Assembly: GCA_000153385.1 (NCBI GenBank)
Contig: CH672374.1
Location: forward strand, 1,428,544 to 1,492,543
Length of the DNA stretch: 64,000 nucleotides
Reading direction: 5' to 3'
Source of the DNA: Flavobacteria bacterium BBFL7
GTDB taxonomy: Bacteria > Bacteroidota > Bacteroidia > Flavobacteriales > Flavobacteriaceae
Below, in pieces: positions 1 through 64,000 of the stretch; the first letter of the stretch is position 1, and every line of letters begins with the position of its first letter. A program made the position numbers and the translations under genes. The notes beneath the pieces are model-generated. The model saw nothing but the letters and a program-made list of their open reading frames with translations. It did no database searches and was not told where the DNA came from.

Positions 1-12
1 CCAGAGATTTTC

Positions 13-56
13 AAAAAAAACCACCTTATTAAAATAACAGTAATACGGTGGTTTTT
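13..56 (-). terminator. Rho-independent terminator of the 78-590 lipoprotein gene
   Basis: Arms at 16-25 and 47-56 (AAAAACCACC / GGTGGTTTTT) form a 10-bp stem with a long loop. On the minus strand the stem is followed by a run of eight T (A 13-20). It lies just downstream of the minus-strand lipoprotein stop. The long loop makes it less certain than the other terminators here. Confidence 0.55.
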
Positions 57-77
57 AAATATTGATTGTAAGAAATA

Positions 78-590
78 TTAAATCTTATTATATACAAAAT
101 CTAAGCTGGTAATCCCACTGGCAGGTGTGCCTGATGCGCCACTAAAATATTGCGCTACATCATTATCATCAACATTAAAGGATAGAGATGTAGGTGTCAA
201 CAAAACTTGTTGAGACTCAGTGGCCGTTCCACCATTTACACTAATAGTAATAGTCAACACTCCATTAACATATGAATAAGTGCCACTTTCAACACTAGTA
301 TTACATATCAAATTGTTTGCTGCATCAAAACTAACCTCAGCAACAGTTGAGGAAAAGGTACCATCTGCATTAAAAGCAATAGCCATCGTATCAAAACAAC
401 TGGTCTCATCAGTCAACTCAATATTCGTAATCATGTCTTGATTTAAATCTACTGCTACATCTGCTGTAAGCGTACTAAGGACATAGTTACCTACTAACGC
501 TGTATTATTATTAATAGATTGATTATCATCGTCAGAACAGGCTGTAAAAACAAATAGCAAAGCAATTAAAGGGTAGAATATATTTTTCAT
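78..590 (-). CDS. lipocalin-like lipoprotein
   Basis: Predicted outer-membrane lipoprotein of about 170 residues. The chosen start (Met at 590; Met at 593 is equally possible) places a hydrophobic signal and lipobox VFTAC at the N-terminus, with the lipidated Cys at about residue 18. A longer frame reaching 689 would bury this signal, so it was rejected. The residues after Cys are acidic (SDDDNQ), like the lipoprotein export signal that sends Bacteroidota lipoproteins to the cell surface (family knowledge; surface location is inferred). The rest (LVGNYVLSTL near the start, then alternating strands and an FNADGTFSS segment) resembles small lipocalin-like domains of Bacteroidota. Single gene, divergent from rplM. 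No specific ligand or function can be named. Confidence 0.65.
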   Translation of the reverse strand: MKNIFYPLIALLFVFTACSDDDNQSINNNTALVGNYVLSTLTADVAVDLNQDMITNIELTDETSCFDTMAIAFNADGTFSSTVAEVSFDAANNLICNTSVESGTYSYVNGVLTITISVNGGTATESQQVLLTPTSLSFNVDDNDVAQYFSGASGTPASGITSLDFVYNKI

Positions 591-782
591 CATTGTTAAT
601 TTTGTTAAAGATAAGAAATTATAATAAGGTACTATTTTTGAAGCAATTAGAATCCCAAAACCCTTACAGCTGTTGGACTTCCGAATCATTCAGAACACCA
701 TGTAAGCATATTAAAATATGGAAAAAACAGATTAAAAGTCCTAAAAGTGAAGAACAACTTTATTTTTTTTGAATCTCACTGC

Positions 783-812
783 TTGTCAATCAAATATAAA
801 ATCATACATTTG
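783..812 (+). promoter_or_regulatory. promoter of rplM-rpsI
   Basis: TTG at 783-785, a 19-nt spacer and TACATTTG at 805-812 match the Bacteroidota -33/-7 promoter (TTG ... TAnnTTTG). Transcription would start near 818, leaving a leader of about 45 nt before the GTG start of rplM. Confidence 0.7.
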
Positions 813-861
813 CAGCCCGATTTTAACCATTGAAATCGTTACAATTTAAAACAGGTTCAAA

Positions 862-1317
862 GTGAATACGTTAAGTTACAAAACAGTTTCTGCTAATAGC
901 GCTACAGTAAACAAAGAATGGGTACTTGTAGATGCAGCAGACCAGCCACTAGGTCGTATGTCTTCAATAGTTGCAAAACTATTAAGAGGAAAATATAAGA
1001 CAAATTTCACTCCACACGTAGATTGTGGAGATAATGTAATTGTGATTAATGCTGACAAGGTGAAGCTTTCTGGTAATAAGTGGTCTGAGAAGACTTACAT
1101 ACGCCACACAGGTTATCCAGGTGGGCAACGCAGTCTTACTGCTCAGGAGCTTTACGATAAAGACCCAACAAGAGTAGTTGAAAAAGCTGTGAAAGGAATG
1201 TTACCTAAAAACAAATTAGGATCAGCTATATTCCGTAACCTTAAAGTGTACAGCGGTGCTGAACACGGTCACGATGCACAACAACCTACGACTATCAACT
1301 TAAACGAGATCAAGTAA
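862..1317 (+). CDS. rplM: 50S ribosomal protein L13 (uL13)
   Basis: Large-subunit ribosomal protein, 151 residues, full length for the family. It carries the hallmark N-terminal [16 protein letters not shown] segment, the [14 protein letters not shown] region, the [13 protein letters not shown] loop and the GMLPKNKLG motif that contacts 23S rRNA. The start is GTG at 862: the encoded [12 protein letters not shown] matches the usual flavobacterial N-terminus, and no ATG lies nearby in frame. rpsI follows after one base, so the two are cotranscribed and probably translationally coupled, as in most bacteria. Confidence 0.97.
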
Positions 1318-1318
1318 G

Positions 1319-1705
1319 ATGGAAACATTACACAAAATAGGTAGAAGAAAGACTGCCGTAGCTCGTGTATACCTTAGCGATGGAGAAGGTAATATCACTA
1401 TAAACAACAAAGACCTTAAAGATTACTTCACAACTGGTACTCTTCAATATAAAGTAAACCAACCGTTTGCCTTAACTGAAACTACTGGTACATATGACGT
1501 TAAAGTTAACGTATATGGTGGTGGAATTACTGGACAAGCAGAGGCGATACGTCTTGCACTTTCAAGAGCTCTAGTAGAGATCGACGAAGAAAATCGTCTA
1601 GTATTAAAGCCAGAAGGCCTTATGACACGTGACCCTAGAATGGTTGAACGTAAGAAATTTGGTCAGAAGAAAGCAAGGAAGAAATTCCAATTCTCTAAGC
1701 GTTAA
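1319..1705 (+). CDS. rpsI: 30S ribosomal protein S9 (uS9)
   Basis: Small-subunit ribosomal protein, 128 residues, complete. It begins [15 protein letters not shown], contains the [21 protein letters not shown] core, and ends in a basic tail ([17 protein letters not shown]). The terminal KR is the conserved end that reaches the P-site tRNA. It directly follows rplM (one-base gap) under the promoter at 783-812. A terminator-like hairpin starts 18 bases after the stop. Confidence 0.97.
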
Positions 1706-1723
1706 TACTGCAAAGAAATTATC

Positions 1724-1770
1724 ATCCCATTTGGTTTCACAATCAAATGGGATTTGTTCTTATATTTTTT
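1724..1770 (+). terminator. terminator after rpsI
   Basis: ATCCCATTTG (1724-1733) pairs perfectly with CAAATGGGAT (1744-1753) around a 10-base loop. A T-rich stretch (1754-1770) follows. It separates rplM-rpsI from rpsB-tsf. Confidence 0.7.
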
Positions 1771-1790
1771 TAATTTTTAATTTGCTGTCA

Positions 1791-1808
1791 TCCCGATTGC
1801 CGTCGGGA
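1791..1808. repeat. GC-rich hairpin upstream of rpsB
   Basis: TCCCGA (1791-1796) and TCGGGA (1803-1808) form a short GC-rich hairpin with a 6-base loop, about 95 bases before the rpsB start. It could be part of an rpsB leader or a degenerate intergenic repeat. The sequence does not decide between them. Confidence 0.35.
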
Positions 1809-1902
1809 CCTAGTTTAGCATCTAAATGGTTATGGCGATTTTCAATTTTATTGAAATGACCACTTAATCATTGCTATCTGACAGAACGTAAACTATCTAA
1901 AC

Positions 1903-2703
1903 ATGGCAAATAACACAGAAGTCAAGAATTTACTTGACGCAGGTGTCCACTTCGGTCACCTTACACGCAAATGGGATCCAAACATGGCGCCATATATCTA
2001 TATGGAGCGTAACGGGATTCACATCATCAACCTTTACAAAACTAAAGCTAAGCTAGACGAAGCTAACGAAGCTCTACGCAAGATCGCTGCATCTGGACGT
2101 AAAATCCTTTTTGTTGCTACAAAAAAGCAAGCAAAAGACATCGTTGCACAGCACGCTGGTGATGCTAACATGCCTTATATTACTGAAAGATGGCCTGGTG
2201 GAATGCTTACTAACTTTGTAACCATCCGTAAAGCTGTTAAAAAAATGGCGCTTGTAGACCGCATGAAGAAAGATGGTCGTTATGAGACACTTTCTAAAAA
2301 AGAACGTTTACAGGTAGACCGTATGAGAGCTAAGCTAGAAAAGAACTTAGGTTCTATTGTAGACATGACTCGTATGCCTGCTGCGCTTTTTATTGTTGAC
2401 ACTGTACGTGAGCACATCGCCGTTAAAGAAGCATTGAAGTTGGGTATTCCTATTTTTGCAATGGCTGATACTAACGCAAATCCACGTGATATCGATTATG
2501 TAATTCCATCAAATGATGATGCATCTAAATCTATCGATATCATAGTTAATTCTGCTGCAGAAGCTATCAAGGCAGGTCTTGAAGATCGTAAGAACGAAAA
2601 GAACAATGAAGCTGCTGCAAAGACAGAAAAAGAAGCTAAAGCGAAAGCTGAAAAGGCTGCAAAAGCTAAAAAAGAAGCTGTAAAAGCTGAAGAAGAAGAA
2701 TAA
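1903..2703 (+). CDS. rpsB: 30S ribosomal protein S2 (uS2)
   Basis: Small-subunit ribosomal protein, 266 residues. The core is typical: LLDAGVHFGHLTRKWDPNMAPYI at the start, VATKKQAKDIV, the ERWPGGMLTNF signature and a DTNANPRDIDYVIPSNDDA segment. From about residue 225 it has a long Lys/Glu/Ala-rich tail (repeated KAEKAAKAKK-like units ending in EEEE) that goes beyond the folded domain and is probably disordered or coiled. It is followed 41 bases later by tsf, the standard rpsB-tsf operon. No clear -7 box was found in the upstream gap. Confidence 0.97.
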   Translation: MANNTEVKNLLDAGVHFGHLTRKWDPNMAPYIYMERNGIHIINLYKTKAKLDEANEALRKIAASGRKILFVATKKQAKDIVAQHAGDANMPYITERWPGGMLTNFVTIRKAVKKMALVDRMKKDGRYETLSKKERLQVDRMRAKLEKNLGSIVDMTRMPAALFIVDTVREHIAVKEALKLGIPIFAMADTNANPRDIDYVIPSNDDASKSIDIIVNSAAEAIKAGLEDRKNEKNNEAAAKTEKEAKAKAEKAAKAKKEAVKAEEEE

Positions 2704-2744
2704 ATCATAATCTCTGGGAATCCAGAATCTAAAATCTTTTCAAC

Positions 2745-3707
2745 ATGGCAAAAATAACCGCTGCTGAAGTAGGAAAATTAAGAAAGACCACTGGTGCTGG
2801 TATGATGGACTGTAAAAAAGCCCTTGTAGAAGCTGAAGGTGATTTTGACAAAGCAATTGAAATCCTTAGAAAGAAAGGTCAGAAAGTAGCTGCAAAGCGT
2901 GCTGATCGTGATTCTTCTGAAGGAGTAGTTGTTGCAAAAATTAATGATGATAACACGAGAGGTGTTATGATTTCACTTAACTGTGAAACTGATTTTGTTG
3001 CAAAGAACGACGATTATGTTGCTCTTGCTAACAAAGTTGCTGATATCGCAATCAATGTTAATACTAAAGAAGAATTGCTAGCTGCAGACTTTGACGGTAT
3101 GACAGTTGCTGATAAACTTATTGAGCAAACAGGAGTTATAGGAGAAAAATTAGAAATAGGTGGTTTTGAAGCATTTGAAGCTCCATTTGTAGGCGCTTAT
3201 GTTCATGGTGGAAAAATCGGTGCTATGACTGGTCTTTCTACGGCATCTGACAATGCAGAAGAAGTAGCTAAATCTGTCTCTATGCAAGTAGCTTCTATGG
3301 GAGCAACGACCCTTTCTTATAAAGATTTTGATGCTGATTTTGTACAGTCAGAAACTGAAGCTCGTATTGCTGCTATCGAAAAAGATAACATTGAGCGTGG
3401 ACGTTTAGGGAAGCCGTTGAAAAACATTCCTTTATTCATCTCTAGATCACAAGTTACTGATACTGCAATCGCAGAAGCAAAAGTACGTTTTGAAGAAGAA
3501 TTAAAAGCTGAAGGTAAGCCAGAAGCTATTTGGGATCGTATTATTCCAGGTAAAATTGAACGTTTCATTTCTGATAACGTTTCTTTAGACAAAGAACTTG
3601 CTTTACTAGATCAAGATTTTATCATGGATGACAGTAAAACTGTTGCTCAATATGTAGAATCTAAAGATGCTAGCGTTGTTGGTTTCAAAAGAGTTTCTAT
3701 CGCTTAA
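2745..3707 (+). CDS. tsf: elongation factor Ts
   Basis: Guanine-nucleotide exchange factor for EF-Tu, 320 residues, cytoplasmic. The N-terminal UBA-like domain (VGKLRKTTGAGMMDCKKAL, residues 9-27) is followed by the TDFVAKN motif (82-88), which in EF-Ts contacts EF-Tu and drives GDP release. The C-terminal dimerisation part is complete (ending in SVVGFKRVSIA). It is the second gene of the rpsB-tsf operon and is followed by a strong terminator. Confidence 0.97.
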   Translation: MAKITAAEVGKLRKTTGAGMMDCKKALVEAEGDFDKAIEILRKKGQKVAAKRADRDSSEGVVVAKINDDNTRGVMISLNCETDFVAKNDDYVALANKVADIAINVNTKEELLAADFDGMTVADKLIEQTGVIGEKLEIGGFEAFEAPFVGAYVHGGKIGAMTGLSTASDNAEEVAKSVSMQVASMGATTLSYKDFDADFVQSETEARIAAIEKDNIERGRLGKPLKNIPLFISRSQVTDTAIAEAKVRFEEELKAEGKPEAIWDRIIPGKIERFISDNVSLDKELALLDQDFIMDDSKTVAQYVESKDASVVGFKRVSIA

Positions 3708-3730
3708 TAGTAATAGTATAGAAGTATATA

Positions 3731-3769
3731 AATCCCATCTAGATTTGATCTAGATGGGATTTTTTTTTA
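3731..3769 (+). terminator. terminator after tsf
   Basis: A 14-bp perfect stem (3731-3744 with 3748-3761, containing ATCCCATCTAGAT) and 3-base loop are followed by a run of T to 3768. It is a strong intrinsic terminator 24 bases after the tsf stop. Confidence 0.9.
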
Positions 3770-3782
3770 TAAATTAAATTTT

Positions 3783-3796
3783 GCTTTCGCGAAAGC
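3783..3796. repeat. iterated palindrome, copy 1
   Basis: Perfect 14-bp core GCTTTCGCGAAAGC in the gap between the tsf terminator and the next gene. The 5' flanking base is T instead of the consensus C. Confidence 0.9.
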
Positions 3797-3830
3797 GAAA
3801 ATATTGAATTTCATATTATAACAATTATAC

Positions 3831-4712
3831 ATGTTCAAATACCTATTGCCCCTCATACTTGTTATATCAAGCTGTGCAAATTTACCTAAGAATAAAAATG
3901 CAAATTTTACATTTGAAAAGATATGTGTCTTACCAACTTCTATTAATGAAAGTTCTGGGTTAATCGTTATTAATGGCAAACTAATAACTCATAACGATTC
4001 TGGAAACATGCCAATACTATACGAATTAGATACAACTGGAACAATTACTAACTATGTCAAGTATAGTTATCTTACTAATTATGATTGGGAAGCAATTGCA
4101 GAATCTAACAAGGCCATCCATATTGCAGATATAGGAAATAATAGAGGCGACCGTAAAGACTTAAAAATATATAATATAATTAAAAACGGTATATGGCAAA
4201 AGGAAATAGATAGAGACATCTCAAACATAACATACTCTACACAAGAGAATTTTAATGCTCGTAATCAAAAACATTCTTATGATGCTGAAGCTATAATAGT
4301 TATCAATGAATCACTCTATCTTTTTACTAAAGACTGGATCAACTACACCACTTCAATATATCAATTACCTTTATATCAAGACGCTGTATTAGATCACCAC
4401 CAAATCATTAATACCAAGGGCCTTATCACTGATGCCACTTATAATAATTCTGATACAGTCATATTATGTGGTTACAATCAAAGTCTACAGCCGTTTATTA
4501 TACAGCTTAAATATTCAAACGGTCATTTTGAACTCATTAAAAAGTTGGAACTACCTATTGATGGAGCACAAATTGAAGCAATAGCTTATTATGGAAAAAA
4601 TCATAAAGGCAATGATGTATACTATTTAACGAGTGAAGCAGTAAATGTAAAACTAGGTGATGATGAAGCAAAAGTACCAGGAGAATTATATAAACTCACC
4701 TTACCTAGATAA
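3831..4712 (+). CDS. lipoprotein with predicted beta-propeller fold
   Basis: A 293-residue predicted lipoprotein: an N-terminal hydrophobic stretch ends in a lipobox (VISSC, Cys at about 15). The body (SSGLIVINGKLITHNDSGNMP, DWEAIAESNKAIHIADIGNNRGDRK, SYDAEAIIVINESLYLFTKDW, AQIEAIAYYGKN) has recurring short blade-like repeats of the sort seen in SdiA-regulated or esterase-like-phytase beta-propellers. That assignment is by pattern only. The enzymatic activity is unknown. It stands alone between the tsf terminator and the pyrH promoter, with its own start about 35 bases after a copy of the iterated palindrome. Confidence 0.6.
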   Translation: MFKYLLPLILVISSCANLPKNKNANFTFEKICVLPTSINESSGLIVINGKLITHNDSGNMPILYELDTTGTITNYVKYSYLTNYDWEAIAESNKAIHIADIGNNRGDRKDLKIYNIIKNGIWQKEIDRDISNITYSTQENFNARNQKHSYDAEAIIVINESLYLFTKDWINYTTSIYQLPLYQDAVLDHHQIINTKGLITDATYNNSDTVILCGYNQSLQPFIIQLKYSNGHFELIKKLELPIDGAQIEAIAYYGKNHKGNDVYYLTSEAVNVKLGDDEAKVPGELYKLTLPR

Positions 4713-4771
4713 TCATGTGATCCATCTTTTAGAAGTATAAAATCATATTCTTAATCAATAGGTAATTCTAT

Positions 4772-4779
4772 TATATTTG
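4772..4779 (+). promoter_or_regulatory. promoter (-7 box) of pyrH-frr
   Basis: TATATTTG at 4772-4779 matches TAnnTTTG and lies 20 bases before the pyrH start. A -33 TTG is only approximated (TTA at 4751-4753, 18-base spacer). Confidence 0.6.
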
Positions 4780-4799
4780 CACAACCTCAGACACACCTT

Positions 4800-5507
4800 A
4801 TGAAATACAATCGAATCCTTCTTAAACTAAGCGGAGAAGCATTAATGGGAAATAGACAGTATGGTATCGATCCAGAACGTCTATCTGAATATGCTCAAGA
4901 GATCAAAAAAGCAATTGAAAAAGGAATAGAAGTAGCAATCGTTATAGGCGGTGGTAACATCTTTAGAGGTGTCGCTGGTGCTAGCGCTGGAATGGATCGC
5001 GTGCAAGGAGATCATATGGGTATGTTAGCAACGGTTATTAACGGTCTTGCCTTACAAAGTGCTTTAGAAGATGCTGGTATCCCAACCAGACTACAGTCTG
5101 CTGTTAAAATTAATGAAGTGGCAGAACCATTTATCCGTCGCAAAGCCATGAGACACTTAGATAAAGGACGTGTTGTAATTTTTGGTGGAGGAACAGGAAA
5201 TCCATATTTCACAACGGATAGTGCTGCTGTTTTAAGAGCGATAGAAATTGAGGCAGATGTAATTCTAAAAGGCACTCGTGTGGATGGAATCTACACCGCA
5301 GATCCTGAAAAAGACACTAACGCAACTAAATTCGACTTCATAAGTTTTGATGATGTCTTACGCAAAGGTCTGAAAGTAATGGACACCACTGCATTTACTT
5401 TAAGTCAAGAAAATGAATTACCTATTATAGTGTTCGATATGAATAAAAAAGGTAATTTAATGAAGGTTTTAAGTGGAGAAAATATAGGAACCAGAGTACA
5501 ATTATAA
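4800..5507 (+). CDS. pyrH: UMP kinase
   Basis: Converts UMP to UDP with ATP in pyrimidine nucleotide synthesis; cytoplasmic hexamer of the amino-acid-kinase fold. The 235 residues match the family length. Visible motifs: LKLSGEAL (8-14), the nucleotide-binding GGGNIFRG (50-57), DHMGMLAT (71-78), and the C-terminal [22 protein letters not shown] segment. frr follows after 44 bases, the conserved pyrH-frr pairing. Its own -7 box lies at 4772. Confidence 0.97.
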
Positions 5508-5551
5508 ATAGTGGCAATATATTTGCTAACCGTTAAGTATAAATTTGAGCT

Positions 5552-6106
5552 ATGAATGAAGAATTAGAACTTGTTATAGATGCTTGTAAGGAAGGAATGG
5601 ATTCTGCCATTGTCCACCTTGAAAAGCAATTATTAAATATCCGTGCTGGTAAAGCTAGTCCTGCGATGCTAGGAAGTGTATTTGTAGACTATTATGGTAG
5701 CCAGACACCATTAGGACAAGTAGCAAATGTAGCTGCTCCTGATGCTAGAACAATTACCGTAACCCCATGGGAAAAAGGCATGATTACTGAGATTGAAAAA
5801 GGTATCATGTATGCTAACCTAGGTTTAAATCCTATGAATAACGGAGAAAGTGTAATCATTAACGTACCTGCTTTAACTGAAGAAAGACGTATAGATCTAG
5901 CCAAACAATCTAAAAGTGAAGGTGAAGAAGCAAAAATAGGTGTGCGTAATGATCGCAAAACAGCTATGAACGACTTGAAAAAATTAGGCCTTTCAGAAGA
6001 TTTATTAAAGTCCTCTGAAGAAGAAGTACAAGAACTAACGAATTCTTATATTGCTAAGATTGATAAAATAGTAGCGGTAAAAGAAGCAGAAATCATGAAG
6101 GTTTAA
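5552..6106 (+). CDS. frr: ribosome recycling factor
   Basis: Releases ribosomes from mRNA after termination together with EF-G. The 184 residues are full length. The three-helix-bundle signature is present: LLNIRAGKASPAML, the tRNA-mimic domain with YYGSQTPLGQVANV and ITVTPWEKGMI, then LTEERRIDLAKQ and VRNDRKTAMNDLKK. Second gene of pyrH-frr, followed by a terminator. Confidence 0.97.
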   Translation: MNEELELVIDACKEGMDSAIVHLEKQLLNIRAGKASPAMLGSVFVDYYGSQTPLGQVANVAAPDARTITVTPWEKGMITEIEKGIMYANLGLNPMNNGESVIINVPALTEERRIDLAKQSKSEGEEAKIGVRNDRKTAMNDLKKLGLSEDLLKSSEEEVQELTNSYIAKIDKIVAVKEAEIMKV

Positions 6107-6125
6107 TTTATAACACTTACCATAT

Positions 6126-6157
6126 AAACGCCGGCCTTATCGCTGGCGTTTTTTTTG
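6126..6157 (+). terminator. terminator after frr
   Basis: A 10-bp stem (6126-6135 with 6142-6151, AAACGCCGGC / GCTGGCGTTT, one G-T pair) with a 6-base loop is followed by eight T. Confidence 0.9.
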
Positions 6158-6263
6158 ATTAAATTTATTAGAAATAAGTGATAAGATTCTTTACGAGAGC
6201 ATATGCTTCTTGTACATTTATCGTTAATAAGTATACTTTCACACATACTCTATAAATGTTTCC

Positions 6264-8444
6264 ATGAGGTACTGGCCTTTCTATATCATATTTTTTTTAG
6301 GCATTTTAGTTAATGCCCAGAAAGACGTTACTCCTGCATTAGAAATAATTAAAGCTTGCATAGACCATAAGGAATTAAATAACCCCTTAAAAGCTTTAAA
6401 TACATTCCAATATGACAGCTATGAAAATCTTAAAATTGCCGGTAATCCAGAAGCTATAACAGGACCTGGTTATAAAAAAACAGAATTAAGACGTACGTTA
6501 CTTAAAACAGGTGTCTTTCTTTCTGAAAAAACTTCAAATATTGTTAATGATCAAACACAAGGGTATAAAGAACTCATAACAGCTGCTTTCATGCCAGGTT
6601 TTGAGTCACCTGTATATCCTATTTACAATATTAATTTTCAGTCGCGTAATTTATATCAAGATACCTATGTTGTATTTGATCAACATTATATCAATCCTAT
6701 TTCTGATAGTGGACTTAACAGTTACAATTATGAAACAATAGGAGACACACTGATAGAAAACAGAAAAGTCAACATAATTGGTTTTGCTCCTATTGAAACC
6801 TCTACTTCTACTCTATCGGGAACCCTTTATATAGATCAAGAAACAAAAGCTATTGCAAAAGCAGGATACAATGTCTATAAAGATCTAAGAGTGGAGACTA
6901 AACACAATTTTACCTATGACTCATTGCATCACCTATGGTATGGTTCTTACAGTGAATTGTTTATTAAAAAAACAAACAATATAAAAGAAATAGAACTTTT
7001 TGGTGGTCGCTTTGAAGTAGGTACACGAAAGCAAGAGGAAATCGATGAGAACACCGAGGAACTTTATCTTATCATGAAAAGGTATCAAAAAGATTTTAAA
7101 ACAAATCGTAAGGTAAACTTTGGCCAGAAAGGCGTTTCTATAGAAATACCTCAAAGCTCCATTCACAAACCGCTTAGTTACTGGGACACCTATAGAAATG
7201 AAGAACCATTTACAACGCAAGAACTCGCAAATTTCATGCAGTTAGATAGTATCGTACTTGCTGAGAAAGTCACACGGAAATTAGAAGTGATAGAAAAATT
7301 CAAAGTAGGCTATTATCCAGTTGGCTTTTTTGACATTGATTTGAAGTACCTCATAAAATTTAATGAGTATGAAGCCTTTAGATTAGGTGCAGGAGGAACA
7401 ACTAACGATAAATTTTCTGAGAAATGGCGTGTAAGCGGCTATGGAGCATATGGTACTAATGATAAAGTTTTTAAACACAATATCACTTTAGGATATAGAA
7501 TTAGTGAAGAAAACAACACTTGGATCAGCGCATATAAAACTGATGACATTAATGAATTTGCTGGTGCACGTTTCTTAACTGATGCCAGAGTCTATTCTTT
7601 ATTTGAACCTAGATTAATCAATATCCCGACATTTTATCTTTATAAAGAATATGGCGTTTCATTGCAACAGCGTTTGTTTCCTTCTGTCATTAGTGAAATC
7701 TCGCTTTCGCGAAAGCAAATTTCTCAAACCACTAACTATGTATTTGCGCCCGATGGGAATCCATTTATAAACTATGTTTTATCTGAGGCTACAATTGCAG
7801 CTCGATGGAGTCCAAAAAGTGAGTTTATGAAAACCCCTAAAGGATACCAAGAGACGACTAAGGGTTATCCTATTTTAAGTGGTCAAATTACTAAAGGAAT
7901 CCAAGGTTTTATGAACAGTGATTTTAATTATTTAAAATTTTCTGGTAAAGCTTCTTATACAATTAATCGACTTAACGGATCTAAAACAGCATTTTCTCTA
8001 GAAGGTCATTATGCAACCGGTGATGTCCCGTTAAGCCATCTTTTTCACGCGTATCCTAATTCACCAACAAAAGATGAATTGTTGCAACGTTTCTCTGTAG
8101 CAGGTAGAAATAGTTTTGAAACCATGTACTTTAATGAGTTTTTCTCTGATCGCATTGCCACTTTACAAATGCGACACAATTTTGCTCCATTTCACATAGC
8201 TTCATGGCTCAACCCAGAACTTGTGATCACCTCTCGATATGCCATAGGAGACTTTAATGATAAAGGCGATCATCTTAACATTGACTTTAATAGACTTAGT
8301 AAAGGATATACAGAGTCTGGTATTGAAATCAATAAATTAATTTATGGCTTTGGAATAAGCGCAACTTATAGATATGGTGCATATCATTTGCCGCAATTTT
8401 CTGACAACCTCGCACTAAAATTCACATTCTACTTAGAAATTTAA
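6264..8444 (+). CDS. DUF5686-family outer-membrane protein
   Basis: A 726-residue exported protein with a clear signal peptide (hydrophobic residues 4-17, cleavage likely after VNA before QKD). The C-terminal half has the repetitive aromatic beta-strand pattern of an outer-membrane barrel (GYYPVGFFDIDLKYLIKFNEYEA, RLGAGGTTNDKFSEKW, SGYGAYGTNDKVFKHN, ending KFTFYLEI). These segments resemble Bacteroidota DUF5686 proteins. Most of those also have an N-terminal carboxypeptidase-regulatory-like domain, which is absent here. Function is unknown. A copy of the iterated palindrome lies in the coding sequence and is read as LSRK (near residue 482). Single gene, no neighbour in operon. Confidence 0.65.
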   Translation: MRYWPFYIIFFLGILVNAQKDVTPALEIIKACIDHKELNNPLKALNTFQYDSYENLKIAGNPEAITGPGYKKTELRRTLLKTGVFLSEKTSNIVNDQTQGYKELITAAFMPGFESPVYPIYNINFQSRNLYQDTYVVFDQHYINPISDSGLNSYNYETIGDTLIENRKVNIIGFAPIETSTSTLSGTLYIDQETKAIAKAGYNVYKDLRVETKHNFTYDSLHHLWYGSYSELFIKKTNNIKEIELFGGRFEVGTRKQEEIDENTEELYLIMKRYQKDFKTNRKVNFGQKGVSIEIPQSSIHKPLSYWDTYRNEEPFTTQELANFMQLDSIVLAEKVTRKLEVIEKFKVGYYPVGFFDIDLKYLIKFNEYEAFRLGAGGTTNDKFSEKWRVSGYGAYGTNDKVFKHNITLGYRISEENNTWISAYKTDDINEFAGARFLTDARVYSLFEPRLINIPTFYLYKEYGVSLQQRLFPSVISEISLSRKQISQTTNYVFAPDGNPFINYVLSEATIAARWSPKSEFMKTPKGYQETTKGYPILSGQITKGIQGFMNSDFNYLKFSGKASYTINRLNGSKTAFSLEGHYATGDVPLSHLFHAYPNSPTKDELLQRFSVAGRNSFETMYFNEFFSDRIATLQMRHNFAPFHIASWLNPELVITSRYAIGDFNDKGDHLNIDFNRLSKGYTESGIEINKLIYGFGISATYRYGAYHLPQFSDNLALKFTFYLEI
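7703..7716. repeat. iterated palindrome, copy 2 (in DUF5686 gene)
   Basis: Perfect 14-bp core, read in frame as Ser-Leu-Ser-Arg-Lys. The 3' flank is A instead of G, so the 16-bp form is broken on one side. Confidence 0.9.
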
Positions 8445-8486
8445 AATTCCTAGTCTCAAAAATTCATTTAAACTACCATTAAAAGC

Positions 8487-8494
8487 TACCTTTG
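8487..8494 (+). promoter_or_regulatory. promoter (-7 box) of the MMPL exporter gene
   Basis: TACCTTTG matches TAnnTTTG, 18 bases before the ATG at 8513. A -33 TTG is not evident. Confidence 0.5.
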
Positions 8495-8512
8495 CAGCCC
8501 TGTTAAAGGACT

Positions 8513-10915
8513 ATGCAAAAGTTATTTAGTTTTTCGTTTTGGAATGGCATCGCAAGAATCATATTGCGTAATCGTGAGATTCTATTAGGCCTAATCATTC
8601 TAGCCACCATAGGTCTCGCTAGTCAATGGAGTAATATGCGCTTCACACATTCTGAAGCTAATCTATTACCTGATAACCATCCCGTAAATCAAGAATACAA
8701 ACAATTTCTAGAAAAATTTGGTGAAGAAGGGAACTTAATAATTTTAGGAATTAAGAATAGTGACCTTCAAACATTTGGAGAATTTAACGCATGGAATGCA
8801 CTTGCTGACTCTATTGAAAAATATGATGAAATTGAGCTTGTCCTCTCCACTTCAAACTTACCTGTTCTTAAAAAATCTGAAGACGCCTCTAAATTTATTA
8901 TTGAGCCCTTATCTCAATCAACTTTAAAGTCTAAGAAAGAATTAGAGATCTTCAAGGATAAGCTTTTTGGTCAATTACCATTTTATCGTAATCTTATTTT
9001 TAGCGAAAAAGATTCTGTTATAAGAACAGCGATTTATATTAAAAAAGACATTGTTAACAGCTCTGTTAGAAAAGAGTTTGTACTTGAAAAATTCAATCCA
9101 TTAATTAAAGATTATAAAGAAAATCACGGACTTAGTGAATTAAGGGTTTCTGGTATGCCATATATCAGAACTTTAAATTCACAGAATATAGTAGATGAGA
9201 TAGGCATGTTTTTACTAGCCGCCTTATTGATTACTTCAGCAATTTTCTTTTTCTTTTTCAGATCTTGGAGAGCTACTTTTATTTCTATAATAACGGTAAT
9301 TATAGGCGTGATGTGGGCTTTTGGATTTTTAGGATTACTTAATTATGAAATTACAGTTTTAACAGCCCTTATTCCTCCATTAATCATTGTGATAGGTATA
9401 CCTAATTGTATTTTCCTTATCAACAAATACCAACAAGAGATTAAAGAACATGGGAACCAGGCAAAATCCCTTCAACGTGTTATTACTAAAGTAGGTAATG
9501 CTACTTTAATGACTAACTTAACCACGGCGAGTGGATTTGCCACATTTATCTTTACTGACAGTACTTTACTTAGTGAATTTGGAATTGTAGCATCTATATG
9601 TATTGTTTCTATATTTCTTTTAAGCTTAATGATAATACCAATCATTTACAGCTATTTACCAGTACCTAAAGATCGACATCTAGAACATTTAAGAAAACGC
9701 TGGATAGGTACTTTTGTAGATTGGACAGAGCGTATGGTAAAAGAAAACCGTATTGCCATTTATATTACCAGCCTTATAGTATTAGTGATTTCCATAATAG
9801 GAATGTATCAAATTAGGGTATCTGGAAGTCTTATTGAAGACATGCCTAAATCCATGCAGTTTTACAAAGACATTAAATTCTTTGAGGAAAGTTTTGATGG
9901 TATTATGCCATTAGAAATAGTTGTTAATACTAAAAGTAAGAAAGGTGTTTCTAAAGCAAAAACACTTAAAAAATTAGATGAATTAGAGGCCCATATCATT
10001 GAAACTCCTGAGCTTTCCAGACCTATGTCTATTGTAAGCATCGTTAAATATACTAAACAGGCATTTTATGGTGGTGACCCAGAATTTTATGACCTACCAA
10101 CTACCTATGAACGCGTTGGTATTTCTACCCTATTGGATGATAGCGGTGGTGACGCCATGCTTATGAAAAGCTATGTAGATAGTACAGGCCAGTATGCACG
10201 CATAACGACGTTTATGAAAGACATGGGAACAGATCGCATGGAACGTGTAGAAGAAGATTTACGTGATGAAATTGCTAAGGTTTTCCCTGAGGAGAAGTAT
10301 GAAGTTTTATTAACTGGTAAAGCACTAGTGTTTCAAAAAGGAACGAATTACCTGATTAATAATTTAATCATATCACTTACCCTTGCCATTATCCTTATTG
10401 CTCTCTTTATGGCCTGGATGTTTAAGTCTGTACGCATGATTCTAGTCTCGCTAGTACCTAATATTTTACCATTAATTATTACAGCAGGACTTATGGGCTA
10501 TTTAGGTGTTCCAATAAAACCTTCCACAATTTTAGTGTTTTCGATAGCATTTGGAATATCTGTAGATGATACGATTCACTTTCTAGCAAAGTATAGACAA
10601 GAATTAATAGCTAATAAATGGAGAGTAAAAAAATCTGTTTATGCGGCATTACGTGAAACTGGTGTAAGCATGTTTTACACTTCTATCGTTTTATTCTTTG
10701 GGTTTTCTACATTTACGATTTCTAGCTTTGGTGGAACAGTAGCACTAGGAGCGTTAGTAAGCGCAACGTTATTATTTGCCATGCTTTCTAATTTATTACT
10801 ATTACCTAGTATGCTCTTATCTCTTGAACGCAGCATTGCAAACGAGCGTACTTTTAAAAAGCTTCCTATTCCTATCATCCATAAAGATGGTGATGATGAT
10901 CAAGAGTCTGAATAA
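8513..10915 (+). CDS. MMPL/RND-superfamily inner-membrane transporter
   Basis: An 800-residue polytopic inner-membrane protein with two copies of the RND layout. Each half has one TM helix (about 20-40 and 415-435), a large periplasmic domain, then a five-helix block (about 228-390 and 620-775). Conserved helices ALIPPLIIVIGIPNCIFLINKY and AFGISVDDTIHFLAKYRQE carry the polar residues expected of proton-coupled RND/MMPL permeases (D-D in TM10). The family moves lipids, hopanoids or hydrophobic compounds; the substrate is not visible here. No adaptor or outer-membrane channel gene is adjacent. The C-terminus is acidic (DGDDDQESE). Preceded by its own -7 box; a variant palindrome copy follows the stop by four bases. 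Confidence 0.85.
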   Translation: MQKLFSFSFWNGIARIILRNREILLGLIILATIGLASQWSNMRFTHSEANLLPDNHPVNQEYKQFLEKFGEEGNLIILGIKNSDLQTFGEFNAWNALADSIEKYDEIELVLSTSNLPVLKKSEDASKFIIEPLSQSTLKSKKELEIFKDKLFGQLPFYRNLIFSEKDSVIRTAIYIKKDIVNSSVRKEFVLEKFNPLIKDYKENHGLSELRVSGMPYIRTLNSQNIVDEIGMFLLAALLITSAIFFFFFRSWRATFISIITVIIGVMWAFGFLGLLNYEITVLTALIPPLIIVIGIPNCIFLINKYQQEIKEHGNQAKSLQRVITKVGNATLMTNLTTASGFATFIFTDSTLLSEFGIVASICIVSIFLLSLMIIPIIYSYLPVPKDRHLEHLRKRWIGTFVDWTERMVKENRIAIYITSLIVLVISIIGMYQIRVSGSLIEDMPKSMQFYKDIKFFEESFDGIMPLEIVVNTKSKKGVSKAKTLKKLDELEAHIIETPELSRPMSIVSIVKYTKQAFYGGDPEFYDLPTTYERVGISTLLDDSGGDAMLMKSYVDSTGQYARITTFMKDMGTDRMERVEEDLRDEIAKVFPEEKYEVLLTGKALVFQKGTNYLINNLIISLTLAIILIALFMAWMFKSVRMILVSLVPNILPLIITAGLMGYLGVPIKPSTILVFSIAFGISVDDTIHFLAKYRQELIANKWRVKKSVYAALRETGVSMFYTSIVLFFGFSTFTISSFGGTVALGALVSATLLFAMLSNLLLLPSMLLSLERSIANERTFKKLPIPIIHKDGDDDQESE

Positions 10916-10919
10916 ATTC

Positions 10920-10933
10920 GCTTTCGCGTAAGC
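10920..10933. repeat. iterated palindrome, copy 3 (variant)
   Basis: GCTTTCGCGTAAGC: one mismatch (A to T) in the right arm. Intergenic, just after the MMPL gene. Confidence 0.8.
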
Positions 10934-10960
10934 ATTATCACAACAATCCCATTATAATCA

Positions 10961-10991
10961 TTGGCATTCCATGTCATAAAAATTATATTTG
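10961..10991 (+). promoter_or_regulatory. promoter of asnS
   Basis: TTG (10961-10963), 20-nt spacer, TATATTTG (10984-10991). The implied transcription start near 10997 rules out translation from the TTG at 10961 and supports the ATG at 11012. Confidence 0.7.
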
Positions 10992-11011
10992 CTGTTCTTA
11001 AAAAACTGAGA

Positions 11012-12466
11012 ATGCAACATCAAAGAATTGCCACGTTATTACAAGCAGAACCTAGCATGCAGGAAATAACTGTAAAAGGTTGGGTACGTAGTTTTAGAAA
11101 CCAGCGATTTATTGCTCTTAACGATGGCTCTACCATACATAATCTACAATGTGTTATTGAACCAGATAACCATGATGAAGATTTATTAGATCAAATTAAC
11201 GTTGCCGCAGCTGTTGCCGTTACAGGAACTCTGGTTGAAAGTGCTGGTAGCGGTCAACGTGTAGAACTGCAAGCGACTACTATAAAAATACTAGGTACCG
11301 CAGATCGTGAAGAAGTTGCTAAAACTATCTTATCACCTAAGCGTCATAAACTAGAAACATTACGTGAACAAGCACATTTAAGAGTTCGTACAAATACTTT
11401 TGGTGCTGTAATGAGAGTGCGAGCAGCACTATCTTTTGCGGTGCATAAGTACTTTCAAGAAAACGGATTTTACCAGGCACATACACCTATCATAACTGGT
11501 AGTGATGCAGAAGGTGCAGGAGAAATGTTTCGTCTTTCAACATTAGACCCTAAAAATCCGCCATTAGATGAAGAAGGTAACATCGATTATAAGCAAGACT
11601 TCTTTGAAAAAGAATCTAACCTTACAGTATCAGGACAACTAGAAGCTGAAACGTATGCAATGGGACTAGGCCAGGTTTACACGTTTGGCCCTACATTCAG
11701 AGCTGAGAATTCAAATACTTCACGTCATCTTGCAGAATTTTGGATGATTGAACCTGAAGTGGCATTTAATGACCTAGATGCCAACATGGATCTGTCTGAA
11801 GACTTTATTAAATCTGTAGTAAAATATACTATTGACAACTGTAAAGACGACCTAGAGTTTTTAGAAAATAGACTGATACAGGAAGACAAGAGTAAACCAC
11901 AAGCTGAACGTAGTCCAATGGAATTACGTAAAAAATTAGAGTTTATTCTTAAAAATAATTTTAAACGTGTTTCCTATACTGAAGCCATTGATATTTTAAA
12001 GAGTTCTAAACCTAATAAGAAAAAGAAGTTCAAGTATCTTATTGAAGAATGGGGCGCAGACTTACAGAGCGAACATGAACGCTACCTTGTTGAAAAGCAC
12101 TTTGAATGTCCAGTCATCTTATTTGACTATCCGGCAGATATTAAAGCTTTTTACATGAGATTGAATGATCCAGACAGTGAAGGTCGTGAAACGGTAAGAG
12201 CGATGGATATTTTATTTCCAGGTATAGGTGAAATAATAGGTGGATCACAACGAGAAGAACGCTATGATGTACTTAAAGAGAAGATGGATACCATGGGTAT
12301 TCCTGAAGAAGAATTATGGTGGTATCTAGAAACTCGCAAATTTGGAAGTGTTACCCATAGTGGTTTTGGACTAGGATTTGAAAGACTAGTGATGTTTGTT
12401 ACTGGTATGAGCAATATTAGAGATGTAATACCTTATCCACGCACACCAGGTAATGCAGAGTTTTAA
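11012..12466 (+). CDS. asnS: asparaginyl-tRNA synthetase
   Basis: Charges tRNA-Asn with asparagine; class IIb synthetase of 484 residues from the chosen ATG. The N-terminal OB-fold anticodon domain (VKGWVRSFRNQRFIALNDGS) is followed by the catalytic core with motif 2 (TFGPTFRAENSNTSRHLAEFWMIEPE region) and motif 3 (GFGLGFERLVMFVTGM). The FYMRLNDPDSEGRETVRAMD region is typical of AsnRS rather than AspRS. The frame stays open 17 codons upstream to a TTG, but this lies inside the promoter, so ATG 11012 was preferred. Followed by a strong terminator. Confidence 0.97.
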   Translation: MQHQRIATLLQAEPSMQEITVKGWVRSFRNQRFIALNDGSTIHNLQCVIEPDNHDEDLLDQINVAAAVAVTGTLVESAGSGQRVELQATTIKILGTADREEVAKTILSPKRHKLETLREQAHLRVRTNTFGAVMRVRAALSFAVHKYFQENGFYQAHTPIITGSDAEGAGEMFRLSTLDPKNPPLDEEGNIDYKQDFFEKESNLTVSGQLEAETYAMGLGQVYTFGPTFRAENSNTSRHLAEFWMIEPEVAFNDLDANMDLSEDFIKSVVKYTIDNCKDDLEFLENRLIQEDKSKPQAERSPMELRKKLEFILKNNFKRVSYTEAIDILKSSKPNKKKKFKYLIEEWGADLQSEHERYLVEKHFECPVILFDYPADIKAFYMRLNDPDSEGRETVRAMDILFPGIGEIIGGSQREERYDVLKEKMDTMGIPEEELWWYLETRKFGSVTHSGFGLGFERLVMFVTGMSNIRDVIPYPRTPGNAEF

Positions 12467-12488
12467 CCTAGACTCTTTTACACAATAT

Positions 12489-12535
12489 AAATCCCAAAAA
12501 CATATGATGTTTTTGGGATTTTATTTTTTATTAAA
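12489..12535 (+). terminator. terminator after asnS
   Basis: Perfect 15-bp stem (12489-12503 with 12507-12521, containing AATCCCAAAAACAT) and a 3-base loop, then a T-rich tail. 22 bases after the stop. Confidence 0.9.
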
Positions 12536-12625
12536 GTTTCTACTTGAGTATTAGTTTATATTTAGGAAACAAACCGCTATTATAAATAAGGCTTTTATTA
12601 TTTTTACTAGGTAATTAATAAACTC

Positions 12626-14083
12626 ATGCTTAGACAGTCGTTAAATTTCAAGCTATCACAAAAGCTTTCTCCTCAACAAATCCAGTTGATGAAGTTGATT
12701 CAATTGCCTACTCAGGCATTTGAGCAACGCGTTAAACAAGAGTTAGAAGAGAATCCTGCATTAGATGATGGCAAAGACAGTCTAGATGATGATTTTGATG
12801 AATTCTCTAACCAAGACGAATATGGAGATGAGAATGACACGATGGAAGCAGAAATCAATGTTGATGAATATTTGAGCGACGATGACATTCCTGAATATCG
12901 TACTCAAGCAAATAACTACAGTGCTGACGACGATGAGAAAAGCATTCCATATGCATCTGGCACCTCTTTTACTCAATCCTTAATTGAACAATTAAACACT
13001 AGAAGGTTGAGCGAGCAACATTACGGCATCGCACAATTTTTAGTTGGAAGCATTGATAATAGTGGTTACATCCGTAGATCAATGGAAGATATCGCTGACG
13101 ATCTCGCTTTTACTATGAATATCTATACTGATGTGGCCGAAGTTGAACAGGTTTTAAAAGTGGTACAGCAGTTAGATCCTGCAGGTGTAGGTGCACGTGA
13201 TTTACAAGAGTGTTTATTAATCCAGCTTTCGCGAAAGCGTCATAACGACAGCACAGAGCTAGCCATGAAGTTAGTCGGTGAATCTTTTGACGCATTTAGT
13301 AAAAAACATTATAAAAAAATACTAGAAAAATATCACATTGATGAGGATGAATTGCGTGATGCAATTGAAGAAATAGAACATTTAAATCCAAAACCAGGTA
13401 GTGCCTATGCAGGTGGTAGTACTAGAATGGTGGAACAGGTTGTTCCAGACTTTACGATACGTATTAAAGATGGTGAATTAGAACTCACTTTAAATGGTCG
13501 TAACGCACCAGAATTACATGTTTCTAGAGATTACTCTAATATGTTGAAAGGCTACAAAGAGGCAAAAGAAAAAAGTAAGTCTCAAAAAGACGCCGTAATG
13601 TTTATTAAACAAAAACTAGATGGTGCAAAATGGTTTATTGAAGCTATTAAACAGCGTCAAGAGACACTGTTTATGACTATGTCGTCCATTATGTATTATC
13701 AGAAAGAATATTTCCTAACAGGTGACGAGCGTAATCTAAGACCTATGATACTTAAAGATATCGCAGACGAAATAGGAATGGATGTATCTACAGTTTCCCG
13801 TGTTGCAAATTCTAAATATGTGGACACTCCTTATGGGACTAAATTGATTAAAGAATTCTTTTCTGAATCGATGACAAATTCTGACGGAGAAGAAGTTTCT
13901 ACGAGAGAAATTAAAAAGATTTTAGAAACAGTGATTGGTGAAGAAAGTAAAAGAAAGCCACTAACAGACCAAAAACTTGCCGAATTACTAAAGGAAAAAG
14001 GATACCCAATTGCAAGACGTACTGTTGCAAAATATAGAGAACAACTAGATATTCCTGTAGCAAGGCTGCGCAAGGAAATTTAA
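12626..14083 (+). CDS. rpoN: RNA polymerase sigma-54 factor
   Basis: Sigma-54, 485 residues. Region I at the N-terminus is the Gln/Leu-rich activator-interacting segment (LRQSLNFKLSQKLSPQQIQLMKLIQLP). An acidic region II follows (about 50-110). The core-binding and HTH region contains LKDIADEIGMDVSTVSRV. The RpoN box, which reads the -24 element, is ARRTVAKYRE near residues 463-472. It recognises GG-GC promoters and needs AAA+ activators; none is encoded in this window. One palindrome copy lies inside and is read as LSRKR (about residue 203). Followed after 9 bases by a membrane-protein gene. Confidence 0.96.
   Translation: MLRQSLNFKLSQKLSPQQIQLMKLIQLPTQAFEQRVKQELEENPALDDGKDSLDDDFDEFSNQDEYGDENDTMEAEINVDEYLSDDDIPEYRTQANNYSADDDEKSIPYASGTSFTQSLIEQLNTRRLSEQHYGIAQFLVGSIDNSGYIRRSMEDIADDLAFTMNIYTDVAEVEQVLKVVQQLDPAGVGARDLQECLLIQLSRKRHNDSTELAMKLVGESFDAFSKKHYKKILEKYHIDEDELRDAIEEIEHLNPKPGSAYAGGSTRMVEQVVPDFTIRIKDGELELTLNGRNAPELHVSRDYSNMLKGYKEAKEKSKSQKDAVMFIKQKLDGAKWFIEAIKQRQETLFMTMSSIMYYQKEYFLTGDERNLRPMILKDIADEIGMDVSTVSRVANSKYVDTPYGTKLIKEFFSESMTNSDGEEVSTREIKKILETVIGEESKRKPLTDQKLAELLKEKGYPIARRTVAKYREQLDIPVARLRKEI
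13225..13238. repeat. iterated palindrome, copy 4 (in rpoN)
   Basis: Perfect 14-bp core, read in frame within QLSRKR of sigma-54, in the region between conserved region I and the core-binding domain. Confidence 0.9.
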
Positions 14084-14092
14084 TATCCCATC

Positions 14093-14695
14093 ATGAAAGT
14101 TTTTTTAAGGTTCTGGAGTTATCTAGCAAACCCTTTATTTGTTCCTGCATTAGTTGCTTTATGGTATTTTTTAAATGTTTCTTTTACAGACGGCACGATC
14201 ATAGAATTGAAGATGTATTTAATTCTAGTTCTTACAGCAGTACTTCCCATGCTTATTTTTGCCATTTTAAAGCTATTAGGAGTCGTTAAGAGCATACACT
14301 TACCACATATTAAAGAACGGCGCACACCACTCGCTGCATACGCAATATTATTACTTATATTAATAAGAGGTGGTTTTAATGATTTAACAGATTTACCTCT
14401 TTATTATTTTTTTGTTGGTGTATTGATAGCGACAACTGTAGCATTCATTATGGCGATTATTAACTATAAGTTAAGTCTACATATGATGGCCTTAGGCGGC
14501 ACGATAGGATTTGCTTTAATGCTTCATGCTAGTATTGAATCACCTTCTGTATTCTCTATTGCTATACTATTTGTTCTTGCAGGATTAACAGCTACCTCTA
14601 GACTATCCATGAAGGCCCATAAAAATCATGAATTATTATTTGGCTTTTTTACAGGATTAATAGCACAAATCATGACTGGCATCTACTTTTTATAA
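14093..14695 (+). CDS. conserved membrane protein of unknown function
   Basis: A 200-residue very hydrophobic protein with about six TM helices (roughly 14-30, 40-63, 80-92, 100-125, 135-150, 155-168 and a last one near the C-terminus). Loop motifs PHIKERRTPLAAY and NYKLSLHMMALGG have Arg and His placed as in PAP2-like phosphatases, but the full phosphatase signature is not there, so enzymatic activity is not claimed. It starts 9 bases after rpoN and is probably cotranscribed with it. Its stop overlaps the convergent beta-barrel gene by 6 bp. Confidence 0.6.
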   Translation: MKVFLRFWSYLANPLFVPALVALWYFLNVSFTDGTIIELKMYLILVLTAVLPMLIFAILKLLGVVKSIHLPHIKERRTPLAAYAILLLILIRGGFNDLTDLPLYYFFVGVLIATTVAFIMAIINYKLSLHMMALGGTIGFALMLHASIESPSVFSIAILFVLAGLTATSRLSMKAHKNHELLFGFFTGLIAQIMTGIYFL

Positions 14696-15403
14696 TAGAT
14701 AAAATTCAATACCAAATTTAATAGGTTGTAAGTTAACTGACTCTCCATCAATCTGCGCATTTTTATCAAATAAGGTATTTAAATTATATTGAACAAATGC
14801 GTTAAAACTACCATTTCCTAATGTTAGTGTTGCAGAATATCTGAATTTATTCAGTTCTGGTATACTAGTTTGAATGACCGTATTATTAGACTGTTCAAAT
14901 CGAGCTTTATAATAATAGATATAACCTAACTTAATTCCGGTATATACACGCCAAAAATTATACTTAGTAGGTGTTGACGTCCTCCATCTAAATTGAATGG
15001 GCATTTCAATAAGATTAGTATTTAATCTATTTGATTTATAATCTACATCAGAATCTATAATAGAATAGATAGAGTTACCCAATTCATCTTCACCTATAAA
15101 AAGATTAGAATTATAAGTATTAGTAGACAAGCCTATTCCTATACCAATAGCTTTATTACGCTGCTTATTTATAGGCATATCTCTAATAAAACCAAGATGC
15201 AAACCACCAGAAAAACCATTTTGAGTAAAGTCATCAGGCTCATTATTGATAAGATTAAAAGATAAGCCTATGTAAAATTGATCTTCTCTATACATTGAAT
15301 CAACAACCCTAAGGATTGCATTTTCATTTTTAGCATCATCATTGCCTTGTGCATAGCAAGAAAAGGTCGCTAGAAGACCTAAAAAAATCAAAAGTCGTTT
15401 CAT
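14690..15403 (-). CDS. outer-membrane beta-barrel protein (PorT-like family)
   Basis: About 237 residues. From the Met at 15403 there is a signal peptide (KRLLIFLGLLATFSCYAQ, cleavage after YA-Q region). The rest shows alternating strands and typical small-barrel segments (FYIGLSFNLINNEP, GFSGGLHLGFIRDMP, LIEMPIQFRWRT, VYTGIKLGYIYYYKA, ending IKFGIEFYLL with a terminal hydrophobic residue). It belongs to the Bacteroidota Outer_mem_beta_barrel/PorT-like group; a true PorT role is not implied. A longer frame to 15454 would place residues before the signal. The -7-like box TATCTTTAC (15407-15415) ends 3 bases before this start, suggesting a leaderless transcript. Confidence 0.65.
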   Translation of the reverse strand: MKRLLIFLGLLATFSCYAQGNDDAKNENAILRVVDSMYREDQFYIGLSFNLINNEPDDFTQNGFSGGLHLGFIRDMPINKQRNKAIGIGIGLSTNTYNSNLFIGEDELGNSIYSIIDSDVDYKSNRLNTNLIEMPIQFRWRTSTPTKYNFWRVYTGIKLGYIYYYKARFEQSNNTVIQTSIPELNKFRYSATLTLGNGSFNAFVQYNLNTLFDKNAQIDGESVNLQPIKFGIEFYLL

Positions 15404-15406
15404 AAA

Positions 15407-15415
15407 GTAAAGATA
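15407..15415 (-). promoter_or_regulatory. -7-like box, leaderless promoter of the beta-barrel gene
   Basis: On the minus strand this reads TATCTTTAC, a TAnnTTTAC variant seen at several other genes here. It ends 3 bases before the ATG at 15403. Confidence 0.45.
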
Positions 15416-15437
15416 TGAATTTGAAACGTCGCTGTAT

Positions 15438-15466
15438 AAAAAAAGCCGTTTCATAAGAAACGGCTT
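15438..15466 (-). terminator. terminator of the exbB-exbD operon
   Basis: 10-bp stem (15443-15452 with 15457-15466, AAGCCGTTTC / GAAACGGCTT), 4-base loop. On the minus strand it ends in a T run (A 15438-15444). It lies 23 bases after the last exbD stop. Confidence 0.9.
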
Positions 15467-15488
15467 CTAAATATAAAAAAGGAAAGTA

Positions 15489-15977
15489 TTACCTTCTCTT
15501 GATGTTGTTCATAGGATCTCCTTGATTAGAAGTATAAGTAATTTTAAGAGCTTGTGCTTTTCTTAATTCTTGCTTAACATCTGTAAGAACACCGACTTTT
15601 GCGTTACGGTCTACTTTTAAAGATACCATCATCTGATCTTGTAAGTTCTCAGGCATTGCTGATCTCTTAGTATTAACGTAATTATAAACATCATCTACTC
15701 TAGAAATTTTATCTCCTAATTGCACTACATCACTAGTACCAAAAGTTTTTTGATAATTAACGCCTGGTTTACCTATATAGATATTAACCAGTTTATTCTT
15801 ATCCTCTAACTTCTCTACTTGATTAGCAGCTGGCAATTGATTTTCTACAAGCATCTCATCATCTCTCATCACCGTTGCAACCATGAAGAAAAATAAAAGC
15901 ATAAATACAATATCTGGTAAAGATGCTGTCGACACTGGTGGTAAATCACCACTCTTTTTCTTATTAAACTTTGACAT
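15489..15977 (-). CDS. exbD: ExbD/TolR-family proton-channel protein (second copy)
   Basis: Inner-membrane component that couples proton flow through ExbB to TonB. 162 residues: short cytoplasmic N-terminus, one TM helix (about 22-38, PDIVFMLLFFFMVATVM) with the protonatable Asp at 22, then a periplasmic domain. It is longer than E. coli ExbD and has a GKPGVNYQKTFG...VQLGD region in place of the compact fold. Last gene of the four-gene minus-strand operon; starts 2 bases after the upstream exbD. The paired paralogues suggest a heteromeric ExbD. Confidence 0.85.
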   Translation of the reverse strand: MSKFNKKKSGDLPPVSTASLPDIVFMLLFFFMVATVMRDDEMLVENQLPAANQVEKLEDKNKLVNIYIGKPGVNYQKTFGTSDVVQLGDKISRVDDVYNYVNTKRSAMPENLQDQMMVSLKVDRNAKVGVLTDVKQELRKAQALKITYTSNQGDPMNNIKRR

Positions 15978-15979
15978 AA

Positions 15980-16603
15980 TTATCCTGCTACTTGTGGTTC
16001 TGCCTCAGAAAGATTTCTTGGATAAAGCTCTCTTATGACGTCTAATCTTTTCTCTAACTCTAAATACTCTGGAGTCTCCTTATCTGCTTCTTGTGTATCC
16101 TTATATCTCGCATACATAGACTCATAAGTCTCTCCATAACGTTGCGTTGCTGCGCGGTTTCTAAGTATTGTATAAGCTCTTACTAACTCATTAGTTACAG
16201 TAATGTAGTAGTCGTAAGTTGCTTGTCTATCATTAACTAGTGATACAATAGCTTTTTTAGGATTATCAGATGACTCTGGACTTCTTTCGCCCTCACAATA
16301 AGCACATCCACTTTTACCTTCGCCACCACCATTATCAATAAACGCTACGGCAGCATCGGTTAAATCCTTTAATTCCATTAACTCTTCTTCAACTAGTAGT
16401 TGATTATCCTTATTCACCAAAACCTGAAAAATATTCTTTTTCTTAACAGGTGGTGGTGGAGTATCTGGTGCTTCTGGCGGCAGCTTACTTACAATCCCAC
16501 TATCAACTTCAATAGTAGTAGTTACTAAGAAGAAAATCAAAAGTAGGAAGGCAATATCTGCCATGGATCCTGCATTTACCTCAGGTGCTGCTCTTCTAGC
16601 CAT
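15980..16603 (-). CDS. exbD: ExbD/TolR-family proton-channel protein (first copy)
   Basis: 207 residues. One TM helix (about 14-32, ADIAFLLLIFFLVTTT) has the conserved Asp at 16. A PPEAPDTPPPPVKKKN linker leads to the periplasmic domain. That domain carries an insertion with a CxxC pair (SGCAYCEGERSPESSDNP, near residue 100), then a helical tail (VRAYTILRNRAATQRYGETYESMYARY). The CxxC insertion is found in flavobacterial ExbD relatives as I recall them, not in E. coli ExbD. It may form a disulfide. Starts 3 bases after the membrane-protein gene upstream. Confidence 0.85.
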   Translation of the reverse strand: MARRAAPEVNAGSMADIAFLLLIFFLVTTTIEVDSGIVSKLPPEAPDTPPPPVKKKNIFQVLVNKDNQLLVEEELMELKDLTDAAVAFIDNGGGEGKSGCAYCEGERSPESSDNPKKAIVSLVNDRQATYDYYITVTNELVRAYTILRNRAATQRYGETYESMYARYKDTQEADKETPEYLELEKRLDVIRELYPRNLSEAEPQVAG

Positions 16604-16606
16604 AAT

Positions 16607-17101
16607 TTATCTATTTAATAATTTACTTACTCCAGTCCATAAAATTGAACCTACTGCAAGAACAGCGACGATATAGAAAGTATAGATAGAAGCTCCTACT
16701 AATTTAGAAGTATCTGCTGTAAGTGGCTCTCCTTCATCTAACATTACTAATTGTCCTGTACCAGGATCAGTTACCGCATCATCTGCAAAACCAAAATATG
16801 CTATTAAACAGATAGCAACAAGTATACCAACTGAGATTAAAGAACGCTTTAATACGGCTGGGCTACTGAAAATTCCTTTTAATACAAAGAATAAAACTAA
16901 ACCTACAGTAATAGCCATCACTGCATATGCTAGATACATCATCGGTGCCAGTGTCGCATTTTGCAACGCACCATTGTTTGTTAAATCTGCTGCCTCTGCT
17001 TGGATAGCTTCATCTCCTACTGAAATAGTATAAAGAAAGAAACCAGCTGCGATAACACACAGCAAAAGCGCTAGATATTTAAATACTTTATGTAATACCA
17101 T
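16607..17101 (-). CDS. small membrane protein of the exbB-exbD operon, unknown function
   Basis: 164 residues with about four TM helices (roughly 7-26, 51-72, 82-104, 138-158) and a short acidic loop (DDAVTDPGTGQLVMLDEGEP) between the third and fourth. No enzymatic motif is visible. It sits between exbB (26 bases away) and the first exbD (3 bases away), so it is very likely an accessory part of this ExbB-ExbD machine; that is inference from position. Confidence 0.6.
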   Translation of the reverse strand: MVLHKVFKYLALLLCVIAAGFFLYTISVGDEAIQAEAADLTNNGALQNATLAPMMYLAYAVMAITVGLVLFFVLKGIFSSPAVLKRSLISVGILVAICLIAYFGFADDAVTDPGTGQLVMLDEGEPLTADTSKLVGASIYTFYIVAVLAVGSILWTGVSKLLNR

Positions 17102-17127
17102 GATTTAAATCTGGTTTAATGAGTTAA

Positions 17128-17919
17128 TTACAGCTTTCCATTCTTGTAGTCTACAAGAATATCGATAAGTGTGATAGAGGCATCTTCCATATCGTTTACA
17201 ATACTATCGATTTTAGCTACGATATAATTATAAAAGATTTGAAGTATAATCGCTACGATAAGACCAAATACAGTTGTAAGTAGTGCTACTTTAATACCAC
17301 CAGCTACAAGTGCAGGCTCCATTGCTCCAGCAGACTGGATATTATCAAAAGCATCAATCATACCTAATACCGTTCCCATGAAACCAAGCATTGGTGCAAG
17401 AGCGATAAATAAAGATACCCATGATACATTTTTCTCTAACTGTCCCATTTGAACACCACCATAAGCTACAACAGCCTTCTCTGCTGCTTCAACACTTTCG
17501 TCTGCTCTATCAAGACCTTGATAGTAGATAGAAGCCACAGGTCCTTTTGTATTTCTACAAACCTCTTTAGCCGCTTCAACACCACCACTCTTAAGAGCGT
17601 CTTCTACTTGTGCTGCTAATTTCTTAGAGTTAGTAGTAGAAAGATTTAAGTAAATAATTCTTTCAATAGCGATTGCTAAACCTAAAATAAGACATATCAA
17701 TACAAATGACATGAATACTGGACCACCTTCTATAAAACGCTTTTTAAGCTCTTGGTGGAATGTGATTTCTTCTGTAACATTTGCCGAAGCATCGTCATCT
17801 TGAGAAATAATAGTTGTAATTGCGCTAGTTGTAGTTGCAGTTGTGCTAGCGTTTGCAGTTGTAGATAGACCTAACATCATTACTACAGCCATGAACAAAA
17901 TTGAAAGTGATCGTTTCAT
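17128..17919 (-). CDS. exbB: MotA/TolQ/ExbB-family proton channel
   Basis: 263 residues, the channel-forming partner of ExbD. An N-terminal signal-like hydrophobic stretch is followed by a Thr/Ser/Asp-rich periplasmic segment (about 25-50). TM1 is at about 66-88 (FMSFVLICLILGLAIAIERIIYLN). A large cytoplasmic loop is followed by two more TM helices near 160-185 and 205-230 (LAPMLGFMGTVLGMIDAF, KVALLTTVFGLIVAIILQIFYNY), which are the TolQ-type pore helices. First gene of the operon, with a TATATTTAC -7-like box about 40 bases upstream. Confidence 0.92.
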   Translation of the reverse strand: MKRSLSILFMAVVMMLGLSTTANASTTATTTSAITTIISQDDDASANVTEEITFHQELKKRFIEGGPVFMSFVLICLILGLAIAIERIIYLNLSTTNSKKLAAQVEDALKSGGVEAAKEVCRNTKGPVASIYYQGLDRADESVEAAEKAVVAYGGVQMGQLEKNVSWVSLFIALAPMLGFMGTVLGMIDAFDNIQSAGAMEPALVAGGIKVALLTTVFGLIVAIILQIFYNYIVAKIDSIVNDMEDASITLIDILVDYKNGKL

Positions 17920-17959
17920 TTTAAGATTTATTGATTTATTTGAATTTTCGAGTCAAGGG

Positions 17960-17968
17960 GTAAATATA
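17960..17968 (-). promoter_or_regulatory. -7-like box of the exbB operon
   Basis: Minus strand reads TATATTTAC, 40 bases before the exbB start. It is the TAnnTTTAC variant that recurs in this window. Confidence 0.5.
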
Positions 17969-18011
17969 TAATTTATCTCTCAAAAAACAGAACTTCTATT
18001 ATTATACCAAT

Positions 18012-18031
18012 GTTAATTATTAATAATTAAC
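18012..18031. repeat. 20-bp perfect A/T palindrome
   Basis: GTTAATTATTAATAATTAAC is perfectly self-complementary. It lies between the exbB promoter and the tRNA terminator. It could be an operator for the exbB operon (44 bases upstream of the -7 box) or chance in A/T-rich DNA. The remaining part of this 270-base gap shows nothing else. Confidence 0.4.
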
Positions 18032-18152
18032 AAGTATAACTTCTGAATAACAGCAAAATAACTCTTTTCTGAGTAAAGAAATCTTTAGAAATCCTACTTA
18101 ATTATAAAGTAAATAACGCTAAAAAGGCAATAACATTGGCCCAATTGGGTAT

Positions 18153-18188
18153 AAAAAAACCTTTCACACTAAATACGAGTGAAAGGTT
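18153..18188 (-). terminator. terminator of tRNA-Ser
   Basis: 10-bp stem AACCTTTCAC (18158-18167) with GTGAAAGGTT (18179-18188); minus-strand T run from A 18153-18159. It follows the tRNA 3' end by 4 bases. Confidence 0.85.
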
Positions 18189-18192
18189 ATAG

Positions 18193-18277
18193 CAGAGAGG
18201 AAGGGATTCGAACCCTCGAAACGTTGCCGTTTACACGCTTTCCAGGCGTGCGCCTTCGACCACTCGGCCACCTCTCT
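18193..18277 (-). tRNA. tRNA-Ser (GGA anticodon)
   Basis: The minus strand folds as a type II tRNA. The 7-bp acceptor stem AGAGAGG/CCTCTCT (18271-18277 with 18194-18200) has discriminator G. The D arm is GGCCGAGTGGTCGAAGGC. The anticodon stem CACGC/GCGTG surrounds the loop CTGGAAA, giving anticodon GGA (reads UCC/UCU). A serine-type long variable arm is present, and the T arm is GAGGGTTCGAATCCCT. CCA is not encoded. This explains the apparent reading frames around 18200. Confidence 0.97.
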
Positions 18278-18287
18278 AAATGGTCGA

Positions 18288-18317
18288 CAAGATTACAAAA
18301 AATTAACCTCATCACAA
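18288..18317 (-). promoter_or_regulatory. promoter of tRNA-Ser
   Basis: Minus strand: TTG (18315-18317), 19-nt spacer, TAATCTTG (18288-18295; one mismatch to TAnnTTTG). It ends 10 bases before the tRNA 5' end. Confidence 0.5.
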
Positions 18318-18323
18318 GTATTT

Positions 18324-19391
18324 TTACACACTTATCTCTCCTCTTAATGAAGTCTCAAAATATTTTTTAAAATTACCGGTTTCAGGCATATATGATAACA
18401 AATACATCATTTTTGCTAGTGCCGCCTCAGTAGTTATATCAAATCCAGACACCATACCCAGTTTTTTCAAAGCTACACTTGTTTCATACTTACCCATATC
18501 TACAGCTCCACCACGACATTGAGTAACGTTAACAATTCTAACATTTCTGGATAGCGCATCTTTTAAAGCCTCAATAAACCACTTAGAAGTTGGCGCATTC
18601 CCACTACCATAAGTTTCTAAGATCATACCACGCAATCCATCTATTTGACAAATAGCATTCACTACTTCTTTAGTAATGCCAGGAAACAATTTTAATACGA
18701 CGACTTTTGAATCCATCTCTGGTCTGTATATCATTTTAAGCGGACTTAATTCTAAGGAATCCTTTTTAGCCATTGACACGCGATCAAAACCACCTTTCCA
18801 TAACAATTGCTTGTCGATATTTAAATGAACGCCACTAATCGCTAAAGGTGGATAATTTGGAGAGCTGAATGCTTCAAAATGCTCTGCATTCATTTTTGCA
18901 GTTCGGTTTGCTCTATACAATTGATATTCAAAATAGACACAAACCTCTTTAATAATTGGCTCATTATTCTCCCATTCACTAGCTAATTGAATACTAGTTA
19001 TAAGATTCTCTTTAGCATCTGTACGCAAATCACCTATAGGCAATTGAGATCCAGTTAAAATTATTGGCTTAGTCAGGTTCTCAAACATAAAACTAAGCGC
19101 ACTACCAGTATGTGACATCGTATCACTACCATGCAACACGACAAATCCATTATAATTGTCATAATTTGCATTAATAATATCACCTAATACTTTCCAGTAA
19201 TTGACATCCATATCTGATGAATCGATAGGATCTTTAAATGAAGTCGTCTCAATCTCACAATCCAGATGCTTTAATTCCGGTATATGAATCAAGAGTTGAG
19301 TAAAATCAAACGAGCGCAACGCACCTGTTTCAGGATCCTTTATCATACCGATGGTTCCACCAGTGTAAATAAGTAAAATCTTAGGCTTCAT
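18324..19391 (-). CDS. ansA: type I asparaginase
   Basis: Hydrolyses L-asparagine to aspartate and ammonia; about 355 residues, no signal peptide, so cytoplasmic (type I). The first catalytic Thr motif is LLIYTGGTIGM near the N-terminus. The second motif is VVLHGSDTMSHTGSALSFM, followed by ENLTKPIILTGSQLPIGDLRTDAKENL. The MKPKI start at 19391 lies inside the 3' end of the acyltransferase gene (11-bp overlap), so translation is probably coupled. A TTG two codons upstream is less likely. Confidence 0.93.
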   Translation of the reverse strand: MKPKILLIYTGGTIGMIKDPETGALRSFDFTQLLIHIPELKHLDCEIETTSFKDPIDSSDMDVNYWKVLGDIINANYDNYNGFVVLHGSDTMSHTGSALSFMFENLTKPIILTGSQLPIGDLRTDAKENLITSIQLASEWENNEPIIKEVCVYFEYQLYRANRTAKMNAEHFEAFSSPNYPPLAISGVHLNIDKQLLWKGGFDRVSMAKKDSLELSPLKMIYRPEMDSKVVVLKLFPGITKEVVNAICQIDGLRGMILETYGSGNAPTSKWFIEALKDALSRNVRIVNVTQCRGGAVDMGKYETSVALKKLGMVSGFDITTEAALAKMMYLLSYMPETGNFKKYFETSLRGEISV

Positions 19392-20511
19392 CAACAACAG
19401 CTATCTTTTCTTTATTAAAAACAGGTCTTGCATACATCATTAAGAAACTCTCTACTGCTTTTTCATCTTCTATATTAACTCTTAGGCGTAAACGACGTTC
19501 AAAGTAAGCAAGATCCAAATCAGTGTAATGCTTATTATATTTCTTTTTGTTGGAAACTAAGTCATAGGCCACATAATTAGTAGGCCATAATTTATAATTA
19601 GATTGAATGGTGTCATTAAGCTGGCTAACAACTTGCTGTAAGACTTGATTTGTACCTGCAGCAGTTTCATTAGTAAATACCTGAGGTTTCCCAGCAGCTA
19701 TATGAATATGCTTTTTCTGCCCTAATGCTCCTTTAAGAATGCTGTTAAAATCTTCATTTTCTGACTTTATATATTCCTCCTCTGCAGCCTTAGCAAGCAA
19801 TTCTGGAACCTTAAGAATATCTGTAGGATCATATTCATATGAAATACTTACAGGGACTATCTTTAAATTATTGAGATATTCATGCACTGGCAACTTACCA
19901 GCAGCTAGACCTATCATTTTAAGAACTCCTTGCTCTGTTATATCATTACCATCCTTAGTACGGCCTTGTCTTTGAGCAATCCATACACTACGGTTTTCTT
20001 CTTGAAGTAAAGTTTTTATATACTCACTTAACTTTTTACTACTTAATAAAGTCTCTCTAGGACCGACACCTCTTTTAACAATAAAATTACGAGTTAACTT
20101 GCTAAGAGCATTCACAAAAGGACGTTGTACTAAATTATCACCTATAGCACTAGCTGTCCTAATCAAATCGTGATCAAACAACTTCACATTAAGCAAACAA
20201 GTATCCAATATAATATCCCTATGATTAGAGATATATAGATAAGGCTGGTCTTTTTCTAAATTTTCAAAACCTGAAGTCGTTAATCCTGCAGAACTTTCCT
20301 TTAAAATTCGCATGACAGACTCTCTAATGACATCTCTTTGAAAATCATTAATCGACTTACATTTCAACACAATCTCCTTTACTTCTTCATAAGGCGTATC
20401 TGGAAACGTATACTGAAATAAAGTTTTAATCATAGGGTGACGCACTGCACTCTGAAGCGCTATATTCACCTCGGCATCATTAAAAAATCTTATGTCGTCA
20501 AATTGAGCCAA
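19381..20511 (-). CDS. 1-acyl-glycerol-3-phosphate acyltransferase-like protein
   Basis: 376 residues, PlsC/GPAT superfamily. The acyltransferase motif YISNHRDIILD (near residue 105, the NHxxxxD-like block) is followed by FVNALSKLTRNFIVKRG and by VWIAQRQGRTKDG, the usual glycerophosphate-binding and later blocks. The C-terminal 80 residues are family-specific and the exact acceptor is unknown. It would act in phospholipid synthesis at the inner-membrane face. Overlaps ansA downstream by 11 bp, forming a two-gene unit. A TACATTTAC -7-like box lies 24 bases upstream. Confidence 0.8.
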   Translation of the reverse strand: MAQFDDIRFFNDAEVNIALQSAVRHPMIKTLFQYTFPDTPYEEVKEIVLKCKSINDFQRDVIRESVMRILKESSAGLTTSGFENLEKDQPYLYISNHRDIILDTCLLNVKLFDHDLIRTASAIGDNLVQRPFVNALSKLTRNFIVKRGVGPRETLLSSKKLSEYIKTLLQEENRSVWIAQRQGRTKDGNDITEQGVLKMIGLAAGKLPVHEYLNNLKIVPVSISYEYDPTDILKVPELLAKAAEEEYIKSENEDFNSILKGALGQKKHIHIAAGKPQVFTNETAAGTNQVLQQVVSQLNDTIQSNYKLWPTNYVAYDLVSNKKKYNKHYTDLDLAYFERRLRLRVNIEDEKAVESFLMMYARPVFNKEKIAVVDEA

Positions 20512-20535
20512 TATATTGTTGTTAAGTTACGGGCT

Positions 20536-20544
20536 GTAAATGTA
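20536..20544 (-). promoter_or_regulatory. -7-like box of the acyltransferase-ansA pair
   Basis: Minus strand reads TACATTTAC, 24 bases before the start at 20511. Confidence 0.45.
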
Positions 20545-20557
20545 AGTATCTCAACAC

Positions 20558-21325
20558 TTACACACCGAAGATTTTAGTAGAATTTAAGGTTGTTACTTGC
20601 GCGACATGCTCTATGCTTGTATCATATATTTCTGCAAGTTTTTGTGCTACCAGCGCCACATAAGCACTTTCATTACGTTTACCTCTATAAGGAACCGGCG
20701 CTAAGTAAGGTGCATCTGTTTCTAAAACAATATGCTTTAAATCTATCTCTTTTATAAATTTATCAATCTTACCATTTTTAAAAGTCGCTACACCACCTAT
20801 TCCCAGACTCATTTTTAAATCGACAGCAAGTAAGGCTTGTTCTAATGTTCCTGTAAAACAATGAAATATACCATTAAGCGTGCTTCCCCTATAGGATTCT
20901 AACACCTCAAAAACCTCATTGAAGGCATCTCTACAGTGAATTGCAATGGGCAACTGACGCTCTATAGACCAGTCTATTTGTGTCTTAAAAGCCTCTATTT
21001 GTTGTAGCTTAAACTCATCACTCCAGTATAAATCTATGCCTATCTCACCTACAGCTACAAAAGAATCTGAATTCAACATTTCTTGCACGTGAGCTAATTC
21101 TTCTAGGTAATTCTCTTTTACATGTGTAGGATGCAAACCGGCCATTAAATGTACATGGTCAGGATACTTCTTTTTCAACTCTAGCATTGCAGGCGTATAA
21201 GTCGAATCTATTGCTGGTACAAAAAAACGTTCGACACCAGCCTTTATAGCTCGACTCATCATTTCTTCTTGATCATCATCGAACGCCTCGCTGTATAAAT
21301 GTGTATGGGTATCTGTTAATATCAT
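20558..21325 (-). CDS. tatD: TatD-family metal-dependent DNase/hydrolase
   Basis: 255 residues, TIM-barrel of the amidohydrolase superfamily with divalent metals. The HxH metal pair is at the start (DTHTHLY, His 7 and 9). VAVGEIGIDLYW supplies the metal-bridging Glu, LPIAIHCRDAF and GIFHCFTGT supply His ligands, and LETDAPYLAP the final Asp. The family removes 3' nucleotides from damaged DNA. The start coincides with the implied transcription start: the -7 box ends 4 bases upstream. Confidence 0.92.
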   Translation of the reverse strand: MILTDTHTHLYSEAFDDDQEEMMSRAIKAGVERFFVPAIDSTYTPAMLELKKKYPDHVHLMAGLHPTHVKENYLEELAHVQEMLNSDSFVAVGEIGIDLYWSDEFKLQQIEAFKTQIDWSIERQLPIAIHCRDAFNEVFEVLESYRGSTLNGIFHCFTGTLEQALLAVDLKMSLGIGGVATFKNGKIDKFIKEIDLKHIVLETDAPYLAPVPYRGKRNESAYVALVAQKLAEIYDTSIEHVAQVTTLNSTKIFGV

Positions 21326-21329
21326 ATTG

Positions 21330-21337
21330 CAAAAATA
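21330..21337 (-). promoter_or_regulatory. -7 box of tatD, leaderless configuration
   Basis: Minus strand reads TATTTTTG (TAnnTTTG), ending 4 bases before the tatD ATG at 21325. Confidence 0.6.
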
Positions 21338-21355
21338 AAGGATTGTTTGAAGTAC

Positions 21356-21369
21356 GCTTTCGCGGAAGC
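21356..21369. repeat. iterated palindrome, copy 5 (variant)
   Basis: GCTTTCGCGGAAGC, one mismatch at the centre. Flanks TAC/GTA extend the symmetry to 21353-21372. It lies in the gap between the divergent tatD and retropepsin-like genes. Confidence 0.85.
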
Positions 21370-21374
21370 GTAAT

Positions 21375-21383
21375 TATATTTAC
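21375..21383 (+). promoter_or_regulatory. -7-like box of the retropepsin-like gene
   Basis: TATATTTAC, 14 bases before the ATG at 21398. It directly abuts palindrome copy 5. Confidence 0.45.
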
Positions 21384-21397
21384 CCCAAACTCAACAT

Positions 21398-21838
21398 ATG
21401 TTTTCACTTAAAAAAACGCTAGAAGGTCGAGGCTATCAACCCCACACCATTAGACTATCCAAAAAAAGCGGTCATATAATAACCAAAGCTTTAATCAATG
21501 ACCAGCCAGGTCGCTTTATAATTGACACTGGCGCTAGCGCTACTTGTATCAATCAAGATTTATCAAAAAAATATAGTCTGCAGTCTGAAGCAATGCATCA
21601 ACAAATAGGCACAGCTAGCGGTTCATTAATCCCACAAATCGCACATCATAATACAATGCAACTAGGCAAATGGATCGATAAAGATTGTAGCCTTCTTACC
21701 ATGGATATGAGTTTTATCAATCAAGCTCTAAAGGCAGAAGGTATGCGTAGTATTAATGGCTTACTAGGCGCAGACTTTTTAATAAAATCTAAAGCTATTA
21801 TTGATTACTCAGGTAAAAAAATATATTTAAAACATTAG
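21398..21838 (+). CDS. retropepsin-like aspartyl protease
   Basis: 146 residues, clan AA single-lobe aspartyl protease. RFIIDTGASATCINQDL (catalytic DTGAS near residue 48) and the later RSINGLLGADFL (the hydrophobic-hydrophobic-Gly element) are the two signature elements. A single lobe means it must act as a dimer. There is no signal peptide or membrane anchor, so it is probably cytoplasmic. Substrate unknown. Single gene, convergent with the next lipoprotein across a shared terminator. Confidence 0.8.
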   Translation: MFSLKKTLEGRGYQPHTIRLSKKSGHIITKALINDQPGRFIIDTGASATCINQDLSKKYSLQSEAMHQQIGTASGSLIPQIAHHNTMQLGKWIDKDCSLLTMDMSFINQALKAEGMRSINGLLGADFLIKSKAIIDYSGKKIYLKH

Positions 21839-21844
21839 CGCACA

Positions 21845-21875
21845 AAAAAAGCCTCTTAAATAAGAGGCTTTTTTA
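21845..21875. terminator. bidirectional terminator
   Basis: Perfect stem AAAAAGCCTCTTA / TAAGAGGCTTTTT (21846-21858 with 21861-21873) flanked by A and T runs. It serves both convergent genes. Confidence 0.9.
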
Positions 21876-21892
21876 ATATCATAATTTTACTA

Positions 21893-22720
21893 TTAATAGA
21901 AGACAGTAAAAGCACCGTTTGTAATATTAAAGTCATTAGGTGGTCCAGTCATAAATGAGAACGTACCCGTTACAGATCCAGCCACAGCATCTACTGCGGT
22001 AATATCTAATGTACCCGATATAGCTGGTGTAGGTGTTCCTCCAGAAATATAACTAGCTGTATACATACCAGAACTAGCAAACATATAGGTTCCAACTGTG
22101 ATGGTATCAGGAAAGTTCAACACGATAGAATTTGCACCATTTGAAGCATTAACAACAATGGCACCACCTGCATTGATAGGTGATATAACAGTTGGAGTAA
22201 AAGCTACACCATCCACATCTGCAGCAAGACTACTAGTCGTCGCACTACTACCTGGACCTATTGGACTACCAAATGGTACTTGAAAAATAACTCCTTGACG
22301 CATATAAAGAGAATCTGCATTTAAGGGTAAGTAACTCACAAAAGAAAATGTCCCAGTTAATGTACCTGCTGGAGTACCTGCAGATAAAACTACCTGTCCT
22401 GTTCCCGCACCTTCATTAGTTGAATACACATCTGTATTATTAAAGGTATAAACAGCTTCATTAGGTGATCCAGATCCTAACGGATAAGTACCTGCGTTTG
22501 CAGACTCTAGATTCAATTGAAGTTGTTCAATTCTATTCAAACCAGTGATTGTCACTGAGCCATCTGCGTTTGCCACAGCAGTCATTTGAGTAGATTTGAA
22601 GAATTCACCGTTACGTACGGCCTGGATTGCTGGGATGTTATCATCCTCTAAATTGTCTTCACAAGCGGTAAATGCAAATAGCGCAAGGGAATAAATAAAA
22701 AGCTGTTTAATCAATCTCAT
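21893..22720 (-). CDS. conserved lipoprotein
   Basis: 275 residues from Met 22720. Signal peptide with lipobox (LFAFTAC, Cys near 20) followed by acidic EDNLEDDN. The body has two similar beta-rich halves: TMTAVANADGSVTITGLNR...GTYPLGSG...GTLTGTFSFVSYLPLN and TPTVISPINAGGAIVVNASNGANSIVLNFPDTITVGTYMFA...GSVTGTFSF. This resembles a tandem DUF6252-like repeat. The promoter (CAAATGTA on plus, 22740-22747) lies 19 bases upstream, so the longer frame to 22801 is not used. Function unknown. Confidence 0.7.
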   Translation of the reverse strand: MRLIKQLFIYSLALFAFTACEDNLEDDNIPAIQAVRNGEFFKSTQMTAVANADGSVTITGLNRIEQLQLNLESANAGTYPLGSGSPNEAVYTFNNTDVYSTNEGAGTGQVVLSAGTPAGTLTGTFSFVSYLPLNADSLYMRQGVIFQVPFGSPIGPGSSATTSSLAADVDGVAFTPTVISPINAGGAIVVNASNGANSIVLNFPDTITVGTYMFASSGMYTASYISGGTPTPAISGTLDITAVDAVAGSVTGTFSFMTGPPNDFNITNGAFTVFY

Positions 22721-22739
22721 TCTTAAAAATGTGTTTGAG

Positions 22740-22747
22740 CAAATGTA
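22740..22747 (-). promoter_or_regulatory. -7 box of the 21893-22720 lipoprotein gene
   Basis: Minus strand reads TACATTTG. It sits upstream of the Met at 22720 and fixes that start. Divergent from the rpsP promoter, 42 bases away. Confidence 0.65.
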
Positions 22748-22766
22748 AATAAAAATAAAAGATATG

Positions 22767-22796
22767 CTGCTCATTATTAAAATAAGTATATTTTTG
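22767..22796 (+). promoter_or_regulatory. promoter of rpsP-rimM-trmN6
   Basis: CTG (22767-22769), 19-nt spacer, TATTTTTG (22789-22796). Transcription would begin near 22802, leaving a 43-base leader. Confidence 0.6.
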
Positions 22797-22813
22797 CACA
22801 CTCAAATTAATAA

Positions 22814-22832
22814 CTCGGGTCGGGCACCCACA
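22814..22832 (+). ncRNA. candidate S16 leader hairpin
   Basis: The leader of rpsP has a compact GC-rich element, CTCGGGTCGGGCACCCACA: GGGT (22817-22820) pairs with ACCC (22826-22829) over loop CGGGC. In AT-rich DNA this is conspicuous. Flavobacterial S16 leaders have been described as ribosomal-protein autoregulatory motifs (from memory); a covariance-model search was not possible. Confidence 0.45.
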
Positions 22833-22844
22833 AATTTTAATGAT

Positions 22845-23342
22845 ATGCCAGTAAAAATTAGATTACAGAGACACGGAAAGAAAGGAAAACCATTCTATTG
22901 GATCGTTGCAGCAGACGCACGTTCAAAAAGAGATGGTAAATACCTAGATAAGATAGGTACTTATAATCCTAATACTAACCCAGCAACAATCAACCTAGAT
23001 GTTGATGGAGCTGTAAAATGGTTAGAAAATGGAGCACAACCTACAGATACTGCACGTGCAATTTTAGGATATAAAGGTGTAATGCTTAAAAAACACCTTA
23101 AAGGTGGTGTTAAAAAAGGAGCATTTACTGAAGAGCAAATGGAAGAAAAATTCAACGCTTGGTTATCTGAAAAAGAAGCTAAAATATCTGCAAAAGCAGG
23201 TGGCTTACAGAAAGATGCTGATGAAGCTGCTGCAAAAGCTTTTGCAGCCGAAAAAGCTGTTAATGAAGCACGTATCGCTGCAAACGCACCAGTTGTAGAA
23301 GCTACTGAAGAATCTGCAGACGCATCTAGCGAAGAGGAATAA
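22845..23342 (+). CDS. rpsP: 30S ribosomal protein S16 (bS16) with C-terminal extension
   Basis: 165 residues: a normal S16 core (residues 1-80, MPVKIRLQRHGKKGKPFYWIVAAD, KIGTYNPNTNP, WLENGAQPTDTA) plus about 80 further residues rich in Ala, Lys and Glu (DADEAAAKAFAAEKAVNEAR, ending SADASSEEE). The usual length is about 80-90. The start is ATG 22845; the frame is open further upstream but that part overlaps the leader and promoter. rimM follows after 9 bases. Confidence 0.96.
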   Translation: MPVKIRLQRHGKKGKPFYWIVAADARSKRDGKYLDKIGTYNPNTNPATINLDVDGAVKWLENGAQPTDTARAILGYKGVMLKKHLKGGVKKGAFTEEQMEEKFNAWLSEKEAKISAKAGGLQKDADEAAAKAFAAEKAVNEARIAANAPVVEATEESADASSEEE

Positions 23343-23351
23343 ATTATTATC

Positions 23352-23891
23352 ATGCGTAAGAAAGACTGTTTTTACGTAGGTACAATAGTTAATAAATTTA
23401 GCTTTAAAGGTGAGTTATTAGTCAAATTAGACACTGACGAACCAGAGCTATTTACAGAAATGGAATCAGTTTTTATCGAAATCGGTAAAAACTTGGTTCC
23501 ATTTTTTATTGAGTCTAGTCAATTACACAAGTCATTACTTTTAAGAGTAAAGTTTGAGGATATCGATGATGAGCCTGCTGCAGACGCAATGATGAAACAT
23601 GACTTGTACTTACCACTCACTGCCCTACCACCGTTAAAAGGAAATAAATTTTATTTTCATGAGATTATCAATTATAATATGATTGATATCAATTATGGAG
23701 AAGTAGGTGTTATTACCGGTGTTAACGATACGACATCTCAAGCCTTATTTGAGGTGGATCAAAACGGGACAGAAATCTTAATACCAATGAACGACGATTT
23801 TATCAAAGAAGTAAATCGTGACACTAAAACCATCACGGTAGAAACACCCGATGGCCTTATAGAAATGTACTGTCAGAATAGAAGTTTATGA
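23352..23891 (+). CDS. rimM: ribosome maturation factor RimM
   Basis: 179 residues; binds S19 and helps 30S head assembly and 16S processing. The N-terminal RimM domain (VGTIVNKFSFKGELLVKLDTD) and the C-terminal PRC-barrel (FYFHEIINYNMIDINYGEVGVITGV, EILIPMNDDFIKEV) are both present. Cotranscribed with rpsP, the standard pairing. Its TGA overlaps the ATG of the next gene by 4 bp. Confidence 0.95.
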   Translation: MRKKDCFYVGTIVNKFSFKGELLVKLDTDEPELFTEMESVFIEIGKNLVPFFIESSQLHKSLLLRVKFEDIDDEPAADAMMKHDLYLPLTALPPLKGNKFYFHEIINYNMIDINYGEVGVITGVNDTTSQALFEVDQNGTEILIPMNDDFIKEVNRDTKTITVETPDGLIEMYCQNRSL

Positions 23892-24610
23892 GCATTTTTA
23901 AATTCAAAGAATTTGAAGTAGCTCAAGATAGTTGCGCTCAAAAAATAGGCACTGATGGTGTCTTACTAGGCGCATGGGCAAGTCAAGACAAGAACCCCTA
24001 TAGTATATTAGACATAGGCACAGGTACAGGCGTTATTTCTTTAATGCTTGCACAACGCTTTCACAGTGCACAAATAGAGGCTATTGAATTAGACGAAGAC
24101 GCTTATGAACAGGCAGCAAATAATTTTGAAAATGCTGCGTGGAGCGATAGAATGTTTTGCTTTCATGCCTCATTTCAAGAGTTTTTTGAGGAAGTTGAAG
24201 ACACTTACGACTTAATTATAAGCAATCCACCTTTTTTTGATTCTAGCAGCATTAAAAATGATTCTTCAATAGAAAGAAATAGAGAGCAAGCTCGCTTTGA
24301 TGATGCACTACCTTTTGAAGAATTACTCTATGGCGTGTATAAATTGCTGGATGATGATGGTATTTTTAGCTGTATTATACCTTATGACAGGGAAAATCAT
24401 TTTCTAAAAATAGCTGCTCACTATAAACTATTCCCTTCACGCATTACTCATGTAAAAGGTACAGACTCTAGCCCTATAAAGAGAAGTTTGCTGGAACTAC
24501 GCTTTCGCGAAAGCGACATACAACACAAAGTGATTACTATCGAGATAAGTAGACACAAGTATACAGAGGATTACATTAATCTAGTCAAGGATTTCTATTT
24601 AAAAATGTAA
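23888..24610 (+). CDS. trmN6: tRNA1(Val) A37 N6-methyltransferase-like protein
   Basis: 240 residues, Rossmann-fold SAM methyltransferase. Motif I is ILDIGTGTGVISLMLAQR (SAM binding) and the catalytic motif is IISNPPFFDSS, characteristic of N6-adenine methylases such as TrmN6. The N-terminal FKFKEFEVAQDSCAQKIGTDGVLLGAW is typical. It overlaps rimM by ATGA and forms a translation-linked operon rpsP-rimM-trmN6. A palindrome copy lies near the C-terminus, read as RFRES. Confidence 0.9.
   Translation: MSIFKFKEFEVAQDSCAQKIGTDGVLLGAWASQDKNPYSILDIGTGTGVISLMLAQRFHSAQIEAIELDEDAYEQAANNFENAAWSDRMFCFHASFQEFFEEVEDTYDLIISNPPFFDSSSIKNDSSIERNREQARFDDALPFEELLYGVYKLLDDDGIFSCIIPYDRENHFLKIAAHYKLFPSRITHVKGTDSSPIKRSLLELRFRESDIQHKVITIEISRHKYTEDYINLVKDFYLKM
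24501..24514. repeat. iterated palindrome, copy 6 (in trmN6)
   Basis: Perfect 14-bp core (16-bp form also perfect), read in frame as Arg-Phe-Arg-Glu-Ser. Confidence 0.9.
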
Positions 24611-24618
24611 GCAACACT

Positions 24619-24650
24619 TTGAGCAACTGACTTAAGAAAAGTATATTTAC
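24619..24650 (+). promoter_or_regulatory. promoter of the acyl-CoA dehydrogenase gene
   Basis: TTG (24619-24621), 20-nt spacer, TATATTTAC (24642-24650), 16 bases before the ATG at 24667. Confidence 0.5.
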
Positions 24651-24666
24651 GCAAACGATTGAAACG

Positions 24667-25845
24667 ATGAAACCAGACTTATTTGAAGCACCAGATTATT
24701 ACAACCTGGACGACCTTTTAACTGAAGAACATATAATGATACGTGATGCGGCTCGTGCATGGGTAAAACGTGACGTGTCTCCTATAATTGAACAAGCTGC
24801 ACAGGAAGCAAAATTCCCTAAGAGTATTATACCAGGACTTGCTTCAATAGGCGCTTTTGGCCCATATATACCTGAGGAATATGGTGGTGCTGGATTAGAT
24901 CAGATTTCATATGGTTTAATTATGCAAGAAATTGAACGTGGTGATAGTGGAGTACGCTCTACAGCATCTGTCCAATCTTCATTAGTAATGTATCCAATAT
25001 GGAAATATGGAACTGAAGAACAAAAAAAGAAATTCTTGCCTAAGCTAGCTAGTGGAGAATTTATGGGATCTTTTGGGTTAACTGAGCCAGATCACGGATC
25101 AAATCCTGGTGGAATGGTGACACGTTTTAAAGATGCCGGTGATCACATCATCCTCAACGGAGCAAAATTATGGATATCCAACAGTCCTTTTTGTGATGTC
25201 GCTGTTGTATGGGCAAAAGATGAGAACGACCGTATTCATGGGGTTCTTGTAGAGCGCGGCATGGAAGGCTTTACAACACCAGAAACACATAACAAATGGT
25301 CATTAAGAGCTAGCGCAACTGGTGAATTGATTTTTCAAGATGTAAAAATCCCTAAATCTAATATCTTACCAGGCCGTAGTGGCCTAGGTGCTCCTTTAAG
25401 TTGTCTTGACAGTGCACGTTTTGGTATTGCATGGGGTGCAATAGGTGCGGCGATGGATTGTTATGATACGGCATTAAGATACTCTAAAGAGCGAATCCAG
25501 TTCGGAAAACCTATTGCTGGTTTTCAACTACAACAAAAGAAACTAGCTGAAATGATTACCGAAATCACTAAGGCACAACTACTCGCATGGAGATTAGGTG
25601 TATTACGCGAGCAAGGTAAAGCGACTAGCGCGCAAATATCTATGGCTAAACGTAATAATGTGGAAATAGCTATTAATATTGCTAGAGAAGCGAGACAAAT
25701 GTTAGGTGGTATGGGTATCACTGGTGAGTATAGTATAATGCGTCACTCTATGAACCTAGAAAGTGTCATCACGTATGAAGGAACACATGATATCCACCTA
25801 CTAATTACCGGTTTAGATATTACTGGAGAAAATGCTTTCTCTTAA
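24667..25845 (+). CDS. gcdH: acyl-CoA dehydrogenase, probably glutaryl-CoA dehydrogenase
   Basis: 392 residues, flavin-dependent. The N-terminal helical domain is followed by the FAD/acyl-CoA motifs FGLTEPDHGSNPGGM and LNGAKLWISNSP, then SLRASATGELIF. The catalytic base Glu is near residue 371 in VITYEGTHDIHLLI. YEGTHDIH and LRASATGEL are close to the glutaryl-CoA dehydrogenase subgroup, which dehydrogenates and decarboxylates glutaryl-CoA to crotonyl-CoA in lysine and tryptophan catabolism. The subgroup call is by motif; other acyl-CoAs are possible. Single gene ending at a shared terminator. Confidence 0.85.
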   Translation: MKPDLFEAPDYYNLDDLLTEEHIMIRDAARAWVKRDVSPIIEQAAQEAKFPKSIIPGLASIGAFGPYIPEEYGGAGLDQISYGLIMQEIERGDSGVRSTASVQSSLVMYPIWKYGTEEQKKKFLPKLASGEFMGSFGLTEPDHGSNPGGMVTRFKDAGDHIILNGAKLWISNSPFCDVAVVWAKDENDRIHGVLVERGMEGFTTPETHNKWSLRASATGELIFQDVKIPKSNILPGRSGLGAPLSCLDSARFGIAWGAIGAAMDCYDTALRYSKERIQFGKPIAGFQLQQKKLAEMITEITKAQLLAWRLGVLREQGKATSAQISMAKRNNVEIAINIAREARQMLGGMGITGEYSIMRHSMNLESVITYEGTHDIHLLITGLDITGENAFS

Positions 25846-25870
25846 TTTTACTAAGATATTTTACTACATA

Positions 25871-25902
25871 AAAAAAACCGATTCTCACGAATCGGTTTTT
25901 TT
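25871..25902. terminator. bidirectional terminator
   Basis: Perfect stem AAAAAAACCGATTC / GAATCGGTTTTTTT (25871-25884 with 25889-25902), 4-base loop. Between convergent gcdH and nfu. Confidence 0.92.
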
Positions 25903-25917
25903 TATACTAGATGAATT

Positions 25918-26199
25918 TTACAATTCAATATTATCTCTATAATCTTCTTTTAAATCCTGACCAGAAATATCAATAACACTTTCTATTTGAGGCGCATGCT
26001 TTTTAATGGTTAATTCCACTCCAGACTTTAAAGTCATTTGATTTACATGGCAACCTACACATGTACCTAGCAAACGGACAGTAACAAATTTATCTTCAGT
26101 AATATCAACGAGCTCAATATCGCCGGCATCACGTTGTAAAAAAGGTCTAATTTCTTCTAGTCCAGCTTCAACAGCGGTTCTAAGTTCGGTTCCTGTCAT
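25918..26199 (-). CDS. NifU-domain iron-sulfur scaffold protein (Nfu type)
   Basis: 93 residues consisting of just the Nfu C-terminal domain: FLQRDAGDIELVDITED followed by LLGTCVGCHVNQMT with the CxxC cluster ligand (Cys 47 and 50), then a GVELTIKKHAP helix. It assembles and delivers an Fe-S cluster. It begins 4 bases after mrp, so the two are cotranscribed. Confidence 0.93.
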   Translation of the reverse strand: MTGTELRTAVEAGLEEIRPFLQRDAGDIELVDITEDKFVTVRLLGTCVGCHVNQMTLKSGVELTIKKHAPQIESVIDISGQDLKEDYRDNIEL

Positions 26200-26203
26200 G
26201 ATA

Positions 26204-27343
26204 TTATTTATTTACAGCACTACATCCTGCCATTGTAGTTATCTCAATAGCTCTTGTCGGTGGTAACGCACTATTGCGACGCACGGTTTGTTCTACAACG
26301 TTTTTAGTAATTTCAGTAAACGCTGTTTCAATCTCTGTAGCGTCTTGCAAAGCGGCAGGTCTCCCTATATCACCAGCTTCTCTAATACTTTGTTGTAATG
26401 GTAACTCTCCTAAAAACGGAACTCCTAAATCTTCTGCTAGATGTTTTGCTCCATCTTTCCCAAAGATATGATATTTATGATCTGGTAATTCTGGTGGTGT
26501 GAAATAAGCCATATTTTCAACAATACCTAATACAGGTACGTTAATACTCTCTTGCTGGAACATCGCTACACCTTTACGTGCATCAGCTAGCGCAACATTT
26601 TGAGGAGTACTGACGACAACTGCACCAGTAAGAGGCAGCGATTGCATTATAGAAAGATGAATATCTCCTGTACCTGGTGGCAAATCAACTATTAAAAAAT
26701 CTAATTCTCCCCATGCTGCATCAAAAATCATCTGATTTAATGCTTTTGCAGCCATAGGTCCACGCCATACTACAGCTTGATCAGGCTGAGTAAAGAACCC
26801 AATGGATAAGATTTTCACTCCGTAGCTTTCTACCGGTTTCATCTTAGATTTACCATCTACATTAACAGACAGTGGTTTTTCATTTACAACATCAAACATT
26901 ATTGTTGCACTAGGCCCATAGATATCTGCATCTAGAAGACCTACTTTAAAGCCCATTTTTGCTAGCGATACGGCAAGGTTTGCAGTTACAGTAGATTTCC
27001 CTACTCCACCTTTACCAGATGCTACAGCAATTATATTATCAATCCCAGGAATAGGCTTACCCTTAATTTCTGGAGTTTTATTTTCAGTAACTGGAGCTTC
27101 TACTTTAAGATTTACCTTTATTTGTGCTTTTTCATAAACTTCTTTATGAATGGCTTGTAATATAGAGACCTCTGTTTTCTTTTTAGCTTGTAAGCTAGGA
27201 TTATCAATAGTGACATCTACCACTACCTCATCTCCAAAAACAAGTACATTTTTAATTGCACCGCTTTCTACCATATTTTGTCCATGACCAGGAACCGATA
27301 TGGTTTCTAGCGCCTTCATCACTTGTTGTTTTTCTATTTTCAT
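26204..27343 (-). CDS. mrp: Mrp/NBP35-family P-loop ATPase
   Basis: 379 residues. An N-terminal MIP18/DUF59 domain (about 1-85) is followed by a deviant Walker A SGKGGVGKST (109-118), then the DIYGPSATIMF and LPPGTGDIHLSIMQ segments of the Mrp family. It carries and transfers Fe-S clusters. The family's usual C-terminal CPxC metal ligands after NMAYF are replaced by TPPELPDHKYH, so a canonical cluster site is missing. The C-terminus instead has a single Cys (AGCSAVNK). TATCTTTG lies 18 bases upstream. Operon mrp-nfu. Confidence 0.92.
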   Translation of the reverse strand: MKIEKQQVMKALETISVPGHGQNMVESGAIKNVLVFGDEVVVDVTIDNPSLQAKKKTEVSILQAIHKEVYEKAQIKVNLKVEAPVTENKTPEIKGKPIPGIDNIIAVASGKGGVGKSTVTANLAVSLAKMGFKVGLLDADIYGPSATIMFDVVNEKPLSVNVDGKSKMKPVESYGVKILSIGFFTQPDQAVVWRGPMAAKALNQMIFDAAWGELDFLIVDLPPGTGDIHLSIMQSLPLTGAVVVSTPQNVALADARKGVAMFQQESINVPVLGIVENMAYFTPPELPDHKYHIFGKDGAKHLAEDLGVPFLGELPLQQSIREAGDIGRPAALQDATEIETAFTEITKNVVEQTVRRNSALPPTRAIEITTMAGCSAVNK

Positions 27344-27361
27344 AGCTTCTTTAGAATGCTA

Positions 27362-27369
27362 CAAAGATA
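27362..27369 (-). promoter_or_regulatory. promoter (-7 box) of mrp-nfu
   Basis: Minus strand reads TATCTTTG, matching TAnnTTTG. Candidate TTG elements are present but at non-ideal spacing. Confidence 0.5.
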
Positions 27370-27434
27370 AGGAGCTAGACAATTAATTAAAAGCAATCTA
27401 AATAAGAAACTGACATTCTGTTGTTAAGATTTAC

Positions 27435-27448
27435 GCTTTCGCGAAAGC
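27435..27448. repeat. iterated palindrome, copy 7
   Basis: Perfect 14-bp core and perfect 16-bp form, in the gap between mrp (upstream promoter) and the alkyltransferase-like gene. Confidence 0.9.
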
Positions 27449-27467
27449 GAAGTCTACACTACATGTA

Positions 27468-27812
27468 TTATTCTTTAAATGCAAGCAATTCTATATTAGG
27501 ATCCCAGTATACTTTTTTAAAGTTTTGAACTTTATCGTCTATAACTACTATACCTTCACTTTCTAACAGTTGTTGCATGAGATTAGTCCCTTGAAAATGA
27601 TGTTTACCTGTTAATAATCCATTACGATTAACAACCCGTTGTGCCGGAACGTCTTGCTCGCCATGACTGGCGTTCATCGCATACCCTACTGTCCTACTAC
27701 TGCGTGGCGCACCTATGTATCGTGCGATCGCTCCGTAACTGGTCACACGACCATATGGAATTTGTTTTACAACTTTAAAAACACGTTTATAAAAATCATT
27801 AGAGGACTTCAT
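27468..27812 (-). CDS. alkyltransferase-like (MGMT-family) DNA-binding protein
   Basis: 114 residues, the C-terminal DNA-binding domain of O6-methylguanine methyltransferases (VPYG-like PYGRVTSYGAIARYIGAPRSSRTVGYAM). The active-site PCHR is replaced by PAQR (56-59), so the alkyl-acceptor Cys is absent. This matches the alkyltransferase-like group, which binds O6-alkylguanine and flags it for nucleotide excision repair. Its start overlaps the upstream lysE-type gene by 14 bp, so it is the last gene of trmB-lysE-atl. Confidence 0.85.
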   Translation of the reverse strand: MKSSNDFYKRVFKVVKQIPYGRVTSYGAIARYIGAPRSSRTVGYAMNASHGEQDVPAQRVVNRNGLLTGKHHFQGTNLMQQLLESEGIVVIDDKVQNFKKVYWDPNIELLAFKE

Positions 27813-28428
27813 AAATGCGTATTAAAGTAAATAATGCGATTACCATAGTTAATGCGGATAAGATATAATTTACATTACGAGCAAAGGTCTGACTGTCAAA
27901 ACCAAATTTCTTTACATATTTGATGTAGGCAAAAAGCATCATGAAGGTACCTAAAGAAGCTCCTAAAATAAATAAATGAGCCATAGGATATTCAAATGTG
28001 AACAAACCACGGCTTGCAAGAAAGGAACTGAAACCTATATAGAAAGGTATAGGGAATATATTTAATGCAGATAAAATAATTCCCTGACTAAATAATTTAA
28101 TATCTGATTTATCTACAGGCTGTATATCGGGTGAATTATCTAATCTTGCTTTTATAAAGAAGAAAATAGAAAGAGCTATAAATACAGCTATTGCAAATTT
28201 CTCTAGAGTTAATAGAATATCTGGATTATCATTGAGTAATTTAGAAAAAAACACTCCTACATAAACTTGTGCTATAACGACTACTGCAGCACCTAATGCA
28301 AATACTACTGCGGCACGTTTACTTTGTTTTACACTTATTTTGGCAGCTGTGAGATTCAATAATCCTGGTGGAATCACACCGATAAAACCAACACAAAAGC
28401 CAAAAATAAAATGTAAAAATGTAATCAT
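27799..28428 (-). CDS. LysE-family translocator
   Basis: 209 residues with about six TM helices. The LysE signature near the N-terminus is FGFCVGFIGVIPPGLLNLTAAK (helix 1), followed by hydrophobic segments near 42-60, 72-90, 112-135, 145-165 and 185-205. The family exports amino acids or small metabolites; the substrate is unknown. It abuts trmB (stop at 28429) and overlaps the alkyltransferase-like gene by 14 bp. Confidence 0.8.
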   Translation of the reverse strand: MITFLHFIFGFCVGFIGVIPPGLLNLTAAKISVKQSKRAAVVFALGAAVVVIAQVYVGVFFSKLLNDNPDILLTLEKFAIAVFIALSIFFFIKARLDNSPDIQPVDKSDIKLFSQGIILSALNIFPIPFYIGFSSFLASRGLFTFEYPMAHLFILGASLGTFMMLFAYIKYVKKFGFDSQTFARNVNYILSALTMVIALFTLIRIYEVL

Positions 28429-29097
28429 TTACTGCAGTCTAAATTTAAGGTAGGTAATTGCTTTACCTTGCTCAAGATACTGCTTTTCATAAAATGTTTG
28501 GGTACTTACGACTTCTTCAGGCGCCTCTGTATGTGTATAGATATCGTGGTGAGCAAATATTATGTCCTCACCTAGTCCTTGCAACAACCCAAGTGTATAT
28601 CCATGCATGAACTCAGAATCTGTTTTAAGATTTATAAATCCACCTTCGACTAAAATATTTTTATACTTGGCTAAAAATTCTGGATTAGTCATGCGATGCT
28701 TAGTACGCTTATATTTTATTTGAGGATCTGGGAATGTTATCCATATCTCATCTATTTCATTTTTCCCAAAGGCATATTCTACTAACTCAATTTGAGTTCT
28801 CAAGAATGCTACGTTATTCAATCCTTCTTCTATAGCTGTTTTTGCACCACGCCAAAATCGAGCTCCTTTTATGTCAACACCTATAAAATTACGATTAGGG
28901 TATTTGCGAGCTAGATCAATAGTATATTCTCCTTTACCACAACCTAATTCTAATGTTATAGGATTATCATTTTTAAAGAACTGAGCCCATTTTCCTTTCC
29001 ACTCAAATGCTGTTGTCATCTCTTCTCGAGTAGGCTGGATGACATTATCGAATGTTTCGTTTTCGTTAAATCGCTTTAATTTATTTTTTGATCCCAA
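28429..29097 (-). CDS. trmB: tRNA (guanine-N7)-methyltransferase
   Basis: 222 residues; methylates G46 of tRNA. It has the SAM-binding motif LELGCGKGEYTIDLA, FIGVDIKGARFW, and the TrmB catalytic/substrate region IWITFPDPQIKYKRTKHRMTNPEFL, all highly conserved. First gene of the trmB-lysE-atl operon. Confidence 0.95.
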   Translation of the reverse strand: MGSKNKLKRFNENETFDNVIQPTREEMTTAFEWKGKWAQFFKNDNPITLELGCGKGEYTIDLARKYPNRNFIGVDIKGARFWRGAKTAIEEGLNNVAFLRTQIELVEYAFGKNEIDEIWITFPDPQIKYKRTKHRMTNPEFLAKYKNILVEGGFINLKTDSEFMHGYTLGLLQGLGEDIIFAHHDIYTHTEAPEEVVSTQTFYEKQYLEQGKAITYLKFRLQ

Positions 29098-29154
29098 TAC
29101 AATTATTTAATAGATGGATAATTTATCCTTAAAACCTTACGGAGTAAAGACGCT

Positions 29155-29162
29155 TATATTTG
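29155..29162 (+). promoter_or_regulatory. -7 box of the glycosyltransferase gene, leaderless configuration
   Basis: TATATTTG ends 3 bases before the ATG at 29166. The TTG at 29160 lies within the box, so it cannot be the start. Confidence 0.6.
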
Positions 29163-29165
29163 AAT

Positions 29166-30284
29166 ATGCAAATATCTAAAAACATTCTGGTTGCACCACT
29201 AAATTGGGGACTAGGTCATGCAACTCGTTGTATTCCTATCATCAATGCTATTCTCGCAAATGGCGACAACCCTATTATAGCAAGCGATGGAATGGCTTTA
29301 GAGTTATTAAAAAAAGAATTTCCAAGACTAGAATTTATTGAATTACCTAGCTATGAAATCTCTTATCCGGAAAAAGGGCAGTTTTTAAAGCTAAAATTAC
29401 TTAAAGACTCTCCTAAAATTTGGGCTGCAATACGAAGAGAACATCTTATGCTTAGTGAACTTATCGCTAGATATCATCTCGATGGGGTAATATCTGATAA
29501 TCGATTAGGTCTTTACAATAAAATGATTCCTAGTGTAATAATAACACATCAATTACAGGTTTTATCAGGCACTACAACGTGGTTAAGCACTCAATTGCAT
29601 TTACATTATATTAAAAAATTTGATTATTGCTGGATACCAGATGTAGATCATGTTCAAAATCTATCTGGTTTATTATCACAGCACCATGACGATGATATTT
29701 TTAAAGTCTACTTAGGTCCGTTAAGTAGATTTAAGATAAATACATCTTCACAAATCAAATTTAAGTATGATTTAATGGTGCTGCTTTCTGGTCCAGAACC
29801 TCAACGTAGCATTTTGGAAAGAAAATTATTAAAAGAAGTAAAAGAATTTAATGGAGAAGTCCTGTTTATTGCTGGTAATGTGCGCGGTAAACAGCAAATG
29901 GAAAAAAAAGGTGATATAACATATTATAATTATTTATCTACTGAAGGGCTTCAAAAAGCATTTGACCGCAGTGATATTATATTAAGTCGTAGTGGATACA
30001 CCACTATAATGGATCTGCACAAACTAGGCAAGAGAGCTTTTTTTATACCTACACCAGGACAATTTGAACAAGAATACCTCGCACAATCATTAGATGATCA
30101 AGGCATTGTACCTTTTGCAACTCAAGATAATTTTGAAATTAAAATGCTGGAAAGAGTAGATAGCTATAAAGGCTTAAAATCTGTTTATTCTTCAACTACC
30201 ACCTCTATTTCAGATATCTTATCAGAAACTTTTTCTAACGTGAATGAAAATTCAGATCCTATACCTGGCTCACTATCCACATAG
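29166..30284 (+). CDS. MurG-like (GT28-type) glycosyltransferase family protein
   Basis: 372 residues. The N-terminal half has the MurG-like PLNWGLGHATRCIPII nucleotide-sugar loop; the C-terminal half has ILSRSGYTTIMDLHKLGKRAFFIPTPGQFEQEYLAQSL, which matches the GT28 donor-binding region. Acceptor and donor are unknown, and no peptidoglycan neighbours are present, so this is not MurG itself. The last 34 codons overlap the 3' end of the sensor-kinase gene, tail to tail, over 100 bp. Confidence 0.8.
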   Translation: MQISKNILVAPLNWGLGHATRCIPIINAILANGDNPIIASDGMALELLKKEFPRLEFIELPSYEISYPEKGQFLKLKLLKDSPKIWAAIRREHLMLSELIARYHLDGVISDNRLGLYNKMIPSVIITHQLQVLSGTTTWLSTQLHLHYIKKFDYCWIPDVDHVQNLSGLLSQHHDDDIFKVYLGPLSRFKINTSSQIKFKYDLMVLLSGPEPQRSILERKLLKEVKEFNGEVLFIAGNVRGKQQMEKKGDITYYNYLSTEGLQKAFDRSDIILSRSGYTTIMDLHKLGKRAFFIPTPGQFEQEYLAQSLDDQGIVPFATQDNFEIKMLERVDSYKGLKSVYSSTTTSISDILSETFSNVNENSDPIPGSLST

Positions 30285-31279
30285 ATACTTTCGTTATGCG
30301 CTTCTATAATATGTTTTACTATAGCAAGACCTAGCCCAGATCCACCTTCACGGCGAGAACCACTTTGATCTACCCTAAAGAACCTTTCAAATAATCTGGG
30401 AATGAATTCTTTCTTAATTCCCTCGCCATTGTCAGTAACTCTAACAATCACTTTATTATTTATAAGATCTTCTATGGCAATCTCTGTCGTCCCATTTTGC
30501 TTACCATATTTAATAGAATTAACAACCAGATTTGCTATAACTTGTTGGATTCGCTCTTGATCTGCAAAGACAATGATAGGTTCTTTATAATCCATATCAA
30601 ATGTCAATGAAATATTTTTCTTAGAAGCCTTCATTTCAAACTGATCAAATACTTGTTGTACCAATTCTACAATATCAAACTCTAATATTTCTAAGGACAT
30701 ATCACCTACCTCAAGCTTAGTAATCATATCCATATCTTTCACAATATAAGTGAGTCGATCAACTCCTTTTTGCGCTCTTTGCAAATACTTCTTACGTATC
30801 ACTTTATCTTTATGTGCACCATCCAACAATGTATCTATGTAACCTTGAACGGTAAATAAAGGTGTTTTAAGTTCATGAGAAATGTTCCCTAAAAACTCTT
30901 TACGATAAGTTTCTCTTACTTTAAGTGTCTCGATCTCAATCTTTTTATCCTTAGCAAATCGTTCTACTTGTTGCGTTAAAGTACGCATATCTGTTGCAAT
31001 TTCTCGATCTGTAAAATTGCTAGTTTCTAAAAGACTTACATCTTCATAGATTTTTTTAATACGACGGTAAATAAATCGTTGTACACGATATTGGATAATG
31101 ATAAAAGAGCTTGAGAATAGTAACAAAACCATTATCAGCTCATGCCACCATTTTTTAAATTCTAATTCAAATAAAAAATGAAATAGCAGAAGCAATAAGC
31201 CAAAAACTATTGTAATAAATAGTGATGACCTTAAGGCAAATCGATAACTACGTTTTGTATTAGAAGAATTATTTGACAT
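30185..31279 (-). CDS. sensor histidine kinase (PhoR-like)
   Basis: 364 residues. Two TM helices (about 14-38 and 47-64) with almost no periplasmic loop, then a linker, the HisKA domain with the phosphorylated His at about 135 (GNISHELKTPL), and the ATPase domain with N box VVNSIKYG, G1 VTDNGEGI, and G2 GGSGLGLAIV. The layout suggests sensing within the membrane or cytoplasm. The 14-residue extension after the normal FSFTLEK end comes from the region that overlaps the glycosyltransferase gene. The start overlaps the response regulator by 11 bp. The PhoR label is by architecture. Confidence 0.9.
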   Translation of the reverse strand: MSNNSSNTKRSYRFALRSSLFITIVFGLLLLLFHFLFELEFKKWWHELIMVLLLFSSSFIIIQYRVQRFIYRRIKKIYEDVSLLETSNFTDREIATDMRTLTQQVERFAKDKKIEIETLKVRETYRKEFLGNISHELKTPLFTVQGYIDTLLDGAHKDKVIRKKYLQRAQKGVDRLTYIVKDMDMITKLEVGDMSLEILEFDIVELVQQVFDQFEMKASKKNISLTFDMDYKEPIIVFADQERIQQVIANLVVNSIKYGKQNGTTEIAIEDLINNKVIVRVTDNGEGIKKEFIPRLFERFFRVDQSGSRREGGSGLGLAIVKHIIEAHNESIYVDSEPGIGSEFSFTLEKVSDKISEIEVVVEE

Positions 31280-31955
31280 ATTTATAGCCTACACCTTTTA
31301 CGGTTTTAAAGCTATCGTCACCTAGTTTTTCTCTAAGTTTTCTGATATGAACATCTATAGTTCTTCCTCCTACTATGACTTCATTTCCCCAGACTACATC
31401 TAGAATCTCTTCACGCTTAAAAACCTTTCCTGGTTTTGAGGTAAGTAATGAAAGTAATTCAAATTCCTTGCGTGGCAAAATTATTTCTTCTTTCTTAAAA
31501 ACAATTTTATATTGATCCTTATCAATAATAAGGTCTCCTATCTTAACAACATTACCTTCATCACCTTTAGGCAATACGTTGCGACGCAATAATGATTTTA
31601 CTTTAGACACTAGTACTCTAGGCTTGATAGGCTTTGCAATGTAATCGTCTGCTCCAGCATCAAATCCGGCAATCATGGAATAATCTTCACCTCTAGCGGT
31701 TAGGAAAGTAATGATTGTCTGGTCTAATTCAGGGATTTTTCTAATTTGCTCACAAGCCTCAATTCCATCCATTACAGGCATCATAACATCTAGAATAATT
31801 AGATCGGGCTTTTTCTTTTTTGCTTTCTGAACACCTTCTTTTCCATTCTCTGCCGTAAAAACTTGATAACCTTCGTTTTTCAAATTATAACTTACGATTT
31901 CTAAAATATCTGGCTCATCATCAACCAATAAAATTTTTGCAATTGCGTCTTTCAT
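31269..31955 (-). CDS. OmpR/PhoB-family response regulator
   Basis: 228 residues. Receiver domain with acidic pair DD at 12-13, phospho-acceptor Asp 56 (LIILDVMMP), Thr in TFLTARGED and Lys in IAKPIKP. A winged-helix effector (LPRKEFELLSLLTSKPGKVFKREEIL, VGGRTIDVHIRKLREKLG, GVGYKYV) follows. The C-terminal end overlaps the start of the kinase gene, so both are in one operon. Regulon not visible here. Confidence 0.95.
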   Translation of the reverse strand: MKDAIAKILLVDDEPDILEIVSYNLKNEGYQVFTAENGKEGVQKAKKKKPDLIILDVMMPVMDGIEACEQIRKIPELDQTIITFLTARGEDYSMIAGFDAGADDYIAKPIKPRVLVSKVKSLLRRNVLPKGDEGNVVKIGDLIIDKDQYKIVFKKEEIILPRKEFELLSLLTSKPGKVFKREEILDVVWGNEVIVGGRTIDVHIRKLREKLGDDSFKTVKGVGYKYVK

Positions 31956-32058
31956 CTTAGCGTCTAGTAAGCTGCTAAGTTAATAAGTTTCTCAGCAAAC
32001 TAAATTAATTGATTGTTAGGTTTAAGTTAAGGGACATTAAATCTCAGTACCATTTTGG

Positions 32059-32080
32059 ATTCGCTTTCGCGAAAGCGAAT
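32059..32080. repeat. iterated palindrome, copy 8 (22-bp arms)
   Basis: Perfect core 32063-32076 with flanks ATT/AAT giving a fully symmetric 22-bp element, in the 200-base gap between the response-regulator gene and the M36 protease gene. A second palindrome, TTGTTTAAACAA (32093-32104), lies 12 bases downstream. Confidence 0.9.
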
Positions 32081-32176
32081 TCTGAAAAACTATTGTTTAA
32101 ACAAAGTCTTGTGATACAATTATGAGATTCCCGATGTATCTTGGAGCCATATTACTTTACAGATTATCAATTGTTT

Positions 32177-34774
32177 ATGAGAATTTTCTTATCCCTATTA
32201 GCCTTTACCACTAGTTTTTTAATAACAGCACAAGATTACACAAGAGTGGCCAAGGAGTTTTTAATTCAAAACAACGAAATTTATAATCTTGATTTTCAAG
32301 ACCTTAACAACATCAAAATAAGCAGTAGTTCGTTTTCTAAAAGCTTAAATGCACAGACCGTATATATTACTCAATATTATCAAGGTGTTGCTATAGACAA
32401 TAGTTCTTCTATGTTTTTGATAAGAGATAATGAGGTAATAAAAGCGTCTTTATCATTTGAAAATAACCTTTCCAATAGAATAAACTCGACCAATTACGTT
32501 ATTGATACTATCACAGCAATTCATCTGGCTGCTGATTTAAACGGTTTAAGTTACGAAAACAACACTACAGCTATAGGTACAGATATAGATGGATTTGCAC
32601 AATTTTCAAATAGCTCACTTTCTTTAAAACCTATTACGGTAAAGCCTACTTATATTAATGTAGAAAACGCATTGCGACTCGCCTGGCAAGTCTATATAGA
32701 AACAATTGACAATTTACACATGTACCTTATCTATATAGATGGTGAAACTGGAGAATTAATTAAAAAAAGAGACTTAGTGATAAGTTGTAATTTTAATGGT
32801 GACCATAACCATCATTATAATGAAGCAGCAAACTTTACGCAATCCGTTAGAAAAAGTCAAACAGCTGCTACTTTCATGGACAATTCCCAATACAATGTTT
32901 ATGCCCTTCCATTAGAAAGCCCTAATCACGGAAATGAATCTGTAATAACTAGTCCAGCAGATCCCGTTGCATCTCCATTTGGCTGGCACGATACCGACGC
33001 AATAACTGGTCCAGACTTCACTATCACTAGGGGAAATAATGTGTTTGCACAAGATGACTTTGACGGCGACGGCTCGACTATAGGAGCTTCTCCAGATGGA
33101 AGCATTGCTTTAAACTTCAATTTCCCACAGCAATTAGATGTACCGGCAAGGGATAACATCAATGGATCGACGGTTAATTTATTTTACATGAATAATATGA
33201 TGCACGACATCTGGTATCATTATGGATTTGACGAGGCAAGCGGTAACTTTCAATCTAACAATTATAGTAATGGTGGACTAGATAATGATTTCGTTGTTGC
33301 CGATGCACAAGACGGTAGTGGATTTAACAATGCAACATTTGGCACACCTGCAGATGGTGGTAACCCTAGAATGAATATGTTTTTATGGAATGCGCCTACC
33401 ACTGGCGGCGTAGATCTTTTAACACTTAATAATAGCAACCTAGCTGGTAGTTATGATGGGGAACCTGCTGCTTTCGGAAGTAGTCTTCCTAATCCTAGCA
33501 CTCCTTTAATAGCAGATCTAGCGCTAGTTATAGATGACAATTCTGGTGGAGTATCAACAGACACTAGTGATGCTTGCGATGTAATTACTAATGGAAATTC
33601 TTTATCTGGTAAGATTGTAGTTATGCGCCGTGGAAACTGTCAGTTTGGAACTAAAGTGCTTGCTGCAGAAAATCAAGGTGCAATTGCTGTTATCGTTGTA
33701 AATAACGCTCCCACAAATCCTATCGCCATGGCGCCTGGTAATGATGGCGATTTAGTAACGATTCCTTCCATAATGATTAGTCAAGCAGACGGTAATTTAT
33801 TAATTACTGCTTTACAAAATGGCACTATTATTAATGCTAGTTTAAATAACACAGGCCTTTTTAGAAAAGATGGAAGTTTAGACAATGGAATTGTAGCACA
33901 TGAATATGGTCATGGAATCTCAACTAGACTAACCGGCGGACCAGCAAATCCTAGCTGTTTGAGTAATATCGAGCAAATGGGTGAAGGATGGAGTGATTGG
34001 TTCAGTCTAATAATTACAATTGAACCTGGTGACCAAGGAACTGACATAAGAGGCATTGGTACTTATGCAACTAATCAATCTACCACTGGACCAGGAATAC
34101 GTAATTTCCCTTATAGCACTGATTTGAACATCAATCCTGTAACCTACGGTGATACTAATAACGCAAACTTTTCTGCTCCACATGGATTAGGATCGATATG
34201 GGCGAGTATGTTATGGGATTTATCATGGAGATTCATTAGTGATTACGGATATGACCCAGATCTATTTAATGGAACTGGCGGTAATAATATTGCCATGCAA
34301 TTAATAATGGATGGTATGAAAATTCAACCGTGTAATCCTGGTTTTGTAGATGGTAGAGATGCTATTCTACAAGCAGACATGCTTTCAAATGGTGGCATCA
34401 ACCATGACCGAATCTGGGAAGTTTTTGCAGCAAGAGGTTTAGGCTTTAGCGCTTCACAAGGAAATAGTGACAGTAGGTTTGATCAAATAGAAGCGTTTGA
34501 CACACCAGCACCACTTAGTAACACAAGCGAATCAATTAAAAGATTCAATATTTCACCTAATCCTACAAATGGAATTATATCTATAGCTTCAAATACAGAA
34601 ATAGGTGATGGTTTACTAACAATCTATGATTTTAATGGAAGAAAGGTTTTATCTAAAAAATCCACTTTTAATACAGTAGAAAGTGTTGATTTAACTTCAT
34701 TAGAAGCAGGAATTTACTTGATCGCAATTACAGGAACAAACACAAATTACGTAGCTAAAATTATTGTAAATTAA
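32177..34774 (+). CDS. secreted M36 (fungalysin) metallopeptidase with T9SS sorting domain
   Basis: 865 residues from ATG 32177; signal peptide (MRIFLSLLAFTTSFLITAQ). The N-terminal FTP-type propeptide (about 20-200) is followed by the M36 catalytic domain with zinc motif HEYGH (His 575, Glu 576, His 579) and the third ligand Glu near 603 (MGEGWSDW). A PA-like insertion (VVMRRGNCQFGTKVLAAENQGA) interrupts it. The C-terminal ~75 residues (FNISPNPTNG..., GIYLIAITG..., AKIIVN) are a type A T9SS sorting domain. Exported by Sec then T9SS; digests extracellular protein. The frame reaches a TTG 12 codons earlier, but the signal starts at this ATG. Confidence 0.92.
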   Translation: MRIFLSLLAFTTSFLITAQDYTRVAKEFLIQNNEIYNLDFQDLNNIKISSSSFSKSLNAQTVYITQYYQGVAIDNSSSMFLIRDNEVIKASLSFENNLSNRINSTNYVIDTITAIHLAADLNGLSYENNTTAIGTDIDGFAQFSNSSLSLKPITVKPTYINVENALRLAWQVYIETIDNLHMYLIYIDGETGELIKKRDLVISCNFNGDHNHHYNEAANFTQSVRKSQTAATFMDNSQYNVYALPLESPNHGNESVITSPADPVASPFGWHDTDAITGPDFTITRGNNVFAQDDFDGDGSTIGASPDGSIALNFNFPQQLDVPARDNINGSTVNLFYMNNMMHDIWYHYGFDEASGNFQSNNYSNGGLDNDFVVADAQDGSGFNNATFGTPADGGNPRMNMFLWNAPTTGGVDLLTLNNSNLAGSYDGEPAAFGSSLPNPSTPLIADLALVIDDNSGGVSTDTSDACDVITNGNSLSGKIVVMRRGNCQFGTKVLAAENQGAIAVIVVNNAPTNPIAMAPGNDGDLVTIPSIMISQADGNLLITALQNGTIINASLNNTGLFRKDGSLDNGIVAHEYGHGISTRLTGGPANPSCLSNIEQMGEGWSDWFSLIITIEPGDQGTDIRGIGTYATNQSTTGPGIRNFPYSTDLNINPVTYGDTNNANFSAPHGLGSIWASMLWDLSWRFISDYGYDPDLFNGTGGNNIAMQLIMDGMKIQPCNPGFVDGRDAILQADMLSNGGINHDRIWEVFAARGLGFSASQGNSDSRFDQIEAFDTPAPLSNTSESIKRFNISPNPTNGIISIASNTEIGDGLLTIYDFNGRKVLSKKSTFNTVESVDLTSLEAGIYLIAITGTNTNYVAKIIVN

Positions 34775-34873
34775 ATCTAGGTTTGAAAAATTGATTGTAG
34801 GACAACTAGCTTATTCTCATGTTATGTTAATATTAAATCCCTTAAAGTCAAGACTGCAGGATTATGAATAACG

Positions 34874-34881
34874 TATATTTG
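34874..34881 (+). promoter_or_regulatory. promoter (-7 box) of the lamin-tail protein gene
   Basis: TATATTTG, 16 bases before the ATG at 34898. A weak CTG lies 17 bases upstream. Confidence 0.55.
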
Positions 34882-34897
34882 CAAAAAACAATCAGAG

Positions 34898-36889
34898 ATG
34901 AAACAAATTTACTTTACGGTTGCAATGCTTTTCGTTGCAGCAATTTCTTTCGCACAAACATCAGAGTTACTGATAAGTAAATATGGTGAAGGAACTTCTA
35001 ACAACAAATTTTTTGAAATCTATAACGGAACTGGTGCTCCAGTCAGTTTAGACGGGTATGCATGGCCTAGCGTCTCAAATGCACCAACTGTAGTAGGTGA
35101 ATATGAGTTTTGGAATACATTTAATCCAGGCGCAGTAATCGCAGATGGCGATGTTTATGTTGTAGCTCATGGAAGTGCAGATGCAAGTATTCTAGCGCAA
35201 GCAGATCAAACCTTTAACTTTTTAAGTAATGGTGATGATGGATTTGCATTGGTGCTAAATGATGGAACATTTAATGATTTAGACATGGATGGAGAAGTTG
35301 ATGCAGGAGAAATGACTGGATTTACTATTCTTGATTTCTTAGGAGATTTTAACGGCGATCCTGGATCAGGTTGGGATGTAGCAGGTGTAGCAAATGGAAC
35401 GGCAAACAATACACTAACAAGAAAATCATCTGTTTGTAGCCCAAATAATGATTGGGATGCCTCTCGAGGTTATGATGCTACAACGATGATGACTACAGCA
35501 GCCGCTTCAGAATGGATTGTAACTGGATCAAATAGTGGATGGAATACTATTGGTTCTTTTGTAGGATGTTCAACTGCCGCAGCTTTAAATATTACTTCAC
35601 CTGCAGATGGAACTGTACTTGCTGGTGGAACAACCAATGTAGATATTATTTTTAGCGCACAAAATGCTCCAGCTACAGCAACATATGATATTAATGTTGA
35701 TGGTATGGTTACAGCAGGTGTTACTTCTCCGTTTCCAATAACTGTTCAAGATGGTGGATCTTATATGGTAACTGTAAATCTTGTTGATGGTGCTACAACT
35801 ATTGCTTCAGACGTTACTAATTTTTCTGTGGCTTTCCCTTGTGATTTACAAATAGGGACTATAACTGAAACTTGTCAAACTAATACAGCAGGAGTTGATT
35901 TATATGATGTAACCATTGATTACACTGGTGGTGGTACTTCAACTTACACAATTGACACAGCAGGTAATGGAGTTGTTGCTGGTGATAATCCTTCAACAGT
36001 CGCTGCAGGACAAATTATGATAACGGGTGTAACTGAAGGAACAAACTTTACCATTACTTTTTCTGGAGACCCTACAAATAGTAGTTGTAGTTTCACACGT
36101 AGTATCACAAGCCCAGCTTGTATAGGTAATGTAGTATGTGCAAATCCAGGAGATATTATCATAACAGAAATTATGCAAAATCCAGCAGCAGTTGGTGATA
36201 GTGTAGGAGAATATTTTGAAGTTTATAACACAACATCTGCACCTATAAACATGCAAGGATGGGAAATAAAAGATGACCTAACAGCAAGTGAAACACATGT
36301 TATTAGTGGTCTTGTAGTTCCTGCAAATGGTTATGCTGTTCTAGGATTAAGCAGTGATTCAACGATTAATGGAGGTATTGCTGTTGATTATGAATATAAC
36401 GGTGTTAGTTTAGGTAACGGTACAGATGGAATAATGATCGATTGTACTGGAACCATAATAGACATTGTTATTTATGATAACGGAGCAACTTTCCCTGACG
36501 GCACTGGTGCAAGTATGGAACTTGCGATTTCTAAGTATAACTCTACAGACAATGATCTAGGTGTTAACTGGGGACTTGCAACGAGTGCTTATGGAGCAGG
36601 TGACTTAGGCACGCCAGGTGCTGTAAACGACTTTACATTATCAAATGAGCAGTTTACTAAAAATAGTTTTAAACTATTCCCTAATCCAGTTTCTGGTAAT
36701 GAGATTACAATCTCTGTAGAAAATGGCAATCCTATAGATGTGATTATATACTCTGCACTAGGACAACAAGTAATTTCTCAAAAAGCAGTAACTAACTCTA
36801 TCAATGTATCCTCATTAAATGCAGGTCTTTATATTGTGAAAGTTTCTCAAAATGGAAATTCACAAACTAGAAAGTTAGTCGTTCAATAA
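34898..36889 (+). CDS. secreted lamin-tail-domain protein with T9SS sorting domain
   Basis: 663 residues, signal peptide (MKQIYFTVAMLFVAAISFAQ). Lamin-tail domain 1 (about 22-190: LLISKYGEGTSNNKFFEIYNG), Ig-like/CHU-type linker domains (about 225-410), lamin-tail domain 2 (about 415-560: DIIITEIMQNP...GEYFEVYNTTSAPINMQGWEI) and a type A T9SS sorting domain (FKLFPNPVSGN ... YIVKVSQNG ... RKLVVQ). Lamin-tail domains are common in secreted bacterial proteins, sometimes with nucleases or phosphatases; no catalytic domain is visible here. Monocistronic with its own -7 box and terminator. Confidence 0.88.
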   Translation: MKQIYFTVAMLFVAAISFAQTSELLISKYGEGTSNNKFFEIYNGTGAPVSLDGYAWPSVSNAPTVVGEYEFWNTFNPGAVIADGDVYVVAHGSADASILAQADQTFNFLSNGDDGFALVLNDGTFNDLDMDGEVDAGEMTGFTILDFLGDFNGDPGSGWDVAGVANGTANNTLTRKSSVCSPNNDWDASRGYDATTMMTTAAASEWIVTGSNSGWNTIGSFVGCSTAAALNITSPADGTVLAGGTTNVDIIFSAQNAPATATYDINVDGMVTAGVTSPFPITVQDGGSYMVTVNLVDGATTIASDVTNFSVAFPCDLQIGTITETCQTNTAGVDLYDVTIDYTGGGTSTYTIDTAGNGVVAGDNPSTVAAGQIMITGVTEGTNFTITFSGDPTNSSCSFTRSITSPACIGNVVCANPGDIIITEIMQNPAAVGDSVGEYFEVYNTTSAPINMQGWEIKDDLTASETHVISGLVVPANGYAVLGLSSDSTINGGIAVDYEYNGVSLGNGTDGIMIDCTGTIIDIVIYDNGATFPDGTGASMELAISKYNSTDNDLGVNWGLATSAYGAGDLGTPGAVNDFTLSNEQFTKNSFKLFPNPVSGNEITISVENGNPIDVIIYSALGQQVISQKAVTNSINVSSLNAGLYIVKVSQNGNSQTRKLVVQ

Positions 36890-36912
36890 GAATTACAAAA
36901 CTTTTATAAATC

Positions 36913-36944
36913 AAGCGCCGCAGTCATCCTGCGGCGCTTTTTTA
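36913..36944 (+). terminator. terminator after the lamin-tail gene
   Basis: 11-bp perfect stem AAGCGCCGCAG / CTGCGGCGCTT (36913-36923 with 36929-36939), 5-base loop, then T run. The most GC-rich terminator in the window. Confidence 0.92.
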
Positions 36945-36973
36945 TTTACTTTTGAAATCTATAAACCCACGTA

Positions 36974-37945
36974 TTGTTCCAATCAGTATTTAATATCACC
37001 TCATCATCTAATTTTGAAGATCTAGCCCTAGCCATCTTTAAATATCAATTAGACCATAATACTGTATACAATCAATACTGTCATTTAATAGATAGAACGA
37101 CACCACAAACGGTAGATGAAATTCCATATCTTCCTATTTCCTTTTTCAAAAGCCACCAAATCGTTACTAATTCTCACAAGCCACAAATTACTTTTACCAG
37201 TAGTGGAACAACAGGAATGTCTACATCTAAACATCATGTTTTAGACACCAGTGTATATGATTTAAGTCTAGATAAAAGTTTTAGAACCACCTATGGCGAT
37301 CATCAAGATTATGCTGTGCTCGCGTTATTACCACATTATTTAGAAAGGACAGGTTCCTCTTTAGTTTATATGGCCCAACGCTGGATACAAAAAAGTTCAC
37401 ATCCATCTAGCGGTTTTTACCTTAATAATATTGATGAACTTGCGCAAGTACTTAAGACTTTACGACAACAACATCAAAAGGTTATTTTAATAGGAGTCAC
37501 TTTTGCACTACTACAACTTGCAGAAAAATTCCCTCAAGAACTTCCGCAAACTATTATCATCGAGACCGGCGGAATGAAAGGTATGCGTAAAGAAATCATC
37601 AAGCAAGAGCTCCATGACATTTTAAATAACGCTTTCGCGAAAGCGAGCATTCAAAGTGAATATGGCATGACAGAGCTATTATCACAAGCATATGCAAGCG
37701 ACGGTATAACCTTTACCACACCACCATGGATGAAAGTGATCACCAGAGATACTAATGATCCACTAAGTTTATTACAATCCTCAAAAACTGGAGGACTAAA
37801 TATTATCGATTTGGCCAACTATAATTCCTGTTCCTTTATTGCAACCCAAGACTTAGGAAAAGCATTCTCAGATGGTTCTTTTCAAGTCTTAGGCAGATTT
37901 GACCAATCTGATATAAGAGGTTGTAATTTAATGGCTGTGGAATAA
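36974..37945 (+). CDS. LuxE-like acyl-protein synthetase/acyltransferase family protein
   Basis: 323 residues, ANL-superfamily relative similar to LuxE. The ATP-binding motif ITFTSSGTTGMSTSKHHVLD and the IQSEYGMTELLSQAY region are clear. It activates an acyl or carboxyl substrate with ATP; the partner is unknown because no luxCD-like reductase genes are adjacent. The start is TTG at 36974, because the encoded MFQSVFNITSSSNF is a plausible family N-terminus and no nearby ATG exists. A palindrome copy is read as AFAKA near residue 222. Convergent with tyrS, 3 bases between the stops. Confidence 0.75.
   Translation: MFQSVFNITSSSNFEDLALAIFKYQLDHNTVYNQYCHLIDRTTPQTVDEIPYLPISFFKSHQIVTNSHKPQITFTSSGTTGMSTSKHHVLDTSVYDLSLDKSFRTTYGDHQDYAVLALLPHYLERTGSSLVYMAQRWIQKSSHPSSGFYLNNIDELAQVLKTLRQQHQKVILIGVTFALLQLAEKFPQELPQTIIIETGGMKGMRKEIIKQELHDILNNAFAKASIQSEYGMTELLSQAYASDGITFTTPPWMKVITRDTNDPLSLLQSSKTGGLNIIDLANYNSCSFIATQDLGKAFSDGSFQVLGRFDQSDIRGCNLMAVE
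37631..37644. repeat. iterated palindrome, copy 9 (in LuxE-like gene)
   Basis: Perfect 14/16-bp copy, read in frame as Ala-Phe-Ala-Lys-Ala. Confidence 0.9.
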
Positions 37946-37948
37946 ATC

Positions 37949-39247
37949 TTATTTCACTAGCACTAAAAAGTAATTACGTTTACCACGTTGTAATAACAAC
38001 ATATTGTCTGCAATTAAATCATCAGTGGTAATTACTGTCTCTGCGTTTATTTTATTCTTATTGATAGAAAGACTATTTTCTTTAAGAGCACGCCTTACCT
38101 CACTATTTGAAGGTAAAAAACTGGTTAAATCAGCCATAAGCGTTACAGGATCTACACCATCTTTTAAAGCATCTTTAGCAACCTCAGCTTGCGGCACACC
38201 TTCAAAAATGTCGAGTAAAGTTTCTTGATTAAATTCACTCCACTGCTCTGGAGTTACCGTTTTACTGAATAATATCTGAGAAGCTTTAAGCGCTACTTCA
38301 TAAGCCTCACGACCATGAACCATAACAGTTACTTCTTCTGCCAATCTTTTTTGTAATACTCTATAACCTGGGTCCTTTGCATGTTCCTCTATTAAAGATT
38401 CACAAGTTTGTTGATCTAAAAATGTAAAGATCTTAATCCAGTTTACAGCATCTTCATCTGTAGCATTAATCCAAAATTGAAAAAATTTATATACAGATGT
38501 TTTATCTGTATCCAACCAGATGTTTCCAGATTCTGTCTTGCCAAACTTTGTTCCGTCAGCTTTTGTTACAAGTGGAGTTGTTAATGCATAAGCCTTACCA
38601 CCTAATTTACGACGTACTAACTCTGTACCTGTAGTTATATTTCCCCATTGATCACTACCACCGATTTGTAGCTTACATCCCATGTGTTCATATAAATGAA
38701 CATAGTCATAACCTTGAAAAAGCTGGTAGGTAAATTCTGTAAAGCTCATTCCTTCACCTTCGCCTTGAACACGTTTTTTCACAGAGTCTTTGGCCATCAT
38801 GTAGTTAACAGTAATATGTTTCCCCACATCTCTGGCAAAATCTATAAGGCTAAAGTTCTTCATCCAGTCATAGTTATTCACTAAAACGGCTCTGGTAGCA
38901 TCATCACCTTTTTCAAAATCAATGAATCTAGATAAGACAGACTGCACACCTGCAATATTTTTATCGAGGATTTCTTGAGTTAGCAAATTACGCTCATCAC
39001 TTTTACCAGATGGATCACCTATCATACCTGTGGCGCCACCTACTAAGGCGATAGGCCTATGCCCAGAACGCTGCAAATGCATTAATAAGATAATTTGCAC
39101 CATACTACCTATATGTAATGAGTCTGCAGTAGGATCAAAACCTATATATCCTGTAACAACTTCTTTTTCAAGTAATTCTTCAGTTCCTGGCATGATATCA
39201 TGTATCATACCTCTCCATCTTAGTTCTTCAGCAAAATTGTAAGTCAT
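37949..39247 (-). CDS. tyrS: tyrosyl-tRNA synthetase
   Basis: About 432 residues, class I synthetase. The HIGH-like motif is LHIGSMV in [16 protein letters not shown]; the KMSKS-like loop is [11 protein letters not shown]. An S4 RNA-binding domain occupies the end (about 365-432). The start is Met 39247 ([13 protein letters not shown]): the frame continues to 39268, but CAAATATA on the plus strand (39266-39273, a minus-strand TATATTTG box) occupies that point, so the longer form would have no transcript. Confidence 0.96.
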
Positions 39248-39265
39248 CTCAAAATATTTAAGCTG

Positions 39266-39273
39266 CAAATATA
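39266..39273 (-). promoter_or_regulatory. promoter (-7 box) of tyrS
   Basis: Minus strand reads TATATTTG, 18 bases before the Met at 39247. It decides the tyrS start. Confidence 0.65.
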
Positions 39274-39317
39274 TAGGCTTTACGGCACTTTTAAGAGAAT
39301 TTAAAGCTCGGTTTGTG

Positions 39318-39326
39318 TACTTTTAC
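39318..39326 (+). promoter_or_regulatory. -7-like box of the epimerase gene, leaderless configuration
   Basis: TACTTTTAC (TAnnTTTAC form) ends 3 bases before the ATG at 39330. Divergent from the tyrS box. Confidence 0.45.
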
Positions 39327-39329
39327 CAC

Positions 39330-40331
39330 ATGATTTTAGTAACTGGCGGCACTGGACTAGTTGGTGGACATTTGTTATATCGCTTTCGCGAAAGCGGAAT
39401 TCCAACAAGAGCATTATATCGAGACTTAAAAAGTATTGATAAGACACGTGCTATTTTTAACTCTTATGGAGCAGAAAAAGAAGCTCTAGTTGATGATATT
39501 GAATGGATACAAGGTGATGTTTTAGAAATCCCAAGTCTCGAACAAGCTATGAATGGCGTCACACAAGTGTATCATTGTGCAGCTATTGTGGACGGTGCAC
39601 CTTTCTGGCAAATGAAAAAAGTTAATATTACAGGAACCTCTAATGTTATCAATACCGCACAAGCGTATCAAGTTAAAAAACTATGCTACGTAAGCAGTAT
39701 AGCAACTTTAGGCGATCCTGTAGGACAACGTGCAATAAACGAAGAAGACTTTTTTAATCTAGACGCTAAGAATAGCAACTATGCCATATCAAAATATGGT
39801 GGCGAGATGGAAGCATGGCGTGCTACTCAAGAAGGCATGAATGTCGTTATAGTTAATCCTGGTGTAATTATAGGTGAAGGAAACTGGGAAAGTGGATCTG
39901 GTAAATTATTTTCTCAGACGTACAAACAACAACCCTTTTATACTAATGGTTCTAGTGGTTTTGTGGATGTCAGAGATGTCACAAAAGTGATGATACAACT
40001 CATGAATTCTGATATTGTTAATGAGCGTTTTATCATTGTGCAATCATCTATTCATTATAAAGAAGTTTTAAGTAAAATAAGTCACAGTTTAAAAAAGAAA
40101 GCGCCTCGCATTTTGGTTCCTAAATGGATGCTATACATCATATCAGCAATAATGAAAATAGGTCAATGGATAGGCTTTAAAAGAGGTTTAGAACGCACAA
40201 CAGTTCAATCCTTAACGTCTCACAGTAAATATGATGGCTCAAAAATCACAAAATTTGTAGATTTCAACTATACACCTATAGATAAAAGCATCCTAAGGGT
40301 AAGTGATTATTACTTAAAAGCTATTAAATAA
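39330..40331 (+). CDS. NAD-dependent epimerase/dehydratase family protein
   Basis: 333 residues, extended short-chain dehydrogenase. It has the Rossmann motif TGGTGLVGGHL (5-15), the VYHCAAIVDG segment, and the catalytic YxxxK in YAISKYGGE. The substrate-specific C-terminal half is followed by a hydrophobic segment (WMLYIISAIMKIGQWIGF) that may associate with membrane. Exact substrate unknown. A palindrome copy lies in the first helix, read as RFRES (18-22). Convergent with the DUF4296 gene. Confidence 0.88.
   Translation: MILVTGGTGLVGGHLLYRFRESGIPTRALYRDLKSIDKTRAIFNSYGAEKEALVDDIEWIQGDVLEIPSLEQAMNGVTQVYHCAAIVDGAPFWQMKKVNITGTSNVINTAQAYQVKKLCYVSSIATLGDPVGQRAINEEDFFNLDAKNSNYAISKYGGEMEAWRATQEGMNVVIVNPGVIIGEGNWESGSGKLFSQTYKQQPFYTNGSSGFVDVRDVTKVMIQLMNSDIVNERFIIVQSSIHYKEVLSKISHSLKKKAPRILVPKWMLYIISAIMKIGQWIGFKRGLERTTVQSLTSHSKYDGSKITKFVDFNYTPIDKSILRVSDYYLKAIK
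39382..39395. repeat. iterated palindrome, copy 10 (in epimerase gene)
   Basis: Perfect 14/16-bp copy, read in frame as Arg-Phe-Arg-Glu-Ser just after the nucleotide-binding glycine motif. Confidence 0.9.
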
Positions 40332-40339
40332 ATTTCTAT

Positions 40340-40759
40340 TTATTTTACTGACTCTAGAACTTTATCAATTTTACTTTTTGAAATAGAGTCTATCTTTTGA
40401 ATATCTTTCTTTGAGTTACTTTGTCTAAGAGTCACACTATCTTTAACAACCAATAATCTTTTCTCGACCAGTTCTAAAACTTCAATATATTCCTCAACCC
40501 GATCAGCGTAATAATTAAAATTATTTTTAAAAGAAATACTATCAATTCCATGCTTGGAATAAATATACTGATCTGGGACTACACCTAAATCCACAAAAGA
40601 TTTGCGGTTAGAAGTCATGGATCCTTCTATTAAATAAACATCAGTCATGATCGATGCCATTTTTTCTGTATCAAAAAAAGGATCTGGCTTTGGTGTTCTT
40701 TCTATACCAGAGCAAGCTCCTATTATTGTCACTAGTAAAATGGCTATTAGTTTTCTCAT
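40340..40759 (-). CDS. DUF4296 lipoprotein
   Basis: 139 residues. Signal peptide with lipobox (TIIGAC, Cys at about 16). The body EKMASIMTDVYLIEGSM ... YSKHGIDSISFKNNFNYYADRVEEYIEVL is the DUF4296 pattern common in Bacteroidota. Function unknown. Its ATG overlaps the stop of dihydroorotase by 4 bp, so it is the last gene of a three-gene operon, probably coupled. Confidence 0.82.
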   Translation of the reverse strand: MRKLIAILLVTIIGACSGIERTPKPDPFFDTEKMASIMTDVYLIEGSMTSNRKSFVDLGVVPDQYIYSKHGIDSISFKNNFNYYADRVEEYIEVLELVEKRLLVVKDSVTLRQSNSKKDIQKIDSISKSKIDKVLESVK

Positions 40760-42096
40760 CGATCAAATGTAAGTGCCTGAGCATTACTCACCTGATTAAC
40801 TTTAAAGTTTTGGTAAGCAAGATGACCATTTACAAAAGTATGCGTCACACGACTATTAAAAGTCACACCTTCAAAAGGTGACCATCCACACTTTGCTATA
40901 ATATTATCTTTAGTAACTGTCCATGGATTATTAGGATCTACTAATACAAGATCTGCTTTATAGCCTTCTCTTATGAAACCACGATCTGCGATATCAAATA
41001 ATAGCGCTGGATTATGACACATTTTCTCTACAACTTTTTCAATAGATATTTTTTCCTTTGCTACAAATTGCATCATTGCTGGCAAAGCATGCTGTACCAA
41101 CGGTCCTCCACTAGGACAATTTAAATACGAATTAGATTTTTCGTCAATAGTATGAGGAGCATGATCTGTTGCGATAACATCTATACGGTCATCTAGTAAG
41201 GCTTCCCAAATTTCTTCACGATCTTGAGCTGTTTTTACAGCAGGATTCCATTTAATTAGTGAACCTTTTGAAGCATAATCCTCATCACTGAACCAAAGGT
41301 GATGAATACAAACCTCTGAAGTGATTTGCTTATCTTTAATCGCCTTTTTATTATTAAAAAGGCTTGTCTCTTTACCTGTTGAAAGATGGAACACGTGAAC
41401 TCTTCCACCAGTTTCTTTTGCCAGTTCTACAGCACCAGAACTACTTAAATAACAAGCTTCCTCACTTCTTATAATAGGGTGCTGCTCCATAGGGATATCA
41501 TCTCCGTAGGTATCAATTGCTTTCTGTAAGTTAGCTTTAACAGTGGCTTCATCTTCACAATGCAGCGCTATTCTTAATTTAACGCTTGAGAATATTTTTT
41601 TAAGAACCTCTTTATCATCGACTAGCATGTTACCTGTTGATGAACCCAAGAACAATTTTAGAGCTGGGACTTTAGTAATATCTACTTTGAGAATTTCTTG
41701 TAAATTATCATTAGTACCACCGAACATGAAAGCATAATTAGCATAACTATCTCTAGCTGCAATAGCCATTTTATTCTCCCATTCTTCAATAGTAGTGGTC
41801 TGTGGAGAAGTATTAGGCATTTCCATATAAGTAGTAATACCACCAGCTACCGCAGCAGCACTTTCCGACTTAATATTACCTTTATGAGTTAAACCTGGCT
41901 CTCTAAAGTGAACCTGATCATCTATTACACCTGGCAATAAATATTTACCCTCGGCATCAATGATAATGGTATTCCCATCTTTGGCACTTATACTTTCAGA
42001 GATTTCTTTTATAATATCATCCTCTATAAGAAGATCACCAACTCTTGTACTTCCGTCCGTAACAATTTTGGCATTTTTAATTAATGTTTTTCTCAT
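40756..42096 (-). CDS. pyrC: dihydroorotase
   Basis: 446 residues, zinc-dependent amidohydrolase that cyclises carbamoyl-aspartate in pyrimidine synthesis. Metal ligands are visible: VIDDQVHFREPGLTHKG (His 63 in an HxR motif), HCEDEA, VHVFHLSTGKE, and the catalytic Asp in VIATDHAPHT (about 315). Length fits the class I (PyrC/AllB-type) enzymes. Allantoinase is the main alternative but no purine-catabolic genes are near. Overlaps the downstream and upstream genes by 4 bp each. Confidence 0.88.
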   Translation of the reverse strand: MRKTLIKNAKIVTDGSTRVGDLLIEDDIIKEISESISAKDGNTIIIDAEGKYLLPGVIDDQVHFREPGLTHKGNIKSESAAAVAGGITTYMEMPNTSPQTTTIEEWENKMAIAARDSYANYAFMFGGTNDNLQEILKVDITKVPALKLFLGSSTGNMLVDDKEVLKKIFSSVKLRIALHCEDEATVKANLQKAIDTYGDDIPMEQHPIIRSEEACYLSSSGAVELAKETGGRVHVFHLSTGKETSLFNNKKAIKDKQITSEVCIHHLWFSDEDYASKGSLIKWNPAVKTAQDREEIWEALLDDRIDVIATDHAPHTIDEKSNSYLNCPSGGPLVQHALPAMMQFVAKEKISIEKVVEKMCHNPALLFDIADRGFIREGYKADLVLVDPNNPWTVTKDNIIAKCGWSPFEGVTFNSRVTHTFVNGHLAYQNFKVNQVSNAQALTFDR

Positions 42097-42821
42097 ATCT
42101 CTAGTTTCCCTAATAAACTACTAATCTTCATTTTTAAAACTCCAAAAACGGCCTCGCTTATAATACCACCGCTCATTTTTGAATTACCTCTAGATCGATC
42201 CGTAAAAATCACTGGCACCTCAACTATTTTGGCATTCAGTAACCAAGCTTTAAACTTCATTTCGATTTGAAACGCATAGCCTACAAATTTAATCTTATTC
42301 AAATTAAATTTTCTTAATAAACTAGCTTTATAACATACAAATCCAGCAGTCGTATCATGAAGCTGCATTCTTGTAATCCATCTCACATATTTTGATGCCC
42401 CATATGACAGTAATATACGTGACATAGGCCAGTTAACCACATTAACACCTTTTACATATCTACTACCTATTGCAAGATCAGCACCTTGCTCGCAGGCTTT
42501 ATATAATTGAATAAGGTCAGCAGGATTATGTGAAAAATCTGCATCCATTTCAAAAATAAACTCATATTCTTGACCTAGTGCCCATTTAAACCCATGAATG
42601 TATGCTGTACCTAAACCTTGTTTTCCTTCTCTTTTTTCTAAAAAAAGTCTATTTGCGTAATTAGTTTGATAATTTTCTACAATTGTAGCTGTACCATCTG
42701 GAGAATTATCATCTACTATCAATACGTGAACTTCTTGATAAAGTGAGAATACAGACTCAATTATCAAGGAGATATTCTCCTTTTCATTATAGGTTGGAAT
42801 AATTACAATTGACTTTTTCAT
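42093..42821 (-). CDS. polyprenol-monophosphomannose synthase-like GT2 glycosyltransferase
   Basis: 242 residues, cytoplasmic GT2 of the Dpm1 type: IIPTYNEKENI, LIVDDNSPDGTA, FEMDADFSHNPADL (DXD), and the QIEMKFKAWLLNAKIVEVPVIFTDR motif. It transfers a hexose from a nucleotide sugar to a polyprenyl phosphate for glycan or lipoprotein modification. First gene of the glycosyltransferase-pyrC-DUF4296 operon. A TATTTTTAC box ends 7 bases before the start. Confidence 0.88.
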   Translation of the reverse strand: MKKSIVIIPTYNEKENISLIIESVFSLYQEVHVLIVDDNSPDGTATIVENYQTNYANRLFLEKREGKQGLGTAYIHGFKWALGQEYEFIFEMDADFSHNPADLIQLYKACEQGADLAIGSRYVKGVNVVNWPMSRILLSYGASKYVRWITRMQLHDTTAGFVCYKASLLRKFNLNKIKFVGYAFQIEMKFKAWLLNAKIVEVPVIFTDRSRGNSKMSGGIISEAVFGVLKMKISSLLGKLEI

Positions 42822-42828
42822 AGAATCG

Positions 42829-42837
42829 GTAAAAATA
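42829..42837 (-). promoter_or_regulatory. -7-like box of the glycosyltransferase-pyrC operon
   Basis: Minus strand reads TATTTTTAC, 7 bases before the ATG at 42821. Divergent from an identical box at 42882-42890. Confidence 0.45.
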
Positions 42838-42881
42838 ACGAAATAAATAGCCCAGCTCTACTAACGAAAAACAAAAGAACT

Positions 42882-42890
42882 TATTTTTAC
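42882..42890 (+). promoter_or_regulatory. -7-like box of DUF4271-hemD, leaderless configuration
   Basis: TATTTTTAC, ending 5 bases before the ATG at 42896. Confidence 0.45.
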
Positions 42891-42895
42891 AAATC

Positions 42896-43549
42896 ATGGA
42901 ACTGAGAGAAACATATTATCATAATTGGGTCGCTATAGTTATTGCATTTTGCCTAGTCCTTTTAGTTGTTTCTAAATGGATTTATAAAAGTGAATTTCGT
43001 CACTTATTAAGCGCAGCAATCAGTGACCGGTATATTAAAGTTTCGCGTAATGAAAACCCACAACATGGCTTAAGAATAATTGCGGTATCAGTATACACAA
43101 TAGGTCTCGCTTTATGGATTACAAAGCTGTCTTTTTTAGAAGGTAGAACTTTATTAGACTTTAAAACTTTTACTTTAATACTTACTGGATTAACCATCTT
43201 TATACTTGCAAAAAGATATCTCTCTATGATGATAGCCTCATTAATGAAGTTTGATGAAATACTAGAATTAATCGAGTATCATAGAAACACTTATCGCGCA
43301 GTTTTAGGAATTTTATTGCTAGCCTTAAATTTACTAATCTATTATACGTTCACTGATTATGTAGGTATAGTAAGGTCTTTAAGCCTTGTAGGTATTTTCA
43401 TTGTTGCTATTTATAATTTTATAGTACTTTATACCTATTCAAAAGCACTACTACAACACTCTTTTTATTTTATTTTGTATCTTTGCACGCTTGAAACAGC
43501 ACCCTATCTACTTTTGTATAAGTATATTATGCTGTCTAATGCCTACTAA
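42896..43549 (+). CDS. DUF4271 membrane protein
   Basis: 217 residues with about six TM helices (roughly 10-28, 60-77, 85-103, 135-155, 160-180, 190-210). It carries no catalytic motif. DUF4271 is typically encoded directly before uroporphyrinogen-III synthase in Bacteroidota, and here hemD follows 11 bases later, which is strong support by context. A role in haem or envelope metabolism is only guessed. Confidence 0.8.
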   Translation: MELRETYYHNWVAIVIAFCLVLLVVSKWIYKSEFRHLLSAAISDRYIKVSRNENPQHGLRIIAVSVYTIGLALWITKLSFLEGRTLLDFKTFTLILTGLTIFILAKRYLSMMIASLMKFDEILELIEYHRNTYRAVLGILLLALNLLIYYTFTDYVGIVRSLSLVGIFIVAIYNFIVLYTYSKALLQHSFYFILYLCTLETAPYLLLYKYIMLSNAY

Positions 43550-43560
43550 TAAAGAAAAGA

Positions 43561-44307
43561 ATGCCTATGAAAGTGAAGACAATTTTAGTTTCCCAACCTG
43601 AACCTAAAATGGAAAATTCACCCTATCAAACTTTAGTAGACCGTACTAAAGTAAAGATAGATTTCCGTTCGTTTATACATGTAGAAGGTGTTCCTTCAAA
43701 AGAAGTACGCGAGCAAAAAATAGACATCAGTAAGTTCACGGCCATCGTTTTAACTAGTCGCAATAGTGTTGATCATTTTTTCAGAGTTGCAGAAGAAATG
43801 AGATATAAAATACCTGATTCGTTAAAATATTTTTGTCAGAGTGAAGCTGTTGCTTACTATTTGCAAAAATATGTTGTCTACCGCAAACGTAAGATATATG
43901 TAGGGAAACGTACCTTTAAAGAATTAGTGCCCCTTATTAAAAAACATAAGAATGAGAAATTCTTAATTCCTAGTTCTGATAAGTTACAAGATGAAGTTCC
44001 TGAACAAATGGACGCTTTAGGTGTAGTATGGACATCAGGTACTTTTTTCAGAACTGTTATAAGTGACCTTTCTGATCTAGCAGACGTGAAATATGACATC
44101 CTTGTGTTTTTTAGCCCAAGCGGTATCGAATCATTGTTTAAAAACTTTCCTGAATTTACTCAAGATAAAACACGCATCGCTGTATTCGGTAATACTACTA
44201 TGAAAACGGCTCAAGAAATGGGTCTGCGTATTGATATTCAAGCTCCAACGCCAGAGTCTCCTTCAATGACTATGGCTATTGAAAACTATATTAAGGAAGA
44301 AAAATAA
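43561..44307 (+). CDS. hemD: uroporphyrinogen-III synthase
   Basis: 248 residues; closes hydroxymethylbilane to uroporphyrinogen III in haem synthesis. The two-lobed HemD pattern is visible: VSQPEPKMENSPYQTLV, FTAIVLTSRNSVDHFF, YFCQSEAVAYYLQKYV, ILVFFSPSGIESLFKNFP, RIAVFGNTTMKTAQEMGLRIDIQAPTPESPSMTMAIENY. Identity is by pattern, since the family is weakly conserved. Second gene of DUF4271-hemD. Confidence 0.88.
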   Translation: MPMKVKTILVSQPEPKMENSPYQTLVDRTKVKIDFRSFIHVEGVPSKEVREQKIDISKFTAIVLTSRNSVDHFFRVAEEMRYKIPDSLKYFCQSEAVAYYLQKYVVYRKRKIYVGKRTFKELVPLIKKHKNEKFLIPSSDKLQDEVPEQMDALGVVWTSGTFFRTVISDLSDLADVKYDILVFFSPSGIESLFKNFPEFTQDKTRIAVFGNTTMKTAQEMGLRIDIQAPTPESPSMTMAIENYIKEEK

Positions 44308-44313
44308 TTTTCT

Positions 44314-44337
44314 ATTACGCTTTCGCGAAAGCGTAAT
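44314..44337. repeat. iterated palindrome, copy 11 (24-bp arms)
   Basis: Perfect core 44319-44332 with flanks ATTA/TAAT producing a fully symmetric 24-bp element, the longest copy here. Just after hemD and before a separate terminator. Confidence 0.92.
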
Positions 44338-44347
44338 TCATAAACAC

Positions 44348-44377
44348 AAAAAAGTCCCTTTTTCAAGGGACTTTTTT
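44348..44377. terminator. bidirectional terminator between hemD and pckA
   Basis: Stem AAAAAAGTCCCTT / AAGGGACTTTTTT (44348-44360 with 44365-44377), short loop. Convergent genes share it. Confidence 0.9.
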
Positions 44378-44401
44378 TATTTACAACTATGCGTTGTGTA
44401 A

Positions 44402-46012
44402 TTAATATTTCAAAGGCGCTCCAGCCATAATCTCTGAAGAAGCATATTCTTCAAACTTTTTGAAATTATCTCTAAAAGCATTAGTCAGTTTTGAAGCTGT
44501 CGCATAATACCCGTCATCATTTTTCCATGTCGCTCTAGGGCTTAAAACATCCGTAGGCACGTTAGGACATGTACGCGGCTGCGCTACTCCAAATACTGAA
44601 TGTACGTGGTAGTTATCTTTATTTGCAGCTTCTAGACTACCATCCATTGCAGCAGTAATCATTGCTCGTGTATACTTTAACTTCATACGTGAACCGACAC
44701 CGTATGGTCCACCGGTCCATCCTGTATTTACTAACCATACATTCACACCTGTTTCCTTCATTTTCGCGCTTAACATTTCAGCATACTTTGTAGGATGAAG
44801 AGGCATAAATGGAGCCCCAAAACATGCAGAAAAACTAGGCACTGGTTCTGTTATACCAGCTTCTGTTCCAGCAACTTTTGCAGTATAACCACTGATAAAG
44901 TGATATGCCGCTTGTCCTGGAGTTAACTTTGATATAGGAGGCAATACACCAAACGCATCTGCAGTTAAGAAAAAGATATTCTTTGGATTATTCCCTACAG
45001 ACGGTTTTTTTATATTCTCAATATGAAATATTGGATAACTAACTCTCGTATTTTGAGTGATACTAGTATCCTTAAAGTCAACTGTTTTATCTGAATTTAA
45101 AATAACATTTTCAAGTATAGCACCAGGCTTTATGGCGTTATATATCTCTGGCTCACCTTCTGCATCGAGGTTGATTACCTTTGCATAACAACCACCTTCA
45201 AAATTGAATACATCATTATTTGAAGTCCATCCATGCTCATCATCACCGATTAATGCACGATCTGGGTCTGTAGAAAGAGTCGTTTTACCAGTACCACTTA
45301 AACCAAAAAAGATAGCTGTATTACCATCTTTTCCCACATTTGCACTACAGTGCATAGGCAATGTATCTTTATAAACAGGTAAGATAAAATTAAGTGCACT
45401 AAAGATTCCTTTCTTAATCTCACCAGTATAACCAGTTCCACCTATAAGAGCAATCTTCCTAGAAAAATTAAGAATAGCAAAATTATGTTGTCTTGTACCA
45501 TCTTGATCCGGTACAGCCATAAATCCAGGTGCATTAATCACTGTCCACTCTGGAGAAAAGTTTTCTAACTCATCATTATCTGGTCTCAAAAACATATTGT
45601 AAGCAAACATGTTAGACCATGGATACTCATTAATAACTCTAATATTAAGACGGTAATCTTGATGTGCACAAGCATAAGCATCTCTTACAAATATATCTTT
45701 GCCATCTAAGTAAGAAGTAACTTTAGTCAGTAGCGCATCAAACTTATCTGATTCAAAAGGAATATTAATATCTCCCCACCAGACTTTATCTTCAGTAACC
45801 TCATCTCTTACGATGAACCTATCCATAGGTGACCTACCAGTAAATTCCCCTGTATTAACAGCGAGTGTACCATTTGCGGTCTCCTTCCCACCAAAGCTAG
45901 CGACACTAATTTTCTGAAGCTCTGCAGGAGGTAGTTGATAATTGATTTTGGAATTTGTAATTCCCCATTTTTCTAACGAAATCGATTTCGTAACTAAGGT
46001 ATTTGAACCCAT
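44402..46012 (-). CDS. pckA: phosphoenolpyruvate carboxykinase (ATP)
   Basis: 536 residues; converts oxaloacetate plus ATP to PEP in gluconeogenesis. The GGTGYTGEIKKG block (191-202), P-loop GLSGTGKTT (237-245), LIGDDEHGW and the C-terminal GGPYGVGSRMKLKYTRAM all match ATP-type PckA. The -7 box TATTTTTG on the minus strand (46046-46053) lies 33 bases upstream. Monocistronic. Confidence 0.97.
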   Translation of the reverse strand: MGSNTLVTKSISLEKWGITNSKINYQLPPAELQKISVASFGGKETANGTLAVNTGEFTGRSPMDRFIVRDEVTEDKVWWGDINIPFESDKFDALLTKVTSYLDGKDIFVRDAYACAHQDYRLNIRVINEYPWSNMFAYNMFLRPDNDELENFSPEWTVINAPGFMAVPDQDGTRQHNFAILNFSRKIALIGGTGYTGEIKKGIFSALNFILPVYKDTLPMHCSANVGKDGNTAIFFGLSGTGKTTLSTDPDRALIGDDEHGWTSNNDVFNFEGGCYAKVINLDAEGEPEIYNAIKPGAILENVILNSDKTVDFKDTSITQNTRVSYPIFHIENIKKPSVGNNPKNIFFLTADAFGVLPPISKLTPGQAAYHFISGYTAKVAGTEAGITEPVPSFSACFGAPFMPLHPTKYAEMLSAKMKETGVNVWLVNTGWTGGPYGVGSRMKLKYTRAMITAAMDGSLEAANKDNYHVHSVFGVAQPRTCPNVPTDVLSPRATWKNDDGYYATASKLTNAFRDNFKKFEEYASSEIMAGAPLKY

Positions 46013-46045
46013 GATTATCCTTTTGTTTAGCTAAGGTTTAGATTG

Positions 46046-46053
46046 CAAAAATA
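46046..46053 (-). promoter_or_regulatory. promoter (-7 box) of pckA
   Basis: Minus strand reads TATTTTTG (TAnnTTTG), 33 bases before the ATG at 46012. Confidence 0.6.
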
Positions 46054-46073
46054 GAAATCATATACCTCTCTAG

Positions 46074-46469
46074 CTACCTATTAACAGAATTATTTGAAAT
46101 AATTTTCCACAACAGTAGAATCCAACCACTGATGAGAAGGATTCCGCCTATAGGTGTAATAGGACCTAAGAAAGAAAAATTCACGCCCCAAAGGCTAGCA
46201 GTTGTTAACAGATAAATGCTTACGGAAAAGAGCATTACACCGATGGTAAAAAAGTAAAAAGCAATTTTTTTAGTCTTGTTACTTATGATAGGCATGATTG
46301 CAACTAGAATTAACGCAAGACCATGATACATTTGATATCGCACACCAGTCTCAAAACTCTTTAACTGATCACTAGTTAAATAACTTTCTAAAGCATGAGC
46401 GCCTAATGCTCCCAAAATGACCGCAGTAAGTGCATATAGTATTCCTGCTATCAATAACTTTTTAACCAT
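46074..46469 (-). CDS. DUF423 membrane protein
   Basis: 131 residues, four TM helices. It contains the family features ALGAHALESYLTSDQLKSFETGVRYQMYHGLALI and GVMLFSVSIYLLT, ending in GPITPIGGILLISGWILLLW. Function unknown. It could be read from a promoter shared with the divergent saccharopine-dehydrogenase-like gene; no clear -7 box was found. Confidence 0.85.
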   Translation of the reverse strand: MVKKLLIAGILYALTAVILGALGAHALESYLTSDQLKSFETGVRYQMYHGLALILVAIMPIISNKTKKIAFYFFTIGVMLFSVSIYLLTTASLWGVNFSFLGPITPIGGILLISGWILLLWKIISNNSVNR

Positions 46470-46522
46470 TTATATATCTTTTTATGAGAAGTCTTTTAAA
46501 TTGCCTCAAAATTACAACAGAT

Positions 46523-47887
46523 ATGCGTCATATACTGATTATAGGAGCAGGTAAATCAACTGGAGTACTAGTAGACTACCTTTTAAAAAAATCAGAAGAG
46601 GAGAATTTAAAACTCTTAATAGCCGATAAAAATATAGATCAAGCAAAACTTCTAAGTCAAAATCATAAAAATGCAGATGCCGTCGAGCTAGACATTTTTA
46701 ATGAAGATCAACGTAGAGCTTACGTTCAAAAAGCATCTATAGTAATATCCATGTTACCGGCTCGATTTCACATTGAAGTAGCAAGAGATTGTATCACCTA
46801 TGGTAAATCAATGGTAACGGCTAGCTATGTTAGTCCAGAGATGCAAGCACTAGATGAAGATGCTATAAAAAAGAATCTCATTTTCATGAATGAAATAGGT
46901 GTCGATCCAGGAATTGATCACATGAGTGCAATGCAAGTTTTAGATAGAATAAGGGCTAAAGGTGGAAAGATTTTATTATTTGAGTCTTTTACAGGTGGCC
47001 TGGTAGCTCCTGAAAATGATGATAATTTATGGAATTATAAATTCACGTGGAATCCTCGCAATGTCGTTACTGCTGGGCAAGGTGGTGCGGCAAAGTTCAT
47101 TCAAGAAGGACAATATAAATATATTCCATACCATAAACTGTTTAGAAGAACAGAGTTTTTAGACGTAGACGGTTATGGACGTTTTGAAGCTTATGCAAAT
47201 CGAAATAGCTTAAAATACCGATCGGTATACGGATTAGACGACATACTGACGTTATATCGTGGCACAATGCGTCGTGTAGGATTTAGTAAAGCATGGAATA
47301 TGTTTGTGCAACTGGGCATGACAGATGACACTTATGTTATTGAAGACTCAGAAAACATGAGCTACAGGGATTTTGTGAATAGCTTTTTACCTTATTCTCC
47401 GACAGATTCTGCAGAACTTAAAATGCGTCATATACTCAAAATAGATCAAGACGATATTATGTGGGATAAACTAGTAGAGCTTGATTTATTTAATGCTACA
47501 AAAAAGGTAGAACTTAAAGAAGCTACACCAGCGAAGATCTTACAGAAAATCCTAGAAGATTCTTGGACTTTACAATCGGGTGAAAAGGATATGATTGTAA
47601 TGTATCATAAATTTGGGTACGAACTAGATGGTCACAAAAAACAGATAGATAGCACCATGGTCTGTTTAGGTGATGGCGAGATGCAAACTGCAATGGCCAA
47701 AACAGTTGGATTACCTGTTGCTATAGCCGCGCTTAAAATTTTAAATGGTGAAATTAATACTCCAGGAGTGCAAATTCCTATAACAGCTCCTATCTATGAA
47801 CCTATCTTGAAAGAATTAGAAGATTATGGGATTCGCTTTCGCGAAAGCGAAATGGAATATCTCGGGTACAACCCATTGAGCTTGTAA
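46523..47887 (+). CDS. saccharopine dehydrogenase-like NADP oxidoreductase
   Basis: 454 residues. The N-terminal Rossmann segment LIIGAGKSTGVLVDYLL is followed by DAVELDIFNEDQRR, SIVISMLPARFHIEVARDCI and the EIGVDPGIDHMSAMQVLDRI motif, typical of saccharopine reductase/dehydrogenase-like enzymes. The reaction direction (lysine synthesis or breakdown) or another substrate cannot be told. ATG 46523 was preferred over an ATG 13 codons earlier because MRHILIIGAG is the family start. A palindrome copy near the end is read as RFRES. Confidence 0.82.
   Translation: MRHILIIGAGKSTGVLVDYLLKKSEEENLKLLIADKNIDQAKLLSQNHKNADAVELDIFNEDQRRAYVQKASIVISMLPARFHIEVARDCITYGKSMVTASYVSPEMQALDEDAIKKNLIFMNEIGVDPGIDHMSAMQVLDRIRAKGGKILLFESFTGGLVAPENDDNLWNYKFTWNPRNVVTAGQGGAAKFIQEGQYKYIPYHKLFRRTEFLDVDGYGRFEAYANRNSLKYRSVYGLDDILTLYRGTMRRVGFSKAWNMFVQLGMTDDTYVIEDSENMSYRDFVNSFLPYSPTDSAELKMRHILKIDQDDIMWDKLVELDLFNATKKVELKEATPAKILQKILEDSWTLQSGEKDMIVMYHKFGYELDGHKKQIDSTMVCLGDGEMQTAMAKTVGLPVAIAALKILNGEINTPGVQIPITAPIYEPILKELEDYGIRFRESEMEYLGYNPLSL
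47835..47848. repeat. iterated palindrome, copy 12 (in saccharopine dehydrogenase-like gene)
   Basis: Perfect 14/16-bp core; symmetry extends to 20 bp (TTCG...CGAA). Read in frame as Arg-Phe-Arg-Glu-Ser, 12 residues before the stop. Confidence 0.9.
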
Positions 47888-47893
47888 AATTTA

Positions 47894-47936
47894 AAAAGCG
47901 GATGATCGATTACGGTCATCCGCTTTTATTTTTTTA
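47894..47936. terminator. bidirectional terminator
   Basis: 12-bp stem AAAAGCGGATGA / TCATCCGCTTTT (47894-47905 with 47916-47927), then T-rich tail. Between convergent genes. Confidence 0.88.
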
Positions 47937-47947
47937 AACTAATAGTT

Positions 47948-48643
47948 CTATCTTCTCTTTAGAAAAATGGATACAAAATACAATAAGGTAGCTAGAGAAC
48001 CTATGGCAGCTACAAGATAGGTGCGAGCAGCCCATTTAAGTGCATCTTTTGCACCGGCATGCTCCTCTTGAGTTAACATATTTTCATTCTCTAACCAGGC
48101 TAGCGCTCTATTACTCGCATCATATTCTACTGGTAATGTTACAAAGGCAAATAAGGTACCAGCAGCATACATTATAATACCGATTAATAAAACTGTACTA
48201 CCAAAGGCCGAAGCCGCTGCAAGCGCTATTCCTCCCATGATTACATATTGAGAATATTTTGAAGCGATACTTACGACAGGAACTAGCTTAGACCTCATAC
48301 CTATCCAGCTATATGCTGTTGCATGTTGAATAGCATGACCTACTTCATGTGCCGCTACCGCAGCAGCGGCAGCATTACGTTCAGAGTAAACTACTTCACT
48401 TAAATTTACGGTTTTATTACTAGGATTATAATGATCTGTCAGTTGACCTTTTACTGATATAACTTTCACATCTGTAATACCATTATCATCCAGCATTTTT
48501 TGAGCAATCTCTGCACCACTCATTCCATTTTTTAAATGTATTTGAGAATACTTTTTAAACTTACTTTTGAGCTTGTTACTTACAAACATACTCAGTAGAA
48601 AAACTGCTCCACCAATTATATAGTAACCCATCATTCCACCCAT
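47948..48643 (-). CDS. membrane-bound zinc metallopeptidase (YugP-like)
   Basis: 231 residues. N-terminal TM helix (about 5-20), the zinc site HEVGH (His 99, Glu 100, His 103) in AAVAAHEVGHAIQHA, and further TM helices near 125-150, 152-172 and 205-228. It resembles the neutral zinc metallopeptidase YugP family, whose biological substrates are unknown. Single gene. Confidence 0.85.
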   Translation of the reverse strand: MGGMMGYYIIGGAVFLLSMFVSNKLKSKFKKYSQIHLKNGMSGAEIAQKMLDDNGITDVKVISVKGQLTDHYNPSNKTVNLSEVVYSERNAAAAAVAAHEVGHAIQHATAYSWIGMRSKLVPVVSIASKYSQYVIMGGIALAAASAFGSTVLLIGIIMYAAGTLFAFVTLPVEYDASNRALAWLENENMLTQEEHAGAKDALKWAARTYLVAAIGSLATLLYFVSIFLKRR

Positions 48644-48771
48644 GATTTTTATATTCTTTTAATTAATACTTAAAAATAGCTTTTATAACTGACTCTTTAA
48701 AAAAACAAATTCGATTTTATTAAAGTATGTTTTGATGATGTTTATTCGCTTTTTTTATCGACCATTGTAAC

Positions 48772-49167
48772 ATGGAATCTACTACTCTACTTAATTCTAG
48801 AGCACAAATCGCATTGCTCGTAAATGAGTTTTATGCACACGTCCGCAATGATGAGCAAATAGGGCCTATATTTAATAAGATTATAACAGACTGGCCAGCA
48901 CACCTTAACCACTTGACCGATTTTTGGGAAACTAGCTTATTAAGAGCCAAAAGCTATCGTGGCAATCCTATAGATAAACACCAACAAGTAGATAATGCTA
49001 TCAATCAATCCCTAGAAATGAAGCATTTTGGGAAATGGCTTGAGCTATGGTTTAAAACAATAGACTTGCATTTTCATGGTGAGGTGGCTCAACTAGCAAA
49101 AAATCGTGCCCGCAATATGTCTACTTTTATTTTCTTAAAGATCTTTGAAGCTCGAATGGATGATTAA
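48772..49167 (+). CDS. group III truncated haemoglobin
   Basis: 131 residues, 2-on-2 globin with bound haem. Candidate residues are Tyr 21 (B10), His 44 or 47 in the E helix, and proximal His 70 followed by the HFGKWLELW segment (85-93) seen in group III trHbs. Likely O2, NO or peroxide chemistry. No promoter is obvious. Its TAA stop shares TTAA with the stop of the convergent remB (4-bp overlap). Confidence 0.85.
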   Translation: MESTTLLNSRAQIALLVNEFYAHVRNDEQIGPIFNKIITDWPAHLNHLTDFWETSLLRAKSYRGNPIDKHQQVDNAINQSLEMKHFGKWLELWFKTIDLHFHGEVAQLAKNRARNMSTFIFLKIFEARMDD

Positions 49168-51278
49168 CGATCAAAAGACCAATTCATTATATCTGTACGT
49201 AAGCCTATATTTAACCATGTAGTATTTTGCTCTGTCACGTTCCCTACTTCAAAATGAGGATTAAAATCTCGATAAATCACCTGTCCATAAATCCTTAATT
49301 GACTTGCAGGATTAATTAAATAACCAGCTTCTAATTGTGCATACATAAAAGTTACTCTATTTCCTTGACCTAATTCATTCCCATTATCAGCAATACGATC
49401 ATCTTCACTACGGTATATGTCGCCACCATAAAAAGCGTTATCAATCCCATCGTTAATGTCTAGTCCTCTTTCACCTAACGTGAATTGAGCGTTACCATAC
49501 CACCTATCTTTAGTATACCTTCCTATGAAAGTGGTTTCATAAAAGTTTGCACCCCATGGATGTGCTAGCGCTTGATTACTGTTGGCATAGTTAAGTACTA
49601 CCGTATTATGGCTGTATGTATATGGTCGTACTCTATTATATTCTGCTTGCAGCATTAAGTCTTTTACTTTAAATGCATTTTGCCATTTAAGACCTAATTG
49701 ATATGCACTTTTATTTTGATAACTACCATCACCATTCACTACAGACGCACCAGAGAATTCATCTAGGACTAACTGTGCATATCCTGTAATTCTATCTGTG
49801 AATTTATACTTTGCTGTGGCTCCTATTAAAGCATTTCCTCCACGAGAGCCAGTTTGCAGCTCTATGGCTTGATAAAATATAATAGGATTTAAATAATTAA
49901 AATCAAAGCCTCGTTGATTATCATCTTGCCATAGAACACTTTCAAAAAGCCCGATGTTAAGCTTTTCTGTAGCGTTCCAGCTTAAGTAATGATATACCAT
50001 AAATTTTGTTCGGAAAGAATCATCTGCGGTTACCTCAGACCTTACATCTCTTAAAGAGGTGTATAAAACTGTATAATCTAATTTCCAAAACTTTGCATTC
50101 ACCTTTGCATAAGGAAAAGGTTGTGAATTATCACTAAGTACTAAAGAACGATAACCATCTCCTATAAAATGTTGTCCGTGACCTAATTGAAGATCAAAGT
50201 ACTTGCTAGGTTTATAATTAATGTAACCTGTTGCGACTGGATAGTCATAAATGGACTCACCGCCATCTTCTGCAATACCACGTCCAGGTACAATACCAGG
50301 ATTACCACCATCTGGAGCGCGACTCTCAATTTCTCTATTAAAATAACCGGCAAACCGTCCTTGACTTTCCTGTATACTAGCACCAAATGTTATTTGCTTT
50401 CCTATTCCTCCACTTATGTTTACCAATCTGGTATTATTAAAGGTATTGATATCATCACCGCTATCCTTACCTATTTGAAGGTCTACACCAGGATCCACCA
50501 CAAACCAATAGTCGTCGCCTGCTACTTCAAAAAAGTGCTCATTCCACCATTTTTTACCTAGCCACGTAGACTCATTTTTCATTAATGATGCTCTCTCTGC
50601 CTCAAGATCAAAGTATTGATCTACATAAGAAAAAGTATATGGTTTTACCGCTGTATGAGCATTATTCCCTATCCTATTCATAGCTGCATCATATCTATGA
50701 TATCTTTGATTTGATAATGGAATTAGACCATTAGATTTAAGTTGGTGGCCTTGATATTGATTTGATTTAATATCTGGGTACTCTTTGTTCGCTTTCGCGA
50801 AAGCGATACTATCTAAAGCATTTGAACCAGATATAGCCTCTATTTTTTCCTGCTCTTTACCATTATAAACCTGAAAAGAGCCATCTAGAGTCATAGGAAC
50901 TGGCACTCTTAATACAAATTGCATATAAGTAGGATTACCATTATAAGTAGGCGCTGCAATTACTGGTAATTGATTAAATGAATTCTTTACTGCTTCAGTT
51001 AGCTCTGCATAAACAGCATCAAAACGAATAGGGACAAATTGACCTTCTCGGTTCACCTCAAACCGCAAAGTCACTTTTTCAGAATTATTTAATGGCAATT
51101 GCTGTGGATGTTTGTAATTCTTATAAAGCGCTGCATATAATTCACTGTAAAAACAATCCTCTAACTGGTTAACTGGCAAATCTTTACACTCCTCAAAATA
51201 AGGGAATTTCTCTACTGGATTTTGAGCCATAGCCATTCCTATACTTAACAAACTAATAATCAGAAATAAATTCTTCAT
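49164..51278 (-). CDS. remB: gliding motility outer-membrane protein RemB-like
   Basis: About 704 residues from Met 51278 (Met 51287 is an alternative). A signal peptide (MKNLFLIISLLSIGMAMAQ) precedes a TonB-like alpha/beta domain (about 20-120) and a long outer-membrane barrel region (GYINYKPSKYFDLQLGHGQHFIGDG, GIGKQITFG, ending NIGLRTDIMNWSFDR). RemB is required for efficient gliding in F. johnsoniae, where it lies near sprA with tonB and vanZ-like genes, matching this layout (from memory). A palindrome copy is read as AFAKA. The name is by architecture and context. Confidence 0.75.
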   Translation of the reverse strand: MKNLFLIISLLSIGMAMAQNPVEKFPYFEECKDLPVNQLEDCFYSELYAALYKNYKHPQQLPLNNSEKVTLRFEVNREGQFVPIRFDAVYAELTEAVKNSFNQLPVIAAPTYNGNPTYMQFVLRVPVPMTLDGSFQVYNGKEQEKIEAISGSNALDSIAFAKANKEYPDIKSNQYQGHQLKSNGLIPLSNQRYHRYDAAMNRIGNNAHTAVKPYTFSYVDQYFDLEAERASLMKNESTWLGKKWWNEHFFEVAGDDYWFVVDPGVDLQIGKDSGDDINTFNNTRLVNISGGIGKQITFGASIQESQGRFAGYFNREIESRAPDGGNPGIVPGRGIAEDGGESIYDYPVATGYINYKPSKYFDLQLGHGQHFIGDGYRSLVLSDNSQPFPYAKVNAKFWKLDYTVLYTSLRDVRSEVTADDSFRTKFMVYHYLSWNATEKLNIGLFESVLWQDDNQRGFDFNYLNPIIFYQAIELQTGSRGGNALIGATAKYKFTDRITGYAQLVLDEFSGASVVNGDGSYQNKSAYQLGLKWQNAFKVKDLMLQAEYNRVRPYTYSHNTVVLNYANSNQALAHPWGANFYETTFIGRYTKDRWYGNAQFTLGERGLDINDGIDNAFYGGDIYRSEDDRIADNGNELGQGNRVTFMYAQLEAGYLINPASQLRIYGQVIYRDFNPHFEVGNVTEQNTTWLNIGLRTDIMNWSFDR
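50791..50804. repeat. iterated palindrome, copy 13 (in remB)
   Basis: Perfect 14/16-bp copy (18 bp with one flanking pair), read in frame as Ala-Phe-Ala-Lys-Ala on the minus-strand gene. Confidence 0.9.
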
Positions 51279-51333
51279 GGAAATCATTGCATTAAACGGC
51301 TAAGATACTTGTTTTATAGGAGTCTTTAAACAG

Positions 51334-51358
51334 AAAAAGTCACAGCAGGCTGTGACTT
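51334..51358 (-). terminator. terminator after the first tonB
   Basis: 9-bp stem AAGTCACAG / CTGTGACTT (51337-51345 with 51350-51358) over a short loop. Minus-strand T run from A 51334-51338. Confidence 0.8.
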
Positions 51359-51379
51359 CTATTATAAAAAAATAGTTTT

Positions 51380-52198
51380 TTATGTATTCATTTTAAATCG
51401 TATTGGTAAGTGGAAATATACACTTACAGCATCTCCATTAATCTTACCAGGCGTTATTCTAGGTAATTTACCAATCAATCTATAGGCCTCTTTTTCAAGA
51501 ATTGCATGTGGCGCTTTAACTTTTACATCTACTGGTAGTCCTTGCTCATTAATGGTGAATAAAATATCAATTTTGACCACTTCACCATCATCTAGGTCTA
51601 ACCTATTTGCTAGACTTTTATTGAATTTACGTTGTACAAACCGCTGCATCTTATTATTAAAACATTTACGACGGTCAGTATTGTTATCTAATGATTCACA
51701 ACCTGGATATAAAGGCATTGAATCAACGCCATCCATGGTAGTTGTAATTGAGGTTTTAGGAGCAGGCTTTGACGTTTTCACTGGCGCACTATCAACGGGT
51801 ACAGCATCAACAGGAGTAGCATCTGATGGAGTATCAATGGGCTCTAAAGGTAGATCATCCGGTATAGGTTCTGGATCTGGCGTATCGTCAGGAACAACTA
51901 CAGGCGGTAATTCTTTATTAGGTTTTATTACCACTTCAGGTTTAGGATTATTGGGCACCATCCTGAAAGTCGGATTATTCCAGTCTGGATCATCTATATC
52001 TGTACTGGAGACAATCATTCTTTCTGGTTCTACAGTTTGTGTAGTAAGTTCAATAATCAGAAAAGCTAATAGCAAAGCTGCTATTAAACCTATCTGAAAA
52101 TTAATAACTGGATTGACTTTTACGTTGACTTTTTTTTTGTCAAAACGATCTTTCTTAGATGGTGTTGCAGCACCTTCTTTAAATGAATTAGTTTTCAT
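51380..52198 (-). CDS. tonB: TonB-family energy transducer
   Basis: 272 residues from Met 52198. Cytoplasmic N-terminus, one TM (about 33-50), then a Pro/Asp-rich periplasmic linker (about 60-150) and the C-terminal TonB domain (about 165-272). Just before that domain is a YPGCE motif, followed by KC in TDRRKCFNNK; the two Cys are shared with the neighbouring TonB. The linker is a mixed D/P/V series rather than a pure proline ladder. It transmits ExbB/ExbD energy to outer-membrane receptors. It is downstream of the second tonB and followed by a terminator. Confidence 0.9.
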   Translation of the reverse strand: MKTNSFKEGAATPSKKDRFDKKKVNVKVNPVINFQIGLIAALLLAFLIIELTTQTVEPERMIVSSTDIDDPDWNNPTFRMVPNNPKPEVVIKPNKELPPVVVPDDTPDPEPIPDDLPLEPIDTPSDATPVDAVPVDSAPVKTSKPAPKTSITTTMDGVDSMPLYPGCESLDNNTDRRKCFNNKMQRFVQRKFNKSLANRLDLDDGEVVKIDILFTINEQGLPVDVKVKAPHAILEKEAYRLIGKLPRITPGKINGDAVSVYFHLPIRFKMNT

Positions 52199-52246
52199 AA
52201 TTAATGGTTTTATGTTATTATGAAAACACTTCAATAAATATACCAT

Positions 52247-52281
52247 AAAAAAAGCCGAGCATTGAATGCTCGGCTTTTTTT
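52247..52281 (-). terminator. terminator after the second tonB
   Basis: Perfect stem AAAAAAAGCCGAGCAT / ATGCTCGGCTTTTTTT (52247-52262 with 52266-52281), 3-base loop, on the minus strand 18 bases after the stop. Confidence 0.93.
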
Positions 52282-52299
52282 ATATTATTTAATCTTTTG

Positions 52300-53028
52300 T
52301 TAATCCTGAACTTGGAAAATAATAGGTAATGCGTAAACTACTGTTACCGCTTTTCCACGTTGCATTCCAGGAGTCATCTTAGGCAAACTATTAATCACCT
52401 CTGCAGCTTCTTGTTTCAATCTAGGGTGAGGTGCACGTGACTGAACACCTACTACATTTCCTTTAGAATCAATTTTGAACTGTACAGTAATCTTCTGACG
52501 ACCTTCTAGACCTAATTCGTTAGCAAGACCTGTGTCGAAATTCTTATCTACAAAACGTTTGATTTTTTCATTCATACATTTCTTACGATCATCATTGTTT
52601 TTCATTTTCTCACATCCAGGATAAACTGGAACAGATTCAATAATTGCAAACGGAACTTCAGCAATTTCTTCAACAACACCTACTTCTTCAGCTACCTCTT
52701 CTACTTCAACAATTTCTTCTTCTTCTGTTGTTTCAGTATTTTCAATAATAACTTCTTCAATTTCTACTTCATCTTCAACAACCTGTAGAACTTCAGGTGC
52801 TGGTGGTGGTGGTGGCGGTGGTGGTGGTGTATTCAACATCATCGTAATAGGCACTTCTTCTTCTTCAACAAAAGCTTCTGGCTCTACATACTCTTCAATT
52901 TCTGTAACTTCTTTTGTCTCATATTCAAGACCTTGCCATGACAGCAATAACATGAAGGCAAGTCCCATTAACACGTACAATTTAATATTAGTACGTAAAT
53001 CTGATGATTCTGATTTCTTAATTTCCAT
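52300..53028 (-). CDS. tonB: TonB-family energy transducer
   Basis: 242 residues. N-terminal TM (about 17-31), Glu/Val-rich linker, then a nine-Pro run (PPPPPPPPPAP near residue 75), more acidic linker, and a TonB C-terminal domain (about 135-242) with the same YPGCE...KC motif as its neighbour. Paralogue of 51380-52198 but with a different linker. The codons for the proline run give a GGT/GGC repeat at 52799-52829 on the plus strand. Separated from vanZ by 61 bases and from the other tonB by a terminator. Confidence 0.92.
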   Translation of the reverse strand: MEIKKSESSDLRTNIKLYVLMGLAFMLLLSWQGLEYETKEVTEIEEYVEPEAFVEEEEVPITMMLNTPPPPPPPPPAPEVLQVVEDEVEIEEVIIENTETTEEEEIVEVEEVAEEVGVVEEIAEVPFAIIESVPVYPGCEKMKNNDDRKKCMNEKIKRFVDKNFDTGLANELGLEGRQKITVQFKIDSKGNVVGVQSRAPHPRLKQEAAEVINSLPKMTPGMQRGKAVTVVYALPIIFQVQD

Positions 53029-53089
53029 AGTAGGATAAATTTTGAAGGCTAAAAATAAATAAAAAACCTAAACATGTGAATAGGTTTCT

Positions 53090-53506
53090 TCATGAATATG
53101 TGTTAAATCTTTTAGATAACAACCATATTAAACATATTGCAAGAATAATGCCAGTAGTATTTGCCAAGGCATCCATAAAATCCATAGTTCTGTTGACTGC
53201 AATATACTCTTGTGCTAGTTCAACAATTACACCTATTATAAAAGAAAAGATAGCTGCTGCTAAACCAATAGTCCTAGACCAGGCTGCAATCATATCTTTC
53301 CATGTAAATTTAAAGTGAGATTGTTGTGTTAAGAATCGACTATAAAAGAAAAAATACCAAAGCAGCGCCATTATAAAATAAGCACCACAATGGTATAATT
53401 TATCTATATTATTAATTTCAACTGGAGGCGCAGGACTATCACTAATAGAAAAATAAATAATCAATCCAGTATAGACTGGCGCTATCCAATAAAATAATTT
53501 AGCCAC
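53090..53506 (-). CDS. VanZ-family membrane protein
   Basis: 138 residues, four TM helices (roughly 5-22, 40-58, 78-95, 112-130). It contains the VanZ-like pattern [17 protein letters not shown] and [25 protein letters not shown]. VanZ proteins relate to teicoplanin resistance and to unknown membrane roles; in this chromosomal setting no resistance is implied. Overlaps gcvH by 8 bp. Confidence 0.85.
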
Positions 53507-53879
53507 CTATTAACTCTTTGTAAGCATCTGCAGTTAATAATTCTTCAACTTGAGCAGCATCAGAGAAGGTCATTTTAATCATCCATCCATCACCATAAGG
53601 ATCTGAATTTACTAGTTCTGGCTCATCTTCTAGCTTCTCATTGAAAGCTGTAATTTCTCCAGTTAATGGTAAAAATAAATCAGACACTGTTTTAACAGCC
53701 TCAACTGTTCCAAAAACTTCCTCTACATCTAGTGTTTCATCAACGGTTTCAACTTCTACATACACGATATCTCCTAACTCGCTTTGTGCAAAGTCAGTAA
53801 TACCTACAGTTGCTGTATCACCTTCTATACGAATCCACTCGTGATCTTTAGTATACTTTAATTCTGCTGGGATATTCAT
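53499..53879 (-). CDS. gcvH: glycine cleavage system H protein
   Basis: 126 residues; shuttles methylamine on a lipoyl arm in glycine cleavage. The lipoylated Lys is at about 63 in [15 protein letters not shown]. Starts [13 protein letters not shown], characteristic. It is found between sprA and vanZ in this operon-like run. TAAATTTAC at 53898-53906 on the minus strand is a candidate box 18 bases upstream. Confidence 0.95.
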
Positions 53880-53897
53880 AATTTTATTTTAATGGTG

Positions 53898-53906
53898 GTA
53901 AATTTA
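53898..53906 (-). promoter_or_regulatory. -7-like box of gcvH
   Basis: Minus strand reads TAAATTTAC, 18 bases before the gcvH start. Confidence 0.35.
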
Positions 53907-53941
53907 AGATATCTCCTAAAGATATAAGCAATGATTTTTTA

Positions 53942-56900
53942 CTAATTACCAAAGGTATACCTTAAGGTAATTCCACTTCTTATTGTAGTTTGAGGGAAGG
54001 CTGTAGAAATAGCAAATTCTGAGAAGGTATGATCGTAATAAAATATGGCTGTAAATGCCTGACTTAAATTATAATCTGCTGTAAATTTAAGACCGTAAAT
54101 GGTTTGGCCAGCGGTTGCCTGGCTGTTATCTAAATCGAGATATCTCACAATAGTAACATTATCTCTGATTGATCCATCCAGTCGCATGTTTAAATCACTT
54201 TTTATGATTTTACTACGTCCACCTACATTAGTCTTGAACTTTAAATCTTTGATACGATATCCTAATCCTAGAATCAGTTCATTACCATTAATTTCTGTAA
54301 GTAAATTATTATCAAAACTCAGAGAAATTACGCGATCCTTTCTCAACTCTGCAGCAACTGAAACAGAATTTTTCATTTCAAAGTCCAATTTAATTAATGG
54401 GCTGAATTGCTCTGATAAATTGATGTTGAAATATAAATTACGTGATTTAAAATCTCCGGTCTGGTTTAATGCATCTGGACTTTGATCGCTATAGGTTAAA
54501 TTCCTATTACCAGCAGAGTAATCTAGGTTAGTCTGAAATTGGTTAATAGTATAACTAGATCGATAACCATGGTTGATAGAGAATCTACGGAATCTTTTCT
54601 TGAACCATTTTAGATTCATTAAACCAGTGTATTTAACGGTCCAATTAGGTAACGGTATATCCTTAAATGCATTTGTTTTTTGATCCTTTGCATCTCGACC
54701 TTCATAAGCAGCTAAAAAGGCTGGCAATAATACATCCTGACTATTTCTACTAAATCCTTCAGGATAGCCATCTGCATCACGAGAATATGTCGTGTTTCCA
54801 TAAAACTCTTCAGCAAGACGTTCTGCTATGATAAGTCGGTTGTTTCTAAAGTTATCAAAGTTTTTAGACTCATTTATGGTACTCTTATTAAACGCAGTAC
54901 CTATCATATTAGTAGTTATACTATAATTACCATATGTATTAGGTGTTAAAGATTGATAAGTAAGATTCTCTGGATCAACTCTAAAATTCTCCGTGTAGGT
55001 TTCTTGATACGCACGATTACCTACTAAGTCAATTTTTAAATCTTTTAATAAATCAACATTTACATTAATATCTAACTGACGACTTTCTACCTCACTATAT
55101 TGTTGATTAAAATCTTGGAATAAGGTCAACCAACCTCTTCTCGCTGCAATGTCTCTAATCTCTGCCTGAGAACCAAAGGTGAATCCAGTAGTAGGCTTTA
55201 AAGTCCCTATAAACCCAATCTCTGGTGTATAACCAGGTAAAAAGATACCGTTGTTTTCTTGATAATTAATCTGAGCTCTCTTAATTGAAGTCGCAATACC
55301 TATTAAGGTATTGTAAGCCTTATTACCAAAATTCTCTTTAGGTGTTTTATCCTTTTCTTCTTGAGTATTTGCTGCTCCAGGTGTGGATGGCCTCGCATTT
55401 CTGGATCTCGTATTATTGCGGCTGCGAGCCCTATTTGCTGCAGGACCAAATTTCACCTTTTCCAGTCCTACATATTTATACAATTTATCTAAGTCAAGCG
55501 TAGTGTTTAATCGATGAGTATTTGCATTTTGTACGGTATTTCCTAAATCAGGAATACCATCTAATTGTGCAAATTGTTGCGAGTTACGCTGCCAGTTAAA
55601 GTCTGCGGTGTATGTGTAGCTCGCTTTCGCGAAAGCGAGAAACGGAAACTTATCTAGTGGCAATTTATAGGTTGCCTGAAGTTGCTGTGAGTGTGAGTTA
55701 GGAATACCTTCATCCAAGAAATCTGTCCAAATTCCGTAGCTCTCGTCAATCGAGTCATCATCATTAATATAGCTGCGTATAACACGGTCATTATTTGCAG
55801 ATAAATTGAATTGTAAGGATTTAGTAATATCCCAATTAATCGCATATTGATGATTCATAGTATAATTGCGATTAGACAATGGGTCTATTGTAATATTTTG
55901 AGCATCTGGTATTCCATCTCCATCAGTATCTACCGGATTAGTATCTAGCTGTAAGTCTCTAAATTTCTGAGTATTATATTGTCTTAAAATATTACCGCTA
56001 GCTGCAAAACTATTAGGCAATAGATTTACATTAAAATCTTTTACAAATTTTAAATACTTATTAGAACCGACTAAATTTTTAAACGGCTCTACCTCTGCTT
56101 TAGGAAAGGCATAGTTATATGTAGTACCAACGTTAACGGATTGATCTTGAAATTTTTCGATTTCAAAATTACGCTGGTCTGTTTGGTTATAAGATCCTGA
56201 AAATGTGAAGTTCTCAATATCGTAAGGCATTGGTTTTGCATCACCGGTACGCTCTTTACGCACACCGATAAGATTCACACTTTGTCGCATGGTGTAATCT
56301 TCAGATTGTTCTCTAATGATTTCACGCTCTGCCTCATTTGCAGCATTATCGAGCCTCGTCTCCAATTCGATATCTTCAAATTGCGGATCAAATTGTGGCG
56401 TTATAGTTTCTTCTCCTATACTATAAGAGAATGGCAATTTAACGCCCCATTTTTCTGGAAGTAACTGACCTAAATTAAGATTAGTAGTTACATCATATTG
56501 AGTTACATTTTCTCGATCTCTCTCATTAGGACCTTGTTCAATAGCTCCAAAACCAATGGTGCTTCTTCTACCTGTCGCGCTTACACTTGCAAAATCTGCA
56601 ATGTTAGCATCCATATTCATCACTGCTGCATATCCACCTTGATTCTTTAAACCTGACAGACGCATTTCATTAAACCAAACTTCACCACAAATATCATTTG
56701 TACTGGCATTGCGCACACCTATCATCATAGCACGCACATCTCCAAAGTTAGGGTTCCCTTTTATTCCATATATGTGTTGATTAAGGTTTCCTGCAGTCGC
56801 ATCAGTAAGTGTGGACTCATCAAAGAAATTTGCCTCTGATATATTTAATGAAGGGTTACTTAAAACTCGAGCTTTAATTTCCTGAAGTAATGATAGATCA

Positions 56901-59900
56901 ATATTAAACTCATTAGCTTCTGGCCATATTTCTTCTCTAACTGCTGTACCAAATGCAGTAGGCTTTAAGGGCAACCTTATTTCATAGTAGTTATCAGTAT
57001 AATCAATACCTATCCTTACAAATGCTTCTAATTCATCATCGCCTATTGCGACTTCATTCACTAAAGATTCTGCATGAACAAACATGCGCAGGTTTTCATA
57101 CTGTCGCATATCTATTCTAATATTCTTAAACACAGAACGTCCATCTTCTGGCTCTAAACCACAAACTCTTAAGGCAAGTGATTGTTCATTCTGTCTTATA
57201 TTTTGATTTTGAGTTCTTAATTCTTCACGTTCTACGCCTGGTGGTAATCTATACGGAATAGGTTGGCGAGATTCGTTATTTTCAATATTTACTCCTTCTA
57301 CTTCAAAGACAGTTCCATCATCACTTGGGTCATCTAGATTTTCTTCCAGTGTAGCCGTGTATCGACGGTAATCTCCACGAACTAAGTCCATAGACCCAAA
57401 ACGAAGTAGTGTTTCTTGATTAAAGTCTGTTAAATACATTCTCATGAAACGTATCGCTCTAAAATCATTAATACCACCGATGACTTCGCGATTAGGATCA
57501 CTTAATGGAACTCTAAATTGAACCCATCTAGTATTAATAGTATTTCCATTAGGCAGTGTAGTCTGGACTTCTTTTGTATCAAATATATACTCATTAGTTG
57601 CCACAGTCATTCTGGCTGGATCCATAGGGATATCATATTCAAAATAACTATCTATGGTATTCATAGTATTATCTCTGTTAATATCCTCTACATCTGGTAA
57701 AGTCGTTGCTCCACGATCATCTTGAGTGACAGTAGTAGGCGAGTTTCCTTGAGTGTTATTATACCTTCTGTAACGTGTTACTATATCTCCACTAGTCGCC
57801 AGAAAATATTCATAATTATCGCGAGCAGGATCTTCTGGGCCAAAAGCACCGAATTGATTATTTTCTTCAATATCACTCAATCCATCTAAACCAATATCTT
57901 GATTAACTCGTTGCGCTCCGTCTGTATCAAAAGCATAAACTAACGATTGATTTACAGGAACTTTACCATAATCTGTTGCATTAGTTAAAGCCGTACCACC
58001 ATCATCTGGCAATCCATTTTCATATTGTTTGCGATTATCTTTTAAGATATCTTCACTTATACTACCTAAATTTATAGAAATAGTACCACCATTATTTGTA
58101 GGATCATAAACAAATGGATCCATCACCCAAAATTGAATGTACTCCACATTAGTCTGTTCAAAGTCAGTACTAGAAAACTGTCTCATTATACCTGCCCAAT
58201 TATCTTCTGGATTAGGTAAAATATTACTACCTGCCGCTGCTGGATTATAATTATAAGGACCACGTTGAGATGGTAGATAGTTTAAATCAAGCGTATTGAT
58301 AACTTGTTGCTGTCCTTGTTGTAAGTCTACATTTGGGAACAACTCATCAATGAATACACGTCTTGTTCTAGGATCAGATATATCATCATCAGTAATATCA
58401 GCTGGACGTTGCGTTCCATAAAAGATAGGATCAATAGAATACCAAGAAAGCTGGGCTCTTGAAAAATTATATGCTAAAGCATTAGAGGATGACCCAGCAC
58501 CTTCAAAGGCTTGCGGTACACTGGCAAGAGACCAAGAAAAAGGCGTTAAAATATCTATAGAAGTTTGAGAACCTTCAAAATCATCAACATATGCAGCTGC
58601 TTGACCTTCAAAATTATCGCCAGCCGGTGATCCTGGAAATAGATAAGCTAACTCACCACGCAAAGAAATATTAGATTCCACATCTGTATCGATGTTAGGC
58701 AACTTATTTACCATTCTGGTTAAGAAAGGAACCTGTGTATTATATATAAAATTTGCCCCTACAATTGTGTTATTAATAGGCTCAAATCCATAAGTTGATT
58801 TTTGGGTTATTGGTCGTTCTTTTAAGTTTAAGAATGTTCCTCCTAAAATAAAATCATCACTAAATCGATGCTCAACATTTATTCCCGTAAATCGCTTAGT
58901 CTGTTGATTAAATACAGAATTATTCTCTGTTGAAACCTGTATTGGTGTGTTTGAATTCAACAACGCTTGATCTAGAATGATAACGCGTCCTCCCTGATAA
59001 TCTACAGAATAGTCAATTCCTTCTTGAAGCGTTCTACCACCTGCAGTAACTGTTACAGATCCACGTGGCACATTAAATGCTCCAATAGGAATTCCTTCTC
59101 TACCGGTTGCTTTATACTGACCTTTAATAAGATATTTATTTTTATCTGCAGTTTGTAAAGCTTGTGCTTTTGTCGTTACGTACATGTCACGATAAACATA
59201 CTTTGCCTGGTTTGCATTATAAGAAGTAGGTTGATCATAATCTTCTGAACCTGTTCCAGGAGTATTATCTAATTTATCAAATAGGTAATTACCAAATGGC
59301 TCTACCGTTGTAAAAATGATTCGCCCATTTTCTTGATCTATAGTCAGTCCAGGAATAAAGTCAAAAAAACCATCTCCATCAGGTTGTGGATCACCTTGCT
59401 GATTCAAACGATCTAGATTAAATACTTTTATTAACGTAGTTTGATCTACATCTGCTGGCAATGGTTCTGCTACTGGATTTGCTAGTGTAGGCACAGCAGG
59501 CGTAATATAGTTCAGCTCTGGTGGGAATTGATAGAAGATATTCATTCTGAAATCCTCTTGAGATAATTGAGAACCTCCTAAATTGTAGATGTTCTTCATC
59601 ATTAAATCCCAGATAGGCTCACTTACATTTGTTAAATTACTCTTCAATAATTTAACTACCAGATTCTGATTATTTACAGCAATCTGAGTAGGATCAGTTG
59701 AATCAATTACATCTGTAGCGACCACACCGTCGTTTGCAAATTCTCCAACTTGATAAACTTTTCCACCAGCTGTATATTGAAATGCTACGGCTAGTACCTC
59801 ATCATTATTCAATCGTTGACGTAAAGAAATATAACCCAATTGAGTATTTAAAGTAAACTCATTGTCAGATAATTTTCTCGCATTTTCCAACGTCACGTAG

Positions 59901-61171
59901 TCAAACCCTTCATTAACCTGAGCATTACCAAAACCAGACTGAACCGTAGAAATATCTCTTATTGCATCTGTTAAAATGGATTGCGATGCGCCATTTATTC
60001 CTCGAGGATTAAAATCATTATTATCATTAGATGGAAAACTACCTGCTGGAACATTTAAAAATCCTCCAGGAACGGCATCTAGCCCTATATTATCAGGATC
60101 AGATTCTCCTATGTCTTGGATAGCCACTAAGTTCCTAACACCTTGCGTTCGATTACCACGATTAGTAATCCATACTTCAGCCCTAGTGATTTGAATATTT
60201 GTATTGATAAAAGGATAGTTAGCTAATGTCTTATCATAATTATCGCGGAAATAATGTGACAAGAAATAATGTCTATTCTCATCATAATCTAAAGAGAAAA
60301 AATCAAAATCATTAACAGACGCTCCACCGGCCGCTTGAACTGTTCTTGATTCTGATTGTTGTTCTGAGAACACACCAGTTATTCTAGTTTTCCCGAATTG
60401 TAACTCAGCCTTAACACCAAAAAGACTCTGCGCACCACGTATTAGTGTAGAATTGAGCGGCATACTTATATTACCTACCTCAATACTCTGTAAAATATCA
60501 TCTTCTGTTGGAGTATAATCTAGCTTGATCTGATTTTGAAAGTTAAAGGTACTTTGTGTATCGTAATTAGCATTTACATTTAAACGCGTCCCTACTTTCC
60601 CAACTAGACTTAGATTAATACGTTGGTTGAAATCAAAAGTAGCATTGGATCTGTTACGTGGTGAAAAACTAGGATTATCTGATTTATTAAACAACATCCC
60701 TAAGTCAACTTCTACAGATCCCTGTGGTACAACAGATATCTCTGTACCTCCAAAAATACTTTCAAACAAGTCTGAATTCACATAGAAATTCGGTAATAAG
60801 TTTTTCTGTTTTTCTTTATCGGCTTCTGTCTTACCAGCAATTGCAGCGGCTTTATCTTTAAAATACTGCGTCATGCGTTCTTTCATCACACGATCCAGAT
60901 ATTCTTCACGAGTTAACATAAATGGATATCCTATTTGAAATCCATTAAACTCACTTCTATAGATATACCGATCTAAGTCCGGATCATAAGTGTAAAGAGT
61001 AACAATGCTAGGCGGATCTGGCAAATCAATTCCTCCTATAATCACACCAGTCTTAGTACTGTCTTGTGCGGTCGTAGGTGGTGTTTGTTGCGCTTTCGCG
61101 AAAGCGAATATCAAAAAACACCCAAAGAATGCTACATACCTATTTATAAGTTGAAGAGAACTATATTTCAA
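53942..61171 (-). CDS. sprA: T9SS outer-membrane translocon / gliding protein SprA
   Basis: 2409 residues, the very large outer-membrane pore of the type IX secretion system, through which Sec-exported cargo leaves the cell; also needed for gliding. A signal peptide (residues 1-27) has its AKA|QQ cleavage site built by a palindrome copy. Characteristic segments: DPSF-like PQGSVEVDLGMLFNKSDNP, NISMPLNSTLIRGAQSLFGVKAELQFGK, GRIIFTTVEPFGNYLF, FEGQAAAYVDDFEGSQTSIDILTPFSW, SGRNEMRL-like EVWFNEMRLSGLKN, and a long C-terminal barrel ending in FAISTAFPQTTIRSG and YTFGN. Family members are about 2300-2500 residues, so it is full length. It starts 3 bases after ruvA and is probably cotranscribed. Confidence 0.96.
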   Translation of the reverse strand: MKYSSLQLINRYVAFFGCFLIFAFAKAQQTPPTTAQDSTKTGVIIGGIDLPDPPSIVTLYTYDPDLDRYIYRSEFNGFQIGYPFMLTREEYLDRVMKERMTQYFKDKAAAIAGKTEADKEKQKNLLPNFYVNSDLFESIFGGTEISVVPQGSVEVDLGMLFNKSDNPSFSPRNRSNATFDFNQRINLSLVGKVGTRLNVNANYDTQSTFNFQNQIKLDYTPTEDDILQSIEVGNISMPLNSTLIRGAQSLFGVKAELQFGKTRITGVFSEQQSESRTVQAAGGASVNDFDFFSLDYDENRHYFLSHYFRDNYDKTLANYPFINTNIQITRAEVWITNRGNRTQGVRNLVAIQDIGESDPDNIGLDAVPGGFLNVPAGSFPSNDNNDFNPRGINGASQSILTDAIRDISTVQSGFGNAQVNEGFDYVTLENARKLSDNEFTLNTQLGYISLRQRLNNDEVLAVAFQYTAGGKVYQVGEFANDGVVATDVIDSTDPTQIAVNNQNLVVKLLKSNLTNVSEPIWDLMMKNIYNLGGSQLSQEDFRMNIFYQFPPELNYITPAVPTLANPVAEPLPADVDQTTLIKVFNLDRLNQQGDPQPDGDGFFDFIPGLTIDQENGRIIFTTVEPFGNYLFDKLDNTPGTGSEDYDQPTSYNANQAKYVYRDMYVTTKAQALQTADKNKYLIKGQYKATGREGIPIGAFNVPRGSVTVTAGGRTLQEGIDYSVDYQGGRVIILDQALLNSNTPIQVSTENNSVFNQQTKRFTGINVEHRFSDDFILGGTFLNLKERPITQKSTYGFEPINNTIVGANFIYNTQVPFLTRMVNKLPNIDTDVESNISLRGELAYLFPGSPAGDNFEGQAAAYVDDFEGSQTSIDILTPFSWSLASVPQAFEGAGSSSNALAYNFSRAQLSWYSIDPIFYGTQRPADITDDDISDPRTRRVFIDELFPNVDLQQGQQQVINTLDLNYLPSQRGPYNYNPAAAGSNILPNPEDNWAGIMRQFSSTDFEQTNVEYIQFWVMDPFVYDPTNNGGTISINLGSISEDILKDNRKQYENGLPDDGGTALTNATDYGKVPVNQSLVYAFDTDGAQRVNQDIGLDGLSDIEENNQFGAFGPEDPARDNYEYFLATSGDIVTRYRRYNNTQGNSPTTVTQDDRGATTLPDVEDINRDNTMNTIDSYFEYDIPMDPARMTVATNEYIFDTKEVQTTLPNGNTINTRWVQFRVPLSDPNREVIGGINDFRAIRFMRMYLTDFNQETLLRFGSMDLVRGDYRRYTATLEENLDDPSDDGTVFEVEGVNIENNESRQPIPYRLPPGVEREELRTQNQNIRQNEQSLALRVCGLEPEDGRSVFKNIRIDMRQYENLRMFVHAESLVNEVAIGDDELEAFVRIGIDYTDNYYEIRLPLKPTAFGTAVREEIWPEANEFNIDLSLLQEIKARVLSNPSLNISEANFFDESTLTDATAGNLNQHIYGIKGNPNFGDVRAMMIGVRNASTNDICGEVWFNEMRLSGLKNQGGYAAVMNMDANIADFASVSATGRRSTIGFGAIEQGPNERDRENVTQYDVTTNLNLGQLLPEKWGVKLPFSYSIGEETITPQFDPQFEDIELETRLDNAANEAEREIIREQSEDYTMRQSVNLIGVRKERTGDAKPMPYDIENFTFSGSYNQTDQRNFEIEKFQDQSVNVGTTYNYAFPKAEVEPFKNLVGSNKYLKFVKDFNVNLLPNSFAASGNILRQYNTQKFRDLQLDTNPVDTDGDGIPDAQNITIDPLSNRNYTMNHQYAINWDITKSLQFNLSANNDRVIRSYINDDDSIDESYGIWTDFLDEGIPNSHSQQLQATYKLPLDKFPFLAFAKASYTYTADFNWQRNSQQFAQLDGIPDLGNTVQNANTHRLNTTLDLDKLYKYVGLEKVKFGPAANRARSRNNTRSRNARPSTPGAANTQEEKDKTPKENFGNKAYNTLIGIATSIKRAQINYQENNGIFLPGYTPEIGFIGTLKPTTGFTFGSQAEIRDIAARRGWLTLFQDFNQQYSEVESRQLDINVNVDLLKDLKIDLVGNRAYQETYTENFRVDPENLTYQSLTPNTYGNYSITTNMIGTAFNKSTINESKNFDNFRNNRLIIAERLAEEFYGNTTYSRDADGYPEGFSRNSQDVLLPAFLAAYEGRDAKDQKTNAFKDIPLPNWTVKYTGLMNLKWFKKRFRRFSINHGYRSSYTINQFQTNLDYSAGNRNLTYSDQSPDALNQTGDFKSRNLYFNINLSEQFSPLIKLDFEMKNSVSVAAELRKDRVISLSFDNNLLTEINGNELILGLGYRIKDLKFKTNVGGRSKIIKSDLNMRLDGSIRDNVTIVRYLDLDNSQATAGQTIYGLKFTADYNLSQAFTAIFYYDHTFSEFAISTAFPQTTIRSGITLRYTFGN
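55623..55636. repeat. iterated palindrome, copy 14 (in sprA)
   Basis: Perfect 14/16-bp copy, symmetric over 20 bp (CTCG...CGAG). Read in frame as Ala-Phe-Ala-Lys-Ala in the barrel part of SprA. Confidence 0.9.
61092..61105. repeat. iterated palindrome, copy 15 (in the sprA signal peptide)
   Basis: Perfect 14/16-bp copy. On the minus strand it encodes residues 23-27 (AFAKA) of SprA, immediately before QQ, i.e. the signal-peptidase recognition site. Confidence 0.92.
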
Positions 61172-61174
61172 ATC

Positions 61175-61756
61175 TTACAGCTGTTTTAAAGCGCCTTTTA
61201 TTAATGTTTCTACCGAGGCGTCTGGCTCGCTAGCCAAAATTTTATCCACCACCTTTTGCGCTTGCTTACGTAAATAACCTAGCGTTTCTAGTGCAGATAA
61301 CGCTTCATCGCGTCCAGTATTGCTTGAATGTAGAGAAATATCTTCTCCTTCTAATACTTGTAATATTTTATCCTTTAAATCCAGAATAACACGCTGGGCT
61401 CCCTTTGCACCTATTCCCTTAACACTCTGTATAGTACGCACATCACCAGAAGCAATTGCTTGAGCTATCTGCCGTGGCTCTAAACTAGATAGCATTGTGC
61501 GAGCTGTACTAGCGCCTATACCAGATACAGAAAGTAACAATTTGAAAACTTCTCGTTCTGACTTTTCCATAAAGCCAAAAAGCCGTTGAGAATCTTCTCT
61601 TACTTGCATAAAAGTGAATAATTTAATCAATTCACCTTCTGGAATCAATGAATATGTATGAAGCGAAATTTCTACAAAATAACCAACACCACCGCAGTCT
61701 ATGACCACATCCGTGAGGTTTTTTTCCACCAGCTTTCCTTGCAACTGCGCTATCAT
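61175..61756 (-). CDS. ruvA: Holliday junction branch-migration protein RuvA
   Basis: 193 residues; binds four-way junctions and loads RuvB. Domains: N-terminal OB fold (MIAQLQGKLVEKNLTDVVIDCGGVGYFVEIS, about 1-64), two helix-hairpin-helix motifs (VSGIGASTARTML and VKGIGAKGAQRVI, about 70-140), and the RuvB-interacting domain III (ALSALETLGY..., about 145-193). Has a good promoter. sprA follows after 3 bases, so the two share transcription. Confidence 0.96.
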   Translation of the reverse strand: MIAQLQGKLVEKNLTDVVIDCGGVGYFVEISLHTYSLIPEGELIKLFTFMQVREDSQRLFGFMEKSEREVFKLLLSVSGIGASTARTMLSSLEPRQIAQAIASGDVRTIQSVKGIGAKGAQRVILDLKDKILQVLEGEDISLHSSNTGRDEALSALETLGYLRKQAQKVVDKILASEPDASVETLIKGALKQL

Positions 61757-61779
61757 TCCTTAATTTTAAGTTAAAGCTT

Positions 61780-61808
61780 CAAATGTAATAAAATTAAGGG
61801 TACTACAA
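61780..61808 (-). promoter_or_regulatory. promoter of ruvA-sprA
   Basis: Minus strand: TTG (61806-61808), 18-nt spacer, TACATTTG (61780-61787). It ends 23 bases before the ruvA start. Confidence 0.65.
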
Positions 61809-61814
61809 CACACC

Positions 61815-64000
61815 TTAATTTGCACTGTTTCTAGTGGCTTGTTCCCTCTTTTGTTCGTGTTTCTCCTTTTGCTGCGCGTCAATTACAGCCACTGCTGCCA
61901 TATTCACAATTTCATCTACACTTGCATTAAGTTGCAGGATGTGAACAGGTTTTTGCATTCCCATCATTATAGGTCCTATAGAGTCTGTATTGTAGAGTTC
62001 TTTAATTAACTTATAAGTTGAGTTAGCACTTTCTAGATTTGGAAACACCAACGTATTCACTTTCTTACCAGCCAGCTTAGAAAATGGAAACTTCTTTTTA
62101 AGCAGCTCTGGATTTAAAGCAAAATCTGCTTGAATCTCTCCGTCAACAGTGATATCTGGATAGTATCTATGAAGATAATTAACAGCCTCTGTCACTTTAC
62201 GAGCATGTGGATGATCTGAAGAACCAAAGTTTGCATAACTTATCATGGCAACCGCTGGATCTATTCCAAACATACGAGCTGTTCGTGCGGTCATTTGAGC
62301 AATCTTAGCCAACTCTGTAGCATCCGGATTGATATTAATCGAAGTGTCAGAGACAAAAATGGGTCCGCGATCTGTAATCATCAAATTAGTGGTAGCGACT
62401 TTTTGTACTCCAGGAGATTTACCTATAATTTCCATCATAGGCTTAACAGATATAGGAAAAGATTGCGCAACACCTGTGATAACTGCATCTGCATCACCCA
62501 GTTTTACCATCATTGCAGCAAAGTAATTACGCTGTCTCATTAATTTCCCAGCATCAAATTCTGTCACACCTTTACGAGCGCGCATTTGCCATAGCTCGTT
62601 TGCATATCGATCTTTACGTGGTTTCTCTTCATCAGATTTTGGGTCGATAATTAAAATTTTATCATCCCAATCAATTTCTGTCATCAACTCTTCGATCACA
62701 TCTCGCCTTCCTAGCAAAATGGGAGTTGCGATTCCATCTTCATGAACAATTTGCGCTGCTTTTATAACATCTAGATTGTCAGCCTCAGCAAAAACAATAC
62801 GCTTAGGATTAGTACGCGCACGGTTTAATATTAAACGGATAAGCTTATTATCTGATCCCATTCTAGACAACAGCTGATCTTCATATTTTTCCCAGTCTTG
62901 TATAGGTTCCATAGCCACACCGCTTTCCATTGCCGCTCTCGCCACCGCTGGTGGAATAGTAGAAATCAATCGTGGATCAAAAGGCTTAGGAATTATATAT
63001 TCTCTACCAAAGTTGAGCTTTGTCTCACCATAAGCAATATTAACTTGCTCTGGTACTGGCTCTTTTGCTAGCTGTGCAATGGCATGACAAGCTGCTAACT
63101 TCATTTCTTCATTAATCTTAGAAGCGCGCACGTCTAATGCACCTCTAAAAATAAATGGAAAACCTAAAACGTTATTTACTTGATTAGGATGATCGCTACG
63201 ACCTGTTGCCATTATTAAATCTTCGCGAGTGGCTATCGCTGTGTCATATTCAATCTCAGGATTCGGATTTGCCATTGCAAATACGATAGGATTTTCATTC
63301 ATATCTAGCAACATGGCTGGCGACACAATATTACCTACAGATAGTCCCAGAAAAACATCTGCTCCTTTAAATGCATCTACTAACGTAATAGGATCCATAT
63401 CTCTAGCAAACTCCATCTGTTCAGGACCTAAATCTGTTCGAGAGGTTGTAATCAACCCATCAACATCAAACATGAGGATATTCTCTTTACGAGCACCTAG
63501 TTTTGCATACAGATTTGTACAAGAGATTGCGGCACTACCAGCACCACTAATAACAATTTTTACATCTTCAATTTTCTTGTCAGCAATCTCTAGAGCATTC
63601 AATAATGCTGCACTAGATATAATGGCTGTACCATGTTGATCATCGTGCATTACTGGAATATCCAGTTCCTCTTTTAATCTCTTTTCAATTTCAAAAGCTT
63701 CTGGTGCTTTAATGTCTTCCAGATTAATACCTCCGAAAGTAGGTGCAATGTTTTTTACCGTTTGAATAAACTCATCAACATTTTTAGTATCGATCTCAAT
63801 GTCAAAACAGTCTATGTCTGCAAAAATCTTAAAAAGAAGACCTTTACCTTCCATAACAGGTTTAGAAGCTTCTGGACCTATATCTCCTAGACCTAGAACT
63901 GCTGTACCATTAGTTATAACAGCTACTAGATTCCCTTTTGTGGTGTATTTATAAACATTTGCTTTATCCTTTGCTATTTCAAGACAAGGCTCTGCCACGC
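61815..64000 (-). CDS. maeB: NADP-dependent malic enzyme (MaeB type), 5' end cut by window
   Basis: At least 727 residues remain; the N-terminus continues beyond base 64000 (the apparent first codon is inside the conserved VAEPCLEI block, so about 40 residues are missing). The malic domain has [43 protein letters not shown] and the [11 protein letters not shown] motif. An NAD(P)-binding domain ([16 protein letters not shown]) follows, then a phosphotransacetylase-like C-terminal domain (about 410-727, [20 protein letters not shown]...). This fusion is standard for MaeB. It makes NADPH and pyruvate from malate. Monocistronic relative to ruvA. Confidence 0.95.

Follow-up and report, generated by a model that had tools for sequence, protein, structure and literature searches.

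REP and BIME sequences consist of hundreds of palindromic units, and SlmA sites and matS are protein sites scattered over the chromosome; Noc, SlmA and matS sites each number in the tens. A comparable scatter of binding sites on the chromosome is described for Noc (PMC4331003). HIP1 (GCGATCGC), an exact palindrome of cyanobacteria, reaches densities of 300–2700 per Mb in most cyanobacteria outside one group, according to PMC4390886. The uptake sequences of Haemophilus influenzae (USS) are described in PMC1939737 as a core with T-rich flanks, evenly spaced, with 65% of copies in ORFs and an origin by point mutation; the figure given there for the DUS of Neisseria gonorrhoeae is 35% in ORFs. The spacing of USS and DUS is about 1 kb (PMC7811141). 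Ever since HIP1 it has been asked what makes certain bacteria load their genomes with copies of a single exact palindrome.

The palindrome GCTTTCGCGAAAGC is present in 13 exact and two single-mismatch copies in the window, the whole 64-kb stretch of DNA analysed here (Table 1). No copy has two mismatches and three have three. All 15 positions reported in a preliminary description of this DNA were reproduced exactly, and a recount agrees with its ten copies perfect across 16 bp. That description also likened the repeat to HIP1. The likeness holds in that both are exact palindromes, hugely over-represented, iterated through genes and gaps, and of unsettled function; the emphasis placed on the inner hexamer TCGCGA does not hold. 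The HIP1 core is 8 bp long, whereas the element described here has a core of 14–16 bp, long arms, and an inner hexamer that is only slightly enriched on its own. Its density in the source genome (G000; 551 copies, 178 per Mb) lies below the HIP1 range and, unlike HIP1, it is also found on phages and islands.

Table 1. Positions in the 64-kb window of the GCTTTCGCGAAAGC sites and of one extended element.
Feature	Position	Context
Site, exact	3783..3796	intergenic, between two + genes
Site, exact	7703..7716	within 726-aa DUF5686-family gene (6264-8444 +)
Site, one mismatch	10920..10933	directly past stop of MMPL/RND-like gene (8513-10915 +)
Site, exact	13225..13238	within sigma-54 gene
Site, one mismatch	21356..21369	divergent intergenic, TatD-type DNase / aspartyl protease
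Site, exact	24501..24514	within TrmN-like methyltransferase gene (23888-24610 +)
Site, exact	27435..27448	intergenic, between two - genes
Site, exact	32063..32076	divergent intergenic
Site, exact	37631..37644	within LuxE-like gene (36974-37945 +)
Site, exact	39382..39395	close to 5' end of sugar-epimerase/SDR-type gene (39315-40331 +)
Site, exact	44319..44332	between convergent hemD-like and PEP carboxykinase genes; not followed by a T-run
Site, exact	47835..47848	3' end of saccharopine-dehydrogenase-like gene (46484-47887 +)
Site, exact	50791..50804	hypervariable N-terminal linker of 707-aa gene (49164-51287 -)
Site, exact	55623..55636	within sprA (53942-61171 -)
Site, exact	61092..61105	N-terminal part of sprA
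Extended-element example	50773..50822	core flanked by 18 bp of arm at both ends, reaching 25 bp out from the centre

A chance origin of this abundance is excluded, as the preliminary description had maintained: a 664-kb part of G000 contains 115 exact copies against 0.001 expected under a second-order Markov model, the same pattern read backward does not occur in the genome, and the genome-wide count is far from background. The motif is abundant in every genome of Nonlabens (288–857 copies each, 23 of 23) and Dokdonia (369–905 copies each, 18 of 18), and in one further relative within the family, G211 (408 copies); these are referred to as carriers. The 233 other Flavobacteriaceae genera sampled have at most 19 copies each. 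Genome averages vary more than twofold among species of a single genus. A single origin of the carriers was rejected on the ParB tree, which requires three changes, at least two of them forced by the starred branches. In the complete chromosome of G014, each of 20 stretches of 20 kb sampled around the circle contains 2–9 sites, and no regional restriction was seen in these stretches, the origin and terminus positions being unmapped. The sites thus resemble those of Noc, SlmA and matS in being scattered over the chromosome, with binding that is putative here, but differ in numbering in the hundreds, in showing no regional restriction in the G014 stretches sampled, and in having no accompanying ParB paralogue. 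No other iterated palindrome was seen in 11–50 kb from each of 13 non-carrier genomes, a sample too small for exclusion. The motif or repeat is not mentioned for Nonlabens or Dokdonia among the literature matches listed, which leave most subscription journals outside their scope, and the publications pairing Nonlabens with a palindrome concern other subjects, judging from titles and the beginnings of abstracts.

The sites are evenly spaced, a feature that the preliminary description had missed. The 14 gaps in the window have a coefficient of variation (CV) of 0.40 (p = 0.00025 for evenness versus chance). In a larger sample comprising 47% of the G000 genome, 291 gaps average 4748 bp with a CV of 0.46; only 12 are shorter than 2 kb (100 expected) and seven longer than 10 kb (35 expected), and this evenness was matched by none of 100,000 random sets. 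The CV is 0.47 in G014, 0.54 in G211 (p = 0.004) and 0.64 in Dokdonia sinensis (p = 0.023), and mean gaps are 3.0–5.7 kb across the four genomes measured. The gaps show no helical phasing. The longest site-free stretch in G000 is 20.9 kb, and 29.7 kb separate two exact sites in G001, where the CV of 0.92 is not significant; consequently, no single stretch strictly requires a site.

The element is larger than the palindrome. It is defined by the 14–16 bp core (C)GCTTTCGCGAAAGC(G) and two T/G-rich, C-poor dyad arms that point at the centre and extend about 25 bp from it, giving a unit of about 50 bp. The position-specific arm profile of G000 correlates with that of G014 (r = 0.75), Dokdonia (0.61), G211 (0.41) and virus contigs (0.61), and none of these values was reached by any of 5000 permutations. 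Copies have nothing in common beyond the core and the biased arms. The possibility that the arms form a hairpin or a longer palindrome was rejected, as arm-to-arm matches approximate those given by base composition (131 of 300 versus 112.7 at offset 2) and are near expectation at four other offsets.

Of 300 sites in G000, 183 (about 61%) lie inside ORFs, although site density is about eightfold higher in intergenic DNA. In the 664-kb part, sites in genes use every reading frame, and no preferred orientation was seen among the 48 intergenic sites, on which ground a terminator or promoter role was rejected. In the one 20-kb block compared across Nonlabens, sites occupy orthologous codons; with this and the genome-wide count, the repeat withstood both conditions that the preliminary description had named as refuting it. 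Together these observations uphold the earlier statement that no IS ends, terminator or coding family accounts for the copies. In sprA, the site at 55623 has an identical codon position in 18 of 18 Nonlabens and that at 61092 in 17 of 18, the exception (G017) having a substitute site 48 alignment columns upstream. Only 34 of the 1106 invariant residues of sprA (3.1%) retain one codon across the 18 species; among its Ala columns, three of 42 have an invariant codon, and all three fall within sites. The AFAKA codons at site 50791 are invariant in all 17 Nonlabens in which the 707-aa gene was found, within an otherwise hypervariable linker. Of 17 further Nonlabens stretches, 15 have a site in the ortholog of the saccharopine-dehydrogenase-like gene. 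Selection on sites inside genes therefore acts at the level of DNA. The long core, the measurable spacing constraint and this freezing of codons in a hypervariable protein region make the case unusually clean.

Sites also occur on viral DNA. Two to seven are found in 21 of 30 virus records, which were retrieved by the motif itself and include several near-copies of one another. One record has sites within its terminase and portal genes, and an integrase match was obtained for only four of the seven records with four or more sites.

The reading that we favour, at a confidence slightly short of an even chance, is that the element is the putative binding site of a dedicated, dimeric, sequence-specific chromosome-organising protein, with one site per interval kept by selection. 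One dimeric protein would bind the ~50-bp dyad site and would bridge or wrap DNA, or set its topology, every few kb; selection would maintain roughly one site per interval, and resident mobile DNA would gain sites since it would be obliged to behave as chromosome. Of the roles proposed in the preliminary description, that of a putative nucleoid-protein site is the one that still fits best. In favour of this reading are the even spacing, the sites all round the G014 chromosome, their spread through every frame and between genes, the codon conservation in sprA and in the 707-aa gene, the substitute site in G017, the correlated arm profiles and the virus records with sites. Screening 47% of the genome yielded 35 HTH-like proteins, from which 18 were selected and the first ten tested; none of the ten was present in the five carriers and absent from the five non-carriers tested. 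One Cro/CI-type protein was found in each of the three further Nonlabens genomes tested; the seven other genomes gave no match to it beyond a single short, weak one. The lack of a binder among these candidates, the long site-free stretches, and the differences in density within a genus all count against a chromosome-organising protein, as do the motif-based retrieval, the near-copies and the few integrase matches of the virus records, and the site-free phages P12024S and P12024L. If the element is an organising site, chromosome structure on a 5-kb scale could be read from sequence alone. The family offers matched carrier and non-carrier genera as well as phages with and without sites, and, according to record titles, strains of both Nonlabens and Dokdonia are held in culture collections.

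The main rival is a signal by which cells would recognise their own DNA during natural uptake, similar to USS and DUS: fragments bearing a site would be imported preferentially, and recombination would spread the sites by molecular drive. This is somewhat unlikely, perhaps a one-in-several proposition. Iteration, even spacing, a location in ORFs for about 61% of copies, and T-rich blocks flanking a core all have counterparts among the uptake sequences described in PMC1939737; the core with flanks, the spacing and the ORF fraction, as traits of the H. influenzae sequences, also count against the chromosome-organising reading. Intervals of a few kb would go well with the uptake of long fragments. 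The spacing is about 5 kb here compared with about 1 kb for USS and DUS. The known uptake cores are non-palindromic, whereas this one is a perfect palindrome with two symmetric arms. Secretin (PF00263), the outer-membrane pore of known systems, was matched in only one of seven carriers (and three of 20 non-carriers), the sole carrier match lying at 334 kb in G001 within a 20-kb gap between exact sites. Sites across phage head genes would not be expected under transformation drive. The uptake signal proposed earlier, if of the Haemophilus/Neisseria type, would be without its usual secretin in six of seven carriers.

A Chi-like self mark is improbable. Under this reading, DNA lacking a site every few kb would suffer degradation by a host nuclease or inefficient repair, to which certain phages and islands would have adapted. 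It is consistent with a density of about one site per 7 kb on 11 virus records that each have at least three, with mean gaps of 3.5–6.2 kb on four island clusters, and with most chromosomal gaps being below 10 kb. However, phages P12024S and P12024L, near relatives of each other whose recorded host belongs to the Nonlabens group and has an uncounted number of sites of its own, contain no site within two mismatches, and chromosomal stretches of 20–30 kb are also site-free. Known Chi sites are, moreover, much shorter than a 14–16 bp palindrome with dyad arms.

Still less probable is a strict HIP, an oligomer kept via an orphan methyltransferase of its inner sequence. Iteration of the palindrome through genes and gaps parallels the cyanobacterial case (PMC4390886), and TCGCGA shows a slight excess outside the sites (121 copies against an expectation of 86 once exact sites are masked in 1.464 Mb of G000, and 33 versus 18 in 100 kb of G211). 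This 1.4-fold excess in G000 is minor compared with the excess of the full site, which is more than 100,000-fold; there is none in D. sinensis (12 versus 14 expected), CGCG is not enriched, and a site with conserved arms does not look like a methylase target. The TCGCGA methylase reading was accordingly dropped, and the stress laid earlier on the hexamer gives way to a unit of core plus arms.

It is very unlikely that a ParB protein reads the element as a parS or Noc-type site. The TTTC..GAAA of the site is reminiscent of parS and Noc sites, but its half-site register differs from that of those motifs. A single chromosomal ParB is present in eight of the eight carriers tested, and a Noc-like paralogue as reader was rejected, none being found in these genomes. 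The HTH of the Dokdonia and G211 proteins resembles that of non-carriers, and sites are found all round the chromosome rather than clustered at one place. Within the sequence searched, 664 kb for G000 plus 100 kb apiece for G211 and D. sinensis, the canonical parS motif has no match at two or fewer mismatches. Taken as a mark of the ParB/Noc type, the segregation role suggested previously is thus unsupported in the parts searched. Finally, an origin from mobile or repetitive DNA (REP, MITE or IS end) is scarcely credible: the numerous identical copies resemble REP/BIME as hundreds of palindromic units but have only the core and biased arms in common, lie mostly in ORFs, in contrast to the extragenic insertion of REP/RAYT or IS-borne repeats, and are matched in relatives without the site by no insert of its length at the places compared, where the alignment is loose.

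The chromosome-organising reading could be extended, with more doubt, to a chromosome ruler: one protein and its ~50-bp dyad site may partition the entire chromosome into segments of a few kb. Such a system would have entered separate lineages of Flavobacteriaceae, or persisted in them and disappeared elsewhere, without a change in specificity. Resident phages and conjugative islands would then have to carry sites, and the motif could serve as a barcode of former residence. Small groups of sites in other genera at first resembled parS. In G097, G307 and G072, sites fall largely within clusters of 31–78 kb, and this clustering, together with the cargo genes, led us to reject a parS reading of the small groups in favour of mobile islands rather than centromeres. 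These motif-marked islands, some with metal-efflux genes, probably passed through Nonlabens or Dokdonia. Ten site-bearing genes from such groups were identified by type: five are of the metal-efflux type, including RND pumps, an outer-membrane efflux protein and P-type ATPases, and the other five are other cargo-like or unknown genes.

All 15 copies that the preliminary description placed in the window were recovered where it put them, and its expectation of a genome-wide count above background was borne out: the 3.10-Mb genome of strain BBFL7 (G000; genus Nonlabens; 7 contigs; RuvA 98% identical to that of Nonlabens ulvanivorans G019) holds 551 exact copies of the 14-bp core, the reversed control pattern none. 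Copies occur in all 23 Nonlabens genomes (288–857 each) and all 18 Dokdonia genomes (369–905 each), and G211, from a further genus of Flavobacteriaceae, has 408; whole Nonlabens and Dokdonia genomes average one exact copy per about 3.6 to 8.7 kb. Within a family sample of 299 genomes from 236 genera, 61 contain any copy, and hundreds are found only in five (three Nonlabens, G211 and Dokdonia sinensis G227), the rest having at most 19; genomes with hundreds of copies are here termed carriers. In a sample of the class, matches occur in 16 of 296 genomes, and G000 alone has more than four. The 16-mer is present in at least 106 stretches of named genomes; among the matches listed, 67 of 80 belong to Nonlabens or Dokdonia and the remaining 13 are scattered across other taxa. 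A ParB tree of 30 genomes, a single-gene tree with some weak forks, groups Nonlabens with non-carriers, away from Dokdonia and G211. The carrier state requires three changes on this tree, at least two of them forced by starred branches; the element was therefore likely acquired by transfer, or else lost in many lineages.

The sites are evenly spaced. The G000 sample covered 1.464 Mb, 16,471 nt of it left out, with 258 exact and 42 one-mismatch sites; six of 297 gaps were dropped for spanning left-out letters. The 291 gaps used have a mean of 4748 bp and a CV of 0.46, with 12 below 2 kb (100 expected) and seven above 10 kb (35 expected), and none of 100,000 randomly placed sets was as even. Spacing is also even in Nonlabens G014 (CV 0.47, 93 gaps), G211 (CV 0.54, p 0.004, 17 gaps) and D. 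sinensis (CV 0.64, p 0.023, 20 gaps), and on the complete G014 chromosome each of twenty 20-kb stretches around the circle contains 2–9 sites. The part sampled of another carrier, G001, gave, for exact sites, a CV of 0.92 (p 0.24) because its gaps reach 29.7 kb; short gaps are still scarce there (5% below 1 kb, 20% expected).

By a simple longest-ORF call, 183 of the 300 G000 sites lie within ORFs (0.137 per kb) and 117 are intergenic (1.07 per kb). In a 664-kb part, intergenic sites by strand arrangement (++ 14, -+ 10, +- 9, -- 15) roughly follow available length, and coding sites are spread over all three frames (44, 25, 20). We compared one 20-kb block around sprA (TIGR04189) across 18 Nonlabens. 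The preliminary description had looked to conserved positions in relatives, and the repeat does hold them in this block: of the two sprA sites, one occupies the same codon in all 18 genomes and the other in 17, the exception being G017, which has lost it and carries another site 48 alignment columns upstream. Only 34 of 1106 invariant SprA residues keep a single codon; for alanine the figure is three of 42, all within sites. In the neighboring 707-aa gene, which has no family match, the AFAKA codons are invariant in all 17 Nonlabens that yielded the gene, within a linker where little else aligns. These frozen codons argue that selection acts on the DNA of the site and that the protein follows. 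In Dokdonia and G211 the same linker bears a site at other columns (with one mismatch in G211), and in the non-carrier G029 it bears none. The differing columns indicate that, in the sprA block at least, site placement was independent in the two groups.

Coordinates of features discussed in the text
Feature	Sequence	Position	Strand
sprA	window	53942-61171	-
707-aa gene	window	49164-51287	-
Terminator-like inverted repeat	window	3726-3771	
Terminator-like inverted repeat	window	12485-12530	
S16-Flavobacteria ribosomal leader	window	22806-22841	
Oxygenase and methyltransferase genes, phage P12024L	L289	16409-18674	
Cro/CI-type HTH protein, 251 aa	L334	18544-19299	

The element extends beyond its core. 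Mismatches in the 42 one-mismatch sites fall at half-site position 5 in 24, position 6 in 12, the outermost position in five and position 3 in one, and the outer C is present in 88% of G000 half-sites. Outward of that C, the 5′ arm has little C and is rich in T and G as far as some 25 bp from the center, with a weak second block near 30–35 bp; the 3′ arm mirrors it, and the bias is alike at coding and intergenic sites. A longer hairpin was rejected, because the arms flanking one core agree with each other only at about the rate that composition predicts. In position-specific arm profile, G000 correlates with G014 (0.75), with Dokdonia (0.61), with the 22 sites of G211 (0.41) and with virus contigs (0.61, from 35 of their 41 stretches); shifting by 1–10 bases lowered the correlation, and in 5000 permutations the observed values were never reached. 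Most likely one factor with one specificity reads the sites of all these groups. Two related terminator-like inverted repeats in the window, 76% alike and followed by T-rich runs, were also seen, one directly adjoining a site.

An exact 16-mer scan of virus sequences returned 41 stretches in 30 records, a sample chosen by motif that possibly includes fragments and some near-copies. At least two sites occur in 21 records and four to seven in seven. Across 11 of the 12 records holding three sites or more, spacing is more even than random placement gives (CV 0.58, p 0.001). Ten proteins from multi-site contigs include matches to portal, terminase, tail-sheath, baseplate, capsid, tape-measure and integrase proteins, and in one contig sites lie within the terminase and portal genes. 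Integrase (PF00589) is found in nine of the 30 records, including four of the seven with four or more sites. In the closely related Nonlabens phages P12024S (35,700 bases read) and P12024L (35,000), a search allowing two mismatches found no site, against about seven expected in each at G000 density, and no PF00589 integrase was found in either. Five records (G616, G618, G619, G621, G624) have in common a site pair with a spacing of exactly 4480 bp, which suggests that phage lineages conserve sites too. P12024L has a 2OG-Fe(II) oxygenase-domain gene close to a DNA methyltransferase gene; P12024S has other genes there.

In three non-carrier genera the few sites are clustered: all 16 of G097 within 78 kb, 18 of 19 in G307 in two clusters, and 12 of 17 in G072 within 38 kb. 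Among the island genes are metal-efflux genes in G097 and, in G307, a type-I-like N6 methylase; spacing is less even (CV 0.78–0.87). We infer that these islands are elements once resident in carriers that later moved. In islands of several non-carrier genera (L031, L033, L034, L036, L046, L362), a 405-aa outer-membrane efflux gene beside RND-pump genes bears sites, often as a pair 933 bp apart.

We tentatively propose, at somewhat short of even odds, that the site serves chromosome organization through a putative dimeric binder. The symmetry of the core suggests that a dimer would grip it. The dimer would also guide the DNA along the two arms, whose T/G-rich composition would suit bending. Such a role would need one site per few kb anywhere on resident DNA, independent of genes, which would explain why spacing is even, why G017 has a nearby substitute, why no strand or gene is favored, and why phages and islands carry sites. 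A DNA uptake signal would account nearly as well for the regular spacing and for the plan of a core with flanks; we prefer chromosome organization for the breadth of what it explains, and consider uptake rather unlikely, the balance being tipped by sites inside phage genes and by the secretin (PF00263), which is missing from six of seven carriers (present in three of 20 non-carriers). The sole carrier secretin, at about 334 kb on G001 contig C4, falls between two exact sites 20 kb apart, in what may be an acquired region. A Noc-type site was rejected, as a Noc-like ParB paralogue is absent from eight carriers, and an insertion-borne repeat likewise, as no insert of the site's length was found at the places compared.

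Canonical parS was absent within two mismatches from the stretches searched (parts of G000, G211 and G227). Outside exact sites the TCGCGA hexamer of the core occurs 121 times in the 1.464 Mb of G000 sampled (86 expected), 33 in G211 (18 expected) and 12 in G227 (14 expected). Among the matches listed in literature searches on the sequence, iterated palindromes and repeats in these genera, no paper concerned this motif. It shares its outline with HIP and USS/DUS but lacks a defining feature tested for each, so we group it more broadly among iterated genome-wide DNA signals.

Ten of 18 selected HTH candidate binders, drawn from 47% of the genome, were tested, and none fits. A Cro/CI-type HTH protein was found in all three other Nonlabens tested and, at E 1e-8, not in Dokdonia, G211 or five non-carriers, save one short weak match (G061). 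The window also contains an S16-Flavobacteria ribosomal leader, scoring 35.9 bits against an Rfam threshold of 35.7.
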